Shown one piece after another: positions 1-64,000 of a stretch of 64,000 nucleotides of DNA. This stretch comes from Segatella oulorum JCM 14966 (lineage in GTDB: Bacteria > Bacteroidota > Bacteroidia > Bacteroidales > Bacteroidaceae). The translations under genes were made by a program, and so were the position numbers. How positions within the stretch are numbered: the first letter of the stretch is position 1; each line of letters starts with the position of its first letter. The notes below the pieces were generated by a model, which saw only the letters and a list, made by a program, of their open reading frames with translations, did not search any database and was not told where the DNA came from. The stretch is taken from positions 1 through 64,000 of the forward strand of contig NZ_BAJQ01000006.1 of the NCBI RefSeq assembly GCF_000613785.1, written 5' to 3'.

Positions 1-32
1 AACCGATGTTCAAGTTAGAAGTACAATTTGTT

Positions 33-188
33 AAAAGTGTTAATTTAGCATTTAAAAAATAGACTTTAAAACATTGATAATCAGTAGGTATTGAAGTTCT
101 GAAACTTCAAGAAAAACACAACTGTTGATGCACAAAAAATAAAGGGAAAGAAGAGATTCTGACCCGTTTAACACTTTTTGCATCAACA
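33..188. promoter_or_regulatory. Nested inverted repeats upstream of the HTH gene
   Basis: Two inverted-repeat pairs span the leader of the first gene. AAAAGTGTTAA (33-43) is the exact reverse complement of TTAACACTTTT (168-178), and TGTTGATGCA (123-132) is the exact reverse complement of TGCATCAACA (179-188), which ends just before the ATG at 191. The placement suggests an operator for the encoded HTH protein or a foldable leader. No clear TAnnTTTG -7 box was found here. Confidence 0.45.
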
Positions 189-190
189 AT

Positions 191-682
191 ATGGGAAAGC
201 AATTAGATTCCAAACAGCGGCAAGAAATTGCCAAGCTCCTTCAAGAGGGGAAGAATTTCAGGGAAATTGCTGAAGTTCTAAAGGTTGACCGTACCACGAT
301 ATTGCGAGAGATTAACCGCAATGTCGGAGACAACGGCGTGTATGATCCTGAATTAGCCGAAAACAAGAGACGAAGGCGTAAAAAACTCCAATCCGTATCT
401 CCCGGTGCTGTTGCGCAACTTCCTCCCAATGTCAGGGAAGAAGTTGAGAAGGTATTGGTTTTTGAGACTCCGACTGTCAAGCGAAGGCAATTAATCGTGG
501 ATAAGTACATAAACGAATATGGCCCGGTAATAGAGAAAAAACTTATTTCTCCAATGGCAGCCATGCGTGCGCTTGCAAACGAGTTCTACATGAGTGTAAG
601 TGCAGTGTACTATCTTTTGAAAAGAGAGGGTATCTACCGAGACAGAACCAACCCTGTCTGTATGCCTTCTCCTGAAGGATAA
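191..682 (+). CDS. IS30-type HTH DNA-binding protein (regulator)
   Basis: A 163-residue protein with an N-terminal helix-turn-helix of the kind found at the start of IS30 transposases (about residues 5-45, containing FREIAEVLKVDRTTILREI), followed by a basic RRRRKK stretch. A second HTH-like segment lies near the C terminus (MSVSAVYYLLKREGI). There is no DDE catalytic domain and no flanking inverted repeats of an insertion sequence, so it is read as a DNA-binding regulator rather than a transposase. It begins the plus-strand replication/maintenance cluster and may bind the inverted repeats in its own leader. Which promoters it controls is unknown; it is one candidate for a plasmid-wide regulator. 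Confidence 0.65.
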   Translation: MGKQLDSKQRQEIAKLLQEGKNFREIAEVLKVDRTTILREINRNVGDNGVYDPELAENKRRRRKKLQSVSPGAVAQLPPNVREEVEKVLVFETPTVKRRQLIVDKYINEYGPVIEKKLISPMAAMRALANEFYMSVSAVYYLLKREGIYRDRTNPVCMPSPEG

Positions 683-701
683 ACTTTAAAAGCGGATTTT
701 C

Positions 702-989
702 ATGTATTACATCGTAAAAGAAGTCTATGTGCGCAAGAAACCACTATGGTTGGTTGACTTGCTCTTTCAGATAACCCCATCCTTGTATCGGGAGAAGGGG
801 TCAAAGGAAACGGTTGTTGGTAAGTTCAACACCATTCTCTCTCTCATCTTAGATGCCCGGGTAAGGTGGCATCATGGTAAATCCTTGTTATCATCTATTC
901 AAACCATCAGCCACGATGAGACATGTATTTGGATCAAAGGAAATCGAGGCTCAAAGTTTCTTTCCTTTCGAATAGAATCAGACAATTAA
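702..989 (+). CDS. Hypothetical protein, 95 aa
   Basis: A small basic protein without a recognised family, 19 nt after the HTH gene and in the same direction, so probably cotranscribed. No signal peptide, membrane segment or metal-binding motif is visible. The start at 702 is the first ATG of the frame after the preceding gene. Function unknown; the context suggests a replication or maintenance accessory. Confidence 0.55.
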   Translation: MYYIVKEVYVRKKPLWLVDLLFQITPSLYREKGSKETVVGKFNTILSLILDARVRWHHGKSLLSSIQTISHDETCIWIKGNRGSKFLSFRIESDN

Positions 990-1008
990 CTTTTAAAAGA
1001 ACAGCAGT

Positions 1009-1122
1009 ATGGAAATAGATAACAGTAGAAAGACAATTACAACATTTGTTCTCGTAGATTCAACCGGTAAGATCTTTGACGATTTCGAGAACATCAATGA
1101 GAATACAGAAATAAGGCGATAG
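1009..1122 (+). CDS. Small hypothetical protein, 37 aa
   Basis: A 37-codon frame (MEIDNSRKTITTFVLVDS...) fills the gap between the 702 and 1149 genes. It starts 19 nt after one stop and ends 26 nt before the next start, in the same direction, which fits a real micro-ORF of the cluster. The composition is ordinary cytosolic. No homologous family is recognised. Confidence 0.4.
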   Translation: MEIDNSRKTITTFVLVDSTGKIFDDFENINENTEIRR

Positions 1123-1148
1123 CCATTGAACCCAAAAATAGCTGACCT

Positions 1149-2201
1149 ATGGGAGATTACAAGTGGATTGGTCTTATCAGAAAGTTCTATAATTGTTCTT
1201 TCTATAATGACAGCAACGCCGTGCAAATGTTCCTGCACATTTTTTTGAATGCTCAAAGGGAGGATAAGCCTTACTTTGACAAAATTACGATGAGGGGGCA
1301 GTTTCGCACCTCAATTAAAGACATCATGAGTTTTTTGGAGATAAGCCGTAAATCCGCCCGGCGTTCTTTAGATAAGCTGAAGGCGGCAGGCATTATCCAT
1401 GTTGCCTCTCTAAGACGTAACGGTATTCTCATCACCGTTCGTGAATTTTCAAAGTTCCTGGCTTTAGAAAATGTGAGAGGTGGCTGGGTGAAACTGTATT
1501 ACGACCTTGACTTCCAAGATTTCTTTGTGAACGCACAGGTTCTTCATATTTATCTCCATTTGCTTCTTCATACTTACTCGGAGAGTGAAAACTATGAGGA
1601 TCCGCTATGGTTTGACATGAAGAAGATCAGTGCTTCAACTGGCATTCCTGTAGACGGCATTAAAGAGGCCCTCCGGAAGCTACGCAAGCTGGGCATCCTG
1701 AATATTGGGTATAACGGTCAGAAGAAACTTTCTTCCGTTCGTTTGATAGAGTTTTCCGATTATGTCAAGGACACCTGTTCGGTAACATCAATAGGCCCCT
1801 CTGCCAGTCATGTCACATCAGGCGAAAGTTTCTCTGATTTGGAAAACACTTCATCTAATGGAGCAGCCATTATAAGTTTCGAAGACGGGGGGACAAAAAC
1901 TGAACAAAAGGAGCCAAAAGAAGGGCCAAAAGATGCCCAACAAAATTTTGCACGAAACAGTTATGAAATGTCTTCCAAGTCTTTTGTAAGTGACGAAAAT
2001 ACAGCTACTTACGAACCAGAAGGTCAAAAAGAGGGCCAAAAGAGGGAACAAAACCGTCCAAAAGTTGAATCCACCAAAATGCCACCAAGCAGTCATGGGG
2101 GCGGCTACGCGCGCGATCCTATTATAAAAGAGAATAGAGATAAGAGAATAGAGAATCTTCATTATTATAATTATTCGTCCGCGCGAAATTTCGTCAATTG
2201 A
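1149..2201 (+). CDS. Replication-initiator-like protein with two winged-helix domains (N-terminal part)
   Basis: A 350-residue protein. Residues about 1-105 and 115-205 look like two related winged-helix units; each has a segment about few-residue helices followed by a K/R-rich recognition helix (EISRKSARRSLDKLKAAGI and GIPVDGIKEALRKLRKLGI) and a beta wing. This is the layout of replisome organisers and theta-type plasmid initiators. A low-complexity linker with repeated EGQK/EGPK-type motifs follows (about 230-325). The frame then ends in an ATT-rich run at 2160-2177, where a second frame continues with a compact domain. The intact protein probably included the 2206 product, giving about 505 residues. 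The neighbouring primase supports a role in plasmid replication. Confidence 0.6.
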   Translation: MGDYKWIGLIRKFYNCSFYNDSNAVQMFLHIFLNAQREDKPYFDKITMRGQFRTSIKDIMSFLEISRKSARRSLDKLKAAGIIHVASLRRNGILITVREFSKFLALENVRGGWVKLYYDLDFQDFFVNAQVLHIYLHLLLHTYSESENYEDPLWFDMKKISASTGIPVDGIKEALRKLRKLGILNIGYNGQKKLSSVRLIEFSDYVKDTCSVTSIGPSASHVTSGESFSDLENTSSNGAAIISFEDGGTKTEQKEPKEGPKDAQQNFARNSYEMSSKSFVSDENTATYEPEGQKEGQKREQNRPKVESTKMPPSSHGGGYARDPIIKENRDKRIENLHYYNYSSARNFVN

Positions 2202-2676
2202 AGAATTGGTCTGTGATGACGAATGGGTGCGCTCGATGCAGCTGCTTTATGGCTTCCCGGATAAGGAAACGCTCTATAACGCCCTGACATTGTTCTTGGC
2301 GAACTTGAAGTGTCGCAAAGAAGAAGTTCCAAAAGGATTGGAGGGGTTCCTCGACTATTTCTGCAACTGGTATAAACGAAATGAAAAGAAGTTGCTGCAT
2401 AAACTGAGGGCGCAGACACCGTCTAAAGACTATGCAAAAGTTCTTTGGGACAAGTGTATGTCTGCCTTTGCCAAGATTGTAAGCGAACGTGCTTTTGCAT
2501 CGGTTTTCCAACAAGTTTCTTTTGAGTCCTTCGATAATGTAGCCAAGACGCTGACACTTGTTCTTCCGAATAAGCGAATATTTGAGATATTGGAAGCTGA
2601 TTACCTTGATACTGTTAGAACGGTGTTACACAAGTTTTTCGGTGTAGGGGTACAGCTTCAATACCGCATTGCATAG
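2152..2676 (+). CDS. C-terminal domain of the initiator-like protein, in another frame
   Basis: The frame is open from 2152 but has no ATG near its beginning; the first plausible initiator is TTG at 2206, giving 156 residues. The protein is compact, helical, with two Cys (LKCRKEEV, DYFCNWYK) and a C-terminal beta-alpha segment (LTLVLPNKRIFEIL) like those seen at the end of Bacteroidetes replication proteins. It overlaps the end of the 1149 gene in the next frame, and the sequence IRPREISSIEELV upstream of 2206 reads like continuous coding. Either a single-base slip in the ATT repeat broke one gene, or the TTG is a genuine start of a translationally coupled second subunit. Confidence 0.5.
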   Translation, partial: RIFIIIIIRPREISSIEELVCDDEWVRSMQLLYGFPDKETLYNALTLFLANLKCRKEEVPKGLEGFLDYFCNWYKRNEKKLLHKLRAQTPSKDYAKVLWDKCMSAFAKIVSERAFASVFQQVSFESFDNVAKTLTLVLPNKRIFEILEADYLDTVRTVLHKFFGVGVQLQYRIA

Positions 2677-2714
2677 GGTTAGGACTACAAACCATTTAAG
2701 ATAGAATTACGCTT

Positions 2715-3740
2715 ATGAATGAAGCTCAAAGAATATTGCAGATGACCGATGGGGGCTTGGCAGTGTTCATTCACTACCTTGGTGAAAAGTGCCTTGCCCG
2801 GACTTTCCGTAACCCTTTCAGGGAGGACAGCCGGCCTTCATGTCACCTGTATGCCAACAGAGGCGGATATGGCAACGGCCAATACTATCTCCAAGACTTC
2901 GGCGACAGCAGCTTCTGTGGCAACTGCTTTGCCATTGTAGGTAGACTGTGTAATATCAACCCCAAAACCAACTTTCGCGAAGTGCTTCAAGTGATAGACA
3001 GAGATCTTGGACTTGGCATTTTTGATGAACAACGAAGCGAGCACCATGTGTTGATGAAAAGAAAAGCCACACCCTCGCAGAAGTACAAATGTTCTTCCAT
3101 AGCGAGTTTTGAGGTCGTGACACAGCCTTTCATGCCATGGGAGGAAGAGTATTGGGGGCAATATGGCATTGGACTTTCAACGCTGGAACGTTACAACGTA
3201 AAGAGCATCAGCAGTTGTACATTTAAGAAATCGTCCGGTGGGAACTTTGCCGTTTACGGTTCAAAGGCTATTCCGACCTACGGATATTTCTTCGATGACG
3301 GATGTAGGCTGAAGATTTACAGACCTAAGGCAAAGACACGTTTTATGTATGCCGGCCACTTCCCAAAGCCCTATATCTTCGGGCATGAACAACTGCCTGA
3401 AGAAGGAGCACTCGTTTTCGTCACAGGTGGCGAAAAGGATGTCATGTCACTGTCGGCGCATGGATTTCCGGCCTTGACATTTAACAGCGAGACGGCCAAC
3501 ATTCCCGAAGATGTAATGGATGAACTTTCCCAACGATTCCGTCGAATCATTTTCCTCTATGATACGGATGAAACCGGACAAAGGGAATCTGCTTTGCGGA
3601 TACAACAGTACGGCGAGAAATACAACGTTCAGAAACTTGACCTACCGCTGTCCGGAGAGAAATCGGAAAAGGACATCAGTGATTTCTTCCGTTTGGGGCA
3701 CACCATGGAAGAACTGCAAGCAATGATAGAAAAGCTATAA
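2715..3740 (+). CDS. DNA primase-like protein (CHC2-like zinc finger region plus Toprim)
   Basis: A 341-residue protein. The N-terminal third contains a CHC2-like block (FRNPFREDSRPSCHLY ... LQDFGDSSFCGNCFAIV, residues about 32-80) typical of primase zinc-binding domains. The C-terminal half has Toprim features: VFVTGGEKDVMSL (about 233-246), with the conserved Glu, then IIFLYDTDETGQ (about 277-288), with DxD. It probably makes primers for plasmid replication or for second-strand synthesis after transfer. It starts 38 nt after the initiator C-terminal frame, in the same operon. A clear paralogue lies on the other strand at 9415-10443 with the same length and motif order. No helicase domain is attached. 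Confidence 0.75.
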   Translation: MNEAQRILQMTDGGLAVFIHYLGEKCLARTFRNPFREDSRPSCHLYANRGGYGNGQYYLQDFGDSSFCGNCFAIVGRLCNINPKTNFREVLQVIDRDLGLGIFDEQRSEHHVLMKRKATPSQKYKCSSIASFEVVTQPFMPWEEEYWGQYGIGLSTLERYNVKSISSCTFKKSSGGNFAVYGSKAIPTYGYFFDDGCRLKIYRPKAKTRFMYAGHFPKPYIFGHEQLPEEGALVFVTGGEKDVMSLSAHGFPALTFNSETANIPEDVMDELSQRFRRIIFLYDTDETGQRESALRIQQYGEKYNVQKLDLPLSGEKSEKDISDFFRLGHTMEELQAMIEKL

Positions 3741-3750
3741 TTATCGAAAA

Positions 3751-4368
3751 ATGAAATTAGAAAAAACAAGTAAACCTATATTCAGGCATGCAGGAGGAAG
3801 CTCCGATAATATTCGGATCAGAACCTTGACAGATGCTGCCACGCCAAGTATAATGGGCATTGATGTTAAGGAGTTTCCGGAGGTTCATTCGGTCTCCTAC
3901 CGTTTTCTCTCCAAGACCTATCACGGGGTGGGTGTCATAAACCAGAACAACGGGATAGAATTTGTTGGCCAAGACCTGACGGACTCCCCCATGACGTTGA
4001 ATAGTTCTGGAGTGACTTTTCTTCCCATGGAGAAAGAGCACAGGAGCGACAAGTTGTGTATATTCGCAGACATGATGGATTATTTGGCCTACCAGACCTT
4101 GCAGAAGAATGGCTTTGTCAGGCTGCCTTCAGACTGTGATTTCATGATTATGTCGGATGTAAGGAACTTCATCCATATCTCGGTCGAAGGAGATGACTAT
4201 GATATGGTTTATCTCTACTTTCCCAATGATGTCATGGGCTGCACCATAACCAAGACGTTAAAGGATCGGTATGGCAAGCATGCCATTGAGTGTAATCCCC
4301 TGTACAAAGGTTATAACAACCTGTTGCAGTTCGTAAAAGCCATTGAGATCACCACAAACAGCAAATAG
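3751..4368 (+). CDS. Toprim-like protein, 205 aa
   Basis: The segment KLCIFADMMDYLAYQ (about residues 93-107) resembles the Toprim_2 strand-turn-helix, with the usual Glu replaced by Asp. MVYLYFPNDVMG (about 151-162) takes the place of the DxD strand, with only one Asp kept. It starts 10 nt after the primase and probably acts beside it in DNA metabolism, perhaps as a non-catalytic or altered Toprim subunit. The N-terminal 80 residues are not recognised. Confidence 0.5.
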   Translation: MKLEKTSKPIFRHAGGSSDNIRIRTLTDAATPSIMGIDVKEFPEVHSVSYRFLSKTYHGVGVINQNNGIEFVGQDLTDSPMTLNSSGVTFLPMEKEHRSDKLCIFADMMDYLAYQTLQKNGFVRLPSDCDFMIMSDVRNFIHISVEGDDYDMVYLYFPNDVMGCTITKTLKDRYGKHAIECNPLYKGYNNLLQFVKAIEITTNSK

Positions 4369-4374
4369 AGCCGT

Positions 4375-4476
4375 ATGGTATATGTCATAATCATCCTTGT
4401 CCTGCTGGTAGCTTTGGGAGCAGCTTTCTATTATGAAATCACCCATAGCTACGACGACGACAAGTTCAGGAAATGA
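4375..4476 (+). CDS. Small single-span membrane protein, 33 aa
   Basis: This frame of 34 codons encodes MVYVIIILVLLVALGAAF followed by a short acidic/basic tail. It is one hydrophobic helix of about 20 residues at the extreme N terminus, with the tail predicted cytosolic. The ATG lies 6 nt after the preceding stop codon and the frame is read in the same direction as its neighbours. Short membrane peptides of this kind are easily missed by gene callers. Function unknown. Confidence 0.45.
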   Translation: MVYVIIILVLLVALGAAFYYEITHSYDDDKFRK

Positions 4477-4537
4477 AAGATAAAGGGATTGATGTAAGTG
4501 CATCCTTTCCAAGTATAAAACGCTAACAAGTAAAAGT

Positions 4538-5116
4538 ATGATTAATTATGTTTTAAGTATTGAAACCGGAGTTACGGATCTCGTCCGTACCCCCGAGTAC
4601 TATCAGACAGCCACTTTTGTGCAAAAGAAAGAAGAGCTCTTGGCTCTGATTTATCAAAAGAAGAAACTCAAGCCTTTTGCCAGCATGAAGCTCATAAGGA
4701 GTATTAGTTTCTTTATCAAGCGCTCCATCAGCCTTTGGCAGTTACAAGGTCTTGCAAACAAGATAGAAACGATGTTCGGCCCATCTTGTTTCCAAATCTC
4801 CATCGACAGAGAAAACAACACCGTACACATGCTCTGTGGCTGGATAGACAAAGAGACTGGTGAGTGCATCGTGCTGAACCGTACAGAACAGAAGAGACTT
4901 TCCGTCCTGATCCTGGATTATTTGGACTTGCCACGTCCCCGGTGTGCCGACATGTGGTTGAGATACTTTCTGCTGAACAAATTTGACAATGACAATTCTG
5001 TCTTCAGCAGACAGATAGAGTTTCTTGAAAGGTCTGAATATGAGAGTCTAAGCTATACGGTATTGAGAGACAGTCTCAAATACGTGGAGATGGTATGTAA
5101 AGGATTACTGAAATAA
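4538..5116 (+). CDS. Hypothetical protein, 192 aa
   Basis: A soluble-looking protein with no recognised family. A basic, moderately hydrophobic stretch (about residues 38-75) is followed by a mixed alpha/beta C-terminal half. The start codon at 4538 is preceded by the leader motif CTAACAAGTA (4522-4531), which recurs before several other genes of this window. It belongs to the plus-strand maintenance cluster. Confidence 0.5.
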   Translation: MINYVLSIETGVTDLVRTPEYYQTATFVQKKEELLALIYQKKKLKPFASMKLIRSISFFIKRSISLWQLQGLANKIETMFGPSCFQISIDRENNTVHMLCGWIDKETGECIVLNRTEQKRLSVLILDYLDLPRPRCADMWLRYFLLNKFDNDNSVFSRQIEFLERSEYESLSYTVLRDSLKYVEMVCKGLLK

Positions 5117-5127
5117 AAAATACACTT

Positions 5128-5619
5128 ATGAGATTTTTAAAGATTTATTTAGCCAGCAGCTGGCGGAACAAGTATTTCGAGAATTTATTGAACGCCCTAC
5201 GGATTCAGGGTTACTATACCTATGACTTCAAGCATCCCGAGGACAATGAACTAAGCGGATTCAGTTGGGAGAAAGTCGATAAGGACTTCGAGAAGTGGAC
5301 TTGTAGGGATTTCAAGGAAGGGCTTCACCATCCCGAGGCTGTCAAAGCATTTGAAAAAGATTTTCACGCCATGCAGGAAGCGGACTATTGTGTCCTCCTC
5401 TTACCGTGTGGCCGCTCTGCCCATTCTGAAGCCGGTTGGATGAAAGGGCAAGGCAAGAAAGTTTTTGTCCTTGATATGTCCGAGAAACCAACGCCCGAGC
5501 TGATGTACCAGATGTTTGATGCGTATGTGACGAGACCGATTGATTTGGTAGAACACATTGAAGCTGCATTCCATAAGGACAATATGCTACTTAAAGAAAA
5601 TTTCAGCACACATGGATAG
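5128..5619 (+). CDS. Nucleoside 2-deoxyribosyltransferase-like protein
   Basis: A 163-residue protein of the nucleoside 2-deoxyribosyltransferase/MazG-neighbour fold. The N-terminal strand IYLASSWRNK is the usual nucleotide-binding start, and ADYCVLLLPCGRSAHSEAGW (about residues 89-108) carries the Ser-x-x-Glu signature whose Glu is the catalytic nucleophile in the family. Known members exchange bases on deoxynucleosides or cleave N-glycosidic bonds of nucleotides. Here it could serve nucleotide salvage or act on modified or signalling nucleotides; the substrate cannot be told from sequence. It starts 11 nt after the preceding gene and overlaps the next by 8 nt. Confidence 0.7.
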   Translation: MRFLKIYLASSWRNKYFENLLNALRIQGYYTYDFKHPEDNELSGFSWEKVDKDFEKWTCRDFKEGLHHPEAVKAFEKDFHAMQEADYCVLLLPCGRSAHSEAGWMKGQGKKVFVLDMSEKPTPELMYQMFDAYVTRPIDLVEHIEAAFHKDNMLLKENFSTHG

Positions 5620-5791
5620 AGTGACAAAGAGACGGACTAACCTCTTGTATAATTTAAGAAAGAAAGGAGTCAGATGCTTGACCAAGGAACGTATGATTTT
5701 CTTTCCCTATGGAGAGGATCCCAATGAAGTCAGGCAAATTGTCTGTTTATGCAACGAGTATCATTTCCATGTACAATTGGAACTTCAATAG
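5612..5791 (+). CDS. Small basic hypothetical protein, 59 aa
   Basis: The ATG at 5612 overlaps the stop of the deoxyribosyltransferase-like gene (the sequence ATGGATAG holds both), so translation is probably coupled. The product is Arg/Lys-rich in its first half (MDRVTKRRTNLLYNLRKKG) and ends in an aromatic beta-like tail. No family is recognised. Confidence 0.45.
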   Translation: MDRVTKRRTNLLYNLRKKGVRCLTKERMIFFPYGEDPNEVRQIVCLCNEYHFHVQLELQ

Positions 5792-5819
5792 CACATTTAA
5801 TATTAAAAGTATACACAGA

Positions 5820-6049
5820 ATGAAAAAGATAAAGGATTTAACCGTAACGGTAACCTATACTGTTGGTTACATGATGTAGAAGTTAGCGAAAAGATTTATG
5901 AAGCTCTAAACGCCTTGGCGGATAGAGGGTGTGTAAACTGTGACTTTATGGACTTGGACGAGCAAGTATATACTGGTTTCGAGTGGCTTTCTGACCATAT
6001 TCACGAAAGTGACGCTTGTGATTGGAATTATGAAGTTGATATGGAATAA
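5820..6049 (+). pseudogene. Small orphan gene broken by a one-base frameshift
   Basis: ATG at 5820 opens a short frame (MKKIKDLTVTVTYTVG) that stops at 5877-5879. The neighbouring frame reads on from about 5870 as HDVEVSEKIYEALNAL and ends cleanly at TAA 6047-6049. The two parts join into a plausible acidic protein of about 76 residues: a beta-strand start followed by a helical acidic body. The second frame has no start codon of its own. One base inserted or lost around 5865-5880 explains the pattern; it may be true decay or a base-calling error. Confidence 0.5.
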
Positions 6050-6071
6050 TCTTAAATGTGGGGAATAGAAA

Positions 6072-6386
6072 ATGAAACATTTGCTTTATTTCATAATTGC
6101 AGCCCTTGTTGTATATCTGAGTGGAGGACTGTTGATGGCAGATTTCTCATGGGTACTCCATATTGGCTTCTTAGGATGGATAGGTGCCATTATTATTATT
6201 CTGTGGTTCTTCCTGCAAATTGAGAAAGAGTATGGGGGGTGGAATATAGAAGAGGAAGAAGTAGATTCATGGAATGAAGAAGATGAAAGCGATGACCAAT
6301 ACATTTCCAAGAAAGAAGCCCGGAAAATTGCAGAGGATGTCTGTAAAGAAATGTTTAATATAAAAGAAAACAAATATGATAAATAG
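6072..6386 (+). CDS. Two-span membrane protein, 104 aa
   Basis: Two hydrophobic helices (about residues 3-20 and 26-48) are followed by a strongly acidic cytosolic tail (EEEEVDSWNEEDESDD) and a Lys/Glu-rich end. The gene overlaps the following methyltransferase by 11 nt, which suggests coupled translation. No family is recognised. Small membrane proteins with acidic tails are common among plasmid-borne orphans. Confidence 0.5.
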   Translation: MKHLLYFIIAALVVYLSGGLLMADFSWVLHIGFLGWIGAIIIILWFFLQIEKEYGGWNIEEEEVDSWNEEDESDDQYISKKEARKIAEDVCKEMFNIKENKYDK

Positions 6387-6906
6387 CCCAATCCTTGATA
6401 CCTGTTGCGGAGGTAAGATGTTTTACTTCGATAAGCATGATGACAGGGTTCTGTTTCAAGACATAAGAAAGATGAAGACAACATTATGTGACGGAAGGTA
6501 CTTCGAGGTCAACCCCGATGTTCAGGCAGACTTCACTGATATGCCATACCCTGACAATAGCTTCCGCATGGTTGTTTTTGATCCACCACATTTGCTAAGA
6601 AGTATTGAGAACTGTAGGACATGCGATATATATAATGAACCAAGTCCAAAGAACAAGGCAACAGGCTATCAAATGATAAAGTATGGTGCTCTTGGCAATG
6701 CAGACTGGAAAGAAGTCTTGCAAAAAGGCTTTGCAGAATGTTTTCGAGTATTAATGCCTGGAGGATTCTTAATATTCAAATGGAATGAAACAGACATTAA
6801 GGTATCAGAAATACTGAAACTCACCTCGGAGAAACCCATCTTTGGACATGTATCGGGGAAACGTTCTAACACTCATTGGATTTGTTTCATGAAGAAGATT
6901 GCATAA
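6376..6906 (+). CDS. SAM-dependent methyltransferase-like protein, 176 aa
   Basis: A class I methyltransferase fold. The N-terminal ILDTCCGGKMF replaces the usual motif I glycine-rich loop, VVFDPPHLL (about residues 69-77) matches the DPPY-type catalytic loop of amino-methyltransferases, and FRVLMPGGFLIFKW (about 121-134) is the typical strand after motif VI. Proteins of this type in phages and plasmids methylate DNA or RNA amino groups; the substrate cannot be inferred. It may protect incoming DNA from restriction. The gene closes the first plus-strand run before the duplicated par leader. Confidence 0.65.
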   Translation: MINSPILDTCCGGKMFYFDKHDDRVLFQDIRKMKTTLCDGRYFEVNPDVQADFTDMPYPDNSFRMVVFDPPHLLRSIENCRTCDIYNEPSPKNKATGYQMIKYGALGNADWKEVLQKGFAECFRVLMPGGFLIFKWNETDIKVSEILKLTSEKPIFGHVSGKRSNTHWICFMKKIA

Positions 6907-6930
6907 ATATAATAGAAAAAATCATGGATA

Positions 6931-7103
6931 ATATAAAATCCCGTGATAGTAAATAATTAGACATAAAAAATTTTGCGAAATAAAATATATTATGTATCTT
7001 TGCAGGCGTATAGCTGTATATACGGCTATACGTATATAAGTCAATAAAGGAATACGATAATACGTATATACATAAAAAATATAAATCAAACGGTATGGAA
7101 AAG
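6931..7103 (+). repeat. Direct repeat, copy A: par-type promoter and leader
   Basis: About 170 bp nearly identical to 7984-8155. It holds a consensus Bacteroidetes promoter: TTTG at 6972-6975, 19 nt, then TATCTTTG at 6995-7002. A dyad in the early transcript follows (GTATAGC 7008-7014, GCTATAC 7025-7031). The copy runs through the ATG and first codons (MEK) of the 7095 gene. Because copy B drives parA, copy A was probably made by duplication when the intervening cassette was inserted. Confidence 0.8.
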
Positions 7104-7421
7104 AACAAAGATATATCAAACCAATTTGACACAATGGTTAGACAGTGTCAAAGCATGAATGCTGGTAAACTTAGAATATCATTTAAGCGAGAGGATGGCT
7201 ATACTATTGACATAACAGCACGACTAACAGAGGCAGAATTTGATGATGAATTTAGTAATAAGGAACTAAAATACATCAAAGAGACAATGATAGAAAAAAT
7301 AAGCAGCGTTTCTAATAAGGAAGCTGCTGAAAAGGCTTTTGATATAGTCAATGTATGCCAGGAACTCTTAGGGGAACCACTTTTTGACTCTGTAGATGAA
7401 ATTGTAAATTCTACTCTGTAA
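7095..7421 (+). CDS. Hypothetical protein, 108 aa, under the duplicated par promoter
   Basis: A soluble acidic protein, rich in Lys and Glu, with a likely helical C-terminal half. It begins with the same MEK codons as parA because the start lies inside the direct repeat, so the gene may be a fusion of the par leader to an unrelated body. It sits directly before the HNH gene. No family is recognised; it may belong with a former restriction-modification cassette. Confidence 0.45.
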   Translation: MEKNKDISNQFDTMVRQCQSMNAGKLRISFKREDGYTIDITARLTEAEFDDEFSNKELKYIKETMIEKISSVSNKEAAEKAFDIVNVCQELLGEPLFDSVDEIVNSTL

Positions 7422-7447
7422 AATTAGTAATAATAAAAAACAATAAT

Positions 7448-7753
7448 ATGCCTATTAAACCAGAAAACAAATCACGCTATCCAAAGAATTGGAAACAAAT
7501 TAGAAATTCAATTCTTGAACGAGCGAATAACTGTTGTGAGTTCTGTGGAGTTGAGAACCATACATATCGGATGAATGAACTTACTGGGAGATTAGCATAT
7601 GTTGTTCTGACAATAGCACATCTTGATCATATTCCAGAACATTGCGATCCCGATAATCTGCGTGCCTTGTGTCAACGATGTCACAATCGTTATGATGCAG
7701 AACATCGGAAAGAAACGAGATTAAGTAACAGTATTAAGAAAACAAATGAATAA
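7448..7753 (+). CDS. HNH endonuclease, 101 aa
   Basis: A compact HNH nuclease. A zinc-binding CxxC (CCEFCG, about residues 28-33) precedes the His-rich core LTIAHLDHIPEHCDPDNLRA and the second CxxC with the final His (CQRCHNRYD, about 76-84). These are the metal-binding and catalytic elements of the family. It ends by overlapping the next frame by 8 nt. The neighbour is a truncated cytosine methyltransferase, so the pair may be the remains of a restriction-modification unit; stand-alone phage or plasmid HNH nuclease is the alternative. Confidence 0.75.
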   Translation: MPIKPENKSRYPKNWKQIRNSILERANNCCEFCGVENHTYRMNELTGRLAYVVLTIAHLDHIPEHCDPDNLRALCQRCHNRYDAEHRKETRLSNSIKKTNE

Positions 7754-8009
7754 TATTAAACTTTTATACATAGACTTGTTCTGCGGAGCCGGTGGAACTT
7801 CCACCGGTGTTGAACATGCAAAGTTAGATGGAACAAAGTGTGCGAGGGTGGTCGCCTGTGTCAACCATGATGCGAATGCAATCGCATCGCATCAGGCAAA
7901 CCACCCTGACACATTACACTTCACCGAGGATATTCGCACACTTGCTCAAATACTTTGTGGAATCTTCAAGTTTATAGATAAATATATAAAATCCCGTGAT
8001 AATAAATAA
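7746..8009 (+). pseudogene. Truncated DNA (cytosine-5) methyltransferase
   Basis: The N terminus is an unmistakable C5-methyltransferase motif I (IDLFCGAGGTSTGVEHA), followed by VACVNHDANAIASH, the usual second strand. After about 66 residues the homology stops (TEDIRTL) and the frame runs into direct repeat copy B, ending at 8009 with residues encoded by the par leader. The catalytic PCQ-type loop, the target-recognition region and all later motifs are missing, so the protein cannot be active. The break coincides with the repeat boundary, which points to recombination through the par leader. Confidence 0.8.
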
Positions 8010-8155
8010 TTAGGTATAAAAGTTTTGCGAAATAAAATATATTATGTATCTTTGCAGGCGTATAGCTGTATATACGGCTATACGTATATAAGTCAATAAA
8101 GGAATACAACAATACGTATATACATAAAAAATATAAATCAAACGGTATGGAAAAG
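7984..8155 (+). repeat. Direct repeat, copy B: promoter and leader of parA
   Basis: The second copy of the 6931-7103 repeat. The promoter is TTTG 8024-8027, 19 nt, TATCTTTG 8047-8054, a perfect Bacteroidetes consensus. The early transcript contains the same GTATAGC/GCTATAC dyad, placed where a partition protein would repress initiation. It ends in the first codons of parA. The two copies differ at only a few positions, mainly near the ends. Confidence 0.8.
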
Positions 8156-8929
8156 CAAGTAAAAATTATCTCATTTGCCAACCACAAAGGAGGGGTTGGC
8201 AAGACTACCACTACTGCCAGTGTAGGTTCTATCCTTGCCTCTATGGGAAAAAAGGTGTTGTTGGTGGACATGGATGCCCAAAGCAATCTTACTACCTCCC
8301 TATTAAAAGATAATCAAGTTGATCAGACCATCTATGATGCTCTTTCCGCTTCTTGCAGGGGAGCAGCTTACAATTTGGCAATCTATCCGATAGCAGAAAA
8401 TCTTGACATCGTTCCATCTTCATTGCGTCTTGCATCTGCTGATCTTGAACTCTCTTCTGTCATGGCAAGAGAACACATCCTCGCAGACATATTAAGAGGT
8501 AAGAAGGCGGACTATGACTATATTCTGATAGATTGTCCACCATCTTTGGGTCTTCTTACTCTTAACGCAGTTACGGCATCAGATTTGGTTGTAATACCTC
8601 TGCTTGCAGAAGTACTGCCTTTCCAGGGTCTTACTATGATCAGCGATTTTGTCAGAATGGTAAAGCAGAAGCTAAATCCAAAGATTGAGATTACCGGTAT
8701 TCTCCTCACTCGCTGGGAAAAATCCAATTTGAGCAGACAGATCGAGGATGGTCTTAGGGCCAAGCTTGGCGATAAAGTGTTCCGAACCAAGATCCGAAAG
8801 AACATCAAGATTGCCGAAGCACCCCTGGAAGCCGTCAATATTGTTGACTATGATCCGAAGAGCAACGGAGCTGCTGATTACAAGGCTTTCGTAGGAGAAC
8901 TTTTAGACAGGACGAAGAAGAACCTATAA
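8147..8929 (+). CDS. parA: ParA-family partition ATPase
   Basis: A 260-residue ParA/Soj ATPase. The deviant Walker A NHKGGVGKTTTTAS (about residues 12-25), Walker A' VLLVDMDAQSN (about 38-48) and Walker B YILIDCPPSLGLLT (about 124-137) are all present and in order. It lacks an N-terminal HTH, as in chromosomal and type Ib-like ParA, so autoregulation would rely on the partner protein. The promoter with the GTATAGC dyad lies directly upstream, and the partner gene follows 9 nt after the stop. Function: ATP-driven segregation of the element on the nucleoid. In Bacteroidetes conjugative elements this position is also called TraA. Confidence 0.9.
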   Translation: MEKQVKIISFANHKGGVGKTTTTASVGSILASMGKKVLLVDMDAQSNLTTSLLKDNQVDQTIYDALSASCRGAAYNLAIYPIAENLDIVPSSLRLASADLELSSVMAREHILADILRGKKADYDYILIDCPPSLGLLTLNAVTASDLVVIPLLAEVLPFQGLTMISDFVRMVKQKLNPKIEITGILLTRWEKSNLSRQIEDGLRAKLGDKVFRTKIRKNIKIAEAPLEAVNIVDYDPKSNGAADYKAFVGELLDRTKKNL

Positions 8930-8938
8930 TTTACATTT

Positions 8939-9298
8939 ATGAGCAAAGGCATTAACAAAGACTCCATGAGCAGTCTTTTGGAAGGACTTACTTCTGTCAG
9001 GAGTACAACTCCGGAAGATCATCACCAGCCAAATCCAAGCTCCAATTCAAAGGATGAAGTAACATCCATCCCAGTGGATAAGCCGATATCTAAAGGTGGT
9101 TCAAAGGAAAGAATATGTACCTCCGTCGATAAGAACGTCATGAATAAGATACGTACCATATCAGAAACAGAGGGTATTCAAATCAATGAACTTATTACCT
9201 TAGGTCTTGACATGGTTATATCTAAATATGAAGAGGCGCATGGGCCGGTGCGGCCTAAAAAGATTAACAAAGGCAATATAGACAACATCTTTCGTTAA
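8939..9298 (+). CDS. ParA partner, probable ribbon-helix-helix centromere-binding protein
   Basis: A 119-residue protein with a disordered Ser/Pro-rich N-terminal half and a compact C-terminal part (about residues 58-104: KERICTSVDKNVMNKIRTIS...) that fits a beta-strand plus two helices of the ribbon-helix-helix fold. Such small proteins follow parA in many plasmids and in Bacteroidetes mobile elements (TraB/DUF3408-like). It would bind the repeated centromere and stimulate ParA. Candidate sites are the GTATA dyads in the parA leader and elsewhere in this window. Confidence 0.6.
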   Translation: MSKGINKDSMSSLLEGLTSVRSTTPEDHHQPNPSSNSKDEVTSIPVDKPISKGGSKERICTSVDKNVMNKIRTISETEGIQINELITLGLDMVISKYEEAHGPVRPKKINKGNIDNIFR

Positions 9299-9336
9299 GG
9301 CAGGAAGTCTATACTACCATTTTTAGTACACATAAG

Positions 9337-9370
9337 AAGGACGAGCAATCAGTAATGGTCACTCGTCCTT
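9337..9370. terminator. Bidirectional hairpin between par operon and minus-strand primase
   Basis: AAGGACGAG (9337-9345) pairs perfectly with CTCGTCCTT (9362-9370) around a 16-nt loop. It lies between two convergent genes, as expected for a shared terminator. A T-tract is weak on the plus strand. Confidence 0.65.
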
Positions 9371-9414
9371 GTATGTTTATGCAAGCAGAAATACCGGAAT
9401 ACATAATATGGAAT

Positions 9415-10443
9415 TTACGGTCTTTCACTATTCAGGATAGTAGCCAATTCTTCCGTGGTGTGTCCCAAACGGAAGAAATCACTGATATCCTTTTCCGATT
9501 TTTCACCTGAAAGAGGAAGTAGGACTCTTCTTACATTATATTTTCCAGTATATTCCTGTACTCGCTTTTTCGACTCACTTTGTCCTGTTGCATCCATATC
9601 ATAAAGGATAACAATTGCCCGGAACCTTCCGGCAAGCTGTTGCATAAGACTGTCAGGTAACTTGGCAGTCTCGCTATTCAGGCATATCGCATGGAACCCA
9701 TGTGCTGCCAGCGACATGACATCTTTCTCCCCGCCGGTGATGAAGACATATCCGCCTTGTGGCGGTAGCTGTTCCCAACCGAAAATGTATGGTCTCGGAA
9801 GGACACCAGCATAGAGAAATCTGTTTTTGGAGCAGGGAGAATAGATTTTGATGCCATCATTGTTATTAAAGAGGTATCCAAAAGCCGGATACTTTGGTGT
9901 GCCATAAACCGTAAATTCCTTTCCATTCTCTTTTGACATTCTGCACGACGAAAGGCTTGCAACATGATAGCGTCCCAGCGTATCCTGATCAATTCCATAA
10001 CGCTGCCAAAAACACAGTTCCTCCATGGTAAAAGGCTTTTCCTTGTATTGGAATGAAAGTACGGAGGAAGTCTCCGGTTCCCGTCTCTTTACAATCCTCT
10101 TACAAATGGTTTCTGTTTGCGGAAATGAGTTATTGAACAATCCCAGGCAAAGCTCTTTGTCTATCACCTTCAGGATATCCTTAAATGCAGTCTTTACATT
10201 CATATTGCACAGTCTGCCCACAATGGCAAAGCAGTTGCCACAGAAGCTGCTGTCGCCAAAATCCTGTAAATAATACTCCACTTGTCCGTATGTGTTTTTA
10301 TTCGCATACAGATGGCATGAAGGCCGGCTGTCTTCCCTGAAGGGATTTTTAAAGATTCTCTTCAGGCATACATCGCCTAAGTAATGTGTAAACACATCCA
10401 GTCCACCACCTGTCAGATAAAGTATTTGTTGTCTTTCGTTCAT
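9415..10443 (-). CDS. DNA primase-like protein, paralogue of the 2715 gene
   Basis: 342 residues with the same architecture as the plus-strand paralogue: CHC2-like block (FKNPFREDSRPSCHLY ... LQDFGDSSFCGNCFAIV), Toprim (YVFITGGEKDVMSLAAHG) and IVILYDMDATGQ, then the shared tail SGEKSEKDISDFFRLGHT. The central part (residues about 110-190) differs more. It is the second gene downstream of repeat R1 on the minus strand, after the 10545 orphan. Conjugative plasmids of other phyla send or quickly express primases in the recipient to start second-strand synthesis; this copy is well placed for such a role. Confidence 0.75.
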   Translation of the reverse strand: MNERQQILYLTGGGLDVFTHYLGDVCLKRIFKNPFREDSRPSCHLYANKNTYGQVEYYLQDFGDSSFCGNCFAIVGRLCNMNVKTAFKDILKVIDKELCLGLFNNSFPQTETICKRIVKRREPETSSVLSFQYKEKPFTMEELCFWQRYGIDQDTLGRYHVASLSSCRMSKENGKEFTVYGTPKYPAFGYLFNNNDGIKIYSPCSKNRFLYAGVLPRPYIFGWEQLPPQGGYVFITGGEKDVMSLAAHGFHAICLNSETAKLPDSLMQQLAGRFRAIVILYDMDATGQSESKKRVQEYTGKYNVRRVLLPLSGEKSEKDISDFFRLGHTTEELATILNSERP

Positions 10444-10544
10444 TTTTTCTTATTGGAATGTTAGTTGATCATATTGCCCGTCAAGCCGATAGCACAGCTA
10501 AAAAATGAAATACTGTGAATGAGGTTGTAGTCTACGGTGAGCTG

Positions 10545-11078
10545 TTAATCCTCATTGTCCCAGTCAATCAGTCCGATAGCATAATGATGGGTATCAAAGT
10601 AGTAGCTCATGGAATGCAGTTTTATTTCCTCATACAAGCTACCCCGATATGTCACCACGGCTTCGTCTTCTCCAAGAGCGCAAATAGCGTCATACACCTC
10701 TCGACGTTCTTTCAGAAAATTCTCTACATCATCGAAGTTGTCGAAATCTGATATGATTTCCTGCACTTCGTTCTCGTAATAATTATTGGCATCATCGGCT
10801 GTAAACAACAGATAGTCGTCACCATAGTCCTCGGCTGTGCGAATAAAAGGATCGTATGCCCGATTACCAGTTCTATACCAAAGACTCCAACCGTCGCGTT
10901 TGTGGAAGATCTCAATACTGAGATTATGCTGCTCTGCATATTCACGTGCTTCTTCCATAGAGTCAAAGCCGATGATGGCCTTTTTCAGGCAGCGTGGATA
11001 ACCATTACGCTCCGATGTCGTTTCAATCAACTCAAGGCCGCCCTGTGCTGCCAAATCAATAAAATCAAACTGTGTCAT
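10545..11078 (-). CDS. Orphan protein, 177 aa, first gene downstream of R1
   Basis: An acidic soluble protein. A short segment (SMEEAREYAEQHNLSIEIF, about residues 31-49) looks like a small alpha/beta unit common in plasmid orphans, followed by an aromatic-rich region (DGWSLWYRTGNRAYDPF) and a very acidic middle. No family is assigned. The start at 11078 lies just beside repeat R1, whose first 50 bp are also shared with the leader of the 54145 gene. Acidic orphans at such a place are candidates for anti-restriction or other entry functions. Confidence 0.55.
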   Translation of the reverse strand: MTQFDFIDLAAQGGLELIETTSERNGYPRCLKKAIIGFDSMEEAREYAEQHNLSIEIFHKRDGWSLWYRTGNRAYDPFIRTAEDYGDDYLLFTADDANNYYENEVQEIISDFDNFDDVENFLKERREVYDAICALGEDEAVVTYRGSLYEEIKLHSMSYYFDTHHYAIGLIDWDNED

Positions 11079-11133
11079 ACTATTTCCCCGTCATGCCGGT
11101 AGGTCAGCTTTATAATTTATGAAGTTATTATTT

Positions 11134-11505
11134 ATTCTGGGCATCCCGATTCTCAACCTTTTTATAGGTTTTTCGTTTCTTCGACCCGAACTTTTTTTTT
11201 ATCATTCCGGTGTAACCGTCATCTCGAACCTTTTATGTGCAAGGTGAAATCGCAGGCATTAAGGGGACATAAGGCAAACAATTGGCCGGTAAAAGTTTTC
11301 AGGAAACCGCAATCTATGATTCCGGAGGGTCATGAAAAGTTTTCCGCCAATAGGACTTGTTCCGGTGTTTTCCGTGTTCCCTGCCTGCGATACCTTTGCA
11401 AAATAAAAGTCGATAGATGACTACAAGCGGATGAAAAGTGAGGTCGAAATCAGAAACGGAAATGGAAAGATAGATATAAGTGAATGTAAAACAAGTACCG
11501 CAGGT
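11134..11505. repeat. Dispersed repeat R1 with hairpin-embedded promoter
   Basis: The first of five near-identical repeats (R2 33180, R3 54601, R4 60831, R5 63747). Arm A (11238-11268) and arm B (11375-11400) pair as TGCA, AGGT, ATCGCAGGC, AGGG and ACA with small bulges. Arm B contains the -7 box TACCTTTG at 11391-11398; the -33 position, 19 nt upstream, reads TTTT here and TTTG in the other copies. Folded as plus single strand, the promoter would point out of the hairpin base into the minus-strand genes 11078-9415. As duplex DNA it would read rightwards. A 61-codon frame (11235-11420) overlaps the element, but it is frame-broken in R4 and R5. Confidence 0.8.
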
Positions 11506-11517
11506 AAGTCAGGCAGA

Positions 11518-11600
11518 TATATTGCTCTCCATGCGTATATATGTATTGTTGTATATACGTCAATATGTATATATGGCAATAAGTATATAAGAATGATATA
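11518..11600. promoter_or_regulatory. AT-rich GTATA array after R1
   Basis: A run of overlapping GTATATA/TATATAC words (for example GTATATATGTAT and GTATATACGTC) directly follows R1. The same kind of sequence follows R2, R3 and R4 and occurs in the par leader. It is probably a protein-binding array. No perfect long dyad is present in this copy. Confidence 0.45.
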
Positions 11601-11725
11601 GGAATAACAAGATAAGAGGAGCAGCACCCATGACTCATCTAATTTACTTGTTTTAGCAAAAATCGGGATAGTTCATAATTTTAAAGTCCCGAATTTTAAC
11701 ACAAAAAAGCCGTAAATCCGCCTAA

Positions 11726-11799
11726 AACATTTTGAAAATGTTAATATAAGAGTTTCTTTTTTTTAAGGCTGTCTTTCTGATATTAAGTCATTTATTTTG
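11726..11799 (+). promoter_or_regulatory. tra operon promoter with upstream GTTAATATAA box
   Basis: A perfect palindrome AACATTTTGAAAATGTT (11726-11742) overlaps the box GTTAATATAA (11740-11749). The -7-like element TTATTTTG is at 11792-11799, exactly 52 nt from the start of the box, and the ATG of the first tra gene follows 20 nt later. There is no TTTG at the -33 position. Four other operons here have the same arrangement, so an activator bound about 50-60 nt upstream is likely. Confidence 0.75.
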
Positions 11800-11819
11800 T
11801 AGCCAATAAATAAAAGAAT

Positions 11820-12347
11820 ATGGGATCATTCGGTATATACGCAATCGTAGTGACATTCGTCTTTGTTATCTATTATGTAGTTATGATCTGCATGGATTTG
11901 TTCGGGGCGAAAGGTGAGAAGAAAGAAAGTGTAGAAGTCATTCACGCTGGCGCACCTGTCGACAACGCGGATGGCACACCTGCCGTTTCACCTGTCAGAA
12001 TCAGTGAGACCGGTGAAGGAAAGTATCAAATAGAACGTCCCGGTGAAGAAGAACCGGAAAAATACGGGCATGAGACAGAAGAAGCGTCTTCCAATAAGAA
12101 AGGGGACGGCATGGAGACTTCTCAATTTGATCAGAAGCCTCTTACAGCTGAAGATATTGCAGCGTCCGATGCCGAGGAATTAGCCATGCAGGCAAAAGCC
12201 AAGGCCGACTCGATAAGACAAAATTTCAATAATGTTTCTCCGGACATTCAGGGAGCTGTGTATGTAGACGAGTTCGTTGAAGATTATGCTGCCGCCTATT
12301 TGAAAGGCAAGAGTGAAGATGAGCAGGCAGAACAATTAAGTTTCTAA
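11820..12347 (+). CDS. Membrane-anchored acidic protein, first gene of the tra operon
   Basis: 175 residues: one N-terminal transmembrane helix (about residues 6-28) followed by a long, acidic, Glu/Ala-rich and probably disordered cytosolic or periplasmic region with a short helical end (EDYAAAYLKGKSEDEQAEQ). It lies 3 nt before the next tra gene. The position, before the pilin-like genes, matches that of TraD-like small proteins in Bacteroidetes conjugation operons, but sequence alone does not assign it. Confidence 0.5.
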   Translation: MGSFGIYAIVVTFVFVIYYVVMICMDLFGAKGEKKESVEVIHAGAPVDNADGTPAVSPVRISETGEGKYQIERPGEEEPEKYGHETEEASSNKKGDGMETSQFDQKPLTAEDIAASDAEELAMQAKAKADSIRQNFNNVSPDIQGAVYVDEFVEDYAAAYLKGKSEDEQAEQLSF

Positions 12348-12350
12348 GTT

Positions 12351-12707
12351 ATGAAGACATTCAAGTATAAAACATATTTGCTGTTATCGGCATTACTGTT
12401 GCTCACACAGCCAGTCATGGCCACCTGTGGTACGACGGATTACAGTGGCAATTCAGGGCGGTTATATAATATGGTGGTATTCATCTTGACATGCTGTACA
12501 GCCGTATTGTATCTGCTTTATGCCATAGCAGCCATTTTATCCATATACAGCGCGACGAGCATCTATATCAAGATGCAGGCAGGAGAAGAAGGATTTACAA
12601 AGAGCATCATCATTTTAGTCGGCAGCTGCCTTTTCCTGCTTGGGGCCACCATCGTCCTTCCGGCTTTCTTCGGTTTCCAGTTCGGCGTGACCGACAGGCT
12701 TTGGTAA
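12351..12707 (+). CDS. VirB2/TraE-like small membrane protein, 118 aa
   Basis: A signal peptide (MKTFKYKTYLLLSALLLLTQ, cleavage likely after VMA) is followed by two membrane helices (about 40-68 and 84-105). The second half, SATSIYIKMQAGEEGFTKSIIILVGS, is similar in pattern to the next gene (SVYIKMNNEEQDVKKSIMM), a DUF4134 pilin-like TraE. It is thus probably a divergent TraE paralogue, inserted in the inner membrane as a pilus or channel subunit precursor. Two tandem TraE-like genes are notable; the usual operon has one. Confidence 0.6.
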   Translation: MKTFKYKTYLLLSALLLLTQPVMATCGTTDYSGNSGRLYNMVVFILTCCTAVLYLLYAIAAILSIYSATSIYIKMQAGEEGFTKSIIILVGSCLFLLGATIVLPAFFGFQFGVTDRLW

Positions 12708-12758
12708 TTATTTTATTACATATTATTTATTTATTAATTATTTAAAAATTCAAAGACA

Positions 12759-13147
12759 ATGAATCAGACTTTGTCAGTAATGGTAAGCGGAGCCAAAAGC
12801 TTTTGTGTCTCCGCAGGTAAGAAAATCAAGGGAGTAGTGATGGACCCCCGCTTTGTAGCGGTTATGCTGTTGCTGGTTGTTTGCACGGTAGCAGTGGATG
12901 CACAGAGCATGGATTCCGGAGTACAGGCAATCACCAAATCAACCGACGCCCTGAAAAAGTACATCCCTGTCGTAACGAAGCTATGTTATGTTTTGGCAGG
13001 TATCGTCGCTGTTATCGGTTCCATCTCCGTTTACATCAAGATGAACAACGAGGAGCAGGATGTCAAGAAGAGCATCATGATGATTGTCGGTGCCTGCATC
13101 TTCCTCGTGGCGGCAGCCAGGCATTGCCACTGTTCTTCGGACTCTAA
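12759..13147 (+). CDS. traE: TraE (DUF4134, VirB2-like), with a frameshift near its end
   Basis: The protein has a hydrophobic N-terminal signal (FVAVMLLLVVCTVAVDAQ), a loop, then two membrane helices with the family end GACIFLVAAA. The normal ending would be QALPLFFGL and a stop at 13145-13147, but this lies in another frame. The frame actually used continues through GCGGCAGCCAGG (about 13110-13121) as RHCHCSSDSKTKN and runs in frame into traF, giving a 231-residue fusion (12759-13454). A single missing base after 13117 accounts for it. Whether this is a real fusion, a mutation or a base-calling error cannot be settled here. TraE is the presumed pilin-like subunit. Confidence 0.7.
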
Positions 13148-13157
13148 GACGAAGAAT

Positions 13158-13454
13158 ATGGCAACAGTCAAAAGCGACTATCCCGATTACCCGGTATTCA
13201 AGGGGCTTCAAAAGCCTCTTGAATTTCTGGGCCTTCGAGGAAGATACATTGTGTGGGCCGCTGTCACCGTTGGCGGAGGTCTGTTGTCATTCTTGATTGG
13301 CTATGTGATTTTCGGCTTTCTTATAGCACTGGCGTTGCTGACCATTTTTCTGTCAGTAGGAGGAGTCTCCATTTTCGTCAAGCAATATAAAGGTCTTCAT
13401 TCTAAGAAAGCCCCGAAAGGTATCTATATATTCTGCCATTCAAGACATTATTAA
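13158..13454 (+). CDS. traF: TraF (DUF4133, VirB3-like)
   Basis: From its own ATG at 13158 the protein is about 98 residues: a conserved start DYPDYPVFKGLQKPLEFLGLR, then two membrane helices (about 33-75), then the basic tail KQYKGLHSKKAPKG. This matches the DUF4133 family, an inner-membrane partner of the TraG ATPase, and traG follows 33 nt later. The last residues (IYIFCHSRHY) look unlike the family, and another frame would read on for a few residues, so the end may also be shifted. In the sequence as given it is fused in frame to traE. Confidence 0.7.
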   Translation: MATVKSDYPDYPVFKGLQKPLEFLGLRGRYIVWAAVTVGGGLLSFLIGYVIFGFLIALALLTIFLSVGGVSIFVKQYKGLHSKKAPKGIYIFCHSRHY

Positions 13455-13487
13455 AATTACCCGTTTGATAGTAAACAAAACTATTGT

Positions 13488-16406
13488 ATGATTACCCTTA
13501 TCGTCATATTGGTCTTTGCCTCCATCCTGTTGGGGATATACATTTCCATCAAGATTTTCGGAACAGGCAGTAAACGTGCCAAGGTGTTTGAGGACATCTA
13601 TTTCAGTTTTGAGGACGTGAACGAGATAGGTGTAATCTACACAAAGAAAGGCGATTATTCGGCCATCCTGAAGATGGACAATCCCGTGAGGAAGTACTCT
13701 GCCGATACGGACGGTTATTACGAGTTTACTTCCCTATTGGCATCCGTACTCCAAGTGTTGGGTGAGGGGTATGCTATCCACAAACAAGACATCTTCGTCC
13801 GTAAGAACTTCAATATGTCGAGCATTGCAGGAAAGTGTGCCGATGTAAGAAAGCATTTTCTTTCCGATGCCTATTTCAAGTTCTTCAACGGCCGTCCCTA
13901 TATAGATTCTGAAACCTATCTCACCATCACTCAACGTGGTCGAAATGGCGGTTTAAAGGCATATGATGCCGACAAGTGGCGCGATTTCCAAGTCAAGATA
14001 CAGAAGGTCCATGACCGTCTGAAGAGTGAGGACATCAACTGTCGCTTCCTTACGGGAGACGAATGTAAAGAATATACCGAGCGTTTCTTTGCAGTTGATT
14101 TCAATAATGAGGTCGTTTCCATGAATGACTTCAAGGTGGAGTCCGAGAAAATTGGTATGGGCGATGACCAGTTGAAAATCTACAGCCTCTTGGATGTAGA
14201 TGATCCCGGTCTTCCCGGCACCCTTCGCCCTTATGCCGACATCAATGTCAACAACTCCGTCATGCCGCAGGATCTGCTTTCCGACCTTAGCACACTCCCT
14301 GATGTAGACACGCTTATTTACAATCAGGTTATCTTTCTTCCCAATCAGAAGCGGGAGATTTTAAAGTTGGAGAAAAAGAAGAACCGTCACGCTTCCATTC
14401 CCAATCCGAACAATCAGATTGCCGTTGAAGACATCAATAACGTTCTTAACGAAGTAGCCCGTGACGGCAAGCAGTTTGTTTATGCACATTATAATCTTCT
14501 CGTAAAGACCTCTGCAGACAAAAACCTACAAAAGATCACCAACTGTTTGGAGAACCTTTTAGCAAGATACAGCATGCACCTGTCAAAGCGTGCCTATAAC
14601 CAATTGGAGTTGTTCGTTGCCAGCTTCCCCGGCAACTGTTATGAACTCAATGCCGACTACGACCGTTTCCTGACACTTTCCGACCCTGCACTCTGCCTCA
14701 TGTATAAGGAGCGTCAACAGAAAGGGGATGACACGAACCTGAAATGTTACTACACAGACAGGCAGGGCGTACCGATGGCAGTTGATGTGTCAGGCAAGGA
14801 AGGAAAGATTAGGTATACCGACAACTCCAATTTCTTTGTCCTGGGCCCTTCCGGTAGTGGTAAGAGCTTTTTCATGAATACTGTCATGCGGCAGTACTAC
14901 GAGCAGGATACCGATATTGTCATTGTAGATACCGGTGACAGCTACGAAGGTCTTTGCAGCTATTTCGAGGGCATATACATCACATATTCAAAGGAACATC
15001 CCATCTCGATGAACCCTTTCAAGATAGAGAAAGCGGAATATGAGCAGAACTTCCAAGCGAAGAAAGATTTTCTAAGGAATATAATCTTCCTTATCTTCAA
15101 AGGCAGCGGCGAACCCACGAAGCTCGAAGAGACCATCATCAACCAAACCCTCATAGAATACTTCGAAGAGTATTTCAACCCATTTGAAGGCTTTACCGAA
15201 GAGCAGCGTGAAAACATGCGCCATGTCATGGAACTTGAAGATAAACGTACCGGCAAGTATGAGGAATACGAAGAGGAGCTGGAAAAACGTTACGGAGTAT
15301 CTGATGATATTGACGATATAGAAGAAGATGATGATAATGATGAGAGGAAGAAACAGCGTGACCTTCGTCTCCGTGACAAGCTGCAAGCCGTCATCGACGA
15401 TTCCGCCGCTACTGAAGGAGAAAAAGACAATGCGAAGAGCCAGCTGCTTCGTCGCCTTACCCCTGAACTCATAGAGAGTAAGTATCTTCAGCGTATCAAT
15501 AAGAAGATTGACAAGATAGAACGCCAGCGTAAGAAGATGAGAGTTACGGAACTCAACTTCAATACTTATTATGAGTTCGCCATTGAGCGTATTCCTCAAA
15601 TCATGAAGCAGGATCAGGTTAAATTTGCCATCAACGAGTTTGCCACGATCCTAAAGCCGTTCTATAAGGGTGGAGAGATGGAATACACGCTCAACAACGA
15701 AATGGATTCCTCCCTGTTCAATGAGAAGTTCATCGTATTCGAAATTGACAAAATAAAAGAGAATCCCGTCCTTTTTCCTATTGTCGTGTTGATCATCATG
15801 GATGTCTTCACACAGAAGATGCTCTTAAAGGAAGGCCGGAAATGCCTGGTCATAGAAGAAGCATGGAAAGCCATTGCCACCCCTGTCATGGCCACCTATA
15901 TACAGTATCTATACAAGACAGCCCGTAAACACTGGGCCATGGTCGGCGTGGTAACGCAAGAGATACAGGACGTTACCGAGTCCAAGATTGTCAAGGAGGC
16001 TATCATCAACAACTCCGGCGTGTTCATGCTACTTGACCAGAGCAAGTTCAAGGACAAGTTCGACAACATCAAAAAGACCTTGGCTCTGACCGACATCGAC
16101 TGCAAGAAGATTTTCACCATCAACCGCTTGGAGAATAAGGAAGGCCGTTCCCCATTCAAGGAAGTGTTCATCAAACGTGGTCAGGAAGGCGATGTGTACG
16201 GCATTGAAGAACCGCCGGAGTGTTACATGAGTTACACGACGGAGAAGGTAGAGAAACTTGCCCTGAAACTCTACAAGAAGATTCTCCAATGTGACCACCA
16301 ACACGCCATTGAAGCCTTCGTGCGTGATTGGAAACGCTCCGGAATCAAGAGTTCCTTGGAATTTGCACGGAAAGTACTGAAAGAAAGAAAAGTGTTAGAC
16401 AATTAA
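13488..16406 (+). CDS. traG: TraG conjugation ATPase (VirB4 family)
   Basis: A 972-residue VirB4-type ATPase, longer than the usual 800-850 of Bacteroidetes TraG. One N-terminal membrane segment (about 2-20) is followed by the VirB4 N-terminal domain. Walker A GPSGSGKSFF lies at about 452 and Walker B KCLVIEEAWKAI at about 785, with the TQEIQDV motif at about 822. The extra length is a charged insertion (about 590-690) that contains the acidic run DDIDDIEEDDDNDE. It would energise pilus assembly and substrate transfer at the inner membrane. It follows traF by 33 nt and precedes the large periplasmic protein by 13 nt. Confidence 0.92.
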   Translation: MITLIVILVFASILLGIYISIKIFGTGSKRAKVFEDIYFSFEDVNEIGVIYTKKGDYSAILKMDNPVRKYSADTDGYYEFTSLLASVLQVLGEGYAIHKQDIFVRKNFNMSSIAGKCADVRKHFLSDAYFKFFNGRPYIDSETYLTITQRGRNGGLKAYDADKWRDFQVKIQKVHDRLKSEDINCRFLTGDECKEYTERFFAVDFNNEVVSMNDFKVESEKIGMGDDQLKIYSLLDVDDPGLPGTLRPYADINVNNSVMPQDLLSDLSTLPDVDTLIYNQVIFLPNQKREILKLEKKKNRHASIPNPNNQIAVEDINNVLNEVARDGKQFVYAHYNLLVKTSADKNLQKITNCLENLLARYSMHLSKRAYNQLELFVASFPGNCYELNADYDRFLTLSDPALCLMYKERQQKGDDTNLKCYYTDRQGVPMAVDVSGKEGKIRYTDNSNFFVLGPSGSGKSFFMNTVMRQYYEQDTDIVIVDTGDSYEGLCSYFEGIYITYSKEHPISMNPFKIEKAEYEQNFQAKKDFLRNIIFLIFKGSGEPTKLEETIINQTLIEYFEEYFNPFEGFTEEQRENMRHVMELEDKRTGKYEEYEEELEKRYGVSDDIDDIEEDDDNDERKKQRDLRLRDKLQAVIDDSAATEGEKDNAKSQLLRRLTPELIESKYLQRINKKIDKIERQRKKMRVTELNFNTYYEFAIERIPQIMKQDQVKFAINEFATILKPFYKGGEMEYTLNNEMDSSLFNEKFIVFEIDKIKENPVLFPIVVLIIMDVFTQKMLLKEGRKCLVIEEAWKAIATPVMATYIQYLYKTARKHWAMVGVVTQEIQDVTESKIVKEAIINNSGVFMLLDQSKFKDKFDNIKKTLALTDIDCKKIFTINRLENKEGRSPFKEVFIKRGQEGDVYGIEEPPECYMSYTTEKVEKLALKLYKKILQCDHQHAIEAFVRDWKRSGIKSSLEFARKVLKERKVLDN

Positions 16407-16419
16407 ACTCATCAATCAT

Positions 16420-18255
16420 ATGCGTCGTTTCATCGCTATCATCCTATTGATCCTCCCGGTGACATCCATGTCAGCGCAGTCGTATCATGCCATCAACATT
16501 GATGCGAAAACCGTGGCAGCCATGACCGCCGCATATGCGATAGAGGAAGAGACAGAACGGAAGACAGCCTCTGATGTAGACTCCATCCTTGGACATTACA
16601 CCAAGGCCAGCCTTTCCACAGCCGGCATCTACCTGTCAAAGTTGAAAGACCGGAACGCCATGCGTGAAGTCGGAGTTTTCGGCAGCGATGAGAACTACTA
16701 TTACCAACGCATCCTCTATTTGGTGAAGGACGGCATCATGCCCAAGCTTATTGTCGTTGCAGCCAAGATGGTCAAACAACCTGACAATGCCCTCTATTGG
16801 GGGCCATACCTGTTCAAGACCACCAAGAATGTCGAGCAGCTCTGCAAGCAGTTTGAACTTGTCGTTACTAATGGAAAATTGTCGTTCAAGGATGTAACTT
16901 TCTTGGTTATCAACGAGAAGCTGCAAAAAGTCTTTGACTTGGCCCAGCTTGGCAATGTCAACTGGAAAGAACTCTTGGAGAAAGTCGGAGATTTCAACAT
17001 CAAAGCAGCCAAGGAGGACATCAAGAACGACATCGGCAAACTCGGAGGTGTACTTGCCACCGCAGGAAAAGGTGTTGTGGACAGCAATATGAGGGACTTT
17101 TCCGCCATTGGCAGGATCTTCAAATCCAAGCCAAGTGAGATTTACCAATTATATCAGACTTTTCGGAGCAAATATGAAAGCATCCGCAATGCCGGAAATG
17201 TCAAGGCCATTTTGATGGGTGTCATCGGTTCGAATAGTGCAGATGCCGTTTCACGTCTGTTCCAAGTAGACAATTACAGCATCACGGGTTATGTGAGCAA
17301 CTACATCAAGGAGTTGCAAGGGCAGTACTACAAGCAACGTTGGTACATCTATTCTGATGATAGTGGCAGTAAGGTTCTTTGCGACTACAAGCCCAAGGCC
17401 GAAGCCAATTATGATGATCAATGGAATGGGTGGTTGCATTTTGTTAGTCCACGTGATAATGAGTATTGTCATGTCTTAACCTCTTCAGAGATGGCATCCG
17501 CTAAGACAGAATCCGAACGCCTTGCAGGATGGAATCAGGCAAAGGTTGATAAGTACAACAAGGAACATCCTGGACACCATGCCACCATCACATATGTGTT
17601 GCAGCATGAAAACCGTAGAGAATCCTATAAGCATGGATGGGGTGCCAGGCATTACAAGCGTCATTGTTTCTATGCCTATTCTATCAAAATTGTAGACTCC
17701 TGGAGTATCAAGCATGAAGTGCATGAGGAAAATTTCGATTCAGAGTCCATGGACGAGGAGACTTTCAAGAAGCGCATGGAGAGCCAGCTGAAATACTGGA
17801 ACAGCTTGGAAAGCGACAAGCCCTTTTCACAACGTGTCACATATAAGTTGGGTAACGACGCTCGCAAGTATTACACCATCGCGGATGAGAACAAAATGAA
17901 AGGCTGCAATTCTGTCGTTTTCCTGGCCAAGTGCGACGATGGTGCAACCCTTGCGGAGGGGTCGTTCAATTGGAAAGAGAATGGAAATCAGGGAAAGCAC
18001 CTTGAAGACCCCAAATCGAAGAATTTCGCTTTGGACAAGACACAGGTGAGCACGAATGGGGCCAACGAGCTGCAGCAGAAAAAGAAAGGTTGCCAGGACG
18101 AGATTAAGAGTCTTGAAAATCAGATTCGCTCCATGGACAAACAGATGAGTTCGCTGATCTCCCAAATGAACCAACCAAGATGGCCCACGATAACAATAAG
18201 GTTGCCGCGCTCCGTGCACAATATGACACCGTCAGCAACAACCAAACTGCATTGA
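16420..18255 (+). CDS. Large periplasmic tra protein, N-terminal part (frameshifted)
   Basis: A signal peptide (MRRFIAIILLILPVTSMSAQ) starts a 611-codon frame. The first 230 residues are helical, in the manner of TraI/VirB5 proteins; the middle (about 300-500) is a mixed region with many Tyr, His and Lys; the end (about 545-585) is a coiled coil (EIKSLENQIRSMDKQMSSL). The homologous sequence seems to move to another frame at about 18170-18185 (AACCAACCAAGATGG), where the 18180 frame continues the coiled coil. The joined protein would be about 870 residues. It occupies the traH/traI place in the operon. Not recognised beyond that. Confidence 0.55.
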   Translation: MRRFIAIILLILPVTSMSAQSYHAINIDAKTVAAMTAAYAIEEETERKTASDVDSILGHYTKASLSTAGIYLSKLKDRNAMREVGVFGSDENYYYQRILYLVKDGIMPKLIVVAAKMVKQPDNALYWGPYLFKTTKNVEQLCKQFELVVTNGKLSFKDVTFLVINEKLQKVFDLAQLGNVNWKELLEKVGDFNIKAAKEDIKNDIGKLGGVLATAGKGVVDSNMRDFSAIGRIFKSKPSEIYQLYQTFRSKYESIRNAGNVKAILMGVIGSNSADAVSRLFQVDNYSITGYVSNYIKELQGQYYKQRWYIYSDDSGSKVLCDYKPKAEANYDDQWNGWLHFVSPRDNEYCHVLTSSEMASAKTESERLAGWNQAKVDKYNKEHPGHHATITYVLQHENRRESYKHGWGARHYKRHCFYAYSIKIVDSWSIKHEVHEENFDSESMDEETFKKRMESQLKYWNSLESDKPFSQRVTYKLGNDARKYYTIADENKMKGCNSVVFLAKCDDGATLAEGSFNWKENGNQGKHLEDPKSKNFALDKTQVSTNGANELQQKKKGCQDEIKSLENQIRSMDKQMSSLISQMNQPRWPTITIRLPRSVHNMTPSATTKLH

Positions 18256-19037
18256 AACGTCAGCTTTCGCAGGTTCAATCCAACTTGGCACAGATAGACA
18301 ACGCCATTGCGGAATACTACAAAGATCTTAATGAGGACAATGGCAGTCCTTACCGAATCAATTCCAATATGAGAGAGTTGGCGAGTCTGTTCCAGCTTTC
18401 CTGGCAAGATGCCGGAGAATGGGTTAACGGCGATGGGCAATACATCTTTGTCCGTCATGCCTATTGCGCACAGGTAAAGAGCCAGGTGACCTATACGGCA
18501 GTCTTGAAGCTCCAATCAAAGCCCAAGCATTTTCTTGGCATCCGCATCCACCGTGCCATATTGAGTGTCGATTACAAGCTCTCCGCCGCCTATTCAGCAG
18601 AGAATGTCATAGAGACGATGAATCTTGATATGAGCCTGTCTGAAAAAGAGCGTGCCGCAAAAGTCAACGAGCGTCAGAAACAGTTGATGGAAGATATGCC
18701 GGACTGTTCCATCACGGTGAGATACAACTATGCCAAGAATATGCCTAATGAGGAAGGTCCAGATGCCATCCATCTGCTTTGGGCAAGTGATCGATTAGAT
18801 GTGGCAAGGGGTGTGGAATATCAGCTTAGCGTCATCTATTCCCAGTTAGTTCTTTTGGAAAAGGTCATGAATGACCGCCAGACCATCAAGGATTTCCTGA
18901 CTAACCAACTGTTGAATCCCATTACGAGAAAGTCCCGTGGCACAATAGCCGAATATGCCTTAGGGCGATGGACGGACGCAAGTGACAAAGCCAAGAAAGC
19001 TTCTTCAAGCCCCACTTCGCAAAAAGCAAAGCCATAG
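18180..19037 (+). CDS. Continuation of the large periplasmic tra protein in another frame
   Basis: The 285-codon frame begins MAHDNNKVAALRAQYDTVSNNQ and continues the coiled coil of the 16420 product (about residues 3-50), then forms a mixed alpha/beta region and ends in a Lys/Ser-rich tail. It overlaps the upstream frame by 76 nt and has no visible secretion signal of its own, which argues for one original gene rather than two. A one-base deletion near 18175 would explain it. If it were a separate gene, its product would stay in the cytosol. Confidence 0.55.
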   Translation: MAHDNNKVAALRAQYDTVSNNQTALKRQLSQVQSNLAQIDNAIAEYYKDLNEDNGSPYRINSNMRELASLFQLSWQDAGEWVNGDGQYIFVRHAYCAQVKSQVTYTAVLKLQSKPKHFLGIRIHRAILSVDYKLSAAYSAENVIETMNLDMSLSEKERAAKVNERQKQLMEDMPDCSITVRYNYAKNMPNEEGPDAIHLLWASDRLDVARGVEYQLSVIYSQLVLLEKVMNDRQTIKDFLTNQLLNPITRKSRGTIAEYALGRWTDASDKAKKASSSPTSQKAKP

Positions 19038-19073
19038 GCAGCAATTAAGACATTAACATAGATAACAGCAGAC

Positions 19074-19886
19074 ATGAACAAATGGATATACATATCGTTG
19101 ATGAGTTTATGCCTTCTTTTCATTCCAAAAGAAGCCAAGGCAATAGACTCACCTACTGACCCTGCCTCTTTGGAAGCCATGATCAGTAATCACAAGACGG
19201 TTAAGGCCATGTTGGAGTTACGTGCTCTCGCAGAGGAAGGTGTGCGTGCTTATCATAAGAAGAGTATGAAGACAATGGAAGACTATACTTCGGTTAACAA
19301 GAAGTTGGACAGATACAGGAAGTGTTTCGACATCATCGACCTCATTCTGAACGGTACTGCAACAGGCTTCCACACTTACAACAGCTTTGGCAACTGCAAA
19401 AGAAACCTTTCCGCCTATGATAAGCTTTTGGACACCTATAAAAAGGAAATTCTCCTGCATGGAGCCGTTTGGTCAAGTGACACCATCATCCTTAATGCCA
19501 GCCAACGAGCTGTCGAAGGAGTCTTTAAGGGTGTTTCAGAGCTAAGGAAGTCTTATTTGGAATTGTCAGAACTCGTGTCAGGTGTAAGAAACTGTACTAC
19601 GTCTGATTTGATGATTATTCTTAATGATATCAATGATTCTATTGATAAAATAGAAAGTAGCATCAGGCATTCCTACATGGAATTGTGGGCATATATGACC
19701 GTAAGAATGGGATTTTGGAAGAAAGAGTTCTTTATGGCAAGGAGTATCAAGGATATTGCCAACGATGCTTTGGGACGATGGCTTGGCAATTCCGTCCAGG
19801 CATTTCAATGCTTGGAGCAACACAGGTCATTCCGGCACGCCCCATTGGGTGGTGGCGGTATCATAGGAGGAAGACGCTATGACTAA
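19074..19886 (+). CDS. Secreted TraI/VirB5-like protein, 270 aa
   Basis: A signal peptide (MNKWIYISLMSLCLLFIP, cleavage near AKA) and an otherwise helical protein with long amphipathic helices (about 40-95 and 125-210). Two proteins of similar plan, 49432 and 50163, are encoded in the coupling-protein operon. VirB5-like proteins sit in the periplasm or at the pilus tip. It overlaps the next gene by 8 nt. Bacteroidetes operons carry traI near here, but sequence alone does not secure the name. Confidence 0.5.
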   Translation: MNKWIYISLMSLCLLFIPKEAKAIDSPTDPASLEAMISNHKTVKAMLELRALAEEGVRAYHKKSMKTMEDYTSVNKKLDRYRKCFDIIDLILNGTATGFHTYNSFGNCKRNLSAYDKLLDTYKKEILLHGAVWSSDTIILNASQRAVEGVFKGVSELRKSYLELSELVSGVRNCTTSDLMIILNDINDSIDKIESSIRHSYMELWAYMTVRMGFWKKEFFMARSIKDIANDALGRWLGNSVQAFQCLEQHRSFRHAPLGGGGIIGGRRYD

Positions 19887-20658
19887 ATTCAAAAGAATAC
19901 ATATCCTGCTTAGGAACAGGATTACGCTCTTGGTAGGACTGCTGGCAACAGTTCTTCCGGCTTTCAGCCAAGGTTATGTGCAAGTCACGAAAAACCATGA
20001 GGAGTACATCATGCAGCAGTTCACCACAATGGAAACCGGTGCAGGGGCTTTGACCCCACGCTACTATTACAACGCATTCCACAAGAAATATCAAAGGACA
20101 GCCAATGCAGAGAATAAGCAGATTTTCCGTCTTCACATGAAAGCCCGTGTGGCAGACGAAAAGGTCTATTCTGACAGCATCAAAGCCTTGACCTCCCGTC
20201 GTGCCAAGGTGGAAGCACAGAATATCGTTGACCGCAGCCCCATGACCGATATGGCATGGACGGTCGAGAAAGGCAAGATAGAGGGCAAGTTGGACATCTT
20301 TCAGAAGAACATCAACAAAATCATGCCCTACGGTGGAACGGCAGAAGACTATCGCCAGTGGAAGAACATCTATAACTGCCTTCAAACCGCCATCAAGATT
20401 ACCCGTGAGTCCTATCAGGACTTAGGGCGCAGGAAAAAGGAGTACATGGCCATCTATAGGGATGTGGTCAGGCGCAATTACCAACTAACTCGTCAGTTGC
20501 TCGCTTGGAACAGCATGAAATCCGCAAAGGAGATGCTGAAGAACAGCAAGTCTCCCCAGCGACTTTCACCCATCAACACGGTAGCTTTCGATGCGCTGAA
20601 CCGTTGGAAAGTGGCGATGGCCGTCGACGGTTTTTCCAGCAAGAACTACAAAAAGTAG
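19879..20658 (+). CDS. Periplasmic tra-operon protein, 259 aa
   Basis: An N-terminal signal/anchor (ITLLVGLLATVLPAFSQ) is followed by a basic, helical protein with many Tyr and Arg (for example RESYQDLGRRKKEYMAIYRD). It resembles the unnamed proteins (DUF5045-like) next to traJ in Bacteroidetes conjugative elements. It sits 52 nt before traJ, and its start codon overlaps the preceding gene. Likely an envelope component of the transfer apparatus; the precise role is unknown. Confidence 0.5.
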   Translation: MTKFKRIHILLRNRITLLVGLLATVLPAFSQGYVQVTKNHEEYIMQQFTTMETGAGALTPRYYYNAFHKKYQRTANAENKQIFRLHMKARVADEKVYSDSIKALTSRRAKVEAQNIVDRSPMTDMAWTVEKGKIEGKLDIFQKNINKIMPYGGTAEDYRQWKNIYNCLQTAIKITRESYQDLGRRKKEYMAIYRDVVRRNYQLTRQLLAWNSMKSAKEMLKNSKSPQRLSPINTVAFDALNRWKVAMAVDGFSSKNYKK

Positions 20659-20710
20659 AAGATAATAAAGTAAGAAACAAAATATAAGCTAACAAGTAAG
20701 AAAATCAATT

Positions 20711-21886
20711 ATGGCATTCAGTTCATTATTTTTAGCCGCACAGGGAGGACTTCAAGGGCTGTCGAGTACGATCTCCGACTTATCCCAAACCATAGGAGTA
20801 GACCTGTTCGAAGAAGACATCGACAATGTTGTCTTCCAGACCAACGAGTTTTTATGTAATCCCGACTTCATCGGCACACAGGGGCCATTTTGGTGGATAC
20901 TCCAAATGAGCATGGCATTGGGTGCCTTGTTCTCCATCATTGTAGGAGCCAGTATGGCTTACAAGATGATGGTCAAGGGAGAGCCGGTCGATGTATTCAA
21001 GATACTCAAAGTAATGGGTATCGCGCTCATTATGATTTTTTGGTATCCGCCCAGCATGACCGGTATGGGCAGTGGCAATGGCAGCATCTTGGATGCCCTG
21101 GCCTATATTCCTAACTGTATAGGAAGCTACACTCACGACCTCTATGAAGCAGAAGCCGTACAGGTAAGTGAAAAATACAACGAATTGATGCCGTTGCTGC
21201 AGAAACGCGATACGATGTATCAAAAAGCGGCAGCAGTAGAAGCAGCATCAGAAGGATTGCAAAATGATGCAAGTATTGATGCTTTAACAAGATATACCTC
21301 TGGTAGCGATGCCGTTGAAGGTATCAAGGCTGCAGCAAGGGCCAAAAAGTCATCAGTCTTTGCCGGTCTCATCATTGGCTTTGATAAGATAGTAATGTTT
21401 CTTGCGCTGGTATTATACCGAGTCGGTTGGTGGGCAACCATCTTCTGCCAGCAGATATTATTGGGCATGCTGACTATCTTCGGCCCTATCCAATGGGCGT
21501 TTTCCGTTCTTCCAAAATGGGAGGGAGCATGGGCCAAATGGCTCATCCGTTACTTGACAGTCCATTTCTATGGAGCCATGCTCTATTTCGTAGGCTTCTA
21601 TGTGCTGCTGCTGTTTGACATTGTTATCAGTGTTCAGGTAGAAAATCTTACTGCCATTACATCATCTACTGGTACAATTAACGGCTATATACAAAATGCT
21701 TTCCTGACTTGTGGCTATCTCCTTGCAGCTTCCGTGGTTGCTTTGAGATGCCTGAACTTGGTTCCGGACCTTGCCGCATGGATGATACCTGAAGGCGACA
21801 CCGCCTTCTCTACCCGCAACTTTGGTGAAGGAGTGGCATCCTCCGTCAAGTCAAGTGCCATGTCTGTTATGCCCCGAATACATTAA
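20711..21886 (+). CDS. traJ: TraJ, polytopic inner-membrane conjugation protein (VirB6-like)
   Basis: 391 residues with about six to seven membrane helices (about 60-85, 100-117, 218-240, 245-265, 275-305, 325-350). The region FCQQILLGMLTIFGPIQWAFSVLPKWEGAWAKW, read as two shorter pieces FGPIQWAFSVLP and WEGAWAKWLIRYL, is typical of TraJ of Bacteroidetes conjugative transposons. It forms part of the inner-membrane channel. The leader has the CTAACAAGTA motif (20690-20699) before the ATG. It is followed 12 nt later by traK. Confidence 0.85.
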   Translation: MAFSSLFLAAQGGLQGLSSTISDLSQTIGVDLFEEDIDNVVFQTNEFLCNPDFIGTQGPFWWILQMSMALGALFSIIVGASMAYKMMVKGEPVDVFKILKVMGIALIMIFWYPPSMTGMGSGNGSILDALAYIPNCIGSYTHDLYEAEAVQVSEKYNELMPLLQKRDTMYQKAAAVEAASEGLQNDASIDALTRYTSGSDAVEGIKAAARAKKSSVFAGLIIGFDKIVMFLALVLYRVGWWATIFCQQILLGMLTIFGPIQWAFSVLPKWEGAWAKWLIRYLTVHFYGAMLYFVGFYVLLLFDIVISVQVENLTAITSSTGTINGYIQNAFLTCGYLLAASVVALRCLNLVPDLAAWMIPEGDTAFSTRNFGEGVASSVKSSAMSVMPRIH

Positions 21887-21898
21887 AATGACAATGCT

Positions 21899-22516
21899 AT
21901 GGCTGTATTAAAGAAATTAGAAAACAAGATAAAGTTGGTGTTGATTATTACCAGCCTGTTTTTGATAGGTTGTGTCGTTATCAGCCTTGGGAGTCTTTTT
22001 GTTGCCAGAGGCATGGTCGCTGATGCCCATAAGAAGATTTATGTCCTTGATGGCACTGTACCTATTCTCGTCAAGCAGACTACGATGGACGAGACTTTTG
22101 AAGTGGAAGCAAAGAGCCATGTGGAAATGTTCCATAATCTCTTCTTTACATTGGCTCCCGATGACAAGTATATTGATTATACCATCAAGAAAGCCATGTA
22201 CCTTATAGACGAGTCCGGTCTTGCGCAGTACAATGCCTTGAAGGAAAAAGGCTTTTATAACAATATCATCGGAACGAGTACGATATGTAGCATTTTCTGT
22301 GACTCCATCAAGTTAGACAAACAGAAGATGGCCTTTACCTACTATGGCCGCCAGCGCATTGAGCGTCGTACAAGTATTTTGATGCGTCAGCTCATCACTG
22401 CCGGAAGCCTAAGGAGGGTGCCGCGCACCGAGAACAATCCTCACGGCTTTATCATCTTTGGCTGGAGAACTCTTGTCAATAAGGATCTCTCCGAAAGTCA
22501 GAAAACCGATTTCTAA
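21899..22516 (+). CDS. traK: TraK, inner-membrane conjugation protein (VirB8-like)
   Basis: 205 residues: a short cytosolic start, one membrane helix (about 13-36), then a periplasmic domain. The family pattern VEMFHNLFFTLAPDDKYIDY (about residues 67-86) and the later RRTSILMRQLITAG are those of Bacteroidetes TraK. It is a scaffold protein linking the inner-membrane platform with the core complex. The order J-K-L-M is that of all Bacteroidetes conjugation operons. Confidence 0.88.
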   Translation: MAVLKKLENKIKLVLIITSLFLIGCVVISLGSLFVARGMVADAHKKIYVLDGTVPILVKQTTMDETFEVEAKSHVEMFHNLFFTLAPDDKYIDYTIKKAMYLIDESGLAQYNALKEKGFYNNIIGTSTICSIFCDSIKLDKQKMAFTYYGRQRIERRTSILMRQLITAGSLRRVPRTENNPHGFIIFGWRTLVNKDLSESQKTDF

Positions 22517-22535
22517 CATTAAAAATTGAACATTT

Positions 22536-22862
22536 ATGGGACTGAAGAAAATCATTATGGGCGAACCTATGCCCGACAAGAACGATCCTAAATATAAAGA
22601 GCGTTATGAAAGAGAAGTGGAAGCCGGCAAGCAGTTTGCCGACAAGAGCGGTTTGAGTTGGCTGGCCATGAAGATACAGACGGTGGCCAACCACCATCGT
22701 ATAGGTTTCCTCGTTACCGTCTTCGGCATCGTGATAGGCTGTTTTGCTATTAACATCATTAATATGGTACGTAGCTACAATGCTTCCAAAACACACCATT
22801 CTACCGCCGTAGAACAAGTGGATTCAGCATTACACCAAAGACGCATAATAAACAGGCACTAA
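22536..22862 (+). CDS. traL: TraL-like single-span protein (DUF3989 position)
   Basis: 108 residues with a charged cytosolic N-terminal half and one membrane helix (about 66-84: IGFLVTVFGIVIGCFAINII). The gene lies between traK and traM, with 1 nt separating its stop from traM. Its size, topology and position match TraL/DUF3989; the sequence match itself is weak, so the name rests on context. Confidence 0.6.
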   Translation: MGLKKIIMGEPMPDKNDPKYKERYEREVEAGKQFADKSGLSWLAMKIQTVANHHRIGFLVTVFGIVIGCFAINIINMVRSYNASKTHHSTAVEQVDSALHQRRIINRH

Positions 22863-22863
22863 A

Positions 22864-24183
22864 ATGGATGTAAAGAAAATCAATTTTAAAGACCGAAAGT
22901 ATGTTTTTCCGGCTATCCTATACCCATTGGTTTTGTTCGTGGGATACTTCATCATCGATGCCGTACATACCGACGTGTCCGACAACGACCCGCGTTTGGC
23001 TACAACAGATTATTTGAACTCTGATCTTCCTGCTGCCAATACTGACAGTGTGTTGGGCGGCAAGTTGGACAATGCCGAGCGTGAGTATGGACAAATCAAT
23101 GACCTTTCCGGTGTCGAGAATGTTGAGAATGACCGGGACTCGGTTAACAAGAAGGAGGATTACAGTTCACAGTATAGTGACAGGGAGGCTGAAATGGTGC
23201 GACGGCAGCAAGAACAGCAGCAGGCACAGCGGGAAGAACAGCGCAAAATCCAAGAGATGCAAGACCGCGTCCGCCGAGGGAGGAGTCATTCTCGCGGCTC
23301 TTCTTCCGGTGACAACTTTGTGGCTCCGGTCAGCGATTCCGAGATAGCCCGGCTTGACCGCAGGAGACGGCAAAGTGAAATGGAGAATATAAACGATGAT
23401 CTTAATGGTGTCGCTTTCGGTTCCCCGTCACGTCGTGGCAGATATGGCAATGAAGGTGGTTATGGCGGTGATGACGAATATGGTCTACCCATAGCCGGTT
23501 CGCATAACGGTGGCAACAACCTGTCTTATGGCAACAACGGTTCTTCGGTGTCTTCCGGAACGGACAACAATGCCCGTGAGGCAGGAGAACGGCCGGAGGG
23601 AGTGCCGGAAAAGGTTGTCAAGAAAGTAAAGACCCCTTCCGACTATTTCAATACCATTTCCTCTTCTTCAACAGAAGAGTCCAAGCTCATCAAAGCCATC
23701 ATCGACGAGGATGTGAAAGTACAGGAGGGAAGCCGTGTGCGCCTTCGCTTGTTGGATGATGTGGAAATTGGCGATATGACCGTCAAGAAAGGGACTTATC
23801 TCTATGCCCAGATGTCAGGTTTCGGACATCAGCGAGTAAAAGGAACCGTACAAAGCATCTTCAGCAAAGAAGAGATTATCCGCGTCAGCCTTTCCATCTA
23901 TGACACGGACGGTCAGGAAGGTCTATATGTTCCATTGTCCTCCTTTAAAGAGACCGGCAAGGAAATTCTCGGTTCTGCTACGCAGGGCGGAACGAACATC
24001 GTAGACAACACCACCTCTTCAACTGGAGTCAAGGGTTGGGCCAGCCAAGCTGTACAGAATGCCTCGCAGCAGGTGATGAATGCCGTAGGCAAAGTCATTC
24101 GCAGGAACAGGGTGAAGCTGAAGTATGGCACGCTCGTTTATCTGATAGACGGAAGCCAGCAAGAGAAGCGACAAAGAAAGTAA
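22864..24183 (+). CDS. traM: TraM, core-complex protein (VirB10-like role)
   Basis: 439 residues. A membrane helix near the N terminus (about 17-35) is followed by a long low-complexity linker: Glu/Gln/Arg-rich (REAEMVRRQQEQQQAQREEQ) and then Gly/Asn-rich. The C-terminal domain (about 265-435) has the TraM pattern VQEGSRVRLRLLDDVEIGD ... KKGTYLYAQMSGFGHQRVKG and ends in a basic tail. It spans the periplasm with the linker, as VirB10 does. The Gly-rich linker region is probably the most variable part among relatives. Confidence 0.85.
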   Translation: MDVKKINFKDRKYVFPAILYPLVLFVGYFIIDAVHTDVSDNDPRLATTDYLNSDLPAANTDSVLGGKLDNAEREYGQINDLSGVENVENDRDSVNKKEDYSSQYSDREAEMVRRQQEQQQAQREEQRKIQEMQDRVRRGRSHSRGSSSGDNFVAPVSDSEIARLDRRRRQSEMENINDDLNGVAFGSPSRRGRYGNEGGYGGDDEYGLPIAGSHNGGNNLSYGNNGSSVSSGTDNNAREAGERPEGVPEKVVKKVKTPSDYFNTISSSSTEESKLIKAIIDEDVKVQEGSRVRLRLLDDVEIGDMTVKKGTYLYAQMSGFGHQRVKGTVQSIFSKEEIIRVSLSIYDTDGQEGLYVPLSSFKETGKEILGSATQGGTNIVDNTTSSTGVKGWASQAVQNASQQVMNAVGKVIRRNRVKLKYGTLVYLIDGSQQEKRQRK

Positions 24184-24208
24184 AACGCTAACAAGAAAGA
24201 TAAAAAAC

Positions 24209-25060
24209 ATGAAAATTTTTAAGAAGAAAATCACTGCTGTCTTGGTCATGTGTACCACCATTTTAATGGGAGCACATGCCCAGAAGACCTATTCGGACAT
24301 GGAGGTGCTGACTGTAAACGAGAACGTATCTACCATTGTCACAGCTTCCGAGCCTATCCGTTTGGTGGATATTTCCACTGATTCCGTGGCAGGTGACAAG
24401 CCGTTGGACAATGTAATCCGTATAAAGCCCAAGAGCGGCAATCACAATGACGGCGATGTGCTGGGTATCGTCACGATCATCACCGAGCGTTATAGGGTGC
24501 AATATGCGCTCATCTATACGCACCGCCTTCAGGAAGCCGTTTCTGATAAGGAAGTGGAACTTGTGGAACGCAATGCCTTTCATAATCCTGAAATCAGCAT
24601 GTCAACAACGGACATGGCTTCCTACTGTATGAAAGTGTGGAACTCTCCTGCCAAATATCGCAGCACGTTCACGAAAAAGGATAAAATGACCATGCGTTTG
24701 AACAATATCTATGTGGTTGGCGAGTATTTCTTCATCGATTTCTCTGTGGAGAACAAGACTAACTTGCCGTTCGACATTGATGAATTACGTGTAAAGCTCC
24801 AAGACAAAAAGCAGGAGAAGTCCACCAATGTCCAGGTTATCGAGTTGAAACCGGCATTTATTCTTGACCGTTCTGTAAAGTTCAGGAATGGTTACCGTAA
24901 TGTGATCGTCCTGAAGAAGATGACATTCCCAAATGACAAGGTGCTTACCTTGGAGTTGTCAGAGAAGCAGATCAGCGGTCGTACCATCTCGCTGAACTTG
25001 GACTATGAGGATGTACTTAGTGCCGATTCATTCGATACGCTACTTTTGAAAGAACAATAA
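24209..25060 (+). CDS. traN: TraN (DUF4138), core-complex protein
   Basis: 283 residues with a signal peptide (ITAVLVMCTTILMGAHAQ). The N-terminal beta domain (about 25-120) and the C-terminal beta domain (about 140-280: NNIYVVGEYFFIDFSVENK, VIVLKKMTFPNDKVLTLEL) match TraN/DUF4138, the VirB9-like partner of TraM. It is 25 nt after traM and preceded by the CTAACAAG leader motif at 24187-24194. Confidence 0.88.
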   Translation: MKIFKKKITAVLVMCTTILMGAHAQKTYSDMEVLTVNENVSTIVTASEPIRLVDISTDSVAGDKPLDNVIRIKPKSGNHNDGDVLGIVTIITERYRVQYALIYTHRLQEAVSDKEVELVERNAFHNPEISMSTTDMASYCMKVWNSPAKYRSTFTKKDKMTMRLNNIYVVGEYFFIDFSVENKTNLPFDIDELRVKLQDKKQEKSTNVQVIELKPAFILDRSVKFRNGYRNVIVLKKMTFPNDKVLTLELSEKQISGRTISLNLDYEDVLSADSFDTLLLKEQ

Positions 25061-25073
25061 GAAAGGAGACATC

Positions 25074-25607
25074 ATGAGAATCTACAAAGGTAATCATCCT
25101 TATCCCTTTGCGAGGGTTGTGACACTATGCCTGATCTTCCTGTTTGCAATGTCTGTTATGGGTCAAGGGCACGGCAGTCATCTGATGGTAGGCGTGGGTG
25201 CTTCTTACCCGAAAGGTTTTGAAGCGACACTGGCCTATGAGCATGAGATGAATTATCACAATGCGATGGAGTATTTTGCGAACTACTACATTCAGTATGA
25301 GACCGACCCTGAAGCAGGTTACGTTACCAAGAAATCTTTTTGGCACAGTTACAACATTTGGAATGTCGGTTTTGCCTATAAGCCATGCGTGACACGTGGC
25401 CGTAACCATCATGGCAACATCAGAATCGGTGTGAGTGGCGGCAGTGACTTGCACAAGTTTGTCGGTGTTGGATCGCTTGGCTACGAACATACTTTCAATC
25501 TCTATAATGGCTGGAGTGTTTTCTTTCAGGTAAAGGAAGATGTGACGATGCGAGGCAAGGATTTATTCCGTACCGGTGGAGCCATCGGCGTTAAGATTCC
25601 ATTATAA
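25074..25607 (+). CDS. traO: TraO, outer-membrane-associated conjugation protein
   Basis: 177 residues with a signal peptide (VVTLCLIFLFAMSVMGQ) and a body of alternating beta strands rich in Gly, Tyr and aromatic residues (MVGVGASYPKGFEATLAYEH; IRIGVSGGSDLHKFVGVGSL), as in the TraO family. It is predicted to be a small beta-barrel-like protein at the outer membrane. It follows traN by 13 nt. Confidence 0.8.
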   Translation: MRIYKGNHPYPFARVVTLCLIFLFAMSVMGQGHGSHLMVGVGASYPKGFEATLAYEHEMNYHNAMEYFANYYIQYETDPEAGYVTKKSFWHSYNIWNVGFAYKPCVTRGRNHHGNIRIGVSGGSDLHKFVGVGSLGYEHTFNLYNGWSVFFQVKEDVTMRGKDLFRTGGAIGVKIPL

Positions 25608-25619
25608 ACAAAGATAGAT

Positions 25620-26393
25620 ATGAACATATACAAAATGCTTATGGCGATTATGCGTGTGATAAGACTTTCTCGCGGGATCATGCGTATCTCTTATAGAGTA
25701 CGCCACCAGTCTTCACGTAAGAGATTTCGTCACAAAAATAGAGCAGTATGGGGACTTACCGCATTGGTTGTTCTCATGGGTTTTAGTTCATGTGACGATT
25801 ATCAGCCTGCCGACAATGCAATCCATGTAGGATATATCTTATGTGAGAACCATAGTTGCATGAATCCGGAGACCTACTTTTCCCAAACTACCCATAAGGC
25901 CGTGGGAGTTGTTTTTGCAGAACAGACGGAAGACCATCCGCTCATGGCAGTCATGCTGAAAGAGCTCAATGAAGTCTTTTGTGATTCAGTTGGCCTTTCC
26001 AACGGAACGAGCGGCAACCTTACCGCTTTTGACGGCTCTGCCAATACACGAGCCATGCAGAAGAGTTATAATGCCGGGACAAAGAAAGGCAGTCCGCTGG
26101 CCATGAAGCTCTTTACTTTCCATGAAGGTGGTCAGAGTGACTTCTTACCCAGCGTTGCGGAGCAGCGTCTACTGAATGTCTCTGCCAGAAGCATCAATCC
26201 CATCATAGAAAGATTAGGTGGCACGCCGATAGCTTTAGATGGAGACTGTTGGTATTGGACTTCCACTGAAGTAAGCGAAAATAGTGGTTTACAGGCATGG
26301 CTTTGCTCCTCTGCCAACGGTGGTATCATAGAGACCCCGAAGACGGAAAGCCATAAGGCACGTGCAATCGTTAAAATAAAATATTCTAACTAA
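25620..26393 (+). CDS. Lipoprotein with a DUF1566-like C-terminal domain
   Basis: 257 residues. A long basic N-terminal stretch (about 1-42) precedes a hydrophobic segment and lipobox (VVLMGFSSC, Cys at about 59). The body ends in a domain with CWYWTSTEVSENSGLQAWL and a final ARAIVKI strand, the pattern of DUF1566/fimbrillin-like lectin-type domains found on Bacteroidetes surface proteins and phage receptors. The likely position is the outer membrane, maybe contacting the recipient cell. The 58-residue pre-lipobox region is long, so a later start cannot be excluded. Confidence 0.55.
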   Translation: MNIYKMLMAIMRVIRLSRGIMRISYRVRHQSSRKRFRHKNRAVWGLTALVVLMGFSSCDDYQPADNAIHVGYILCENHSCMNPETYFSQTTHKAVGVVFAEQTEDHPLMAVMLKELNEVFCDSVGLSNGTSGNLTAFDGSANTRAMQKSYNAGTKKGSPLAMKLFTFHEGGQSDFLPSVAEQRLLNVSARSINPIIERLGGTPIALDGDCWYWTSTEVSENSGLQAWLCSSANGGIIETPKTESHKARAIVKIKYSN

Positions 26394-26407
26394 AAATAAA
26401 GAAGATT

Positions 26408-27010
26408 ATGGGCTGGATGAAAGAACTGGGTAAAGCAGCTGCCAAAGTCGCAGAAAAGCCGCTTGCCAAGGTAGGAGTTAAGTTTGCAGAGAAATCAGCG
26501 GAAAGTGCGGAGAAATCTGTCGGTAGGGCTTTGGCCAATGCTGCAATGAAAGAAGGACGTTATGCCAGCAAGGCCAACTATACCAAGTGGATAGAGTCCA
26601 TGGGAGGCACGGTTTCCAAGGTGGAGTCAGGTTTCAAGAGTTGGGAAAAGAGCCTGCCTAAATTCAAGACCGGCTTCAAATCGACTGAACATATCGGAGC
26701 CAAAACCGCCCAAAAGGCAGAACGGATTTTGGTTGATGGTACCAAGGCAACCGGACAAGGTGTTGTCCATTCTACAAAAGCAGCTGAAAAGGTTGCTGAA
26801 GAGACCGCGAAAAAGGCAGCCCTTATCAATAAGGAGACACTTAAGAATGCGGCAAAGATTGGTTGGCGCGAAGGTGGAAAAGTAATCAACAAGACAGCCG
26901 GATGGGCTGGTCAATATGCAAAATATTCGGCTAACCATCCAGTGGCAAGCCTTATTCTTTCTTCCATTGCCTACCGTCAGCTGACAGGCGCACCCTGCTA
27001 CCGGACATGA
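26408..27010 (+). CDS. Helical Ala/Lys-rich tra-operon protein, N-terminal part
   Basis: 200 residues, rich in Ala, Lys and Glu, with repeated helical words (KVAEKPLAKVGVKFAEKSAE; KAAEKVAEETAKKAAL). No signal peptide. The stop (27008-27010) overlaps the next ATG (27007) as ATGA. The next frame also reads back upstream as TLLPDMMKSLGG, so the two may once have been one protein of about 445 residues. No family is recognised; the Ala/Lys-rich plan resembles toxin or effector carrier regions, but that is speculation. Confidence 0.45.
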   Translation: MGWMKELGKAAAKVAEKPLAKVGVKFAEKSAESAEKSVGRALANAAMKEGRYASKANYTKWIESMGGTVSKVESGFKSWEKSLPKFKTGFKSTEHIGAKTAQKAERILVDGTKATGQGVVHSTKAAEKVAEETAKKAALINKETLKNAAKIGWREGGKVINKTAGWAGQYAKYSANHPVASLILSSIAYRQLTGAPCYRT

Positions 27011-27744
27011 TGAAGTCCTTAGGCGGTGAGGATGCTGCCAAAAAAGGTCTTGTCGGTGTTCTTGGAGAAACGACATTGGGCAAGAAAGTGGACGGTCGAG
27101 GAAACGAGGTTGGCATGGTCGCAAATCTGACGGATGTTCTTTTCGGTGATGGGACTTATGGGAAGGTCAGTTCCGGTGTCGGTTCCGTTGCAGGTGAAGC
27201 TGCCGGATTGTATCAAGGCGTTAAAGGTGGCGTTTCCTCTGTCTTGGGTGAAGGGGCTAATCTCTACGAGACAGGCAAAGAGCAGATTGGTCAGTATTTT
27301 TCGGGTAATGGTATGGTATCTAACAGCAATGGAGGTTACTATGATCCCACGACTCCACAATATCCGTCGACTGCCCAGATGATGGGTTCGGGTATGACAC
27401 AAGGCGTTCCACAACAAGGAGGACTTACCGGTACGATGGTGAACGGCGTACATTCCATTGCCAATGAGCTTACGGGAGGCAATGTCTCAAAGATGAATTT
27501 AGCATCGCTGGCACTTTCCTCTTACATGATGTTCGGGCCTTTTGGTTGGCTTGGCAAGATGGCCAGTCTGATGTTGGGCGGTATGACCATGCGCAACATC
27601 AACCATCGACAATCGGAGAACCAGCCTATGCAACAGATGCAACGTTATGCTGCCGCACCAGCAGTATCAGCCGGACAGTCTGTATCACAGGTAGATTTTC
27701 CTGTATCGGAAGAGCCGGTGGTACGACGCTCCCGTGGAATATGA
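27007..27744 (+). CDS. Gly/Ser-rich tra-operon protein with a hydrophobic patch
   Basis: 245 residues, rich in Gly, Ser, Val and Met, low in charged residues, with one hydrophobic segment (about 160-190: LASLALSSYMMFGPFGWLGKMASLML) best given as SLALSSYMMFGPFGWLGKM. The start is coupled to the 26408 stop through ATGA. A similar hydrophobic plan appears in the 28925 protein. No family is recognised. Confidence 0.45.
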   Translation: MMKSLGGEDAAKKGLVGVLGETTLGKKVDGRGNEVGMVANLTDVLFGDGTYGKVSSGVGSVAGEAAGLYQGVKGGVSSVLGEGANLYETGKEQIGQYFSGNGMVSNSNGGYYDPTTPQYPSTAQMMGSGMTQGVPQQGGLTGTMVNGVHSIANELTGGNVSKMNLASLALSSYMMFGPFGWLGKMASLMLGGMTMRNINHRQSENQPMQQMQRYAAAPAVSAGQSVSQVDFPVSEEPVVRRSRGI

Positions 27745-27777
27745 AGTTAAGAATCAACAAGCTAACAAGTATAATAT

Positions 27778-28629
27778 ATGGACACAACAGATTATAAGGA
27801 CATGCTCCTGGAGTCCGCAAGCGGCTTCATGATGCCTTTTGCTTTAGACGAAAAAGAAGAGTTGAATGTCATCCTCCCTTTCGGTGAACAGACCCATCCC
27901 AAGACGGGAGAGAAGTTTCAGCACCAAGGTGTTGATTATGCCGTCAAGGACAGACCCTTGTATGCCATCGCAAGCGGCATGGTCATCGGTGCCGGGCATG
28001 ATGCAGTTTACGAAAACTATATCATCGCCAGATACGGCAAATACGAGGTTACCTATGGACACATTTCCGAGGCCTACACCCCTTATGGCACGAATGTAAA
28101 GGCCGGGCAAGAGATTGCCCATACCGGTGAGTTCCTGCACATGGGAGTCCGATTTAACGGTAAGGAACTTGACCCTGACAATTTTATTGCCATGATTTGG
28201 GCAAACATACAGCAGTTGGCTGCCATGGGTATTACCCATCAGCCTACAGCCGAAGTCCTGGGGGACAAGAAGATCGTCACCAAGTATGACGATTGTCAGG
28301 ATGAGATCATGGCATTGATGCTCCGTTGGCTGCCCACTTACATGAACGAACTTCGTACAAAGGCCTATACGCCTCCTAAAAAGATGGAAGCATCGCTGAA
28401 GAATATCCTCTCGAAAGCTGCCGACAAGAACTACTTTTACGAGACGATTCCCAACTTGGGCAATCCTTTAGGATTATCCGGGCGTAGTGCCCCTTTGGTA
28501 GAGAAGATTCAGGAAATTTTGATAGAGGACTTTCTTGGATTCTTGGCCATACGTCAAGGTATATATCCCCAGTCGTGGGACGAGTCTCAAAAAAAAAACT
28601 TTCTGAAGAAGCTGCCGCCAACGGCTTAA
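27778..28629 (+). CDS. M23-like peptidase-fold protein, likely catalytically altered, N-terminal frame
   Basis: The first 130 residues follow the LytM/M23 pattern: HQGVDYAVKDRPLYAIASGM (about 48-67) keeps the HxGxD motif, YGHIS is present, but the closing HxH is degenerate (GEFLHMGVRF keeps only one His). Cell-wall cleavage is therefore doubtful. The rest (about 140-270) is helical. The frame ends 13 residues after a 10-A run at 28589-28598. The 28575 frame continues the protein (LSEEAAANGLMEDPLEN), which would give about 378 residues. The CTAACAAGTA leader motif lies at 27761-27770. Two other M23 proteins occur at 37722 and 44108. Confidence 0.65.
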   Translation: MDTTDYKDMLLESASGFMMPFALDEKEELNVILPFGEQTHPKTGEKFQHQGVDYAVKDRPLYAIASGMVIGAGHDAVYENYIIARYGKYEVTYGHISEAYTPYGTNVKAGQEIAHTGEFLHMGVRFNGKELDPDNFIAMIWANIQQLAAMGITHQPTAEVLGDKKIVTKYDDCQDEIMALMLRWLPTYMNELRTKAYTPPKKMEASLKNILSKAADKNYFYETIPNLGNPLGLSGRSAPLVEKIQEILIEDFLGFLAIRQGIYPQSWDESQKKNFLKKLPPTA

Positions 28630-28913
28630 TGGAGGATCCCTTGGAAAATCTTGAAATAGACATTCATAGTTACGACATCAGCCGTGAGGCATCCATCTAC
28701 TTCGACACGACGGGGACTCGCTGTTGGACGAAGGCATGGTTCAATGGCAGGGAGAAAGGAGAGAAATCAATAGAGATCACCCGTCAGCTGGCAGTGAAGT
28801 TTATCAATGACGAAATCTTACTTGACGACTGGCTCGCACGTTTCTATCCAAAACAAATGAATGTCTGTCATAAGGCTATCGAGCAGGCACGTAAACAGTT
28901 ATTAGGCATATAA
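28575..28913 (+). CDS. C-terminal part of the M23-like protein in the -1 frame
   Basis: The frame overlaps the end of the 27778 frame and is entered from it by a -1 shift on the run A AAA AAC, a classic slippery heptamer, at 28592-28599. Its useful part (from about 28600) reads as an ordinary protein of about 103 residues with charged helices. Possible explanations are programmed frameshifting, slippage of the polymerase, or an assembly error of one A in the homopolymer. A separate start in this frame is not evident. Confidence 0.5.
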   Translation: MGRVSKKKLSEEAAANGLMEDPLENLEIDIHSYDISREASIYFDTTGTRCWTKAWFNGREKGEKSIEITRQLAVKFINDEILLDDWLARFYPKQMNVCHKAIEQARKQLLGI

Positions 28914-28924
28914 TATCTACTTTT

Positions 28925-31159
28925 ATGGCAAATAAGAACCAACATTTCGGAGAATTGGAGTATTGCTTCGGTCAATACTTCAGCAGATATTGTGCACCTG
29001 TTATTACGAAAGACTACAACTATTACCAACGTAAGCAACAAGAGGAGTTTAATAAGGCTTATAATGAAGATGTACCATCTTATTATGGTGCAGGTTCCGT
29101 CGTTCAGCCTATGCTGCGTGTACAGGCCTCTAATATTGTAGCCCAGTCATCAGGAAAATGGAGTAAGAAGAATCTCGACGACTTCATAAATGGTGTCATA
29201 AACAAGATTGTCTCCAGCAAGAACTTCCAAAAGGACTGGGAAAACTTGATAGACAGGTATCGGGAATCTCTTATCGCTAAGTTAGGGACGAAAGGCTACA
29301 TCAGAGTTGCAGAGGAGTTGGGAAAGTCAGAAAAACGGAAATTCATCGATCCGGCAGTCCACTATGGACAGATTCGCTTTATGGAGCTGCTCAAAGAGCA
29401 TTTGGCCAGAACCGATATGCCCAAGTCCTCTTTGGAATATATCCTGAAAGAGGGTGCAAACAGTTCTATTATGATGACATTGGCTGGTAGATTCATGCGT
29501 GGTCGCGACCTCTCGCCTGCAGAAGAAGAGAATCGTGAGCTGGGCAATAAACTCTATAAGCCGTCAAAAGTGGAGAAAGCCGGGGCCTTTGCCTTTGGAG
29601 CAGTTATGGACGCACCGGCATCGGATGTTGTCGGTTCTGTAGCTGCCGTACCATTGAAAGCCACTGCCAAGGGAGTAGCCGGATATGCTCTGAAAGGAGG
29701 TGCGGTAAAATTTGGAGGTTGGCTGGGAGAAAAGGCCGCTTACAAAGCAGCTACTAAAGCTTCCTATGTAAAAAGACTGATTTCAGGTGCAGCTGTCGAT
29801 GCCGGCTTCAACTATTGGGCATCTTCCAAAATCAGCCTTGATGCAGCCAAGAAACAATACAGTAAAGCGGTTTTCGGCAATGAGGATACATTGGAAAAAT
29901 ACCAAAAAGGTGCATTGGGATACAGGAAGACCGGCACCGAATACATTTCCAATGTAAATGATGGCTTGGGTAAAAAAATCAAGGTTGCCCCGATACGCCC
30001 TCATGTGAGTGATTCTGTTACTCATAAAGATTCAGGCCAGTTATTGACAGCGACAAATGGCAATTCAAGAAAGCTCTTGAAAACCATTACCACAGCGTTA
30101 AGCCGTCAGGCTCTTCCTTACGACAGCCATGCACCCATCCCCGCTTGGATGCTAAACAAGACAGCCAAACAATGCCGTGCCTTTGCCACCTCGTTTTTTT
30201 CCATTGCCAAGCAGATGTCGACACAGGGCTTGCCGGTTTGGAATCTGAATGGCAGAAATATGACACTTGCACAAGTTTCACAGCGTGCCGACGATTATGC
30301 AAGAGCTGCTGTTCAGATAGACAAGATAAATGCCGAGAAACAAGTGGCAAGAGCGGCGGTATATAGCCGGAATCACCAGAATACGAGACAAGAGAAAAGA
30401 GATCATTATGACACTGGGGCATATAACGCAGTCGGTCAATCTGCCTCGCCACCTGTTGTTTCAAGCGCAGTATCTCCTTCAGAACCATTAAATACCCAAC
30501 ATTATCAAAACATGGCCATGGGGACGCAACAGATAAAAAATCCAATGTCAGAGACTTCTCCTTATCCCAATATGCTCCAGACAGCGGGATGGGGTAAATA
30601 TTTGGATAATGCAGGGTTGAATGGATTTAGCGATGTAACAAAGAACCTTGGTTATGTCTTTGCAATGCTTCCTGATATGCTTATCAGTATGTTTACAGGA
30701 AAATCTTCCTCGTTCACCATAGGGAACAACATACTACCTTTAGCAGCAGTTGCCGCTGGAATGTTCAGCCATAATCCACTGTTAAAGCTCATGCTGATGG
30801 GTTTTGGAGGTGTCAATCTCTTGAACAATGCCGGCCACGAAGCCTTGGGTCCATCCACTCCTAAAACCACACCAAGAAACTACAAGCAATATGCCGACGA
30901 ACCTCTCAATCCAAGATTAAATAATGTTTTTATGAGAGGCCGTTCTTTGATTGCAGATATAGACAATCGACCTGTTGTCATTAACATTTCTGACGCGGCT
31001 GTCGACGCATATGAGAAAAAAGCCATACCTTTAAACACATTAGCAAATGCCGTATTAAGGAAGTATGACGAGAACAGAGCCGTAGCTTCAAACACTTATG
31101 ACAAGAGTATGGCAGCGTTAGAGAGTCAGGAACAACAGCGTAGTTATGGATTGAAATAG
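28925..31159 (+). CDS. Large tra-operon protein, 744 aa, unknown function
   Basis: No signal peptide. The first 200 residues are soluble and helical, then comes an Ala/Gly-rich region with hydrophobic patches (about 220-300: FAFGAVMDAPASDVVGSVAA), a polar middle and another hydrophobic patch (about 575-640: LGYVFAMLPDMLISMF; MLMGFGGVNLLNNAG). It is the last gene of the tra operon and ends before a strong terminator. The size and mixed hydrophobic pattern would fit a channel-associated or transferred protein, but no family is recognised. Confidence 0.5.
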   Translation: MANKNQHFGELEYCFGQYFSRYCAPVITKDYNYYQRKQQEEFNKAYNEDVPSYYGAGSVVQPMLRVQASNIVAQSSGKWSKKNLDDFINGVINKIVSSKNFQKDWENLIDRYRESLIAKLGTKGYIRVAEELGKSEKRKFIDPAVHYGQIRFMELLKEHLARTDMPKSSLEYILKEGANSSIMMTLAGRFMRGRDLSPAEEENRELGNKLYKPSKVEKAGAFAFGAVMDAPASDVVGSVAAVPLKATAKGVAGYALKGGAVKFGGWLGEKAAYKAATKASYVKRLISGAAVDAGFNYWASSKISLDAAKKQYSKAVFGNEDTLEKYQKGALGYRKTGTEYISNVNDGLGKKIKVAPIRPHVSDSVTHKDSGQLLTATNGNSRKLLKTITTALSRQALPYDSHAPIPAWMLNKTAKQCRAFATSFFSIAKQMSTQGLPVWNLNGRNMTLAQVSQRADDYARAAVQIDKINAEKQVARAAVYSRNHQNTRQEKRDHYDTGAYNAVGQSASPPVVSSAVSPSEPLNTQHYQNMAMGTQQIKNPMSETSPYPNMLQTAGWGKYLDNAGLNGFSDVTKNLGYVFAMLPDMLISMFTGKSSSFTIGNNILPLAAVAAGMFSHNPLLKLMLMGFGGVNLLNNAGHEALGPSTPKTTPRNYKQYADEPLNPRLNNVFMRGRSLIADIDNRPVVINISDAAVDAYEKKAIPLNTLANAVLRKYDENRAVASNTYDKSMAALESQEQQRSYGLK

Positions 31160-31187
31160 ATTTTGTTTACAATATTACTTGTTAGCG

Positions 31188-31230
31188 GCCCCTGCTGGCG
31201 TAGTTAGTTGCGTCGGTGGGGGCTTTATTT
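31188..31230 (+). terminator. Rho-independent terminator of the tra operon
   Basis: A 13-bp stem (31188-31200 with 31211-31223) starting with five G-C pairs and completed by several G-T pairs, a 10-nt loop, and the tract TTTATTT (31224-31230). It lies 29 nt after the last tra gene. Confidence 0.85.
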
Positions 31231-31301
31231 ATACGTATAAAGTAAATTGAATATGAGGTTCTATTTTACAACCATATATGGAAGCTTACAAGTAGAACTG
31301 T

Positions 31302-31751
31302 TTATTTATAATCTACCTTTAAGGTCTGTTCACTTAGATTTAGTTGAACTTTTGGAGCAACTTCTTCATAGGTTGTATTTGCTTTTACAAGTCTCTCTAA
31401 TTCTTCGAAAGAAGTTTTTCGTCTAACAATCCAATTTCCTATACCCGCAGCTGTTCTTGGCTCAAGCAATTCCCATCCTTGCACCTCTAAGTATGCCAGT
31501 CCTTCCATCATATTCCGGACAATAACATATTTACCTTCACTATTCTTCAAGATACTTGGACGTTGCTGACCATTTTCTCCTGGTGATATTAAAATAACAA
31601 AGCAAGGCTCTCCTGTAGCTTTATTTGCCCATCTTACCTCAATCGAAGCATAAATATAGTAATTTTGTAAAACCTTAGAGTTCGTCTGTGCCTCGCTTGG
31701 AATTGCCAGACATATCATCATTACTGTAAGAAATAATTTCAGCTTCTTCAT
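31302..31751 (-). CDS. Secreted hypothetical protein, 149 aa
   Basis: A signal peptide (MKKLKLFLTVMMICLAIPSEA) and a small alpha/beta body with a GWELLEPRTAAG segment. No lipobox. It is convergent with the tra operon and separated from it by the terminator. Codon usage and composition fit the host type. Function unknown; it may act in the periplasm. Confidence 0.55.
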   Translation of the reverse strand: MKKLKLFLTVMMICLAIPSEAQTNSKVLQNYYIYASIEVRWANKATGEPCFVILISPGENGQQRPSILKNSEGKYVIVRNMMEGLAYLEVQGWELLEPRTAAGIGNWIVRRKTSFEELERLVKANTTYEEVAPKVQLNLSEQTLKVDYK

Positions 31752-31815
31752 CGTGTTGTATATAAAAAGTTATGAGTACGCCGATTAAAGCGCACCCACG
31801 AGTTAATGATTATCG

Positions 31816-31965
31816 TTAAAACAATTTCTTGTGATTGTCGTGTGACCATCCCATAGCATCCTTGTAGTTGCTATTCTTCTTTCCGCCTTTTCGACGGGTG
31901 TCACCACCCACAATAGCTTTCAATCCTGCTCCCAATATCAGAGCCGATGCTACCAATTCTAACAT
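31816..31965 (-). CDS. Small membrane-like protein, 49 aa
   Basis: A 50-codon frame with a hydrophobic N-terminal helix (MLELVASALILGAGLKAIVGG) and a basic, polar C-terminal tail (DTRRKGGKKNSNYKDAMGW). It sits between the secreted protein and the 32009 gene, all in one direction. The helix-plus-basic-tail plan suggests membrane insertion with a cytosolic tail. No family is recognised. Confidence 0.45.
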   Translation of the reverse strand: MLELVASALILGAGLKAIVGGDTRRKGGKKNSNYKDAMGWSHDNHKKLF

Positions 31966-32008
31966 AGTATGTTTCCTTTCTTTTTATTTGAATTTCACTT
32001 ATTTTTGT

Positions 32009-32254
32009 CTATACTTTAAGTCCTTCTGACCGTTCCGTCTCCAATTCCAATTTTGCCTCCGGATTTAACGCCAACAGCATTTGTATTCTGTCTTGCAGTC
32101 TCCCGATGGTCTTTCGGATATCAACCACATTGTCTTCAGGTATTTCTTTGAGCTCGCGAATAATCTCCATGTATGAGTTTATCTGTCCCATCGTATATGT
32201 GACGGACAATGTGTTCTCAATATGTTCTCTGTCAACTTCAATTTCAAATGCCAT
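32009..32254 (-). CDS. Small acidic hypothetical protein, 81 aa
   Basis: Helical and Glu-rich (about 15% Glu). Its start lies 22 nt after the stop of the HigA-like antitoxin gene, so it is probably the third gene of that transcript. No family is recognised. Confidence 0.5.
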   Translation of the reverse strand: MAFEIEVDREHIENTLSVTYTMGQINSYMEIIRELKEIPEDNVVDIRKTIGRLQDRIQMLLALNPEAKLELETERSEGLKV

Positions 32255-32276
32255 AATCGTTCTTCCGTTTTATTGG

Positions 32277-32636
32277 TTATAAACTTAGCATTGCTTCAGG
32301 CATGATGTCAAGCACCCTGCAGATCTCTCCTGCCGTGGCCAAAGTCGGTTCGCTCTTCCCCTGGGTGAAGTCGCTTATTCTGCTGGTGCTTAGTCCTACG
32401 GCCTGGGACAGATCTTTTTGTGTCATTCCCTTAGCTTTCAGCCCTTGCTTTATGACCTCTGCAAGCGTGAGTTTCTCTATGGGGTGATACCTTTTCTCGT
32501 ATTCTTCCACAAAAGTACTCATGATAGACAGCTCTATGCTCTCCGTTGATGTCGGCAGCGTCGTGTCAGTGACAACCTCCAACAGTTCCTCCACCCGTCT
32601 TTGGGCATACTTATATTGAGCCTCTGATATTTTCAT
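32277..32636 (-). CDS. higA: HigA-like antitoxin with C-terminal XRE HTH
   Basis: 119 residues. The C-terminal 65 residues are an XRE-type HTH: LTLAEVIKQGLKAKGMTQKD, then LSQAVGLSTSRISDFTQGKS with the recognition helix. HigA antitoxins bind the toxin and repress the operon. The start overlaps the toxin stop by 4 nt (ATGA), so translation is coupled. The order toxin-antitoxin is that of higBA. Confidence 0.8.
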   Translation of the reverse strand: MKISEAQYKYAQRRVEELLEVVTDTTLPTSTESIELSIMSTFVEEYEKRYHPIEKLTLAEVIKQGLKAKGMTQKDLSQAVGLSTSRISDFTQGKSEPTLATAGEICRVLDIMPEAMLSL

Positions 32637-32944
32637 ATAGTTCTTTTTACATCCCTCTCATCAAGAAGTGCCTCCCAGTCAGAAGCGGATCCCACAAACC
32701 GCACATACACACACCCTGTATCGAAATATATCGAGGCGGCTATCTTGTATTTTCCTTCGCCAATGCTGAAGACATATAAGTCTTTCTCCCTTACAGTATC
32801 ACCGAAGTCTACCAGTATTTGGGCAAAACTCCTGTAATCCCTGTTCCTTATGGTGTAGTACCACTGTTGCAAAGGTATCTTTGCTTGCTCATGTTGTGGT
32901 AGTCCATAGAAGTCCTTAATCTTCTTTTGTGAGATAATTCTCAT
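32633..32944 (-). CDS. higB: HigB-like toxin
   Basis: 103 residues of the HigB_toxin type, related to RelE: MRIISQKKIKDFYGLPQH, then WYYTIRNRDYRSFAQILVDFGD and a C-terminal beta sheet ending in VYVRFVGSASDWEALLDERD. This family cleaves mRNA on the ribosome. It is driven by a consensus promoter just upstream (-7 box at 32968-32975). It serves plasmid maintenance. It is the second transcription unit downstream of R2 on the minus strand. Confidence 0.8.
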   Translation of the reverse strand: MRIISQKKIKDFYGLPQHEQAKIPLQQWYYTIRNRDYRSFAQILVDFGDTVREKDLYVFSIGEGKYKIAASIYFDTGCVYVRFVGSASDWEALLDERDVKRTI

Positions 32945-32967
32945 TAATGATCTGTCTTTATCTGTTA

Positions 32968-32998
32968 CAAAGATATGAAGATTTTCCTAAACCACAAA
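32968..32998 (-). promoter_or_regulatory. higBA promoter
   Basis: On the minus strand TTTG (32998-32995), 19 nt, then TATCTTTG (32975-32968): an exact Bacteroidetes consensus. The higB ATG (32944) follows 23 nt after the -7 box, the same short spacing as at the other promoters of this window. Confidence 0.85.
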
Positions 32999-33150
32999 AT
33001 AAAAGAGCAATAAAATACCGCAAGACAGAATGTTTTCTACCATCTTACGGATGGTTTCTTCCAAGTTTTCACCAATGTAAACAAGTTTTCTTGTCTCGAC
33101 AGAGTGCCAAGCATCCGTCTGATAACCAAATAAATAAGTTTCTTTTCCAT
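32987..33150 (-). pseudogene. Small orphan gene with a start-proximal frameshift
   Basis: By analogy with the genes beside R4 and R5, the start should be the ATG at 33150 (ATGGAAAAG). That frame soon runs into unrelated sequence, whereas the neighbouring frame from about 33140 reads as a plausible protein: GYQTDAWHSVETRKLVYIGE (about residues 9-28) and LEETIRKMVEN. One missing A in the AAAA run at about 33144-33147 would restore a protein of about 54 residues. The alternative is an open frame from an ATG inside R2 (33202 or 33190). The gene overlaps the higBA promoter. Confidence 0.5.
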
Positions 33151-33179
33151 GTTGTCTGTTGTTTATGATTAAAAATTTT

Positions 33180-33552
33180 ATTCTGGGCATCCCGATTCTC
33201 AACCTTTTTATAGTTTTTTCGTTTCTTCGACCCGAACTTTTTTTTTATCATTCCGGTGTAACCGTCATCTCGAACCTTTTATGTGCAAGGTTAAATCGCT
33301 GGCATTAAGGGAACTTAAGGCAAAGAATTGGCCGGTAAAAGTTTTCAGGAAACCGCAATCTATGATTTCGGAGGGTCATGAAAAGTTTTCCGTCAATAGG
33401 ACTTGTTCCGGTGTTTGCCGTGTTCCCGGCCTGCGATACCTTTGCAAAATAAAAGTCGATGGATGACTACAAGCAGACGAAAAGTGAGGTCGAAATCAGA
33501 AACGGAAATGGAAAGATAGATAAAATTAAATGTAAAATAAGCACCGCAGGTA
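33180..33552. repeat. Dispersed repeat R2 with hairpin-embedded promoter
   Basis: Same element as R1. Arm A 33284-33314 and arm B 33421-33445 pair through TGCA, AGGT, ATCGC/GCGAT, GGC and GGGAAC/GTTCCC; GGCAAA after arm A pairs with TTTGCC before arm B. The promoter is complete: TTTG 33414-33417, 19 nt, TACCTTTG 33437-33444. Left of it on the minus strand lie the small orphan and higBA; right of it lies the ArdC operon. The 61-codon frame (33281-33466) is open here. Confidence 0.8.
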
Positions 33553-33607
33553 AATCAGAAGAAGTGTCTTCAATACGTATAGATATATTGCTTTATAGCT
33601 ACCAATA

Positions 33608-33672
33608 CATATATACGTCTATACATATATACGTCTATACATATATACGTCTATACATATATACATATTGCC
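33608..33672. repeat. Iteron array: three and a half tandem 16-bp repeats
   Basis: CATATATACGTCTATA is repeated exactly at 33608-33623, 33624-33639 and 33640-33655, with a partial fourth unit from 33656. The spacing of 16 bp is one and a half helical turns. It lies after R2, where the other R copies have GTATA dyads. It may be a binding array for the partition partner or an initiator. A CRISPR is excluded because there are no spacers. Confidence 0.75.
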
Positions 33673-33844
33673 GCATGGCTGACTCAAGGAACAGCCTTTT
33701 ATTCTCGCCTTGCTGCTATATGATTAGTTATAGGAGGACCAACAAAAGAGAGTCAGGTAGGGCAGATTTTTTGGATTGCGCAAAAAAACAAGAGCCATTT
33801 TTAACATAAAAACCGCCACGATGCTGAAAAAAGGTTCTGAAAAC

Positions 33845-33904
33845 GTTAATATAAGAGTTTCTTTTTTTTGAGGATGCTTTTTTGACATTAAGTCGCTTAT
33901 TTTG
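33845..33904 (+). promoter_or_regulatory. Promoter of the ArdC operon with GTTAATATAA box
   Basis: GTTAATATAA (33845-33854) is followed exactly 52 nt from its start by TTATTTTG (33897-33904). The sequence between is also very similar to that of the tra promoter (AAGAGTTTCTTTTTTTT). The ATG at 33929 comes 24 nt after the -7 box. There is no TTTG at the -33 position. Confidence 0.75.
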
Positions 33905-33928
33905 TAACAATCAATAATCATAAAAATT

Positions 33929-36900
33929 ATGGCCGAGACTGAATACAAGCAGCGCAACTCTTCCTCTGGAAGAAAGAATAAGTCAGATGAAATTCTGAAG
34001 AAGTTCGCAGGCATGATGGTTAAGATCATCAAGAAAGCCAATGCCAACAACTGGAAGAAAGGTTGGATGGGTGTCAACGGCTCCATTCAGGGGCTACCGC
34101 AAAATATCAGCGGTCGGACCTATTCCGGTGGCAACTCTTTCTTCCTTATGTTCAATACAGCTGAGAAAGGATACAAGACACCCGTCTATATGACCTTTAA
34201 GCAAGCCAAGGAGCAGAATCTCCATGTCAAGTCAGGCGAGAAATCCGTTCCCATCTTTAAGTGGGGCTTATCCATCAAAGATGAAAACGGCAAGAAGGTG
34301 TCAGAGGAAGACTATAACGCCATGTCCCAGGAAGAGCGTGCCACGATGGACGTTCGTCCTTTCCCTAAAATGTTTCATGTCTTCAATATCGACCAGACCA
34401 ACCTTGAAGAGGTCAATAAAAAGAGGTATGATGCCATTGTAGCACGTTTCAAAACACCCGAACAAGAAGTCAAAGACACCGAGGGGATGTATGTCAACGA
34501 AGCCCTTGACCGTATGTTCGAGCAAAAGGCGTGGCATGCCAATATACAATATGACAAACCTGCCGACCAGGCCTTTTACAGCCCATCGACGGATAGCATT
34601 GTTCTTCCGATGAAAGAACAGTTCAAACTTGGGAAAACTCCTGAAGAAGTCTATCACGACGGCATGGAGTATTATTCCACAGCTTTGCACGAGATGGCCC
34701 ACTCGACAGGACACGAGAGCCGGCTTGACAGGAAATTCGGTGCCCAAGGGACAGACAACTACGCCCATGAGGAACTGATTGCAGAAATGACTTCCGCCCT
34801 TGTCGGCAGCACCATGGGCTTTGACAGGAAAATATTGGAGAACAACGCCAATTATCTAAGCGGATGGTTAAACAGACTTAGGGATAAGCCCGAGACCATT
34901 ACAACCATCATGACTGATGTAGGCAAAGCCTCGGATATGATTATAGAAAAAGTTGACGAACAACGGATCGCCTTGAACCAGACTCCCCTCAAAGCCGGAA
35001 ATTTGGAGGGGCTTGCCGACGATTATGATGATCCCTCTGAAGCTTTAGCCAAAGGAATTGGCATGGAGGAAAGTAAAGAAGACGCGACAGAGAACATCTC
35101 TCTGTCCGAAGACAGTAACCCACAAACCGATTTAGCCGGTGTAGCCGAACACATTATGGAAACGAACCATGTATCAAAGGGCGAAGCTGAAAAGATGGCC
35201 GCTCCAATCGTTGAAGAACAACAAACCGCCGTGAATGAAAAGAAACAGAAGGCAGCACAAGCCAAACAAGAGGCTGTCAAGAAAGCCGATGAAGCCCGTA
35301 AAGCAGAGGATGAGCGTCGGCGTGAAGTCGAGGAACAGAGACGGCGTGAGGAAGAGAATAGAAAAAACGACAAGGATGGTGGTCAAGCGTCCAAGATATT
35401 CCTGCATGCCGCCTTGCTGCTTGGAGCCTTAGAACTGGCAAAGGGCAACAAAGGCGTGTGGATGAACAAGGCTGGCAAGAGCAACGCAGAGTTTCTTTGG
35501 GCAAAGACACCAATTACTCCGTATAACAATCTGATGATGAACCTTCAGTCCGATCAGAAGGGCTACCGTTCCAATGTTTATGCCTACTTCGACGAGCTGA
35601 AGGATGCGGGCGATTCTGTCAGAAGTAATGAGAAGGCACTTCCTTTCAATTGGACGCGTTGGGATTACCAGAATATTGCTACTAAAGAGGTTATCACCAA
35701 GGGTGAATATCAGAAACTTCCCGAAGATGAGAGGTCGCTCTATGTCAAGCACCATAGCCGTCAGACCCAGCAGATTTTCAATATTGACCAGACCTCTATG
35801 ACCGGCAAACAGATGTACAGTGATTTGCTGAAAGAGACCGGTGCCAAGTATGAGGAACTCTCCGAACGGGGCGTGACAAGTATGATAAAGTTCTCCGAAA
35901 AGCTGAAATCAAACCATCCAACGGCCATTGTCGTTGCGCGTGACGATAACCAGTATCAAATTTACGGTAATGATGCCACCAGAGCAGGTAAGATATTAGG
36001 CTTACCGGTAGGTCAAACAGAGGTCGATGGCCAAAAAATCAAGTCCACGGGTTTTCCTCTTGACAGAATCGACGACTACCTGCCAAAGCTCGTCCAAGCC
36101 AAGCAGTGGGTTGTCGTTGCCGATAACCTCGACAGTGCAGAACTCATAAGAAGAGTAGCCAACGAAAAGGACGTGTTGAACAAGGCTTATTCAACTGCCC
36201 AGACCGTAGCCAAGTCCGCAGGAATAGGTTATGAACGCGTCATGGTGCTGCAAGATGCAGAATACGACAAGCAAGCCGACAAGATCATTGTCAGCGGCAT
36301 GACGGATAAGGATAGCGGCAACAGCCGGCAGACCGCCATTGCGAAAGCCAATGACATTTACCGTGCCATTGTAGCAGCCACAGGCAGCGAGCAGCGTTTA
36401 GACCGCCTGGGGCGCAATAATCTCCTCCCCAACGACGATGCGAAATACGAGAGATTTGTTCAAGACCTATCTGCCGGAATCCTGATGGCACGTCAGGGGC
36501 TTCCTGCAAGCCTTTCAAAAGAAAGTATGCAACATATCGACTATTGGCAACGCGAGATCAAGGAAAATCCCAAATTGCTTGGACTGTTGGAGAAAGATGT
36601 CAACAATGCCGTCGAGTCCATCGATAAGCACCTGCAGAAGCAGATTGTCAAGTACGAAGATATTCGTAAGGATTTGCCCCTGAAAGACTTGGCCGTCAGT
36701 GAGAGACAATATCAGATTTCCACCGATTTGGCTAAGCTCCCGGATATAGATTCAAAAGAAATCGTCATTGTCAGAGATACGGCAAAAGGTTCAGCCGATG
36801 TCATTCTTCCTGAAGGGGCTTCTCTTGAAGACAATGTAGAGATATCGGGCATTCGCAAAGATCGTATCAAGATAGCATTAGGACACGAGGGCATCACCGA

Positions 36901-37678
36901 TGTCAAATTCTATAATGCCGGTGGTGCTTTAGGACTCAAAGAGCCCGACGACTACTATAAGGATAAGACCGTTTCCGTAGACCGGTTGAGACAATATGAG
37001 TTCAGTCAACATAGAGATATAGATGTGAAACCGCAGATTGCGGCAGCAGCCTTGCCCAAGATTGAGATTTTCACGCCTATCCGTGACGAGAAGGGACAGT
37101 ATGCCTTTTTCTTCAAGGCAGAGAACGAGCCTTCGTTCTCCGTTTATCCCAATGATACCCACAAGAAACTGTACTTCGATGTCAGGGGAACGGACAAGCA
37201 GAAGGAGATACACGATGCCCTTGCACAGAAATACTACTCCGTTGCCAAGCAGCATCCGGAAATCAAGGTAGATCTTATCATGCCTAAAGTTTCTAATGTA
37301 GACATGAGCAAGATAGAGCGTCCAACCATTACGAAGGATAAGGAAGATCCTAACAAGAAGTATGTCATGGCTACCATTGACGGTAAGTTCATGAAGAAAG
37401 AGATCTCCAAGGCACAGTGGGACAAGATGTGGTTGGCCGATGACATGTCAGCCTACAAGAAAGCTGTCGCTGCTGTTGTCTTTGCTCCTTTACTCAAAGA
37501 AGACGTACAGAAGGAGCAATCCACAAGTATGGCAGCACGGTCAACTTCGACAGAAACCGTTAAAAAGGAACAGGGTGCAGAAGAGAAAACATCCGAAGGA
37601 ACTTCAGAATCGATTTCTGAAACGGCTACCGGAAAGGAGGCGGAGACCACCCGGAGAGAAAGTACCTTTCGCAGATAA
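33929..37678 (+). CDS. ArdC-like protein with tandem ArdC regions, the second degenerate
   Basis: 1249 residues. Region 1 (about 20-350) has the ArdC N-terminal ssDNA-binding domain (GGNSFFLMFNTAEKGYKTPV) and the zincin domain with HEMAHSTGHESRL (His254) and a downstream ELIAEM Glu. A disordered Glu/Lys/Arg region follows (about 400-490). Region 2 (about 500-950) repeats the plan but the zinc motif has become AIVAATGSEQRLDR (about 813), with both His lost; between its parts lies a segment like the mismatch-recognition domain I of MutS (about 650-735: AIVVARDDNQYQIYG ... AKQWVVVADNLDSAEL). The C-terminal part holds a DUF3945-like unit. ArdC proteins of plasmids protect incoming DNA and bind single strands; this one probably acts in transfer or establishment. 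Confidence 0.8.
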   Translation: MAETEYKQRNSSSGRKNKSDEILKKFAGMMVKIIKKANANNWKKGWMGVNGSIQGLPQNISGRTYSGGNSFFLMFNTAEKGYKTPVYMTFKQAKEQNLHVKSGEKSVPIFKWGLSIKDENGKKVSEEDYNAMSQEERATMDVRPFPKMFHVFNIDQTNLEEVNKKRYDAIVARFKTPEQEVKDTEGMYVNEALDRMFEQKAWHANIQYDKPADQAFYSPSTDSIVLPMKEQFKLGKTPEEVYHDGMEYYSTALHEMAHSTGHESRLDRKFGAQGTDNYAHEELIAEMTSALVGSTMGFDRKILENNANYLSGWLNRLRDKPETITTIMTDVGKASDMIIEKVDEQRIALNQTPLKAGNLEGLADDYDDPSEALAKGIGMEESKEDATENISLSEDSNPQTDLAGVAEHIMETNHVSKGEAEKMAAPIVEEQQTAVNEKKQKAAQAKQEAVKKADEARKAEDERRREVEEQRRREEENRKNDKDGGQASKIFLHAALLLGALELAKGNKGVWMNKAGKSNAEFLWAKTPITPYNNLMMNLQSDQKGYRSNVYAYFDELKDAGDSVRSNEKALPFNWTRWDYQNIATKEVITKGEYQKLPEDERSLYVKHHSRQTQQIFNIDQTSMTGKQMYSDLLKETGAKYEELSERGVTSMIKFSEKLKSNHPTAIVVARDDNQYQIYGNDATRAGKILGLPVGQTEVDGQKIKSTGFPLDRIDDYLPKLVQAKQWVVVADNLDSAELIRRVANEKDVLNKAYSTAQTVAKSAGIGYERVMVLQDAEYDKQADKIIVSGMTDKDSGNSRQTAIAKANDIYRAIVAATGSEQRLDRLGRNNLLPNDDAKYERFVQDLSAGILMARQGLPASLSKESMQHIDYWQREIKENPKLLGLLEKDVNNAVESIDKHLQKQIVKYEDIRKDLPLKDLAVSERQYQISTDLAKLPDIDSKEIVIVRDTAKGSADVILPEGASLEDNVEISGIRKDRIKIALGHEGITDVKFYNAGGALGLKEPDDYYKDKTVSVDRLRQYEFSQHRDIDVKPQIAAAALPKIEIFTPIRDEKGQYAFFFKAENEPSFSVYPNDTHKKLYFDVRGTDKQKEIHDALAQKYYSVAKQHPEIKVDLIMPKVSNVDMSKIERPTITKDKEDPNKKYVMATIDGKFMKKEISKAQWDKMWLADDMSAYKKAVAAVVFAPLLKEDVQKEQSTSMAARSTSTETVKKEQGAEEKTSEGTSESISETATGKEAETTRRESTFRR

Positions 37679-37721
37679 GGAATAATGCAGTAATCATCAG
37701 ACATGACACATTATCAGAAAC

Positions 37722-39176
37722 ATGGCCATATCCACCTCTGATTTCATCAACAGATATGCTCCTCATGCCATGGAGCAGCAGATTAAGTACGGCATTCCCG
37801 CTTCTGTTATTCTCGCCCAGATGGCTATCGAGAGTTCATGGGGCACCTCTGCCCTCGCCCGGAACGACAACAATTTCTTCGGTATCAAAAAGGGGTCATC
37901 GTGGACAGGCCGGGTGAGTTACTATGACGATGACCAAGCGCATGAAGCCTTTCGTTCCTACGACAACGTGGGGCAAAGTCTTAGCGATCACTCTGCCACC
38001 TTACTCCAACCCCGCTATCTGCGTCGTTGTCCCACGGACAGTACAGATCACTTGGGTTGGATAAAAGGCATCAAGGCCGGTGGTTACGCCACGACAAGCA
38101 ATTATGTAGACAGCGTAGAAAGTCTAATCCGTAAATACGGATTAGACAAATTCGACCGTCTCGCCGTACAGAATGCACAGCAGCAAGGTTTGCAGATAGG
38201 CTATATGAGAGGCCGTCAGCCCGACACCCCACAAGCCGTCCCTGCCGGTATTCTCCTCACGCCTCTCCAAGGGCGTTGGTGCATGCCCATCAACTTGGAA
38301 GGTTTGAAGGTAACGGGGGTGTATGGAGAGAACCGCCCCGGACATCATCATAGCGGCATAGACCTTAGCACCGGTGGCAAATATCTTCCCGTTTATGGAA
38401 CAGAAGATAACGGCAGGGTCATCACCGTCAAGCCCAACAATGGTGCTGCCGGTAACATGATTACCGTGGAATACAGCCGTTCTGACGGCAGCCGTCTTCA
38501 GTGTACCTATATGCACCTTAGTGAGATTGGTGTTAAGGTCGGTGATGCCGTCAGTGCAGGGATGCAACTGGGCTATTCCGGTAATACAGGCCGCTCGACC
38601 GGGCCACACCTCCATTTTGAGACCAAGTTCTATAATGCCCAAGGAACACTCCAGAGTTATGATCCGGCAGAATACATTGCCGAGCTCTCGTTTCGTGGAA
38701 ATCTCCCGGCAGTGTTGAACAAAGGCGGCCAGAACTTAGCGGCACGCTATTCTTCTCAAATGGCATACAACAATGCTCCGGTCACCGGTATCGAAGGGCA
38801 GCCTATGGATACCCAAACACAAATGTTGCTTGCCAATATCACCAAATCAGACGATCCCAACAGATGGTTGGAATATCTGATGAACAAGAATGGCGATAGT
38901 GCAGGGCTGTCCGGCGGAAATCCCGTCTCCAATCTTATCTCAACCCTTTTCATGAGCATTCTGACGCTTGCCCAAGATTTGAAACAGGGAGACGAAGACA
39001 TGGGTGAGTCCCAAACCTCCAAAGAGGCAAAAGAAAACAAAGAGACAAAAGAAGCAGCCACCCTTAGAAGGGACAGGGAAAGCATCAACGTCAAACGGCT
39101 TGCCCAGGCAGCCTCTTTGAACTTCGATTCCGAACTCCCCGAAGAACAGCAGACAAACGCCATTCGGCGAACTTAG
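37722..39176 (+). CDS. Glucosaminidase plus M23 peptidase (cell-wall hydrolase)
   Basis: 484 residues. The GH73-type glucosaminidase domain comes first (about 5-150: GIPASVILAQMAIESSWGTS with the catalytic Glu, FFGIK). The M23 peptidase domain is second (about 195-330) with HHHSGIDLS (about 207), YMHLSEIG and GPHLHFETK (about 294), so all metal ligands are present. A low-complexity charged tail ends the protein. No signal peptide is visible. The same two domains occur in the opposite order in the 44108 protein. It would open the peptidoglycan for the transfer channel; export may go through the T4SS itself. Confidence 0.85.
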   Translation: MAISTSDFINRYAPHAMEQQIKYGIPASVILAQMAIESSWGTSALARNDNNFFGIKKGSSWTGRVSYYDDDQAHEAFRSYDNVGQSLSDHSATLLQPRYLRRCPTDSTDHLGWIKGIKAGGYATTSNYVDSVESLIRKYGLDKFDRLAVQNAQQQGLQIGYMRGRQPDTPQAVPAGILLTPLQGRWCMPINLEGLKVTGVYGENRPGHHHSGIDLSTGGKYLPVYGTEDNGRVITVKPNNGAAGNMITVEYSRSDGSRLQCTYMHLSEIGVKVGDAVSAGMQLGYSGNTGRSTGPHLHFETKFYNAQGTLQSYDPAEYIAELSFRGNLPAVLNKGGQNLAARYSSQMAYNNAPVTGIEGQPMDTQTQMLLANITKSDDPNRWLEYLMNKNGDSAGLSGGNPVSNLISTLFMSILTLAQDLKQGDEDMGESQTSKEAKENKETKEAATLRRDRESINVKRLAQAASLNFDSELPEEQQTNAIRRT

Positions 39177-39205
39177 ACAAACAATTCACCAAAATAACAA
39201 GTAAT

Positions 39206-39817
39206 ATGATTAAATGCAATGTCACAGCATGCGGAATCATCAGCAATTCTGCAGTAGAGAAACAAAGTAAGGACGGCAAGTCCTTCATTTCTTTCAGTAT
39301 CACCATCCCCATTGCCGGCAGTGATGGTTCCGGAGCGGAGCTCCAAGTCTTTGTTTCCGCCCCCGGCAATAAGGAAACTGCCGAGCAGTATTCCACCGGG
39401 CGTAGGGTGAGAATGAACGGTACACTCTATATCAGACGGATAGACGACCGCACGTATTACAACCTCCGTACCGATGAAGGAATAGAAATCGTCAAGTCCA
39501 CCGAAGCAGATTCGCTCACAGGGGCTATCGATTTCAAAGGTAAGATAAAGGGGGATATTACGGAACGTACCAACAAAAACGGACGCAAGTTCCAGACCTT
39601 TTCCGGCGTGTCGCAAGACAAGGATGGAGAAAAGAAAGGCTGGGTTTGGGTTCGCTTTCTTTCCTCGACTTCGATTCAGCAGGAATTCTTCAAGCCCGAG
39701 GCCTATGTTGAAATAAAAGGAGAGTTGCGATTCCATATCTATCAAGGCAATGTCAATATCGAGTGCCGTACCAGCAGTATCGAGCCTTGGGAGTTGACCG
39801 CCACACAGAAAGAATAG
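39206..39817 (+). CDS. Two-OB-fold single-strand DNA-binding-like protein
   Basis: 203 residues built of two OB-like halves: residues about 1-95 (SFISFSITIPIAG ... RVRMNGTLYIRRIDDRTYYN) and about 105-200 (FQTFSGVSQDKDGEKKGWVW ... YVEIKGELRFHIYQGNVNIE). The second ends in a typical SSB-like beta hairpin. It is in the operon of the ArdC-like protein. It may coat single strands during transfer. A second, single-OB SSB is encoded at 61605. Leader: ATAACAAGTA (39191-39200) before the ATG. Confidence 0.65.
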   Translation: MIKCNVTACGIISNSAVEKQSKDGKSFISFSITIPIAGSDGSGAELQVFVSAPGNKETAEQYSTGRRVRMNGTLYIRRIDDRTYYNLRTDEGIEIVKSTEADSLTGAIDFKGKIKGDITERTNKNGRKFQTFSGVSQDKDGEKKGWVWVRFLSSTSIQQEFFKPEAYVEIKGELRFHIYQGNVNIECRTSSIEPWELTATQKE

Positions 39818-39844
39818 TTGCCATAATATTGAAGTTTACATGAA

Positions 39845-39899
39845 CACCGGCATTATAGAGCGTTGATCATTCAAGTCTTTATAGGCCGGTGATTTTATT
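39845..39899 (+). terminator. Hairpin terminator or attenuator after the OB-fold gene
   Basis: CACCGGC (39845-39851) pairs with GCCGGTG (39885-39891); the stem extends with TTATAGAG against CTTTATAG. The run ATTTTATT follows. It lies within the operon, before the 39923 gene, so it may be a partial terminator. Confidence 0.6.
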
Positions 39900-39922
39900 C
39901 CGTACAAAACCCTAACAAGTAT

Positions 39923-42313
39923 ATGAGCGAAAATGACAACCCATCAGGAATCTTCGGCAACCGTCTGTTAGGCGGCTGGAGTAAGATACTTGGTAAAAAG
40001 CACGATAACGGCAAAGGCGAAAAGCAAGGACATGACCATGATAAATTAAAATTAAAGCCATTCCCGCCCAACCATTTCTTCTCCCAGGAAGAGTTGTGTT
40101 TCCTTGAAAAGAATCAAGAGCAGTGTAGCCGTCTTCAGAGTTGGGCTTTGCAAATGAGCTTATGGGCACGATCCAAGTCCAACGAGCAGGATAGGAACAA
40201 CCCGCAGTTTTTCCCGGCCGTTCAATGGCAGGACGGTTTGATGAGCACATGGATAGACTCGGAGGCAAGGCCTGACAGCATAGACCAACAGGCTGACCGT
40301 CTTTACCAATTACAGCTTGATGGCTATAAAATGGATGCCGCTTTTGTAAGAATGATAGAGGCGAGAGCTTGTAGAAGTTTAGTGGGCAACCTTTTTGTGG
40401 ATGAGAGACAGAATGAGCCCGCTTCACGAAAAGGCGGCAAGCACTTTATATGGATTAAAGCCGTTGTTGACAAGCCCGGTGAGGACTTGGCTTTGTCCAT
40501 ATATCATTACAACAAGATCAGCCACCATCATGAGTCAGAAGAAACAGTTTCATACAAACAGTTCAAGGCACTTCTTGAAAACAAGGAGATGACAGCCCTT
40601 GGCGGTGAGGGGCAGCGCAAATGGAATGAGGAAGCCACCGCAAGAGACATGGCGGAGGAAAAGTTTACAGAGTCAGTCCGTCTGATGAGACGGAGCAATA
40701 TCTGTCAGGGGATGTTCCCTGCCCACAGTTCCATCTCTATACGCCAAGAGGATGGGAAAGACTATGCCCCAATGGCATGGGCCCTATCAGGGGATGGGAT
40801 AAAGATAGACTTCGATCCCCAAGTATCCATTAGTAAAAGTTCACTTTTGATTACCTCCAATGATTCCTACCGGTTTGTCGATGTGTTGGATTATATAGAT
40901 AAAACGATAAGTGAGCAGGATGCCAGTCAGGAACTGCTGACCTTTGTCAGGATATTCGGCAAAGACTTTTGTGGAGACAAAGTGCTCTCTTCCGGGAAGT
41001 GCCCTCTTTGCCGGATAAACGGCATAGAGATAGACCGTGTGACGGCAAAGGCTTCGGACACAATAGTTGCCTTCAACAATGATACTTTGGAAACCGTGAC
41101 GCTTTCTTCAGAAGACAGGATAACCCTGTTAAAAGCAGTCATACGCCATTCAGATGAATTGCTGAAAGAATTGGAGTCCGACCTTCAGAGAACAACGGAC
41201 GAAAAAGCCCAAGGAATGTTGAAGGACAGGCTAAATAACATCCATCAAGGGCTGTCAGCTTATAACACTGATGACAATTACCATACTTTGAATGAGTTAT
41301 GGCAACATATCATTTCAATGTTTGGGGTAACACGAAGCGCGGAAACGGCAACGGTCTCTTCTGCATCGGCAGTCAAAGTTATAGAAGCTCCGCAATCCAC
41401 CGAAGTAAGGAATAAAGAGCCCTTAGTCCACAATCAAAATGAAGCTCAAAGCGTTCAAGAACCTATTGCTAAAAGTGATGACGGCATCAAAATAGCCAAT
41501 CAAGTTGACGAAGCTCCGCTAATCGAACCTAAGACAAGTCAGATGCCGGAAGGTTATATCCGGATTGAACCATCTTCTAAGGGCAGGTGGCACACAGCAG
41601 AAATGCTCCGTAGGGAAGCCTATCGTGTCTATGGAAAGCTGTTAAGTGCAAAACTTAAAAAGCAGCTTGCTAATGACAACAACCCTTGGGTCTCAAAACA
41701 GATGCTGACACCAAGAGATATCAATGGTACCGTTTATACCGGGCCGAATGCCATCATGCTTGCGTTATGGACAGAACAGCAGGGATTTGAGCTTCCTTTC
41801 TTCATTACCGAAGAGGAGCTAAGAGCGAACGAACTCGGTATTCTTCAAGATGCCAAGAGCCTCTTTATCCTCCATAAGGACGGAGCGTCAAGGGTGTACA
41901 ACATTGCACAGACCACCTTTCCCGTTACCCAAAGGCGTTCCTATGAGTCTCTCAAACTGAATATGATAGCAACAGAGCGTAAGAAAACTTCAGGGTATCA
42001 GTTCCTCGACGCTGACGGCTTTTGTAAAACAACGTTGAAGTTTGATGGTGTCCCCGGCCTTTCTGTCTATGATTATGCCGAGAAGGTCATCCATATAGCC
42101 CCGAAGAGCAATTTCGAAACCGAGGACGACTATTACCGTGACTTGGCCGTGGCCATGGTGGAAAGCACCCGTGAAGTTGATTTCGATACGCTCCGTCTGG
42201 ACACTTATCTCTTTGAGAACTTGGTTTCCCATTTGGGAGTGGCATTATCAGCCAAAGCTGTCGTTTTGATGCCACCAACCCTGAATACTCCCGGATATGG
42301 AGAGAGAGATTAG
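39923..42313 (+). CDS. Large orphan with a degenerate ArdC-like C-terminal region
   Basis: 796 residues. No family is recognised for the first 500; a CPLCRINGIEID segment (about 355-366) has a CxxC. From about 545 the sequence follows the ArdC plan: TPRDINGTVYTGPNAIMLALW (about 594-614) resembles its N-terminal domain, and the place of the zincin helix reads YYRDLAVAMVESTREVD (about 737-753), without the HExxH. It would therefore be a non-catalytic relative that may keep the single-strand-binding surface. The leader has CCTAACAAGTA (39910-39920) right before the ATG. It closes the ArdC operon, facing a terminator. Confidence 0.55.
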   Translation: MSENDNPSGIFGNRLLGGWSKILGKKHDNGKGEKQGHDHDKLKLKPFPPNHFFSQEELCFLEKNQEQCSRLQSWALQMSLWARSKSNEQDRNNPQFFPAVQWQDGLMSTWIDSEARPDSIDQQADRLYQLQLDGYKMDAAFVRMIEARACRSLVGNLFVDERQNEPASRKGGKHFIWIKAVVDKPGEDLALSIYHYNKISHHHESEETVSYKQFKALLENKEMTALGGEGQRKWNEEATARDMAEEKFTESVRLMRRSNICQGMFPAHSSISIRQEDGKDYAPMAWALSGDGIKIDFDPQVSISKSSLLITSNDSYRFVDVLDYIDKTISEQDASQELLTFVRIFGKDFCGDKVLSSGKCPLCRINGIEIDRVTAKASDTIVAFNNDTLETVTLSSEDRITLLKAVIRHSDELLKELESDLQRTTDEKAQGMLKDRLNNIHQGLSAYNTDDNYHTLNELWQHIISMFGVTRSAETATVSSASAVKVIEAPQSTEVRNKEPLVHNQNEAQSVQEPIAKSDDGIKIANQVDEAPLIEPKTSQMPEGYIRIEPSSKGRWHTAEMLRREAYRVYGKLLSAKLKKQLANDNNPWVSKQMLTPRDINGTVYTGPNAIMLALWTEQQGFELPFFITEEELRANELGILQDAKSLFILHKDGASRVYNIAQTTFPVTQRRSYESLKLNMIATERKKTSGYQFLDADGFCKTTLKFDGVPGLSVYDYAEKVIHIAPKSNFETEDDYYRDLAVAMVESTREVDFDTLRLDTYLFENLVSHLGVALSAKAVVLMPPTLNTPGYGERD

Positions 42314-42445
42314 AAAACAATCCGGAATATACCCGGCGGATTTTGGAGCAATCGGATACAGCTTCAAGCCAAGTTCTCCAATCAGCTTTGGTATAGATCA
42401 CTCAACTCAACAATTCGTCTCGAATTGAGAATATCGGGAATGAAA

Positions 42446-42475
42446 AAGGCGGCTTGCATCCCTGCAAACCGCCTT
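42446..42475. terminator. Bidirectional terminator between convergent genes
   Basis: AAGGCGGcTTGCA (42446-42458) pairs with TGCAAaCCGCCTT (42463-42475), one mismatch, 4-nt loop. A-rich sequence before and T-rich sequence after make it usable in both directions. It separates 39923 from the convergent 42514 gene. Confidence 0.85.
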
Positions 42476-42513
42476 CTGACATTATTTAATTAAAGTTTAT
42501 CGTCTTGTTTTAT

Positions 42514-43116
42514 TCATTCTTTCTCCGCTATTTCAACAGCTTGAAGGATTGTCCGTTTGATGACATCATGTTCGAGACGAATAGGGTGTACATGGCCACC
42601 ATCAGCAATGGCACCGTCAATGAAATAACGGATATTCCACCATTTCTTGATATTATTTTTAGTAATATTAAGAGCCCGAGCACAAGCCTTTTTAGATTCG
42701 AGAGGATTTTGATATCGCCATAATGTTATTTTTACTGCGTTCTCGGAGGTTTTCAAAGAATCAAGTTTACCTTTATCCTTTCTCCACTCTTGAAACAGTT
42801 CCACTGATGAGAGATTACTTTCCTTGGTTTGGTTACTGCCATTGGTCATATCAGCATTTTCCAACGCCTCGTTGGAAACCTCGTTGATTTTATCCCACAC
42901 TTCTTGTGGCCAGTCGTTATCATCAGGCTCATCACCATAGCGAAGCTCATTGATGAACTGTTCCGCTCCGTCTTCATCACCTTCTTCGAAGCCCAGTACC
43001 TGGCACCACTCCTTATAGTCATCTACCATTTCCTGGCCGTACATTGTGATACACTGCAGATTTGTTATTTCCTCACGGTCGAGTTTACCAATCAACTCCT
43101 TTACTACTTTTGCCAT
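42514..43116 (-). CDS. Hypothetical protein with a C-terminal HTH-like segment, 200 aa
   Basis: An acidic N-terminal half (about 30-95) followed by a Lys/Arg-rich region with KKACARALNITKNNIKKWWN (about 141-160), which looks like a helix-turn-helix. It is the second gene of the transcript from the GTTAATATAA promoter at 43.97 kb. It may be a regulator or a DNA-processing accessory. No family is firmly recognised. Confidence 0.5.
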   Translation of the reverse strand: MAKVVKELIGKLDREEITNLQCITMYGQEMVDDYKEWCQVLGFEEGDEDGAEQFINELRYGDEPDDNDWPQEVWDKINEVSNEALENADMTNGSNQTKESNLSSVELFQEWRKDKGKLDSLKTSENAVKITLWRYQNPLESKKACARALNITKNNIKKWWNIRYFIDGAIADGGHVHPIRLEHDVIKRTILQAVEIAEKE

Positions 43117-43133
43117 ATTGTGAAACTTTAAAA

Positions 43134-43895
43134 TTATCTGTGCATACCTCTGCTTCGCTGCTCCGCTTTCTGTGAGTTTTCATCTCCCAAGTGGTAGAAC
43201 TCCTTTTGCATCTCTTCTGTATAGTCCTCTTCAGGAATATAGTTCTTGAAAGAGTTGTCCGACTCTTTGACCCAACATCCGTAGATGCCGAAATTATATG
43301 TAGGCAATTCGCGGGAAGCAATACTGTCATATTCCTCCCTGTCACCACTTACCACCTTGATGCCACCGTCAGCGAGGAAATCCAGCCCGAATGTGAACCG
43401 CCCTTCCTGCTTGTCTATTGAAATAACATTGCCGGTACACATCTGTGCCACTTGCTCATTGGAAAGTTCCATCTCGTTTTGAAGTGAAGCCAGATTATCC
43501 TCCATTAAAGAAACGGGAATATAGAAAACCCTGTTTGTCTTGTCATCAAGCTGTACGAAACACTGTTCCTTACCCGGCATTTTGGTTATGATGATTTTCC
43601 CACTTCGCAGCGTGTTCTGTTCCTCTGGCGTGAAGTCCTCCAAATCAGCCATTTCACTTCTCGGGGCAATCAGGATGTCAACAGTACCACTTCTTCTTTC
43701 AAGTTTAAGACGGGCCTGAATTGTTCTCTGTATGCCGTCACCAAAATCCACACTGATGGGTAAAATGGGAGTCCAATGTCCCTCCAATAGTTTTTTCATC
43801 ACCATTTCAGGCAGGTCATCCACCATTTCTTGAGACAGCCCGATACTTGCAAATTTCTCGTATGGTATCTCATTCTCCTCAAAAGTTGTTCTCAT
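43134..43895 (-). CDS. DUF4099/DUF3945-type plasmid protein, 253 aa
   Basis: The N-terminal part (about 1-50: IPYEKFASIGLSQEMVDDLP ... LLEGHWTPILPI) matches the DUF4099-like pattern common on Bacteroidetes plasmids. The middle (about 55-160) is a beta-rich unit that recurs in DUF3945 proteins. These domains are usually found fused to primase, topoisomerase or ArdC-like modules, so a role around transferred DNA is likely. The start is 23 nt after the -7 box of its own promoter. Confidence 0.6.
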   Translation of the reverse strand: MRTTFEENEIPYEKFASIGLSQEMVDDLPEMVMKKLLEGHWTPILPISVDFGDGIQRTIQARLKLERRSGTVDILIAPRSEMADLEDFTPEEQNTLRSGKIIITKMPGKEQCFVQLDDKTNRVFYIPVSLMEDNLASLQNEMELSNEQVAQMCTGNVISIDKQEGRFTFGLDFLADGGIKVVSGDREEYDSIASRELPTYNFGIYGCWVKESDNSFKNYIPEEDYTEEMQKEFYHLGDENSQKAEQRSRGMHR

Positions 43896-43918
43896 AATTT
43901 TCCTATTTATTGTTTTTG

Positions 43919-43977
43919 CAAAGATAGTTTCTTACTTGAAAAGTCCGTTCCCCAAAAAATAAACCTTTTATATTAAC
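43919..43977 (-). promoter_or_regulatory. Promoter of the 43895 operon with GTTAATATAA box
   Basis: On the minus strand GTTAATATAA (43977-43968) is followed by TATCTTTG (43926-43919), 51 nt from box start to -7 start. The upstream part TTTTGAAAAT is shared with the tra promoter. There is no TTTG at the -33 position. It is divergent from the next promoter. Confidence 0.75.
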
Positions 43978-44027
43978 ATTTTCAAAACGTTTTTGGGCGG
44001 TTTTACGGTGTTTTTCGTTTTTGAAAT

Positions 44028-44087
44028 GTTAATATAAGACTTCCTTTTTTTTCGAGCCCCCTATTAAAACGGTTTATTTTATTTTTG
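44028..44087 (+). promoter_or_regulatory. Promoter of the 44108 operon with GTTAATATAA box
   Basis: GTTAATATAA (44028-44037) and TATTTTTG (44080-44087) are 52 nt apart (start to start). The ATG at 44108 follows 20 nt after the -7 box. The region 43968-44037 therefore carries two divergent boxes of the same regulon, back to back. Confidence 0.75.
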
Positions 44088-44107
44088 TAATCATAAAATA
44101 CGAGTAG

Positions 44108-45121
44108 ATGGTTATACATTTTAGACATATCTTCATGGCTGTTTTGAGTCTGTTCAGTCTTTTTTGTCATGCACAAAAGAATATCCCCGATGCCAGTCAT
44201 CAGGATTACTGGATAGACAAATACCTTAGTGTCAGTTTCCCCTTACAAAGTGTCGAGATCAATTCTCCGTTCGGTATTCGTAAAGATCCATTCACCGGCA
44301 AGGAAAAAGAACACTGTGGCTTGGACTTGAAAGCTCATTATGAGAAAGTCCTTGCCATGTTTGACGGTTACATCGCAAATATAGGCTATGACTCCGGATC
44401 CGGCAATTACATCATCATGCGTCATGGTGATTACACCATCAGCTATTGTCATCTTTCTCAAATTTGGGTAAAGAAAGGAGATAGAATCTATGCAGGAGAC
44501 CCGGTTGGAGTCAGCGGTTCTTCCGGTCGTTCGACGGGGCCACACCTTCATGTCACCAGCCGGTTAAGGGGACGGCTCGAAGATCCCTATAACCTCCTTG
44601 TTTACATAAGAGACGTAAAGTTGCAGTGTATCACAGCTCTCCATGTCAGCGAGGAAACCCTTCTTTCTCCTGACGCATTTTTCAAAAAATATGCCCATGC
44701 AGCCATGAGACAACAGCAGAAATACGGCATCCCTGCTTCCGTCATCCTTGCTCAAATGGCACTTGAAAGCAGTTGGGGAAACAGCAGTCTGGCCCAGGCA
44801 GGATTCAATTACTTCGGCATCAAGGCCAACAGGAACTGGCTGGACAGCGGACTCCCATACAGTGTCCATGACGATGATCGGCCTAATGAGAAATTCTGCA
44901 ATTTTGCATCTCCGGAAGCCAGCATGGAATATCATTCAAGACTGTTGATGAGCGATCGCTATAAGCAGTGTTGGAAATACAGTTCCACGGATTTTCACAA
45001 TTGGCTCGTTTCCATCAAGTCTGCCGGATATGCCACGGCAAGAGATTATGTACAGAAATGCGAGCGCATTATCATGAAGCACAAGCTCTACCTCTACGAC
45101 GTAGCCGCTGAACGGCTATAA
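44108..45121 (+). CDS. M23 peptidase plus glucosaminidase (cell-wall hydrolase, swapped domain order)
   Basis: 337 residues with a signal peptide (HIFMAVLSLFSLFCHA). The M23 domain is first (about 45-165) with EHCGLDLK (about 69), YCHLSQIW and GPHLHVTS (about 144). The GH73-like domain is second (about 195-335: GIPASVILAQMALESSWGNS with the catalytic Glu). The order is the reverse of the 37722 protein, yet both keep all catalytic residues. The signal peptide implies periplasmic action on the donor wall, in contrast to the unsigned 37722 protein. Confidence 0.85.
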   Translation: MVIHFRHIFMAVLSLFSLFCHAQKNIPDASHQDYWIDKYLSVSFPLQSVEINSPFGIRKDPFTGKEKEHCGLDLKAHYEKVLAMFDGYIANIGYDSGSGNYIIMRHGDYTISYCHLSQIWVKKGDRIYAGDPVGVSGSSGRSTGPHLHVTSRLRGRLEDPYNLLVYIRDVKLQCITALHVSEETLLSPDAFFKKYAHAAMRQQQKYGIPASVILAQMALESSWGNSSLAQAGFNYFGIKANRNWLDSGLPYSVHDDDRPNEKFCNFASPEASMEYHSRLLMSDRYKQCWKYSSTDFHNWLVSIKSAGYATARDYVQKCERIIMKHKLYLYDVAAERL

Positions 45122-45132
45122 TACTATATAAT

Positions 45133-46368
45133 GTGTATAAACAAAGAAAAAACATAATGAAAAAAATCTTCTTTTTATTGTCAACCCTTACATTCATAGG
45201 TTATGACATCCACGCACAGGTCGTGTACGGTAATGACGAACGAATCTATGTGAACTCTGTGCGTGAGATTCCGGCAAGCTATGCAAGTCATCCGACAGGC
45301 CTGCCAAGTCCGATAGACGGTCAGGCAAAATATAAGCTGTCAGGTTTGGGTGACAATTGGTTTGTATCCGCACAGGGTGGTTTTATCTCTTTCTTGGGAG
45401 ATCCCGTCTCACACACGGACTTTAACGGTAGAACCAAGGTGGGGTTAGAACTTTCCATCGGGAAATGGCACTCGCCGTATTTTGGGACACGACTGGTCTA
45501 TCAAGGCTTTAAGTTTGTCGATTCCCAACGTGCCCCCCAGTCCTTTGGCAGCTATCATGCAGACCTACTTCTTAACGTGTCTTCCTTCTTCCGACCCTCT
45601 TTTGAGAAGCCGGCAAAATGGAACATAAGTCCCTATATGGGAGCAGGAATTATCCGGCATAATCAATTGAAGAAAAATTCCTTTGCCTTTTCCTATGGTA
45701 TCTTGGGAACTTGCAGCCTAAGTGAGCGTATCAGCATTTCTGCCTCTCTTGGTGGAACGACAACCCGTCGTGATTTTGACGGATATGGAGAGAAAGGCCG
45801 TTTGGGAGACAATCTCCTTTCGGGAAGTGTCGGTTTGGCCATTGGGATTGGACATTTAGGTTGGAAAGTCAAAAAACACAAGTTGGTGTCAGCGAATGAA
45901 GATGTATTGCAGCATCCGACAATAACCGACTTGACTCCCTATCCACACAATAATTACAGTGGCCTTAAATCACTTCAAGAAAGACTTGCCAATGGGAATA
46001 CGGAGAGCGTTTCCGGGAATGACGATGAGAACATTGCGCGGTTTGACGCTCCAATCTTGTTCTTCTTCAAGCGTAATACCACGGAATTTGTCGACAAACA
46101 GCAGTTGGTCAACATTCAGGAGATTGCAGCAGCTGTCAAGGAGTATAACTTGGAAGTGCGTGTCGTAGGTTCCGCAGACAGCAAGACAGGGACACCCAAG
46201 CATAACAGGAAACTTTCCATCAAACGCTGCCGCTATATTGCCAAGCTACTGATAAACGCCGGTGTTCCGAAATCGAAGATGACCGGAGCAACCAGGGGCG
46301 GTATCAATCTTTATAAGCCTTATACAGCCAACCGCCACACCTGCGTGATCCTGTATAAGCAAAAGTAA
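45133..46368 (+). CDS. OmpA-family outer-membrane protein
   Basis: 411 residues with a signal peptide (IFFLLSTLTFIGYDIHAQ; start at 45133 or the internal ATG at 45157, which gives MKKIFFLL and is more typical). A beta-rich region (about 70-270) is followed by a C-terminal OmpA-like peptidoglycan-binding domain (about 300-410: VNIQEIAAAVKEYNLEVRVV ... HNRKLSIKRCRYIAKLLINA). It likely anchors the transfer complex to the cell wall or outer membrane. Confidence 0.75.
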   Translation: MYKQRKNIMKKIFFLLSTLTFIGYDIHAQVVYGNDERIYVNSVREIPASYASHPTGLPSPIDGQAKYKLSGLGDNWFVSAQGGFISFLGDPVSHTDFNGRTKVGLELSIGKWHSPYFGTRLVYQGFKFVDSQRAPQSFGSYHADLLLNVSSFFRPSFEKPAKWNISPYMGAGIIRHNQLKKNSFAFSYGILGTCSLSERISISASLGGTTTRRDFDGYGEKGRLGDNLLSGSVGLAIGIGHLGWKVKKHKLVSANEDVLQHPTITDLTPYPHNNYSGLKSLQERLANGNTESVSGNDDENIARFDAPILFFFKRNTTEFVDKQQLVNIQEIAAAVKEYNLEVRVVGSADSKTGTPKHNRKLSIKRCRYIAKLLINAGVPKSKMTGATRGGINLYKPYTANRHTCVILYKQK

Positions 46369-46389
46369 GAAGAATTAAAACAGAATAAT

Positions 46390-48936
46390 ATGACCATTTT
46401 AAGAAAGAATACCAACTATGGTGTAACGGACATCTCACCGCGTCTACAAGATACGCTCAATGCCAACGGCATGCAGGCTCATATCACCATGACACAGACC
46501 GGTGATTATGAACTTGTCACCTTGTCCCATAATTCATCCGAACCCAGGCGTTATCCTCTCGACCAACAACAGGTTGAGAGCCTGATGAACGGAGGCACAT
46601 CCGCATGGGACAAGAAGGCCTACAACACCTTTGTCGGCATCGTTAAGGAAGATTATTATATCCCTGGCTCATTTGTCGCAGCCCGCAATGCCAACAGTCC
46701 TGTCAACATGGGACTTGACGGGCACAGGCTTGCCCCGGGAGAATATGGATACAGAGAACCGCGTTTCTTTTACCCTTTTGAAGGGCCGAGATACGGGCGC
46801 TTTGACAGCATCATAGACGGTTTGATGGGACTTGCCCATGGTGGGCGCATCAGGCGCATAGACGGGAGACCCTTTTATGCCAACAGCGCACCTGTCGTTA
46901 TAGACCGTCCTGACGGACGTTTGCGTCCCGGAGAGATGAAAACAGGTGCCTATGGGTTTTATGACAAGGGTATGAAGCAGAAACAGGACGTTCTTCAGTC
47001 CATGAGTATCAGCGAACAGCAGCTTCCCAAGGTGGAACGCCCGAAAGGACAATCCGTCCCCCTTAACTCTATCAGTTCACCGGTCTATATGTCAGCAGAG
47101 AAATTCCAACAGGTGCTGTCTTCACACGGAGTTGTCGTAGACGAAAAGAACAACCTGCTGACCATCAAGTCTGCGTCCGTTCCTACCAACCTTGAATACA
47201 AGCTGAACCCTGATGAGACGAAGAAACTCATGAACGAAAAATTCAAGTACAGCGACAAAAAGGGTGTACACAATAAGGATGGTGTATCTGTCAATGAACG
47301 GCTTGCCATCCTGAATGCCGTCATAGGGAAAGACTTTACCGATAAGATAACCGTAGAGATGCTTAACAGCAAGGACTATGTAGACATTAAGCTGAAACCC
47401 GAAGTGGAGAAAGAGCTGGGGCTTCATCAGGAAGCAGCCAACCAATATATGGCATCCAAACTTGACATCATAGACATGAAAGACATGCGCGAGGACTATC
47501 GAAGCGGTTTCTTAGATCGCTGGAACTCTATCGGTGTCGTCGACGGACGTGGCCTTAATCCAAACGAAGGTTTCTATCTTCCGGTAAAGGACGGACGTGC
47601 CGTCTCTGTCGGTGAGATTCAGGTGTCGCCCGTCAATGACGGCAAGAGTGCGACTACGTTTCGCATGACTGCCGTAATCAACAATCAGGTGATGTCACAT
47701 GACATCTCCAAGGAGGACTATATCAAGTTCATCAACTATAATGACGAGTACCGCCTGAAACTGTTCGACAAGGTGTTTGATGAAGTCAAGATAAAGGACG
47801 CGTCCAACGGTGTCTTGGAAGATCCTGTGCGTTCAGGCAGGATTGAGGATGCAGACGGTGTTGCCGTATTGAACGGTCATTACAACCTTGTTAATGACAA
47901 TGTTTCCGCTGCGATTACCGGAGCGATGGCCTACAAGGATCAGATTTCCGGCAATTACATGCTGAATATGCGGGAGAGCAAGGATATTGGTATGTGGTCA
48001 TATAAGATTACCGAAGAGCAGTATCTTGCTTTCAAGAATGCAGATGATGACGGCAAGGCAAGGCTGCTTTCCACCATCATTCCCATAACCGATGAAAACA
48101 AGCAGCCTTTGTCTGTTGTCAAAGAAATCAGGCTGCCCCTCTCCACCGCAGAGAAACGCGTGTCTTCCTATTCGGAGAATATAGACATGAAGGACGCTTT
48201 GCAAAGTGGCGCCGGCAGACCATACAATGAGCGTATGGCAGATGCTTTGAACAAAACGATTTTTAAGGATGCTGAACATATCAAGGCCACAGCCCTGGCC
48301 GGGACAGATGTGAAAGCCGTCGCCCAAGGCGAAGCGAAATTGGTGGCAGAGGGAAAAGCTCAACCCACATTGACTGAATTACGGGAAAACGTAAAGATTG
48401 CCCTGAAAGGAGAAGCCGGCGTAAACGGACAATCATTGGAGAACTCGAAGCCCAGCAAAGAATGGGTCAGAAGCGGTGGCCATGGGAGGGCAACCGAAGT
48501 CGGGGATATTGCCGTGGAACGCTTGCGTGACGCAGAAGGCAAGGTCATAGAAGGGAAGTACAAGATGACCGCCGTCATAGACGGTAATGTCTTTTCCCAT
48601 GAGATCACCCAAAAAGATTTCGACAAGTTTCGTGCCATCAACGACACCCAGCGCATGAAGCTCTTCGATAAGATATTCCCCGAAGTGGAGATGAAGACCA
48701 AAGCGGGCCACGGCTTCAACTTGGGAGCTGCTATCCTTGCTGCCGTCTCCGTGGGAATGGATGTTGTCGGTTCTGTCATGGCAGAGCCACGTCCCCGCCC
48801 TGAATTTTATGCAAGCCGAAATGTCTTCTCCAAGCCTGGTGTAGCCTCTCCCGAAGCGGTCTCTGCTGCCCTTTACGAGTCAGAGAGTGAACATCTAAGA
48901 AGAGAACCATCGGAAGGCAGGGGAATGGGCATTTAA
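46390..48936 (+). CDS. Large DUF3945-like repeat protein, 848 aa
   Basis: No signal peptide. Two copies of a unit of about 45 residues are clear: FRMTAVINNQVMSHDISKED ... LFDKVFDEV (about 430-475) and YKMTAVIDGNVFSHEITQKD ... LFDKIFPEV (about 725-770); a third, weaker copy lies at about 520-565 (YMLNMRESKDIGMWSYKITE). The same unit ends the ArdC-like protein. The C-terminal part has a hydrophobic helix (NLGAAILAAVSVGMDVVGSV). Such units are probably protein- or DNA-interaction modules; the function here is unknown. Confidence 0.6.
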   Translation: MTILRKNTNYGVTDISPRLQDTLNANGMQAHITMTQTGDYELVTLSHNSSEPRRYPLDQQQVESLMNGGTSAWDKKAYNTFVGIVKEDYYIPGSFVAARNANSPVNMGLDGHRLAPGEYGYREPRFFYPFEGPRYGRFDSIIDGLMGLAHGGRIRRIDGRPFYANSAPVVIDRPDGRLRPGEMKTGAYGFYDKGMKQKQDVLQSMSISEQQLPKVERPKGQSVPLNSISSPVYMSAEKFQQVLSSHGVVVDEKNNLLTIKSASVPTNLEYKLNPDETKKLMNEKFKYSDKKGVHNKDGVSVNERLAILNAVIGKDFTDKITVEMLNSKDYVDIKLKPEVEKELGLHQEAANQYMASKLDIIDMKDMREDYRSGFLDRWNSIGVVDGRGLNPNEGFYLPVKDGRAVSVGEIQVSPVNDGKSATTFRMTAVINNQVMSHDISKEDYIKFINYNDEYRLKLFDKVFDEVKIKDASNGVLEDPVRSGRIEDADGVAVLNGHYNLVNDNVSAAITGAMAYKDQISGNYMLNMRESKDIGMWSYKITEEQYLAFKNADDDGKARLLSTIIPITDENKQPLSVVKEIRLPLSTAEKRVSSYSENIDMKDALQSGAGRPYNERMADALNKTIFKDAEHIKATALAGTDVKAVAQGEAKLVAEGKAQPTLTELRENVKIALKGEAGVNGQSLENSKPSKEWVRSGGHGRATEVGDIAVERLRDAEGKVIEGKYKMTAVIDGNVFSHEITQKDFDKFRAINDTQRMKLFDKIFPEVEMKTKAGHGFNLGAAILAAVSVGMDVVGSVMAEPRPRPEFYASRNVFSKPGVASPEAVSAALYESESEHLRREPSEGRGMGI

Positions 48937-48956
48937 TCATCAATAACGTCCGTTAT

Positions 48957-49454
48957 ATGTTCAATCATGAATTTATGCCATTCCAAACGGTAACAATCCG
49001 TCCCCATTGGGGGCAGTTCTGTATCAATGAGCTACCGGTAATCTTATTGTGCCTGGCAAGTTATTGGATAAGCAGCTTTATGGAGTTTCGTTTCCATGAG
49101 CTTTTGATATGGCCGGCATTGTTCCTTACTTTCTACTTGTTTTTTCAAGTGGTCTATATGGCAAGGATCGAATATGTTCTGACAGGGGAGCAGTTAATCA
49201 CCCTTCACGGTGTGCTCTCCCACTCAACGGACTATATCGAGCTTTACCGTGTCGTCGACTACCGGCAGCACCAGTCGTTACCCCAGCAGCTCTTCGGTTT
49301 GAAGACCATCACCATCTATTCCGGGGACAGGAATAGTCCCCAGCTGGATATGATAGGCATCAAGGCAAGGGTGGATATTGTCAGCGAGATACGCAAACGT
49401 GTGGAATTTAACAAGAAAAGGAAAGGTATTTATGAGATTACAAACAGGCCTTAG
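48957..49454 (+). CDS. Membrane protein with bacterial PH domain
   Basis: 165 residues with two membrane helices (about 21-62) and a PH-like beta domain (about 75-150: EYVLTGEQLITLHGVLSHST ... YRVVDYRQHQSLPQQLFGLK). The pattern is that of the bPH2/DUF304 membrane proteins. It overlaps the next gene by 23 nt if that starts at 49432. The role in conjugation is unknown. Confidence 0.7.
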   Translation: MFNHEFMPFQTVTIRPHWGQFCINELPVILLCLASYWISSFMEFRFHELLIWPALFLTFYLFFQVVYMARIEYVLTGEQLITLHGVLSHSTDYIELYRVVDYRQHQSLPQQLFGLKTITIYSGDRNSPQLDMIGIKARVDIVSEIRKRVEFNKKRKGIYEITNRP

Positions 49455-50175
49455 ACGCGTTTTTGCACTTATAGCCCTCTCTGTCGGAACCATACCGGCA
49501 TCTGCACAGGGACTTTCATCATCTAATCCGCTTGAATATGCCGCAATTGCAGGCGGTGAGGAACTTATTGGCAATCAGATAAAGAAGCAGTCAAAAGCCA
49601 TGGCTGCCATTGCTGTGGAGCAGGGAGCCATGACGGTGGCCAATACCAAGATGAAACAGTGGGAACAAAAATACAATTCCTATTTGAAGACAGCTTCCGG
49701 ATATGCTTCTGCCATAAAATCTGCCACCTCCCTTTATGCCGACGGGATGCAGACGCTCACGGCACTATGGGAAGTCCATACGGCATGTAGAATCAATCCC
49801 CAAGGAATAGCTGCTTCCCTGTCGATGAATAATCTCTATTTGGAAACGGCGACAGAATTTATCCGTACTTACAGGGCATTGAAGAATGTAATTGCCAAGG
49901 GAGGGGAAGGCAATATGCTCAACGGTGCGGAGAGGACGCAGATGCTGTGGAATCTGACAAACAATTTAGAACGGTTGAACCGAAAACTCCGGCTGTTGTC
50001 AGTGAGTGTCACAATGCACTCTTTAGATGATGTGTGGAACAGGGCTGTCACCGGTAAGATTAACAAGAGTAACAAGGTGCTGGCCAAGGAATCGTCCAAG
50101 CGGATGTGCAGGGCAATCAGCAATGTTGCCAAGTTTTATAAATACAGGCAGACACATAAGCCATGGGGACAATGA
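49432..50175 (+). CDS. Periplasmic VirB5/TraI-like helical protein
   Basis: From ATG 49432 the product is 247 residues with a signal peptide (MRLQTGLRRVFALIALSVGT, cleavage after ASA). This start is preferred over the one at 49378 because it puts the signal peptide at the N terminus. The mature protein is helical with long amphipathic segments (about 65-130) as in VirB5 and TraI. It pairs with the next gene, which has the same plan, and with 19074. Confidence 0.6.
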   Translation: MRLQTGLRRVFALIALSVGTIPASAQGLSSSNPLEYAAIAGGEELIGNQIKKQSKAMAAIAVEQGAMTVANTKMKQWEQKYNSYLKTASGYASAIKSATSLYADGMQTLTALWEVHTACRINPQGIAASLSMNNLYLETATEFIRTYRALKNVIAKGGEGNMLNGAERTQMLWNLTNNLERLNRKLRLLSVSVTMHSLDDVWNRAVTGKINKSNKVLAKESSKRMCRAISNVAKFYKYRQTHKPWGQ

Positions 50176-50891
50176 ACAACATCAGGCGGGCAACCATCAG
50201 CGTCATTTTAGGGTTTTCCCTTTCCATAAGCCTGTTTGCACAGAATGGGCCGGATGGTGTCAGGGCCGGGATGTTTGCCGCTTATGCCCAACAAGCAAAG
50301 AAGGCCTTAAGAGCGCAAGATGTTTTGTTGGCAGGAAACCTTACAGGACACAAATATTTGAAAGAGGAAGTGGCAGCGACAACGAACTTTCAACGTCAGT
50401 TCAACGATTACCTTAACAGCTTTGATGACATACTGACCGTGGCAGCCGACATATACGGCATTTACATGGAAGTGGATGAAGCAATGAAAAACGTGAAAGT
50501 TGTCAAGGGTATTGTCGTGCGGCAACCGGCTAATGTCCTGGCGGTAGCTTTCTCACAGTCAAAGAACAACATCTATACCGACATTATCGAGAACGGTCTG
50601 AAACTCGCAGCAGACATCGAGCAGATCCTGCCGTTGAAAAAAGACCAGGACAAGAATGCCAAGATGACCCAATATGAACGGTTCAAAGTTATGGACAACA
50701 TCCGCCTGAACTTGCGTACGCTCAACAGGAAGCTCCGTACTCTAAGTCGTTTGATACATTACACAACGATCATGGATTCATGGTATGACCTGAAAGGAAC
50801 CGGAAAGGAATACCAGCCTCGCAAGATGGGATCTATAACAAAAAAATGTCTGAAGACTTGGATGAAACATGCCAAAGGCGTTAAATACTAA
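50163..50891 (+). CDS. Periplasmic VirB5/TraI-like helical protein, second copy
   Basis: 242 residues, signal peptide (IRRATISVILGFSLSISLFA) and a helical body. The C-terminal half NLRTLNRKLRTLSRLIHYTT resembles NLERLNRKLRLLSVSVTMHS in the preceding protein, so the two are likely diverged tandem copies. The start overlaps the previous stop by 13 nt. Likely a periplasmic component of the mating apparatus. Confidence 0.6.
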   Translation: MGTMNNIRRATISVILGFSLSISLFAQNGPDGVRAGMFAAYAQQAKKALRAQDVLLAGNLTGHKYLKEEVAATTNFQRQFNDYLNSFDDILTVAADIYGIYMEVDEAMKNVKVVKGIVVRQPANVLAVAFSQSKNNIYTDIIENGLKLAADIEQILPLKKDQDKNAKMTQYERFKVMDNIRLNLRTLNRKLRTLSRLIHYTTIMDSWYDLKGTGKEYQPRKMGSITKKCLKTWMKHAKGVKY

Positions 50892-50896
50892 AAGCA

Positions 50897-53140
50897 ATGG
50901 AAGAAAGTAAAGAAATACAGGGAACGTACAGTATTTTCAGGACAACCATATATGTATCACTCCTTTTGGAGTTCTTCATGTATGCCTTGGATCCGGCTGC
51001 GTTGAGCAGATTAGGAGGTATCGTGAACAGTTTTCATCATCGGCTCGGGATACTGTCCGTGTATCAGTTCCTTCCCTACTCAAAGATGGTTACGCTCATG
51101 CTGGTAATCATCACCTGCATAGGTACAAAGAACAAGAAACAGATAGAGTTCGATGCACGCAAAATGGTATTCTATCCGTTTGCCCTCGGCTTTGGTTTAG
51201 TAGTGGCTTCTGTGCTTGTCTATAACAGCGATTGGCATGTCAGGTTGTGGATCCTGAAAGCCAATGTGTGGGTTTATATGGGCGTGTCTGTCATAGGGAC
51301 AATACTCGTCCATACAGCCCTTGACAATGTATCGAAATATTTCAAGGATGGCATGCTCAAAGACCGCTTCAATTTCGAGAATGAGAGTTTCGAGCAGACA
51401 ACAGAGCTTGTCGAGAACAAGTATTCCGTCAATATCCCTATGCGTTACTACTACAAGGGTAAGTTCAGGAGGGGTTGGATCAATATTGTCAATCCCTTCC
51501 GAGGCACATGGGTTGTGGGCACGCCCGGTTCCGGTAAGACATTCTCTGTCATAGAGCCTTATATCCGTCAGCATTCGGCCAAGGGTTTTGCGATGGTTGT
51601 CTATGACTACAAGTTCCCGACGCTTGCAACCAAGCTCTATTATCATTATAGGAAAAATCAGGTGCAAGGTAACCTGCCAAAAGACTGTAACTTCAATATC
51701 ATTAACTTTGTCAATATTGAGTACAGCGCACGCGTCAATCCTATCCAGCAGAAATACATTGCGAATTTGGCGGCAGCACAGGAAACGGCAGAGACACTTA
51801 TTGAGTCCCTTCAAAAGGGACAGAAAACTTCCGGTGGTGGTTCCGACCAATTCTTCCAGACATCTGCCACCAACTTCCTTGCAGCCTGTATCTTCTTTTT
51901 CGTCAACTATAACAAGAAGCCTTTTGACGAGAACGGCAATGAACTCTTCCCCGAATACGGCGAGGATAAGGAAACCCACCATAAGCGGTTGACAGGAAGA
52001 GTCTTCAATGATACGAAACAGATTGGCAACAAGGAATACCAGGTGCAACCGGCCTATTGGAAAGGTCAGTATTCTGACATGCCCCACGTGCTCTCGTTCC
52101 TGAATCACTCCTATGATGAGATCTTTGAAGTCTTGAAGACCGATCCGGAGGTCTACCCGCTTTTGGGGCCTTTCATGACCGCCTTTGACAATGGTGCCAT
52201 GGAGCAGCTGGAAGGTATGATAGGCACGTTGCGTGTGCAGACTTCACGCTTGGCCACCAAGGAATCCTATTGGGTGTTTAGTGGGGACGATTTTGATTTG
52301 AAGGTGTCGGATCCCCGGCATCCAAGTTATCTGCTTATTGCCAATGACCCGGAAATGGAGAGCATCATTGGAGCACTCAATGCCCTGATTCTGAACCGTC
52401 TTGTCACCCGTGTCAACAGCGGTATGGGAAAGAATGTCCCGGTAAGCATCATTGTCGATGAGCTGCCGACACTCTACTTCCATAAGATAGACCGCTTGAT
52501 AGGAACCGCCCGAAGCAATAAGGTTGCAGTGACATTAGGTTTTCAGGAACTGCCGCAGTTGGAAGCAGACTATGGAAAGGTGGGCAAGGATAAGATTATT
52601 ACCACTGTAGGTAATGTCGTTTCCGGCTCTGCACGCTCAAAAGAAACGCTCGATTGGCTGTCGGGCGACATCTTCGGAAAGGTCGTACAACTCAAAAAAG
52701 GAATTACCATCGACAGGGACAGAACATCCATCAATCTCAATGAGAATATGGACAGCCTTGTTCCTGCCTCCAAAATCAGTGATATGGCTTCGGGATGGCT
52801 GTGTGGCCAGACTGCCCGGGATTTCGTCGTAACGAAGACTGGAAGACGGGGCTCGATGGATATTCAGACTGCTGAAGAATTCAGAACCACCAAGTTCTTT
52901 TGCAAGACTTCTTTTGACATGGAACAGATCAAGGCAGAGGAGACAGACTACAGCAATTATCCTATCCCGAAGTTCTACCACTTCGATTCTGAAGACTCCA
53001 AGGAGCGTATTCTATATGCCAACTTTGAGCGGATAGACCAAGAGGTAAAGAATATGATAAAGATTGTCCAGACAGAGTTCAAAAAGGAAGAAGGCACTCA
53101 AACAGCCCATAGGAAGAGCAACAGGAAGTCTTCCAAATAA
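50897..53140 (+). CDS. Type IV coupling protein (VirD4/TraG-type ATPase)
   Basis: 747 residues. N-terminal membrane helices (about 15-32, 50-75, 95-113, 118-140) anchor the protein; Walker A GTPGSGKTFSV is at about 208 and the Walker B region VSIIVDELPTLYF at about 515. The C-terminal motif with TLGFQELPQLEADYG (about 544-558) and the VSGSARSKETLDWLSG segment are those of Bacteroidetes coupling ATPases. It brings the relaxase-DNA complex to the channel. It is the last gene of the 44108 operon and is followed by a terminator. Confidence 0.92.
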   Translation: MEESKEIQGTYSIFRTTIYVSLLLEFFMYALDPAALSRLGGIVNSFHHRLGILSVYQFLPYSKMVTLMLVIITCIGTKNKKQIEFDARKMVFYPFALGFGLVVASVLVYNSDWHVRLWILKANVWVYMGVSVIGTILVHTALDNVSKYFKDGMLKDRFNFENESFEQTTELVENKYSVNIPMRYYYKGKFRRGWINIVNPFRGTWVVGTPGSGKTFSVIEPYIRQHSAKGFAMVVYDYKFPTLATKLYYHYRKNQVQGNLPKDCNFNIINFVNIEYSARVNPIQQKYIANLAAAQETAETLIESLQKGQKTSGGGSDQFFQTSATNFLAACIFFFVNYNKKPFDENGNELFPEYGEDKETHHKRLTGRVFNDTKQIGNKEYQVQPAYWKGQYSDMPHVLSFLNHSYDEIFEVLKTDPEVYPLLGPFMTAFDNGAMEQLEGMIGTLRVQTSRLATKESYWVFSGDDFDLKVSDPRHPSYLLIANDPEMESIIGALNALILNRLVTRVNSGMGKNVPVSIIVDELPTLYFHKIDRLIGTARSNKVAVTLGFQELPQLEADYGKVGKDKIITTVGNVVSGSARSKETLDWLSGDIFGKVVQLKKGITIDRDRTSINLNENMDSLVPASKISDMASGWLCGQTARDFVVTKTGRRGSMDIQTAEEFRTTKFFCKTSFDMEQIKAEETDYSNYPIPKFYHFDSEDSKERILYANFERIDQEVKNMIKIVQTEFKKEEGTQTAHRKSNRKSSK

Positions 53141-53168
53141 ACTCTTCCTTTGTTTTTATTACGTGAGA

Positions 53169-53213
53169 AAGGGTCACTTGAACTGTAAAGTTCAGATGAC
53201 CCTTCATTTTATT
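53169..53213 (+). terminator. Rho-independent terminator after the coupling protein
   Basis: AAGGGTCActTGAACT (53169-53184) pairs with AGTTCAgaTGACCCTT (53189-53204), followed by CATTTTATT. It also faces the convergent Fic gene. Confidence 0.85.
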
Positions 53214-53221
53214 CTCTCTCT

Positions 53222-54061
53222 TTATCTGCGGAAATGCCGGCGAGGTTTCTGTTCTTCTTCCTCCTCTTCTTCATCTTCCATAGATAAATTGTAATTTTCA
53301 ATTTCCTGTTGAAGATTCTTGGCGTGCTCCTGGAACATGAAGTCTTGGAACGGGACATTTGATTCTTCCTCCCTCGACTTCACCAAGGCGTTGATATATT
53401 CGGCCTTATCCTCCTTCAACACCTTATTAGGTACCAAACCAAACTCATTTTGAAGATGATTCATGATCAACCTCGACATCCTGCCATTACCGTCTACCCA
53501 TGGATGGATTGTCACGAGCTTCAGATGTGCGTCAAAGCTCAAACGGTATTGCTCATATACATCTGGGTTCTTTAACAGCGGTTCCCGTCTTTCGTTCATT
53601 TCCTTGCAGAAATCTTCTAACTTCTGTGGAACTTTCAGGTAACTCATATAAGACTTCCCCATAGTTCCTGCCGTAACGTTTACCCGACGTAAATCTCCCT
53701 TTGATGAGTCAAATACACCACCAGGTGCATTGAATATCCCTCCAGTTCTTCTCATTACAATTGAAGACAGTTCCTTCAGCATATCGATGGAGAAAGGTGT
53801 GTGTTCCCTTGCCATTTCCATGCTCCTTTCGTAGGCAGCTTTCAGGTCGAGGTTCATGTTCTGCTCAATGATGCTTTTACCCTTGGCAGAAAGACCCTCG
53901 TCAAAGAGCAGCTGGTTCTCCACCTCGGTCATCGTCGAGCCTTCGATAGCAGTTGAATGGGTCACGATTGAGTAAAGATAGAACTTTTCATAGTCTATCT
54001 GTTCTTGGAAGCCCAATTCCTTGTGCTCTTCCAATATATCTAAAAATTCTTGTTTATTCAT
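53222..54061 (-). CDS. Fic-domain protein with N-terminal inhibitory motif
   Basis: From ATG 54061 (MNKQEFLDILEEHKE) the protein is 279 residues; the upstream codons overlap the promoter and are not used. The Fic core HPWVDGNGRMSR (about 186-197) is complete, so it should transfer AMP or another nucleotide part to a target. The segment STAIEGS (about 36-42) matches the (S/T)xxxE(G/N) inhibitory motif, N-terminal as in class II. The C terminus is an acidic EEEEEEEQ run and a basic tail. A toxin-like or effector role on the plasmid is possible. It is the second gene of the R3 module. Confidence 0.85.
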   Translation of the reverse strand: MNKQEFLDILEEHKELGFQEQIDYEKFYLYSIVTHSTAIEGSTMTEVENQLLFDEGLSAKGKSIIEQNMNLDLKAAYERSMEMAREHTPFSIDMLKELSSIVMRRTGGIFNAPGGVFDSSKGDLRRVNVTAGTMGKSYMSYLKVPQKLEDFCKEMNERREPLLKNPDVYEQYRLSFDAHLKLVTIHPWVDGNGRMSRLIMNHLQNEFGLVPNKVLKEDKAEYINALVKSREEESNVPFQDFMFQEHAKNLQQEIENYNLSMEDEEEEEEEQKPRRHFRR

Positions 54062-54082
54062 AATTGTCTTATCTTTAGACAG

Positions 54083-54113
54083 CAAATATACTAATTTACG
54101 GTTGATTAAACAA
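54083..54113 (-). promoter_or_regulatory. Promoter of the Fic gene
   Basis: TATATTTG on the minus strand (54090-54083) is a -7 box of the form TAnnTTTG, with TTG at 54113-54111 near the -33 position. The ATG at 54061 follows 21 nt later. This fixes the start of the Fic gene. Confidence 0.65.
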
Positions 54114-54144
54114 TTTTTTAAGGAGAAAAAGCCTGTACCCTCAT

Positions 54145-54546
54145 TTAAAGCACTTCGGAATGATATAGCTGCAACCACTCCGGTATCTCCCGAAGAACAC
54201 GGGCTTCAGCCAACGCATTGGAAGAAGTGTCTTTGAGATAGGTGATTTTCCGTGTACCATTGAAGTCATGTTCTTGAAACCTTATGACAAACATACCTTC
54301 CGGATCGCCGACTATCCACCAATTGGGATCACTTGCCCGCTGTAATACGAAACGGTCAACCGGAACAGGTAGTACTGCTTCCTCGCCAACAAGAACGGCA
54401 TCAATGACTTGCGCTGAACCGATAAACTCCGTTGTCTGTGGCAAAGCTAACAGACGCTCTACGGCTTCATCACGGCTATTGCCGACAGATGTAGCCTGTA
54501 TTTCATTACCATCGGACAATTTAATAATGAACTTATATCTTTTCAT
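54145..54546 (-). CDS. Orphan protein, 133 aa, first gene downstream of R3
   Basis: From ATG 54546 (MKRYKFIIKLSDG) the product is a small beta/alpha protein, with a domain of about 60 residues (SDGNEIQATSVGNSRDEAVE) and a C-terminal YLKDTSSNALAEARVLR segment. The start lies just before the R3 leader, which shares its first 50 bp with the leader of the 10545 orphan. Function unknown; a candidate entry gene. Confidence 0.5.
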   Translation of the reverse strand: MKRYKFIIKLSDGNEIQATSVGNSRDEAVERLLALPQTTEFIGSAQVIDAVLVGEEAVLPVPVDRFVLQRASDPNWWIVGDPEGMFVIRFQEHDFNGTRKITYLKDTSSNALAEARVLREIPEWLQLYHSEVL

Positions 54547-54600
54547 TTTATTTCCCGTCATGCCGATAGGTCAGCTTTATAATTTATGAAGTTATTATTT

Positions 54601-54970
54601 ATTCTGGGCATCCCGATTCTCAACCTTTTTATAGTTTTTTCGTTTCTTCGACCCGAACTTTTTTTTATCATTCCGGTGTAACCGTCATCTCGAACCTTTT
54701 ATGTGCAAGGTAAAATCGCAGGTATTAAGGGAACTTAAGGCAAAGAATTGGCCGGTAAAAGTTTTCAGGAAACCGCAATCTTTGATTTCGGAGGGTCATG
54801 AAAAGTTTTCCGCCAATAGGGAGCATTCCGGTGTTTGCCGTGTTCCCTGCCTGCGATACCTTTGCAAAATAAAAGTCGATGGATGACTACAAGCGGATGA
54901 AAAGTGAGGTCGAAATCAGAAACGGAAATGGAAAGATAGATATAAGTGAATGTAAAAAAACACCGCAGGT
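54601..54970. repeat. Dispersed repeat R3 with hairpin-embedded promoter
   Basis: Arm A 54704-54734 pairs with arm B 54841-54865 through TGCA, AGGTA, ATCGCAGG and GGGAAC; GGCAAA pairs with TTTGCC. Promoter: TTTG 54834-54837, 19 nt, TACCTTTG 54857-54864. On the left are the minus-strand genes 54145 and the Fic protein; on the right the relaxase gene is convergent to the duplex reading direction. This copy is just left of the relaxase gene. Confidence 0.8.
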
Positions 54971-55055
54971 GTAGCGCGTATAGCCGTATGCCCGTATATA
55001 CATATATACGTATAGATGTATATACATGTTGTGCTATACTTGTATTGGAGTATAA
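54971..55055. promoter_or_regulatory. AT-rich GTATA array after R3
   Basis: Contains GTATAGCCGTATG, GTATATACATATATACGTATAG and TATATACATG, similar to the arrays after R1 and R4. No perfect long dyad, but GTATAGC half-sites are kept. Confidence 0.45.
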
Positions 55056-55137
55056 GAAAATTGACATATATACAATCCACATCTCATTCGGATTCATAAA
55101 CATCTACAACATTCCCCATGAAAAAACATCAACATTA

Positions 55138-56661
55138 TTATCGCTTGATATTCCTTTTCTTACCTGATTTCAGCATGTGCATCCCCATTAGGAAACAGCG
55201 TTGCCGGAACGCTATATCGTCCTCGTCAGGCTTCTTACCCCAGCCTCCATTAGGCGCGGAACCGCCGCCGGCACTCTGCGAAATCTCTGTTGCCTTATCA
55301 AGATAGCCAAGAAAAAGAGCCGTGGCGACCAAGGCAACCTGGCTTGAATTTTCTGCCATCTGTTCGAACATAGAACCTTCAGAAAATCCTTTAGTCGCTT
55401 CGTCAAAAGCCACTCTCTGCTCTGGCGGAAGAGACTCACGGTAAGCATTAAATTTACTATAAGACTTTTGCGCTTCTATCGAGGCCATATTCCATCCAAC
55501 AGCTTGCATGTCATGTAGGGCTTGCGTATTCAAGTTGGGTGCCATCGAACGCATGTCATCCTTGATTTCCTTATACCGCTCTTCGGTAGCTTCAGTCTGT
55601 CCCCTCACTAATTCAAGTTTTCTCTCTGCTTCAGCGAGCTTACTTTGTTTGTCAATAATTTTCTCCTTCGTTTTTTCAATATCAGCGAGGATTTTTGCAC
55701 GTTCGATGTCAGCCTGTTCTTTAGTTATCTTTCCTGCCTTGACATCATTTTCTAACTTCTCAATCTCACGGAGCAAGTCAGCTTTATGTCGTTCAAGATT
55801 AGCTATCATGGTAGTAAGACCCTTCAACCTTGCCTCTCCATGTTTGATTTCTTTTTCTTGTTCAGATAGTCTAACTTTGTTTCTTGAGATCTGCTTTTTC
55901 TGCTCTGCAACATCTTCTTTTAAGCTATCTACTTCTCCCTTCAGTTCTTCTCTTTTTTGTGCATAATATTCACCCATTGTTCTATGCTTACGCCCAGTTT
56001 CTGCAATACTGTCACCACGGTCAAGAGAGTACTTCTTATTAACTTCTGAAAGCTCATTATGAAGGTTCGTCATACGCTGACTAAATTCAAATTTACTCTG
56101 CCCTGCCATAACCATTTTCCAAGAGAATTTATTCCTCTCCGTTATTGGTAAAATTGTGCAATGAATATGAGGGTTTGTTTCATCAAGATGTACTATAAAA
56201 GCTGCGATATTCTTTTCACCATATTTTTTACTCATAAACTTGTACATGTCGACAGCCCATTTTTCTATTTCAGGGCTGCGAGTAATTTTCGAATTGTCAG
56301 CTCCCTTGTCCAAGTTCACCTGTTGTTCACCGAAGGCCAAACGGTGCATCTGATCCCTCGAACCACCCAAGATGAAATTTGCAACAGTCCGGTACTTCGG
56401 TTCCGGAAGTCCGAGGTTAGGGTCTATTATATTCCTTGCCTTCAAATTGTCTTTGATTCGTTTGGGGATTGAGAGCTGCTTATCGACTGGGACTATCACA
56501 CCCCCTTTGCGAACTTCAAAATTAAGATGCTCACGTGTCGGGTCAAAAGCATACGATAGTTTTCTCCGGTATGCTTCCGCCGAGAAGTTTCGTAGATGCT
56601 CATTGCTTTGAGCAACAGTAATGCCTTTCGTAGGCATAAGATCCATTACTTGTTTTGCCAT
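55138..56661 (-). CDS. MobV/Pre-family relaxase
   Basis: 507 residues. The signature HLDETNPHIH lies at residues 158-167, the metal-binding HxDExxPHxH of the MobV (plasmid recombination/mobilisation) family. N-terminal motif I is present (RNFSAEAYRRKLSYAFDPTR). The C-terminal half is a long coiled coil (about 240-385) rich in Glu and Lys, then an acidic/Gly-rich end. It would nick oriT, bind the 5' end and lead transfer of one strand. oriT is probably the region upstream of the gene, 56.66-56.98 kb. Confidence 0.9.
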   Translation of the reverse strand: MAKQVMDLMPTKGITVAQSNEHLRNFSAEAYRRKLSYAFDPTREHLNFEVRKGGVIVPVDKQLSIPKRIKDNLKARNIIDPNLGLPEPKYRTVANFILGGSRDQMHRLAFGEQQVNLDKGADNSKITRSPEIEKWAVDMYKFMSKKYGEKNIAAFIVHLDETNPHIHCTILPITERNKFSWKMVMAGQSKFEFSQRMTNLHNELSEVNKKYSLDRGDSIAETGRKHRTMGEYYAQKREELKGEVDSLKEDVAEQKKQISRNKVRLSEQEKEIKHGEARLKGLTTMIANLERHKADLLREIEKLENDVKAGKITKEQADIERAKILADIEKTKEKIIDKQSKLAEAERKLELVRGQTEATEERYKEIKDDMRSMAPNLNTQALHDMQAVGWNMASIEAQKSYSKFNAYRESLPPEQRVAFDEATKGFSEGSMFEQMAENSSQVALVATALFLGYLDKATEISQSAGGGSAPNGGWGKKPDEDDIAFRQRCFLMGMHMLKSGKKRNIKR

Positions 56662-56680
56662 TTTTTTTATTTTAGTCGGA

Positions 56681-56719
56681 GGGGTCTCTGTGGGGGGTCT
56701 CTGTGGGGGGTCTCTGTGA
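56681..56719. repeat. Three tandem 13-bp repeats upstream of the relaxase gene
   Basis: GGGGTCTCTGTGG occurs at 56681-56693 and 56694-56706, and GGGGTCTCTGTGA at 56707-56719. They lie between the relaxase start and the hairpin at 56847, the expected place for relaxase or accessory-protein binding sites. Confidence 0.8.
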
Positions 56720-56819
56720 ATGTCTTCTACCTTAGCTTCCGTACGAGTGAAGACCCTACACGCTTCAAAACCATTTCCTTTTTACCCCTCGGAGAGCCTA
56801 ATATTGACACGGCTTGCCG

Positions 56820-56885
56820 CACGAAGTCCCCCCTCGCCGGGGTGGCAATACCCCCAAATTTTGATTTGGGGGGTATTAGGCTACC
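56820..56885. other. Candidate oriT hairpin
   Basis: AATACCCCCAAAT (56847-56859) and ATTTGGGGGGTATT (56864-56877) form an almost perfect inverted repeat separated by a few bases. A further short C-rich/G-rich pair (CCCC TCGC CGGGG, 56828-56842) lies to its left. It lies in the 316-bp gene-free stretch between the relaxase and its accessory gene. MobV-family origins are typically a hairpin next to the nick. The nick itself cannot be placed by reading alone. Confidence 0.55.
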
Positions 56886-56977
56886 TCCCAATGTAAAACA
56901 ATTCATTTCGTTTGCAAAACGATCGCTCATGCGCAAGCGCATGTACCAAGACTTTGTCTTTTCCATCTCCAGGTTCA

Positions 56978-57406
56978 TTAAAAATGAAATGTCAAGCCGG
57001 ATTTTCGGGATGGATAAAATCCCTCTCCGTTATTTCTCAACATCTTTTGCCGGGGCAAAACGACGATATCTTTTCGGAGTCTGACCATTTTGCTCGTGAC
57101 AACATTGAAGACTTCCAGAACATTCATTGTCTCTAAATTTTGGATGAACTTCATGACCGATGGTCGACTCCAGCCCCAAGACTTCGACAGACACTCTATA
57201 TTTGCGACCATATCCTCTTGTTTCCTCTCGGAGGTACAATGACGTGCCACAAGATCCCGAAAGGCCTGCAGGCGAGAAAAACGCTTTGCGTTCTTGTAAG
57301 TGTAGTCTCCGCAGAGAAACTTAAGCAGGTCGGAAGACATTCTTACATGATAGTTCTTATAACCATTTTGAACGACTTCTTTATCTATCATTTTATCGTT
57401 AGTCAT
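56978..57406 (-). CDS. wHTH accessory protein upstream of oriT
   Basis: 142 residues with a winged-helix-like middle (CLSKSWGWSRPSVMKFIQNL, about residues 72-91) and a basic C terminus (DIVVLPRQKMLRNN). It is encoded directly next to the candidate oriT and upstream of the relaxase gene. A relaxosome accessory or a regulator of relaxase expression is the likely role. No family name is secured. Confidence 0.55.
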   Translation of the reverse strand: MTNDKMIDKEVVQNGYKNYHVRMSSDLLKFLCGDYTYKNAKRFSRLQAFRDLVARHCTSERKQEDMVANIECLSKSWGWSRPSVMKFIQNLETMNVLEVFNVVTSKMVRLRKDIVVLPRQKMLRNNGEGFYPSRKSGLTFHF

Positions 57407-57491
57407 TATTATTTTATATTATCAATATTATATGTAAAAATCTACCTTTTTCCAATCCACATTTTTATATAAATGTTGTAACCGATAAAGG

Positions 57492-58202
57492 TCATGCAGC
57501 CTTCCTTTCTACCGTGTATTTTTGTGGTATCGGTTTTCTCCCTTTGGGAGCAGCAGGATCATGAAAATTTGGATAGAACAAGGCTGCCATTGCAATAACG
57601 AAAAGTACTTCGGAAAGCAAAATATACCTTCCTTCATCGAAGAAAGAAAACAAAATAATTACACAGGAAACACCTATCAGAATCCTTTTGCTATTATGTA
57701 TTTTCGTGAGTATTCTGTTAGCCAACTTGTAAGAGAAGAACAGTAGTGTCATCCCGAAAGTAATAAGGTAAACGAGGGGGCGGGTCAGAAAGGGATAGAG
57801 GTAGTTGTTCATCTTTCGTTGCATGAACGGAGCCGTCGTTTTCTTTCCGCTGATGCTAAGCTGGTCCAACCTTTTTTCTTTCGCCATGGTCTTATATGTG
57901 GCAGCCACTTCTCCTGATGCAAAGTTGTCTACACCTTGAATACCGAGAAGAAACAGTAAAAGCAATAATGTAAAAAACTTTCTTGCCTTTTCCCGACGCT
58001 TCATCTTATCATAGAAGTTGATAAGATGAGTGCCCAGTCTCCAAACAGACTTCTTCAGCTTCGACATATGGGGCTGTGCGGCCGTGAAAACATTGCGGTA
58101 TTTCTTCACGCTTTCCCTCCTTGGCTTGATTAGAAAATGATACAGGAAAGGAATGCTCGTCAGCATCACGAAAAGGATTAATTTTAATATTAATATCATC
58201 AT
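57492..58202 (-). CDS. Multi-span membrane protein, 236 aa
   Basis: Start taken at ATG 58202 (MMILILKLILFVMLTSIPF), 7 nt after the stop of the 58210 gene; the earlier in-frame ATG at 58328 lies inside that gene. Five or so hydrophobic segments (about 1-20, 75-93, 140-165, 175-195, 200-215) and a Pro/Lys-rich end. The last gene of the lipoprotein operon. It could be an inner-membrane partner in exclusion or mating-pair stability. No family is recognised. Confidence 0.5.
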   Translation of the reverse strand: MMILILKLILFVMLTSIPFLYHFLIKPRRESVKKYRNVFTAAQPHMSKLKKSVWRLGTHLINFYDKMKRREKARKFFTLLLLLFLLGIQGVDNFASGEVAATYKTMAKEKRLDQLSISGKKTTAPFMQRKMNNYLYPFLTRPLVYLITFGMTLLFFSYKLANRILTKIHNSKRILIGVSCVIILFSFFDEGRYILLSEVLFVIAMAALFYPNFHDPAAPKGRKPIPQKYTVERKAA

Positions 58203-58209
58203 ATTTCTT

Positions 58210-58701
58210 TCAATTGAAGTTCGACAATGTTTCTGCGTATGATTCTTGTTCCAGAATGTCTTTCTGAAGTTTGGGTATCCGGTTCCTTTCGGAAAGCAGC
58301 TGATAGTACATCGTTTCCAAACTGTCAAAGAAGAATACCGTCATTGAGTTGACGATTCCGTAATTGGTCGATGACAGATAGACAACAAACATTTCATCTT
58401 CTACCGGAGTCGAGTATGCCACCACCTTATATACTTTTCCTTTCTCTTCCTTGGAAGCATAGAGAACGTGTATATGCAGTTTCTCCACCAAATCCGATAT
58501 GAAATTTTCCAACACGTGTTGTTCTTCCATGTTAAGAACGACTTCCGTAAAATAAGCGTGTTGGATAACGCCTATCTGCTGTTCTGTAAAATAGTCGGGG
58601 AGCAGCTTTATCAACTTCTGATAAAGCAGGAGGATGGAACGCTTGTAGGTTCCGTCTTCAAGTGTGTTGTAGTCTAATGCTTTTTCCATACGATTTTCCA
58701 T
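58210..58701 (-). CDS. Hypothetical protein, 163 aa, lipoprotein operon
   Basis: A soluble protein with a helical first half (LLLYQKLIKLLPDYFTEQQ) and a beta-rich centre (HIHVLYASKEEKGKVYKVVA ... EMFVVYLSSTNYGI). The stop lies 8 nt before the next start. No signal peptide. Function unknown. Confidence 0.5.
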   Translation of the reverse strand: MENRMEKALDYNTLEDGTYKRSILLLYQKLIKLLPDYFTEQQIGVIQHAYFTEVVLNMEEQHVLENFISDLVEKLHIHVLYASKEEKGKVYKVVAYSTPVEDEMFVVYLSSTNYGIVNSMTVFFFDSLETMYYQLLSERNRIPKLQKDILEQESYAETLSNFN

Positions 58702-58893
58702 TTATAAAGTTGCTGAAATATACGATTTCAGAAAATAGTCGGCCAAAGTGGCTATCAGCTTATTTTCCTCCTCCTTCGTTTTCTTTTTGTTGTCCAGGCG
58801 ATTCAAAAGTATTGGCAGTTCCTTGGAAATTACCATCAGCTCTTCACGCTGTTTCTTGGTCAATGCAGCCGTTGAATACCCATCCAAGGACAC
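58702..58893 (-). CDS. Small helical protein, 63 aa
   Basis: It overlaps the end of the lipoprotein gene by 50 nt if it starts at 58893; the internal ATG at 58836 (MVISKELPILLNRLDNKKKT) would remove the overlap. Coil-like, Lys/Glu-rich. It ends 1 nt before the next ATG, so it is part of the same operon. No family is recognised. Confidence 0.45.
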   Translation of the reverse strand: MSLDGYSTAALTKKQREELMVISKELPILLNRLDNKKKTKEEENKLIATLADYFLKSYISATL

Positions 58894-59716
58894 ATAGCTG
58901 AATCAGCATCCAGCGGTAACTGACCCGTTGTTCCTGGCTAAGCTGCTTGTTGTTCAGTATGTCTTCCCTGCACGCAATGGCATTTTGCATGATCCGGCGG
59001 TTAAAACGCATGGTCAGATACAGCATGGTCCTGTCATTCACTTCATCGTTTTTCTGACCGACAGAAGAGTAAAGCCGGTCAAAAAGCCTTGTTGTCTTTT
59101 GGGTTAACCGTTGCATCTCACCCATGGGTACATTGCTAAGGTGTTCCATGAGCGAACGAAAACATCTGTCCTCCTGTCTGATAAAGGTGAGCAACTGGGA
59201 CTCCTGTTTAAAGTCATGCGTGCTGTTTAGCAACTTGTTGTAGATGGCCAGTATTTGCGGAAGTCCTTTTATCGTCTGTTCTTCGTCAAGCCTTCCATAA
59301 AAGTCAGACGCTTTTTTATAGGTGTCTGAACTTTCTATCTTTGCCCGTTCGGAAGCCGTATTGAGTTTAAAGTACATCACGTCCTGAAGCGAACGCTGCT
59401 TTGAAAAAGCCAGTCGTGTCAGCTCCGTTCTTACAGAATCGGAAATGACAAAATAGGCAAGTGCTATCGGACTCTTCAGGTTAATGGTAGAGTCTTTTGA
59501 AAAGACACTGTACGACGAGTCTTTTAGTTCCTGCCACTGTGCCGTAAGGTCAGTTACCTTTTCGATGTCGGCATCCTTGCAAGATTGGATTTCCGACAGC
59601 TTTGCTTTACAGGCCTCTATTGCTTCGGTAGAGTTCTGAAATGACGGATGCTTTGTACAGGAAGAGAAAGCAAGTGCCGTCAACGCGAGAGTTAATGATA
59701 AGTGATTTCTTCTCAT
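58844..59716 (-). CDS. Lipoprotein, first gene of an operon with the tra-type promoter
   Basis: The start at 59716 (MRRNHLSLTLALTALAFSSC) gives a lipoprotein signal with lipobox Cys at about residue 20; the longer frame from 59755 would overlap the -7 box and is rejected. The mature part is helical and polar, 271 residues. It shares its promoter type with the conjugation operons, so a mating-pair or entry-exclusion role at the outer membrane is a fair guess. No family is recognised. Confidence 0.6.
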   Translation of the reverse strand: MRRNHLSLTLALTALAFSSCTKHPSFQNSTEAIEACKAKLSEIQSCKDADIEKVTDLTAQWQELKDSSYSVFSKDSTINLKSPIALAYFVISDSVRTELTRLAFSKQRSLQDVMYFKLNTASERAKIESSDTYKKASDFYGRLDEEQTIKGLPQILAIYNKLLNSTHDFKQESQLLTFIRQEDRCFRSLMEHLSNVPMGEMQRLTQKTTRLFDRLYSSVGQKNDEVNDRTMLYLTMRFNRRIMQNAIACREDILNNKQLSQEQRVSYRWMLIQLCVLGWVFNGCIDQETA

Positions 59717-59737
59717 AAAAAAACATTTTAACGGCTG

Positions 59738-59797
59738 CGAAGATACAAACCTCACGATGAAAATGAGGTATCAAAAAAATAAAAGTCTTATATTAAC
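59738..59797 (-). promoter_or_regulatory. Promoter of the lipoprotein operon with GTTAATATAA box
   Basis: GTTAATATAA on the minus strand (59797-59788) is followed by TATCTTCG (59745-59738), 52 nt from box start to -7 start. TTTTGAAAAT precedes the box, as at the tra promoter. There is no TTTG at the -33 position. The chosen ATG (59716) lies 21 nt downstream. Confidence 0.75.
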
Positions 59798-59854
59798 ATT
59801 TTCAAAATCTTTTGGAAAAACTTCCTGTCTTCTTATTTTGTTAATGTACATTAA

Positions 59855-59887
59855 AAAAGTTCCAAATATTTATTATTTGGAACTTTT
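59855..59887. terminator. Bidirectional terminator, perfect 14-bp stem
   Basis: AAAAGTTCCAAATA (59855-59868) and TATTTGGAACTTTT (59874-59887) are exact reverse complements around a 5-nt loop. A- and T-runs flank it. It ends the 60801-59955 minus-strand unit. Confidence 0.85.
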
Positions 59888-59954
59888 GGTATTTTCAGAT
59901 ACTCTCTTATGTGTTTTGCTTAAATGTTAATATTTTGAGGTGTAAAAAAATAAG

Positions 59955-60233
59955 CTAATTAGTAACATTGCTATTCTTGTTACTCACATTGTTCAAGAAC
60001 TTGGCACAAACGGCACTCACAATGACTGCAGGAATTGATATGACAGGGTATGTCTCAATAAAAGCTGTACAGGTTAGAAGCGTTATAAGAATAATGTGTA
60101 CGAGTACTACTTCTTTATTGGTGAAGTCTTCCTCTGCAAGTATTGAGAAGAACATATTTTTTGATCTCCACCATTTACCGGCAGCTTCAGATGCCGATAA
60201 AGCCTTGTTTTTGTGAATTGATAATGTTTTCAT
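59955..60233 (-). CDS. Small membrane protein, 92 aa
   Basis: Starts at ATG 60233 (MKTLSIHKNKALSASEAAGK). One or two membrane helices (about 45-82: VLVHIILITLLTCTAFIETY, VISIPAVIVSAVCAKF). Third gene of the R4 module. No family is recognised. Confidence 0.5.
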   Translation of the reverse strand: MKTLSIHKNKALSASEAAGKWWRSKNMFFSILAEEDFTNKEVVLVHIILITLLTCTAFIETYPVISIPAVIVSAVCAKFLNNVSNKNSNVTN

Positions 60234-60295
60234 CTTGTCTGTATATGAATTGTTTATAATTAGAGTTCCTCCGTATAGAACCGCATGGAATATTG

Positions 60296-60451
60296 TCAAC
60301 TCCAGCCGTTGAGCTTATAGACTTGCTGCCGTGCTTCCTGCCATGATGCCACCCACTGGATGAAAACAACATATCCATCAACTCGTCGTTTCATGATAGC
60401 CCAACCTTTCTCGGCTTTCTTGTAGAAAAATCTGTTTGTTTTTATATTCAT
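60296..60451 (-). CDS. Small basic orphan protein, 51 aa
   Basis: A 52-codon frame between the 60472 and 59955 genes, read in the same direction (MNIKTNRFFYKKAEKGWAIM). Basic and aromatic with a C-terminal FIQWVASWQEARQQVYKL helix. It starts 20 nt after the 60472 stop. Such basic-aromatic small proteins can bind nucleic acid. Unknown. Confidence 0.45.
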   Translation of the reverse strand: MNIKTNRFFYKKAEKGWAIMKRRVDGYVVFIQWVASWQEARQQVYKLNGWS

Positions 60452-60471
60452 TGTTTTATTCCTTTTGTGAT

Positions 60472-60801
60472 TTATGCAGTCTTATCAAGCATATATATTT
60501 TTGTTGCTACTTCTAAAGCTTCTTTTTTGGATGTGTAAAACTCCATGAAAGTCTCGCTTCTTTTAAAAGGATCGGATCCTTCAAAGTATTTGTCATATAT
60601 GTCATAAAAGCGGATACGGTATTTTTGCCAACCATTCGATGAGTGATGGAACTCTATCCAAAGGCCAAACACAATTTTGCCGTCGTTATCTATAAGTCTA
60701 TATGACTTCAGATAGTCCTCCTCCTTTTCGCAAGAGAATGGTCTCCCGAATGTGCTACTGTAACTGTACTTGTAAGCGTACTCCATTCTAAGTTTTTTCA
60801 T
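60472..60801 (-). CDS. Orphan protein, 109 aa, first gene downstream of R4
   Basis: Aromatic-rich small protein: FGLWIEFHHSSNGWQKYRIR (about residues 45-64) and a C-terminal helix (TSKKEALEVATKIYML). Start at ATG 60801, about 30 nt before R4. Three orphan genes follow R4 in one direction up to the terminator. Candidates for anti-defence or entry functions, on position only. Confidence 0.5.
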   Translation of the reverse strand: MKKLRMEYAYKYSYSSTFGRPFSCEKEEDYLKSYRLIDNDGKIVFGLWIEFHHSSNGWQKYRIRFYDIYDKYFEGSDPFKRSETFMEFYTSKKEALEVATKIYMLDKTA

Positions 60802-60830
60802 ATTCTTTGTTGTTTATGAAGTTTATAATT

Positions 60831-61200
60831 ATTTCGGGCATCCCGATTCTCAACCTTTTTATAGGTTTTTCGTTTCTTCGACCCGAACTTTTTTTTATCA
60901 TTCCGGTGTAACCGTCATCTCGAACCTTTTATGTGCAAGGTAAGATCACAGGTATTAAGGGAACCTAAGGCAAAGAATTGGCCGGTAAAAGTTTTCAGGA
61001 AACCGCAATCTATGATTTCGGAGGGTCATGAAAGTTTTCCGCCAATAGGGAGCATTCCGGTGTTTGCCGTGTTCCCTGCCTGCGATACCTTTGCAGAATA
61101 AAAGTCGATGGATGACTACAAGCGGACGAAAAGTGAGGTCGAAACCAGAAACGGAAATGAAAAGATAGATATAAGTGAATGTAAAACAAGCACCGCAGGT
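60831..61200. repeat. Dispersed repeat R4 with hairpin-embedded promoter
   Basis: Arm A 60934-60964 and arm B 61070-61095 pair as in R3 with one A-C mismatch in the ATCGCAGG block. Promoter: TTTG 61063-61066, 19 nt, TACCTTTG 61086-61093. The 61-codon frame of R1-R3 is broken here by one lost A in the AAAA run near 61033. On the left are three minus-strand orphan genes. Confidence 0.8.
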
Positions 61201-61223
61201 GCAGCGTGTGTAGCCGTATGTCC

Positions 61224-61263
61224 GTATAGCTGTATATACATCTATATGTATATACAGCTATAT
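61224..61263. promoter_or_regulatory. Perfect 17-bp-arm palindrome after R4
   Basis: TATAGCTGTATATACAT (61225-61241) and ATGTATATACAGCTATA (61246-61262) are exact reverse complements. The outer half-sites GTATAGC and GCTATAT enclose 26 bp; the par leader has the same half-sites 10 bp apart and the site at 62623 has them 18 bp apart. Confidence 0.75.
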
Positions 61264-61556
61264 ATATTGTCGGTAAAAGGTTGGGTGTATAGATAGCCGG
61301 GCATAAAGGAACGGCACTTGCCTTCAGGCGTGTGCCTGTTCCGTGGCCGGGTGTGGGGCGGCAGGCTCCACAAGAAGTATAGTCCTCTCTCCCGAAGCAG
61401 CTCTGACGGCAAGTCTGTGCTGTCTTGTGTCTGATGGAATTCCGGCACGGAACGGAAGAGGACATAAGAGGGTTTAAGAAGTAAGCCTGCTTGCATGAAA
61501 GATAGGTATGGACACCGCCGTATGGCGTGATAGCAGATGCGATTGCAGCAGACATG
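61264..61556. other. Gene-free stretch between R4 array and ssb terminator
   Basis: About 290 bp without a convincing gene. It contains GTGTGGGGCGGCAGGCTCCAC (about 61349-61369), similar to the terminator hairpin at 62897 but without a T-run. A long minus-strand frame crosses it and R4 but has no family and no support. Confidence 0.4.
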
Positions 61557-61585
61557 AAAAAAGGAGACCCTTTGAAGAGTCTCCC
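61557..61585 (-). terminator. Terminator of the ssb gene
   Basis: On the minus strand GGAGAC (61584-61579) pairs with GTCTCC (61568-61563) and is followed by TTTTTT. It lies 20 nt after the ssb stop. Confidence 0.8.
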
Positions 61586-61604
61586 GTCTTTCGGAGTAAG
61601 GCTT

Positions 61605-61973
61605 TTATTTGGCCTTCTTGTTCTTCGCTTTAGGAGCGTCCTGCTTTTCTTCCCTGACAAAGGCGGTAACCTTTGTGGCGATGTTCTTCAGAACCGTGAC
61701 GTTCTTACCGTCCTTGGTGTAGTTCTCCGGCTTGAAGAATCCCTCTACCGTAATCTCCTTGCCCTTCTTCAGCAGTTCCAAGGTAGCCGTATCGTCGTTC
61801 TTCACCCAAGTTTCAAGGCCTATGATCGAAGAGACCGTAGAGGTCTCGTTGCCTTTGTGTTCTGTGTGTTTGATGATGATACCGAAGCGTGCGATGGCAG
61901 CTTTCTCAAAGTTTTTAACTTCTGCATCCTTGCAAACATAACCCGTAACTGTGAAATTGTTCATTGCGTTCAT
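61605..61973 (-). CDS. ssb: Single-stranded DNA-binding protein
   Basis: 122 residues with the OB-fold pattern of plasmid SSBs: NNFTVTGYVCKDAEVKNFEK, then FGIIIKHTEHKG and the strand VSSIIGLETWVKND, LKKGKEITVEGFFKPENYTK. The C-terminal tail is short, basic and Ala-rich (DAPKAKNKKAK) rather than the acidic tip of chromosomal SSB. The start at 61973 or the Met 3 codons later are both possible. It lies in the all-minus region right of oriT; ssb is a typical leading-region gene. A hairpin with a promoter-like element lies upstream. Confidence 0.8.
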   Translation of the reverse strand: MNAMNNFTVTGYVCKDAEVKNFEKAAIARFGIIIKHTEHKGNETSTVSSIIGLETWVKNDDTATLELLKKGKEITVEGFFKPENYTKDGKNVTVLKNIATKVTAFVREEKQDAPKAKNKKAK

Positions 61974-62036
61974 AATTGTAATTTTTTAAGTTGATATTTA
62001 TTTTACGTGCATGAAGGAGCAGGCAAGAGGAAGGTG

Positions 62037-62183
62037 TGCAAAGGCAAGGGATGACCGTTATTTTTTTCATCTCCGACCATAGAGTTTTGGATCAGGAGCA
62101 ACCGCACCCCAAAAACTTGAAAAAATCACGAGGCAAGTCCCGGAGGGCGGCCCTTGCGGGACACCGCTTGCGCTAACTTTGCA
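62037..62183. promoter_or_regulatory. Hairpin with embedded -7 box upstream of ssb
   Basis: TGCAAAGGCAAG (62037-62048) pairs with CTTGC-GCTAA-CTTTGCA (62167-62183) with a 5-nt bulge. The 3' arm holds TAACTTTG (62174-62181), a -7 box of the TAnnTTTG form; a -33 TTG is only loosely placed. As in the R repeats, the box points outwards, so on plus single strand it would transcribe into ssb. The GTCCCG...CGGGAC hairpin (about 62138-62162) lies in its loop. Not a copy of R, but similar in plan. Confidence 0.45.
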
Positions 62184-62257
62184 AAGGAAAATGGATGTCG
62201 GACTTATCTGAAAAATGAAAAGAACGCCATGAATGATTTGAAGTGAAGGGTAACTGA

Positions 62258-62422
62258 AAGGATGAAACCAAGGCCAAGAAGCTGCCACCGCTGCCGGTAT
62301 CGGTAAACACACTTGACCGCACGGGAAAGAAAATGACAGTACCGCTGCCAGGCCCTGAAACCTGGGTGAATGAAGTTGTGCCAGCAAAGCTACCGCTGCC
62401 GAAGAAGGGCAAGGACAGGTAA
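62258..62422 (+). pseudogene. Remnant reading frame without start codon
   Basis: A 54-codon frame beginning after TGA (62255-62257), with no ATG near, reads as a Pro/Leu-rich peptide (KKLPPLPVSVNTLDRTGKKM ... LPLPKKGKDR). It looks like coding sequence that has lost its 5' part. No family is recognised. Confidence 0.3.
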
Positions 62423-62896
62423 AGGGGTAAGCCGTCAGAGAACGTCCATGGACAGTAAGAGATACCATGATACAGTCTCGCCACTTGGTTCCGCCGTCAT
62501 GGGAAAGAGCGGAAGTCTCAAAGGCAATGATCGAAGAAGGCTGCAAGCGGTGCCATGGTAGGGGACGGAAAAGGGATGTACCATTATAAGGTCTGCAAGG
62601 CAATCCGCATAGATGTATGTTCGTATAGCCATATATACGTATATACAGCTATACAAGAATGCACCTATATGGTAATATGGAAATATAGGAATACGGCAAT
62701 AAAGATATGCCGGTATATAGAAAGAAGGGAGAGTATCCTACATCCAACAATGTGGGCAGTGTCTGCAAGTCTCTGCCCTTCCGCTTTTGGGAGCTTTTTC
62801 CTGCAGCGTGCCGGAAGGTGAAAGCGACACCGGCGAACAGGCTCCGACAGCGTTCTTGATGTTCAATCTTGAAGGGAGCCGATTTATAATCAGGGT
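62423..62896. promoter_or_regulatory. Gene-free stretch with the GTATAGC dyad at 62623
   Basis: GTATAGC (62623-62629) and GCTATAC (62648-62654) enclose an AT-rich 18-bp core. Further words like CCTATATGG and CGGTATATAG follow, and CGGCAATAAAGATATGCCG (about 62694-62712) is a small hairpin. No convincing gene is seen. It may be another site of the GTATA family, without an R repeat beside it. Confidence 0.5.
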
Positions 62897-62924
62897 GTGG
62901 GGCGGTAAGCCCCACCGATTTTTT
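62897..62924 (+). terminator. Rho-independent terminator, plus strand
   Basis: GTGGGGC (62897-62903) pairs with GCCCCAC (62909-62915) over a 5-nt loop, followed by CGATTTTTT. It would end rightward transcripts from the 62.2-62.8 kb region. Confidence 0.8.
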
Positions 62925-62988
62925 CGGCATGAAAATTCAAGAAGTGAGATGCCGGGCGATACCTGACACCTCACTCATATCAAACCAC

Positions 62989-63330
62989 CTACATATCTGG
63001 TAACTCATCAAGTATGTTCTCCAAATGTCCTAAGACTATATCCAGCTTCAAATCTGTGATGGTTCCCTCAAAGCCAGCTTCTTTATCTTTTACCAATATT
63101 GACAGGAAACCGTCTTCTTCCTTTATCGCCATTACTTCCAGGTCCGCAGGTTCATCTCCCAGGTATCCCATGATGTAAGGATGCTCCGCTTTTTCTCCTT
63201 GTTCCTCGCCGTCATAGTCCATTCCAAAATGAAATTCATGGTTAGGGAGTTTCCGCAAAGCGTCGATTAGTTCCTGCTTCTGTCGTTTGTAAATCTCTTC
63301 GTAAAGAGGGGCATAATCAAAATGTTTCAT
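62989..63330 (-). CDS. Acidic orphan protein, 113 aa, second gene of the R5 module
   Basis: Start at ATG 63330 (MKHFDYAPLYEEIYKRQKQE). A helical N-terminal part is followed by an acidic alpha/beta body (YDGEEQGEKAEHPYIMGYLG). Strongly acidic overall, like DNA-mimic anti-restriction proteins, but no family can be named. It starts 45 nt after the 63376 stop. Confidence 0.5.
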   Translation of the reverse strand: MKHFDYAPLYEEIYKRQKQELIDALRKLPNHEFHFGMDYDGEEQGEKAEHPYIMGYLGDEPADLEVMAIKEEDGFLSILVKDKEAGFEGTITDLKLDIVLGHLENILDELPDM

Positions 63331-63375
63331 TGCTTTGTATGTTTTAGCAAGGTGGGGGGCACCTTGCATTGGTTA

Positions 63376-63717
63376 TTAATCAAGGGTTTCATAAAAATAG
63401 TCTAACTCTCCGCCTTTCAGGTTCTCGCACCCATAGTTATCCGCTTCTTCCCAAAGGGCATTGTAAACACGTGCCAACTCATCGTTTTTCTCGTACCATT
63501 GCCAAATTTTATGATTGAGCACCATAACAAGCTCGGTCAGAAATTTATAGTCACCTTTCCATTCTTCAAAAGCTCGTTTGAAAGTGCCTTTTACTGCCTC
63601 TATGCCAAATTGCTCTGCCGTAGAGAAATCACTCCAAAATGTTGTGAGAGGCTTGTAACCTGTCATCTTTTCAATGTTCCACATTGGTGTTACAAATTGA
63701 ATTTTTGCTGTTTCCAT
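63376..63717 (-). CDS. Orphan protein, 113 aa, first gene downstream of R5
   Basis: A soluble acidic protein rich in Trp and Tyr (FEEWKGDYKFLTELVMVLNH; ALWEEADNYGCENL). The start (63717) lies about 30 nt before R5. No family is recognised. Candidate entry gene. Confidence 0.5.
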   Translation of the reverse strand: METAKIQFVTPMWNIEKMTGYKPLTTFWSDFSTAEQFGIEAVKGTFKRAFEEWKGDYKFLTELVMVLNHKIWQWYEKNDELARVYNALWEEADNYGCENLKGGELDYFYETLD

Positions 63718-63746
63718 TTTCTTATTGTTTTATGAATTTAACATTT

Positions 63747-64000
63747 ATTCTGGGCAACCCGATTCTCAACCTTTTTATAGGTCTTTTGTTTCTTCGACCC
63801 GAACTTTTTTTTATCATTCCGGTGTAACCGTCATCTCGAACCTTTTATGTGCAAGGTAACATCGCAGGTATTAAGAGAACCTAAGGCAAAGAATTGGCCG
63901 GCAAAGTTTTCAGGAAACCGCAATCTATGATTTCGGAGGGTCATGAAAAGTTTTCCACCAATAGGAAGCATTCCGGTGTTTGCCGTGTTCCCGGCCTGCG
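63747..64000. repeat. Dispersed repeat R5, cut by the window end
   Basis: The first 254 bp of the element. Arm A (63849-63880) is complete; TTTG of the -33 box is at 63979-63982, and the window ends within the 19-nt spacer, 1 nt before the expected -7 box. The 61-codon frame is broken by a lost base near 63902. On the left are two minus-strand orphan genes. Confidence 0.8.

Follow-up and report, generated by a model that had tools for sequence, protein, structure and literature searches.

The stretch of DNA analysed here (the window, 64,000 nucleotides of a Segatella oulorum contig) raises the question of what a repeated hairpin does when the promoter boxes in its 3' arm point, in duplex DNA, away from the genes beside it. 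Five such repeats, R1 to R5, had been described in a first-pass annotation; all were found, together with a sixth copy past the window, and the six R copies of the genome lie on the + strand of the same contig (67,640 bp). R1 spans 11150..11467 (-33 TTTT at 11368-11371, -7 TACCTTTG at 11391-11398), R2 33216..33508 (-33 TTTG at 33414-33417, -7 at 33437-33444), R3 54637..54928 (-33 at 54834-54837, -7 at 54857-54864) and R4 60855..61164 (-33 at 61063-61066, -7 at 61086-61093). R5 begins at 63763, runs to the end of the window at 64000 and continues to contig position 64079 (-33 at 63979-63982; -7 at contig 64002-64009, beyond the window), and R6 occupies contig positions 66126-66485, outside the window (-33 at 66375, -7 at 66398).

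As had been proposed, the boxes are located in the 3' arm of a long imperfect hairpin (~300 nt) in all R copies, where TTTG (TTTT in R1) is followed after a spacer of 19 nt (6/6 copies) by TACCTTTGC. The stem is longer than first described, spanning 292-318 nt (for example 11150-11467), and the arm matches originally quoted are imperfect in some copies (GGGGAC in R1, ATCGCTGG in R2, ATCACAGG in R4 and GAGAAC in R5). Folding was expected to render both boxes duplex, and nearly all of their bases are indeed paired in each copy (7/8 at -7 and 4/4 at -33, or 3/4 in R1), leaving one -7 base per copy and one -33 base of R1 unpaired. The R copies fold better than shuffled sequence (z -5.8 to -11.5): four stretches folded as DNA (R1 twice, R3 and R4) gave z = -8.0, -6.8, -9.2 and -5.8 against dinucleotide shuffles, none of which folded as well, and the six copies gave z of -6.2 to -11.5 against 30 simple shuffles per copy.

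Minus-strand genes lie to the left of R1-R5, as claimed. R1 would serve a 177-aa orphan (10545..11078, -) with no Pfam match at E 0.1, followed by a Toprim_2 (primase-like) protein (9415..10443, -; E 7.1e-06). R3 would serve a 138-aa orphan (54145..54561, -), after which comes a Fic-family protein (53222..54178, -; E 2.2e-12), and R4 a 109-aa orphan (60472..60801, -). The 113-aa orphan that R5 would serve (63376..63717, -) belongs to the same family as a hairpin-adjacent gene on an S. copri plasmid, and a 126-aa orphan is the second gene after R5 (62989..63369, -). The claim needs amending at R2, whose neighbour is a truncated relative of a 78-aa family (32987..33190, -), with the higBA-like toxin-antitoxin pair (HigB_toxin and HTH_3; 32277..32944, -) lying beyond it.

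Each R is probably a folded-strand promoter of the Frpo/ssi kind for a Bacteroidota sigma factor, acting as the transferred strand enters the recipient. In duplex R, the -33 and -7 boxes point away from the gene that R would serve. In single-stranded R, a state most likely reached during entry of the transferred strand into the recipient, the hairpin would turn both boxes into duplex; RNA polymerase would then bind the folded R, leave through the base of the hairpin and transcribe leftwards with the R strand as template, reaching small orphan genes and those for SSB, RadC, antirestriction and toxin-antitoxin functions. Synthesis of the second strand would abolish the hairpin, and with it expression of the served genes. 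We infer that polymerase uses the R strand and that expression is early and transient. The placement of R appears to be one that would allow arrival genes to be switched on during DNA entry, and R might also help to prime synthesis of the complementary strand.

A covariance-model search extended the family to 129 hairpins in 62 loci. Among 10 sequences, 24/81 pairs change on both sides, and 83.1% of cells are paired compared to 76.2% after shuffling, a value reached by 0/500 shuffles. The -7 box TANNTTTG lies in the 3' half of 115/129 hairpins (107/121 of those outside model building), counts to be read with the fact that the model was built from sequences holding that box, so that hits with it were favoured; the 5' half of that strand holds it in only 6/129, and the mirrored position of the opposite strand in 4/129. 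TTTG or CTTG precedes TANNTTTG by 17-22 nt in 101/115 hairpins vs 142/1,924 control positions, while the strict TTTG is present in just 26/129. Of 95 distinct sequences, 99% have C as the base after TANNTTTG, in agreement with the published Bacteroidota promoter consensus TANNTTTGY. At E 0.01, hairpins were found in 47/399 genomes of the window's taxonomic family; at E 0.001, the order scan gave 3/393 genomes and the phylum scan 1/395, the window's own only. The small numbers in these last two scans suggest a family centred on the window's taxonomic family, with named matches also in other Bacteroidales.

The orientation of neighbouring genes is also one-sided. Within -40 to 250 nt, a left-going ATG ORF of at least 60 aa is present at 121/129 hairpins and a right-going one at 57/126, so that homologous copies do not stand equally often before genes of the opposite direction; random points in the same loci gave 38% (left) and 34% (right). 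For ORFs of at least 100 aa the counts are 103/129 vs 20/126, the latter at the background rate (17%), and 72/121 hairpin-to-gene distances fall at 46-67 nt. A sense-strand TANNTTTG within 400 nt upstream is rarer before hairpin genes (15/121) than before background first genes (88/337; Fisher p 0.0015). It could be argued that the boxes form an ordinary duplex promoter of a rightward small RNA, an antisense regulator or primer, with the leftward genes incidental, considering that the -33/-7 pair points right in duplex DNA and that the ~100 nt to the right of the boxes are alike in R1-R4. This we regard as very unlikely, given the background rate of right-going ORFs, and it would leave both the compensatory pairing around the boxes and the clustered distance to left-going genes unexplained.

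The left-going genes adjacent to hairpins belong to 34 families, SSB, RadC and ArdA among them. Repeated hairpin-gene units with so many unrelated genes resemble integron attC sites, which fold from single-stranded DNA and recur between gene cassettes, and the hairpins might accordingly be recombination sites that shuffle cassettes. R differs from attC in holding a promoter, however, and a promoter conserved in one arm, together with a clustered gene spacing, would be superfluous for a recombination site, which makes this reading highly improbable.

Another reading places the promoter farther right and takes the conserved structure for the RNA leader of the leftward transcript (an attenuator, antiterminator or stabiliser). 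The genes are downstream and co-directional, and hairpin genes on several viral contigs sit in mostly co-directional runs, as a leader would have it. Selection on a minus-strand RNA structure should leave more A.C than G.T as read on the + strand, yet the reverse was seen in the stems (308 G.T to 197 A.C; 93 to 53 among isolated mismatches). As a strand test this comparison was set aside, because most of the excess is expected from base composition at the mismatched sites (244:162), and it argues only weakly against an mRNA structure. A leader also fails to explain why the antisense arm should hold a sigma-ABfr -7 box (115/129), and no Rfam 15 family matched the hairpins at gathering score in four sources (the window, L013, L056 and L059). 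We consider the leader unlikely. The sole Rfam match in these four sources was a group II intron in L059.

The folded-strand promoter proposed here makes a further demand, namely that strand should matter relative to transfer. The window, part of a conjugative element of gut bacteria, encodes a TraG-type conjugation ATPase (13488..16406, +; E 2.3e-116), TraM (22864..24183, +; E 8.1e-36), a type IV coupling protein (50897..53140, +; E 1.5e-17) and a relaxase of the Mob_Pre (MOBV) type (55138..56661, -; E 3.8e-16; 59.9 bits against a cut-off of 25.5, the match covering the profile's second half only) with homologues in 18 other fetched loci. A predicted oriT at 56847..56883 (+; TATTAGGC on the R strand) consists of an inverted repeat (56847-56877) abutting a conserved TATTAGGCTA. 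None of the 34 of 62 loci with at least two hairpins mixes hairpin strands, and the hairpins lie opposite the relaxase-coding strand in 36/36 cases (16 loci). Across all searched genomes the same holds for 58/59 hairpins that have one of 29 Mob_Pre relaxases within 60 kb; in the discordant pair (G228:C1), relaxase and hairpins share a strand ~9-16 kb apart. In 13/14 loci, some of them near-identical, the R strand has the oriT hairpin immediately 5' of the conserved core, and from this anatomy we infer that the R strand is probably the one transferred. The precedent of pMV158 (MOBV1) points the other way, since it transfers the relaxase-coding strand, here the opposite one. The core was not found on the S. 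copri plasmid beyond one match with 2 mismatches. A literature search gave no usable named oriT nick in Bacteroides papers; a nick site of CTn341 is mentioned, in passages that give neither sequence nor strand (PMC5729914). If the R strand is transferred, 9/36 hairpins near a relaxase homologue would lead and 27/36 would be on the side of oriT that enters late. In the larger set, the hairpin, 3'-arm promoter, leftward genes and single strand per locus of the first interpretation hold and, like the covariation, the gene spacing and the position opposite the relaxase-coding strand, can be read from the sequences themselves; the Frpo-like role in transfer is a proposal, under which most copies would trail.

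Related hairpins occur, judging by sequence, on many other mobile elements and on phages. They are found on contigs classed as viral, 28/30 of which lack a detected relaxase, and share the geometry (a left-going ORF of at least 40 aa within 100 nt at 17/18 viral sites, a right-going one at 6/18); two stand before ArdC-type genes. Two viral contigs were read more fully, and both carry tape-measure proteins (PHROGs). Ten proteins from three viral contigs had no PHROGs match, and ten from five viral contigs gave one Pfam match, whose contig encodes a Mob_Pre relaxase as well. A 544-aa protein of L137, taken by eye for a terminase, was unsupported by Pfam and PHROGs, and no claim depends on it. 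These contigs would fit a promoter that folds in duplex DNA, as a cruciform under negative supercoiling, or on replication single strands, and so serves phages and conjugative elements alike, with the same promoter and gene orientation as in our reading. The early promoters of phage N4 act by cruciform extrusion under negative supercoiling; those of its virion polymerase are active only when folded, a likeness to R as proposed here, but have short stems and a phage polymerase, whereas R has ~300-nt hairpins and host sigma boxes. Arms of ~150 nt with bulges extrude poorly as cruciforms, however, and this mechanism needs no strand rule relative to the relaxase, yet 58/59 hairpins obey one; we think it rather unlikely. 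More tentatively than for the folded-strand promoter itself, we suggest that one such family, read by the host polymerase, may be common to Bacteroidales conjugative elements, plasmids and tailed phages, turning on SSB, ArdA, ArdC, RadC and orphan genes at arrival by any vehicle.

Frpo/ssi was reportedly described by Masai and Arai in 1997. In F, leading and tra genes are co-directional on either side of oriT, a layout that resembles the present element. The regions before ssb and before an antirestriction gene of F fold strongly, but promoter boxes could not be located in them. Passages on Frpo/ssi of F and ColIb-P9 (Couturier 2023, PMC9849209; Samuel 2024, PMC11541004) show further likenesses: the hairpin is on one strand, its stem holds both promoter boxes, an element carries it more than once, and it precedes ssb, antirestriction and orphan genes for which the folded strand is the template, as it would be for R. 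The hairpins studied here differ in host phylum, in having sigma-ABfr boxes (TTTG or CTTG / TANNTTTGC) rather than -35/-10, in the many R copies on the side of oriT that would enter late, and in their relatives on phage contigs. By blastn, R1 (390 nt) matched 1/72,556 plasmid records at E 1e-5, a Segatella plasmid, with no match to a known Frpo, and 0/50,697 phage records.

Promoters that act in single-stranded DNA are an established feature of enterobacterial plasmids. The suggestion that no Bacteroidetes case had been described agrees with our literature search, which found no report of Frpo-like geometry in Bacteroidales, and in the main text of the 2024 survey no word begins with 'Bacteroid' (PMC11541004). 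What would let such a promoter fold in the absence of conjugation is a question posed by the copies on phage contigs. If the proposal is true, the hairpins would predict the transfer polarity of Bacteroidales ICEs, and the family would provide a marker, recognisable in sequence, of establishment genes in a major gut-bacterial group; most of these genes are of uncharacterised function and would be candidates for anti-defence.

The window contig (67,640 bases, of which the first 64,000 form the window) carries six R copies, all in the + orientation, and a genome-wide match search found no further R match elsewhere in the same genome. Every copy forms a hairpin roughly 300 nt long whose 3' arm holds the two boxes of a Bacteroidota promoter, namely a -33 TTTG (TTTT in R1), a 19 nt spacer and TACCTTTGC. 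The folds scored z -6.2 to -11.5 against simple shuffles in all six copies and -5.8 to -9.2 against dinucleotide shuffles in four stretches from three copies. The hairpin and promoter geometry proposed in the first-pass annotation was right, because the boxes sit in the 3' arm and the folds beat their shuffles; its R copies exist, although there are six rather than five and the stem is longer than described. Likewise, the higBA genes it assigned to R2 together with an orphan are present, but the gene immediately next to R2 is truncated and higBA comes after it.

The same contig encodes conjugation genes (a TraG-type ATPase, TraM and a coupling protein) and a Mob_Pre relaxase, and ArdC-like proteins start at 33929 and 39923 in the window. 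The protein encoded at 33929-37678 (1,249 aa) combines an ArdC N-domain, a zincin-like peptidase and a match to MutS domain I. An 8-base unit like CGTATATA is repeated in arrays after each of R1-R4 and also between R4 and R5 (11526-11596, 33568-33686, 54977-55047, 61207-61277 and 62590-62684). A motif around GTTAATATAAG with a T-rich tail lies directly 5' of five window ORFs, on the + strand at 11724-11801, 33829-33906 and 44012-44089 (ORF starts 11820, 33929 and 44108) and on the - strand at 43954-43993 and 59774-59813 (ORF starts 43895 and 59755); it is perhaps a common duplex promoter or regulator site.

A Segatella copri plasmid and genomes of the genus carry distant R copies, with about 63-67% identity in longer local alignments; the copy at locus L008 is closer (about 77%). 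A consensus from ten sequences has 81 pairs, 24 of which changed on both sides. Paired cells amounted to 83.1%, compared with 76.2% after shuffling (none of 500 shuffles matched the observed value) and at most 46.2% for slid structures, a control that leans towards the consensus because the structure was derived from the same sequences. Such conservation could instead reflect an RNA leader of the leftward mRNA. However, on the + strand G.T outnumbers A.C (308 vs 197; 93 vs 53 among isolated mismatches), the opposite of the excess that a leftward RNA would leave, even though base make-up accounts for most of the G.T surplus.

A covariance model had hits in 47 of 399 family genomes, spread over 9 of 30 genera. 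In an order sample it had hits in 3 of 393 genomes, two of them being the window's own and another of its genus, and of the 395 genomes in a phylum sample just one was hit, the window's own. Scanning named genomes with a pattern gave 49 stretches, 45 of which match the model, under titles including Bacteroides, Phocaeicola, Parabacteroides, Prevotella, Xylanibacter, Leyella, Mediterranea, Duncaniella and others, as well as one Acetatifactor MAG. Of the 47 genomes hit, 42 contributed a selection of their sites as loci (41 other genomes and the end of the window contig). The resulting 136 model matches, window and S. copri plasmid included, less two duplicates of window copies and five opposite-strand echoes, left 129 hairpins at 62 loci; eight of these hairpins had served to build the model. 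The plasmid of S. copri DSM 18205 (NZ_CP085933), typed non-mobilizable, has four matches at 148-159 kb, standing 5' of radC, two ssb genes and one relative of the R5 gene.

The motif TANNTTTG occurs in the 3' half of 115 of the 129 hairpins (107 of the 121 outside model building), a share biased upward because the box is part of the covariance model itself. Comparing arms and strands suffers less from this bias: on the same strand the 5' half has the motif in 6/129, and the mirror place on the other strand has it in 4/129. Among the 115, the word 17-22 nt 5' of TANNTTTG is TTTG in 26 and CTTG in 75, whereas control positions in the same sequences have either word at 17-23 nt in 142 of 1,924 cases. 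Strict TTTG is thus limited to 26/129. PMC7366714 gives the consensus as TAnnTTTG / TTTG, and PMC12632263 gives TANNTTTGY. Across 95 distinct sequences, the base after the -7 box is C in 99%, and AAAA stands at +14 to +17.

Orientation of the neighboring genes, which the first-pass annotation had suggested examining in homologous copies, favors the left-going direction. At a minimum of 60 aa, and with an ATG start required at -40 to 250 nt from the left edge of the hairpin, a left-going ORF accompanies 121/129 hairpins and, in the mirror count, a right-going one 57/126; eight hairpins lack the left-going ORF. Raising the minimum to 100 aa gives 103/129 and 20/126. For comparison, 2,480 random points in these loci give left and right values of 38% and 34% (at least 60 aa) and 23% and 17% (at least 100 aa). 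Distances cluster in two ranges, 46-67 nt (72 of 121) and 100-137 nt (19). A cruder call, taking the nearest ORF of at least 60 aa and allowing other start codons, gave 104 left-going and 25 right-going left neighbors. The putatively driven proteins form 84 clusters at 90% identity and 34 families, whose representatives include SSB (2), RadC, ArdA, WYL_2, LPD11, DUF4313 and, weakly, DUF1281_C in Pfam; NCBIfam adds one phosphoribosyltransferase-like member. A sense-strand TANNTTTG lies within 400 nt of 15 of the 121 driven genes, compared with 88 of 337 background first genes. Because the sense-strand box is this rare, the predicted nearby promoter motif for most driven genes is the one on the antisense arm of the hairpin, as a folded promoter needs.

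Of the 62 loci, 34 hold at least two hairpins, and none of these mixes hairpin strands. A homologue of the window relaxase occurs in 19 loci; with three near-identical loci left out, the remaining 16 hold 36 hairpins, every one on the strand opposite to the coding strand of the relaxase; 9 stand upstream of that gene and 27 downstream. Pairing family-wide model hairpins with Mob_Pre relaxases within 60 kb on the same contig gave 58 on the opposite strand and one on the same strand (genome and contig G228:C1), with 29 relaxases. The conserved oriT of this MOBV-type relaxase group (56840-56990 in the window, and in homologous loci) consists of inverted repeats around TAGCCTAATACCCC, a core on the coding strand directly upstream of these relaxase genes. 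On the R strand, the strand that folds into the R hairpin, a small hairpin adjoins TATTAGGCTA in 13 of 14 loci, a set that includes near-identical ones, with L100 irregular; the far-side repeat, judged by eye, is missing or at variable distance. The inverted repeat that a relaxase binds usually lies 5' of the nick; for plasmid pMV158, IR1 is placed "8 nt upstream" (PMC5863519). This anatomy would make the R strand the one that is cut and transferred. In pMV158, however, the strand transferred is the relaxase-coding one (PMC5863519), whereas window-type hairpins lie opposite that strand.

Related hairpins also occur on contigs classed as viral (loci L137, L143, L151, L178, L194, L144 and others), often just 5' of a family of 71-77 aa. 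An IMG/VR pattern scan gave 75 stretches, with 36 model-matching sites in 32 stretches of 31 records. Among 30 searched records, which may be fragments, none has a PF03432 relaxase and two have a Mob_Pre relaxase; both of two records read more fully encode tape-measure proteins, L144 being on one of them. Eighteen sites, including several near-duplicates and two in Mob_Pre records, folded with z -3.4 to -9.1 against 20 simple shuffles each, and a left-going ORF of at least 40 aa lies within 100 nt at 17 of them (right-going, 6). At L194 and L144 this ORF encodes an ArdC-type antirestriction protein (ArdcN, E 2.1e-23 and 2.4e-23). Judged by sequence, the viral hairpins fit a role in expressing genes on arrival rather than a mechanism confined to conjugation.

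The gene layout of the F plasmid relative to its oriT agrees with the description of Frpo. There, hairpins with -10 and -35 boxes let ssb, psiB and other genes be transcribed from the strand that enters, until conversion to duplex silences them, according to PMC9849209 and PMC11541004. No word beginning "bacteroid" appears in the main text of PMC11541004 or PMC12826799, and the titles and abstract starts of the papers listed, with subscription papers and preprints mostly uncovered, gave no report of an Frpo-type or single-stranded DNA promoter for Bacteroidales. The R hairpins are, on function-like evidence read from genomes, putative new and widespread Frpo-like elements that appear to lie outside the Frpo sequence family. 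If the R strand is the one transferred, the leading region of the window element would have R4-R6 at about 4, 7 and 9 kb from its start, and most hairpins on related elements would enter late.
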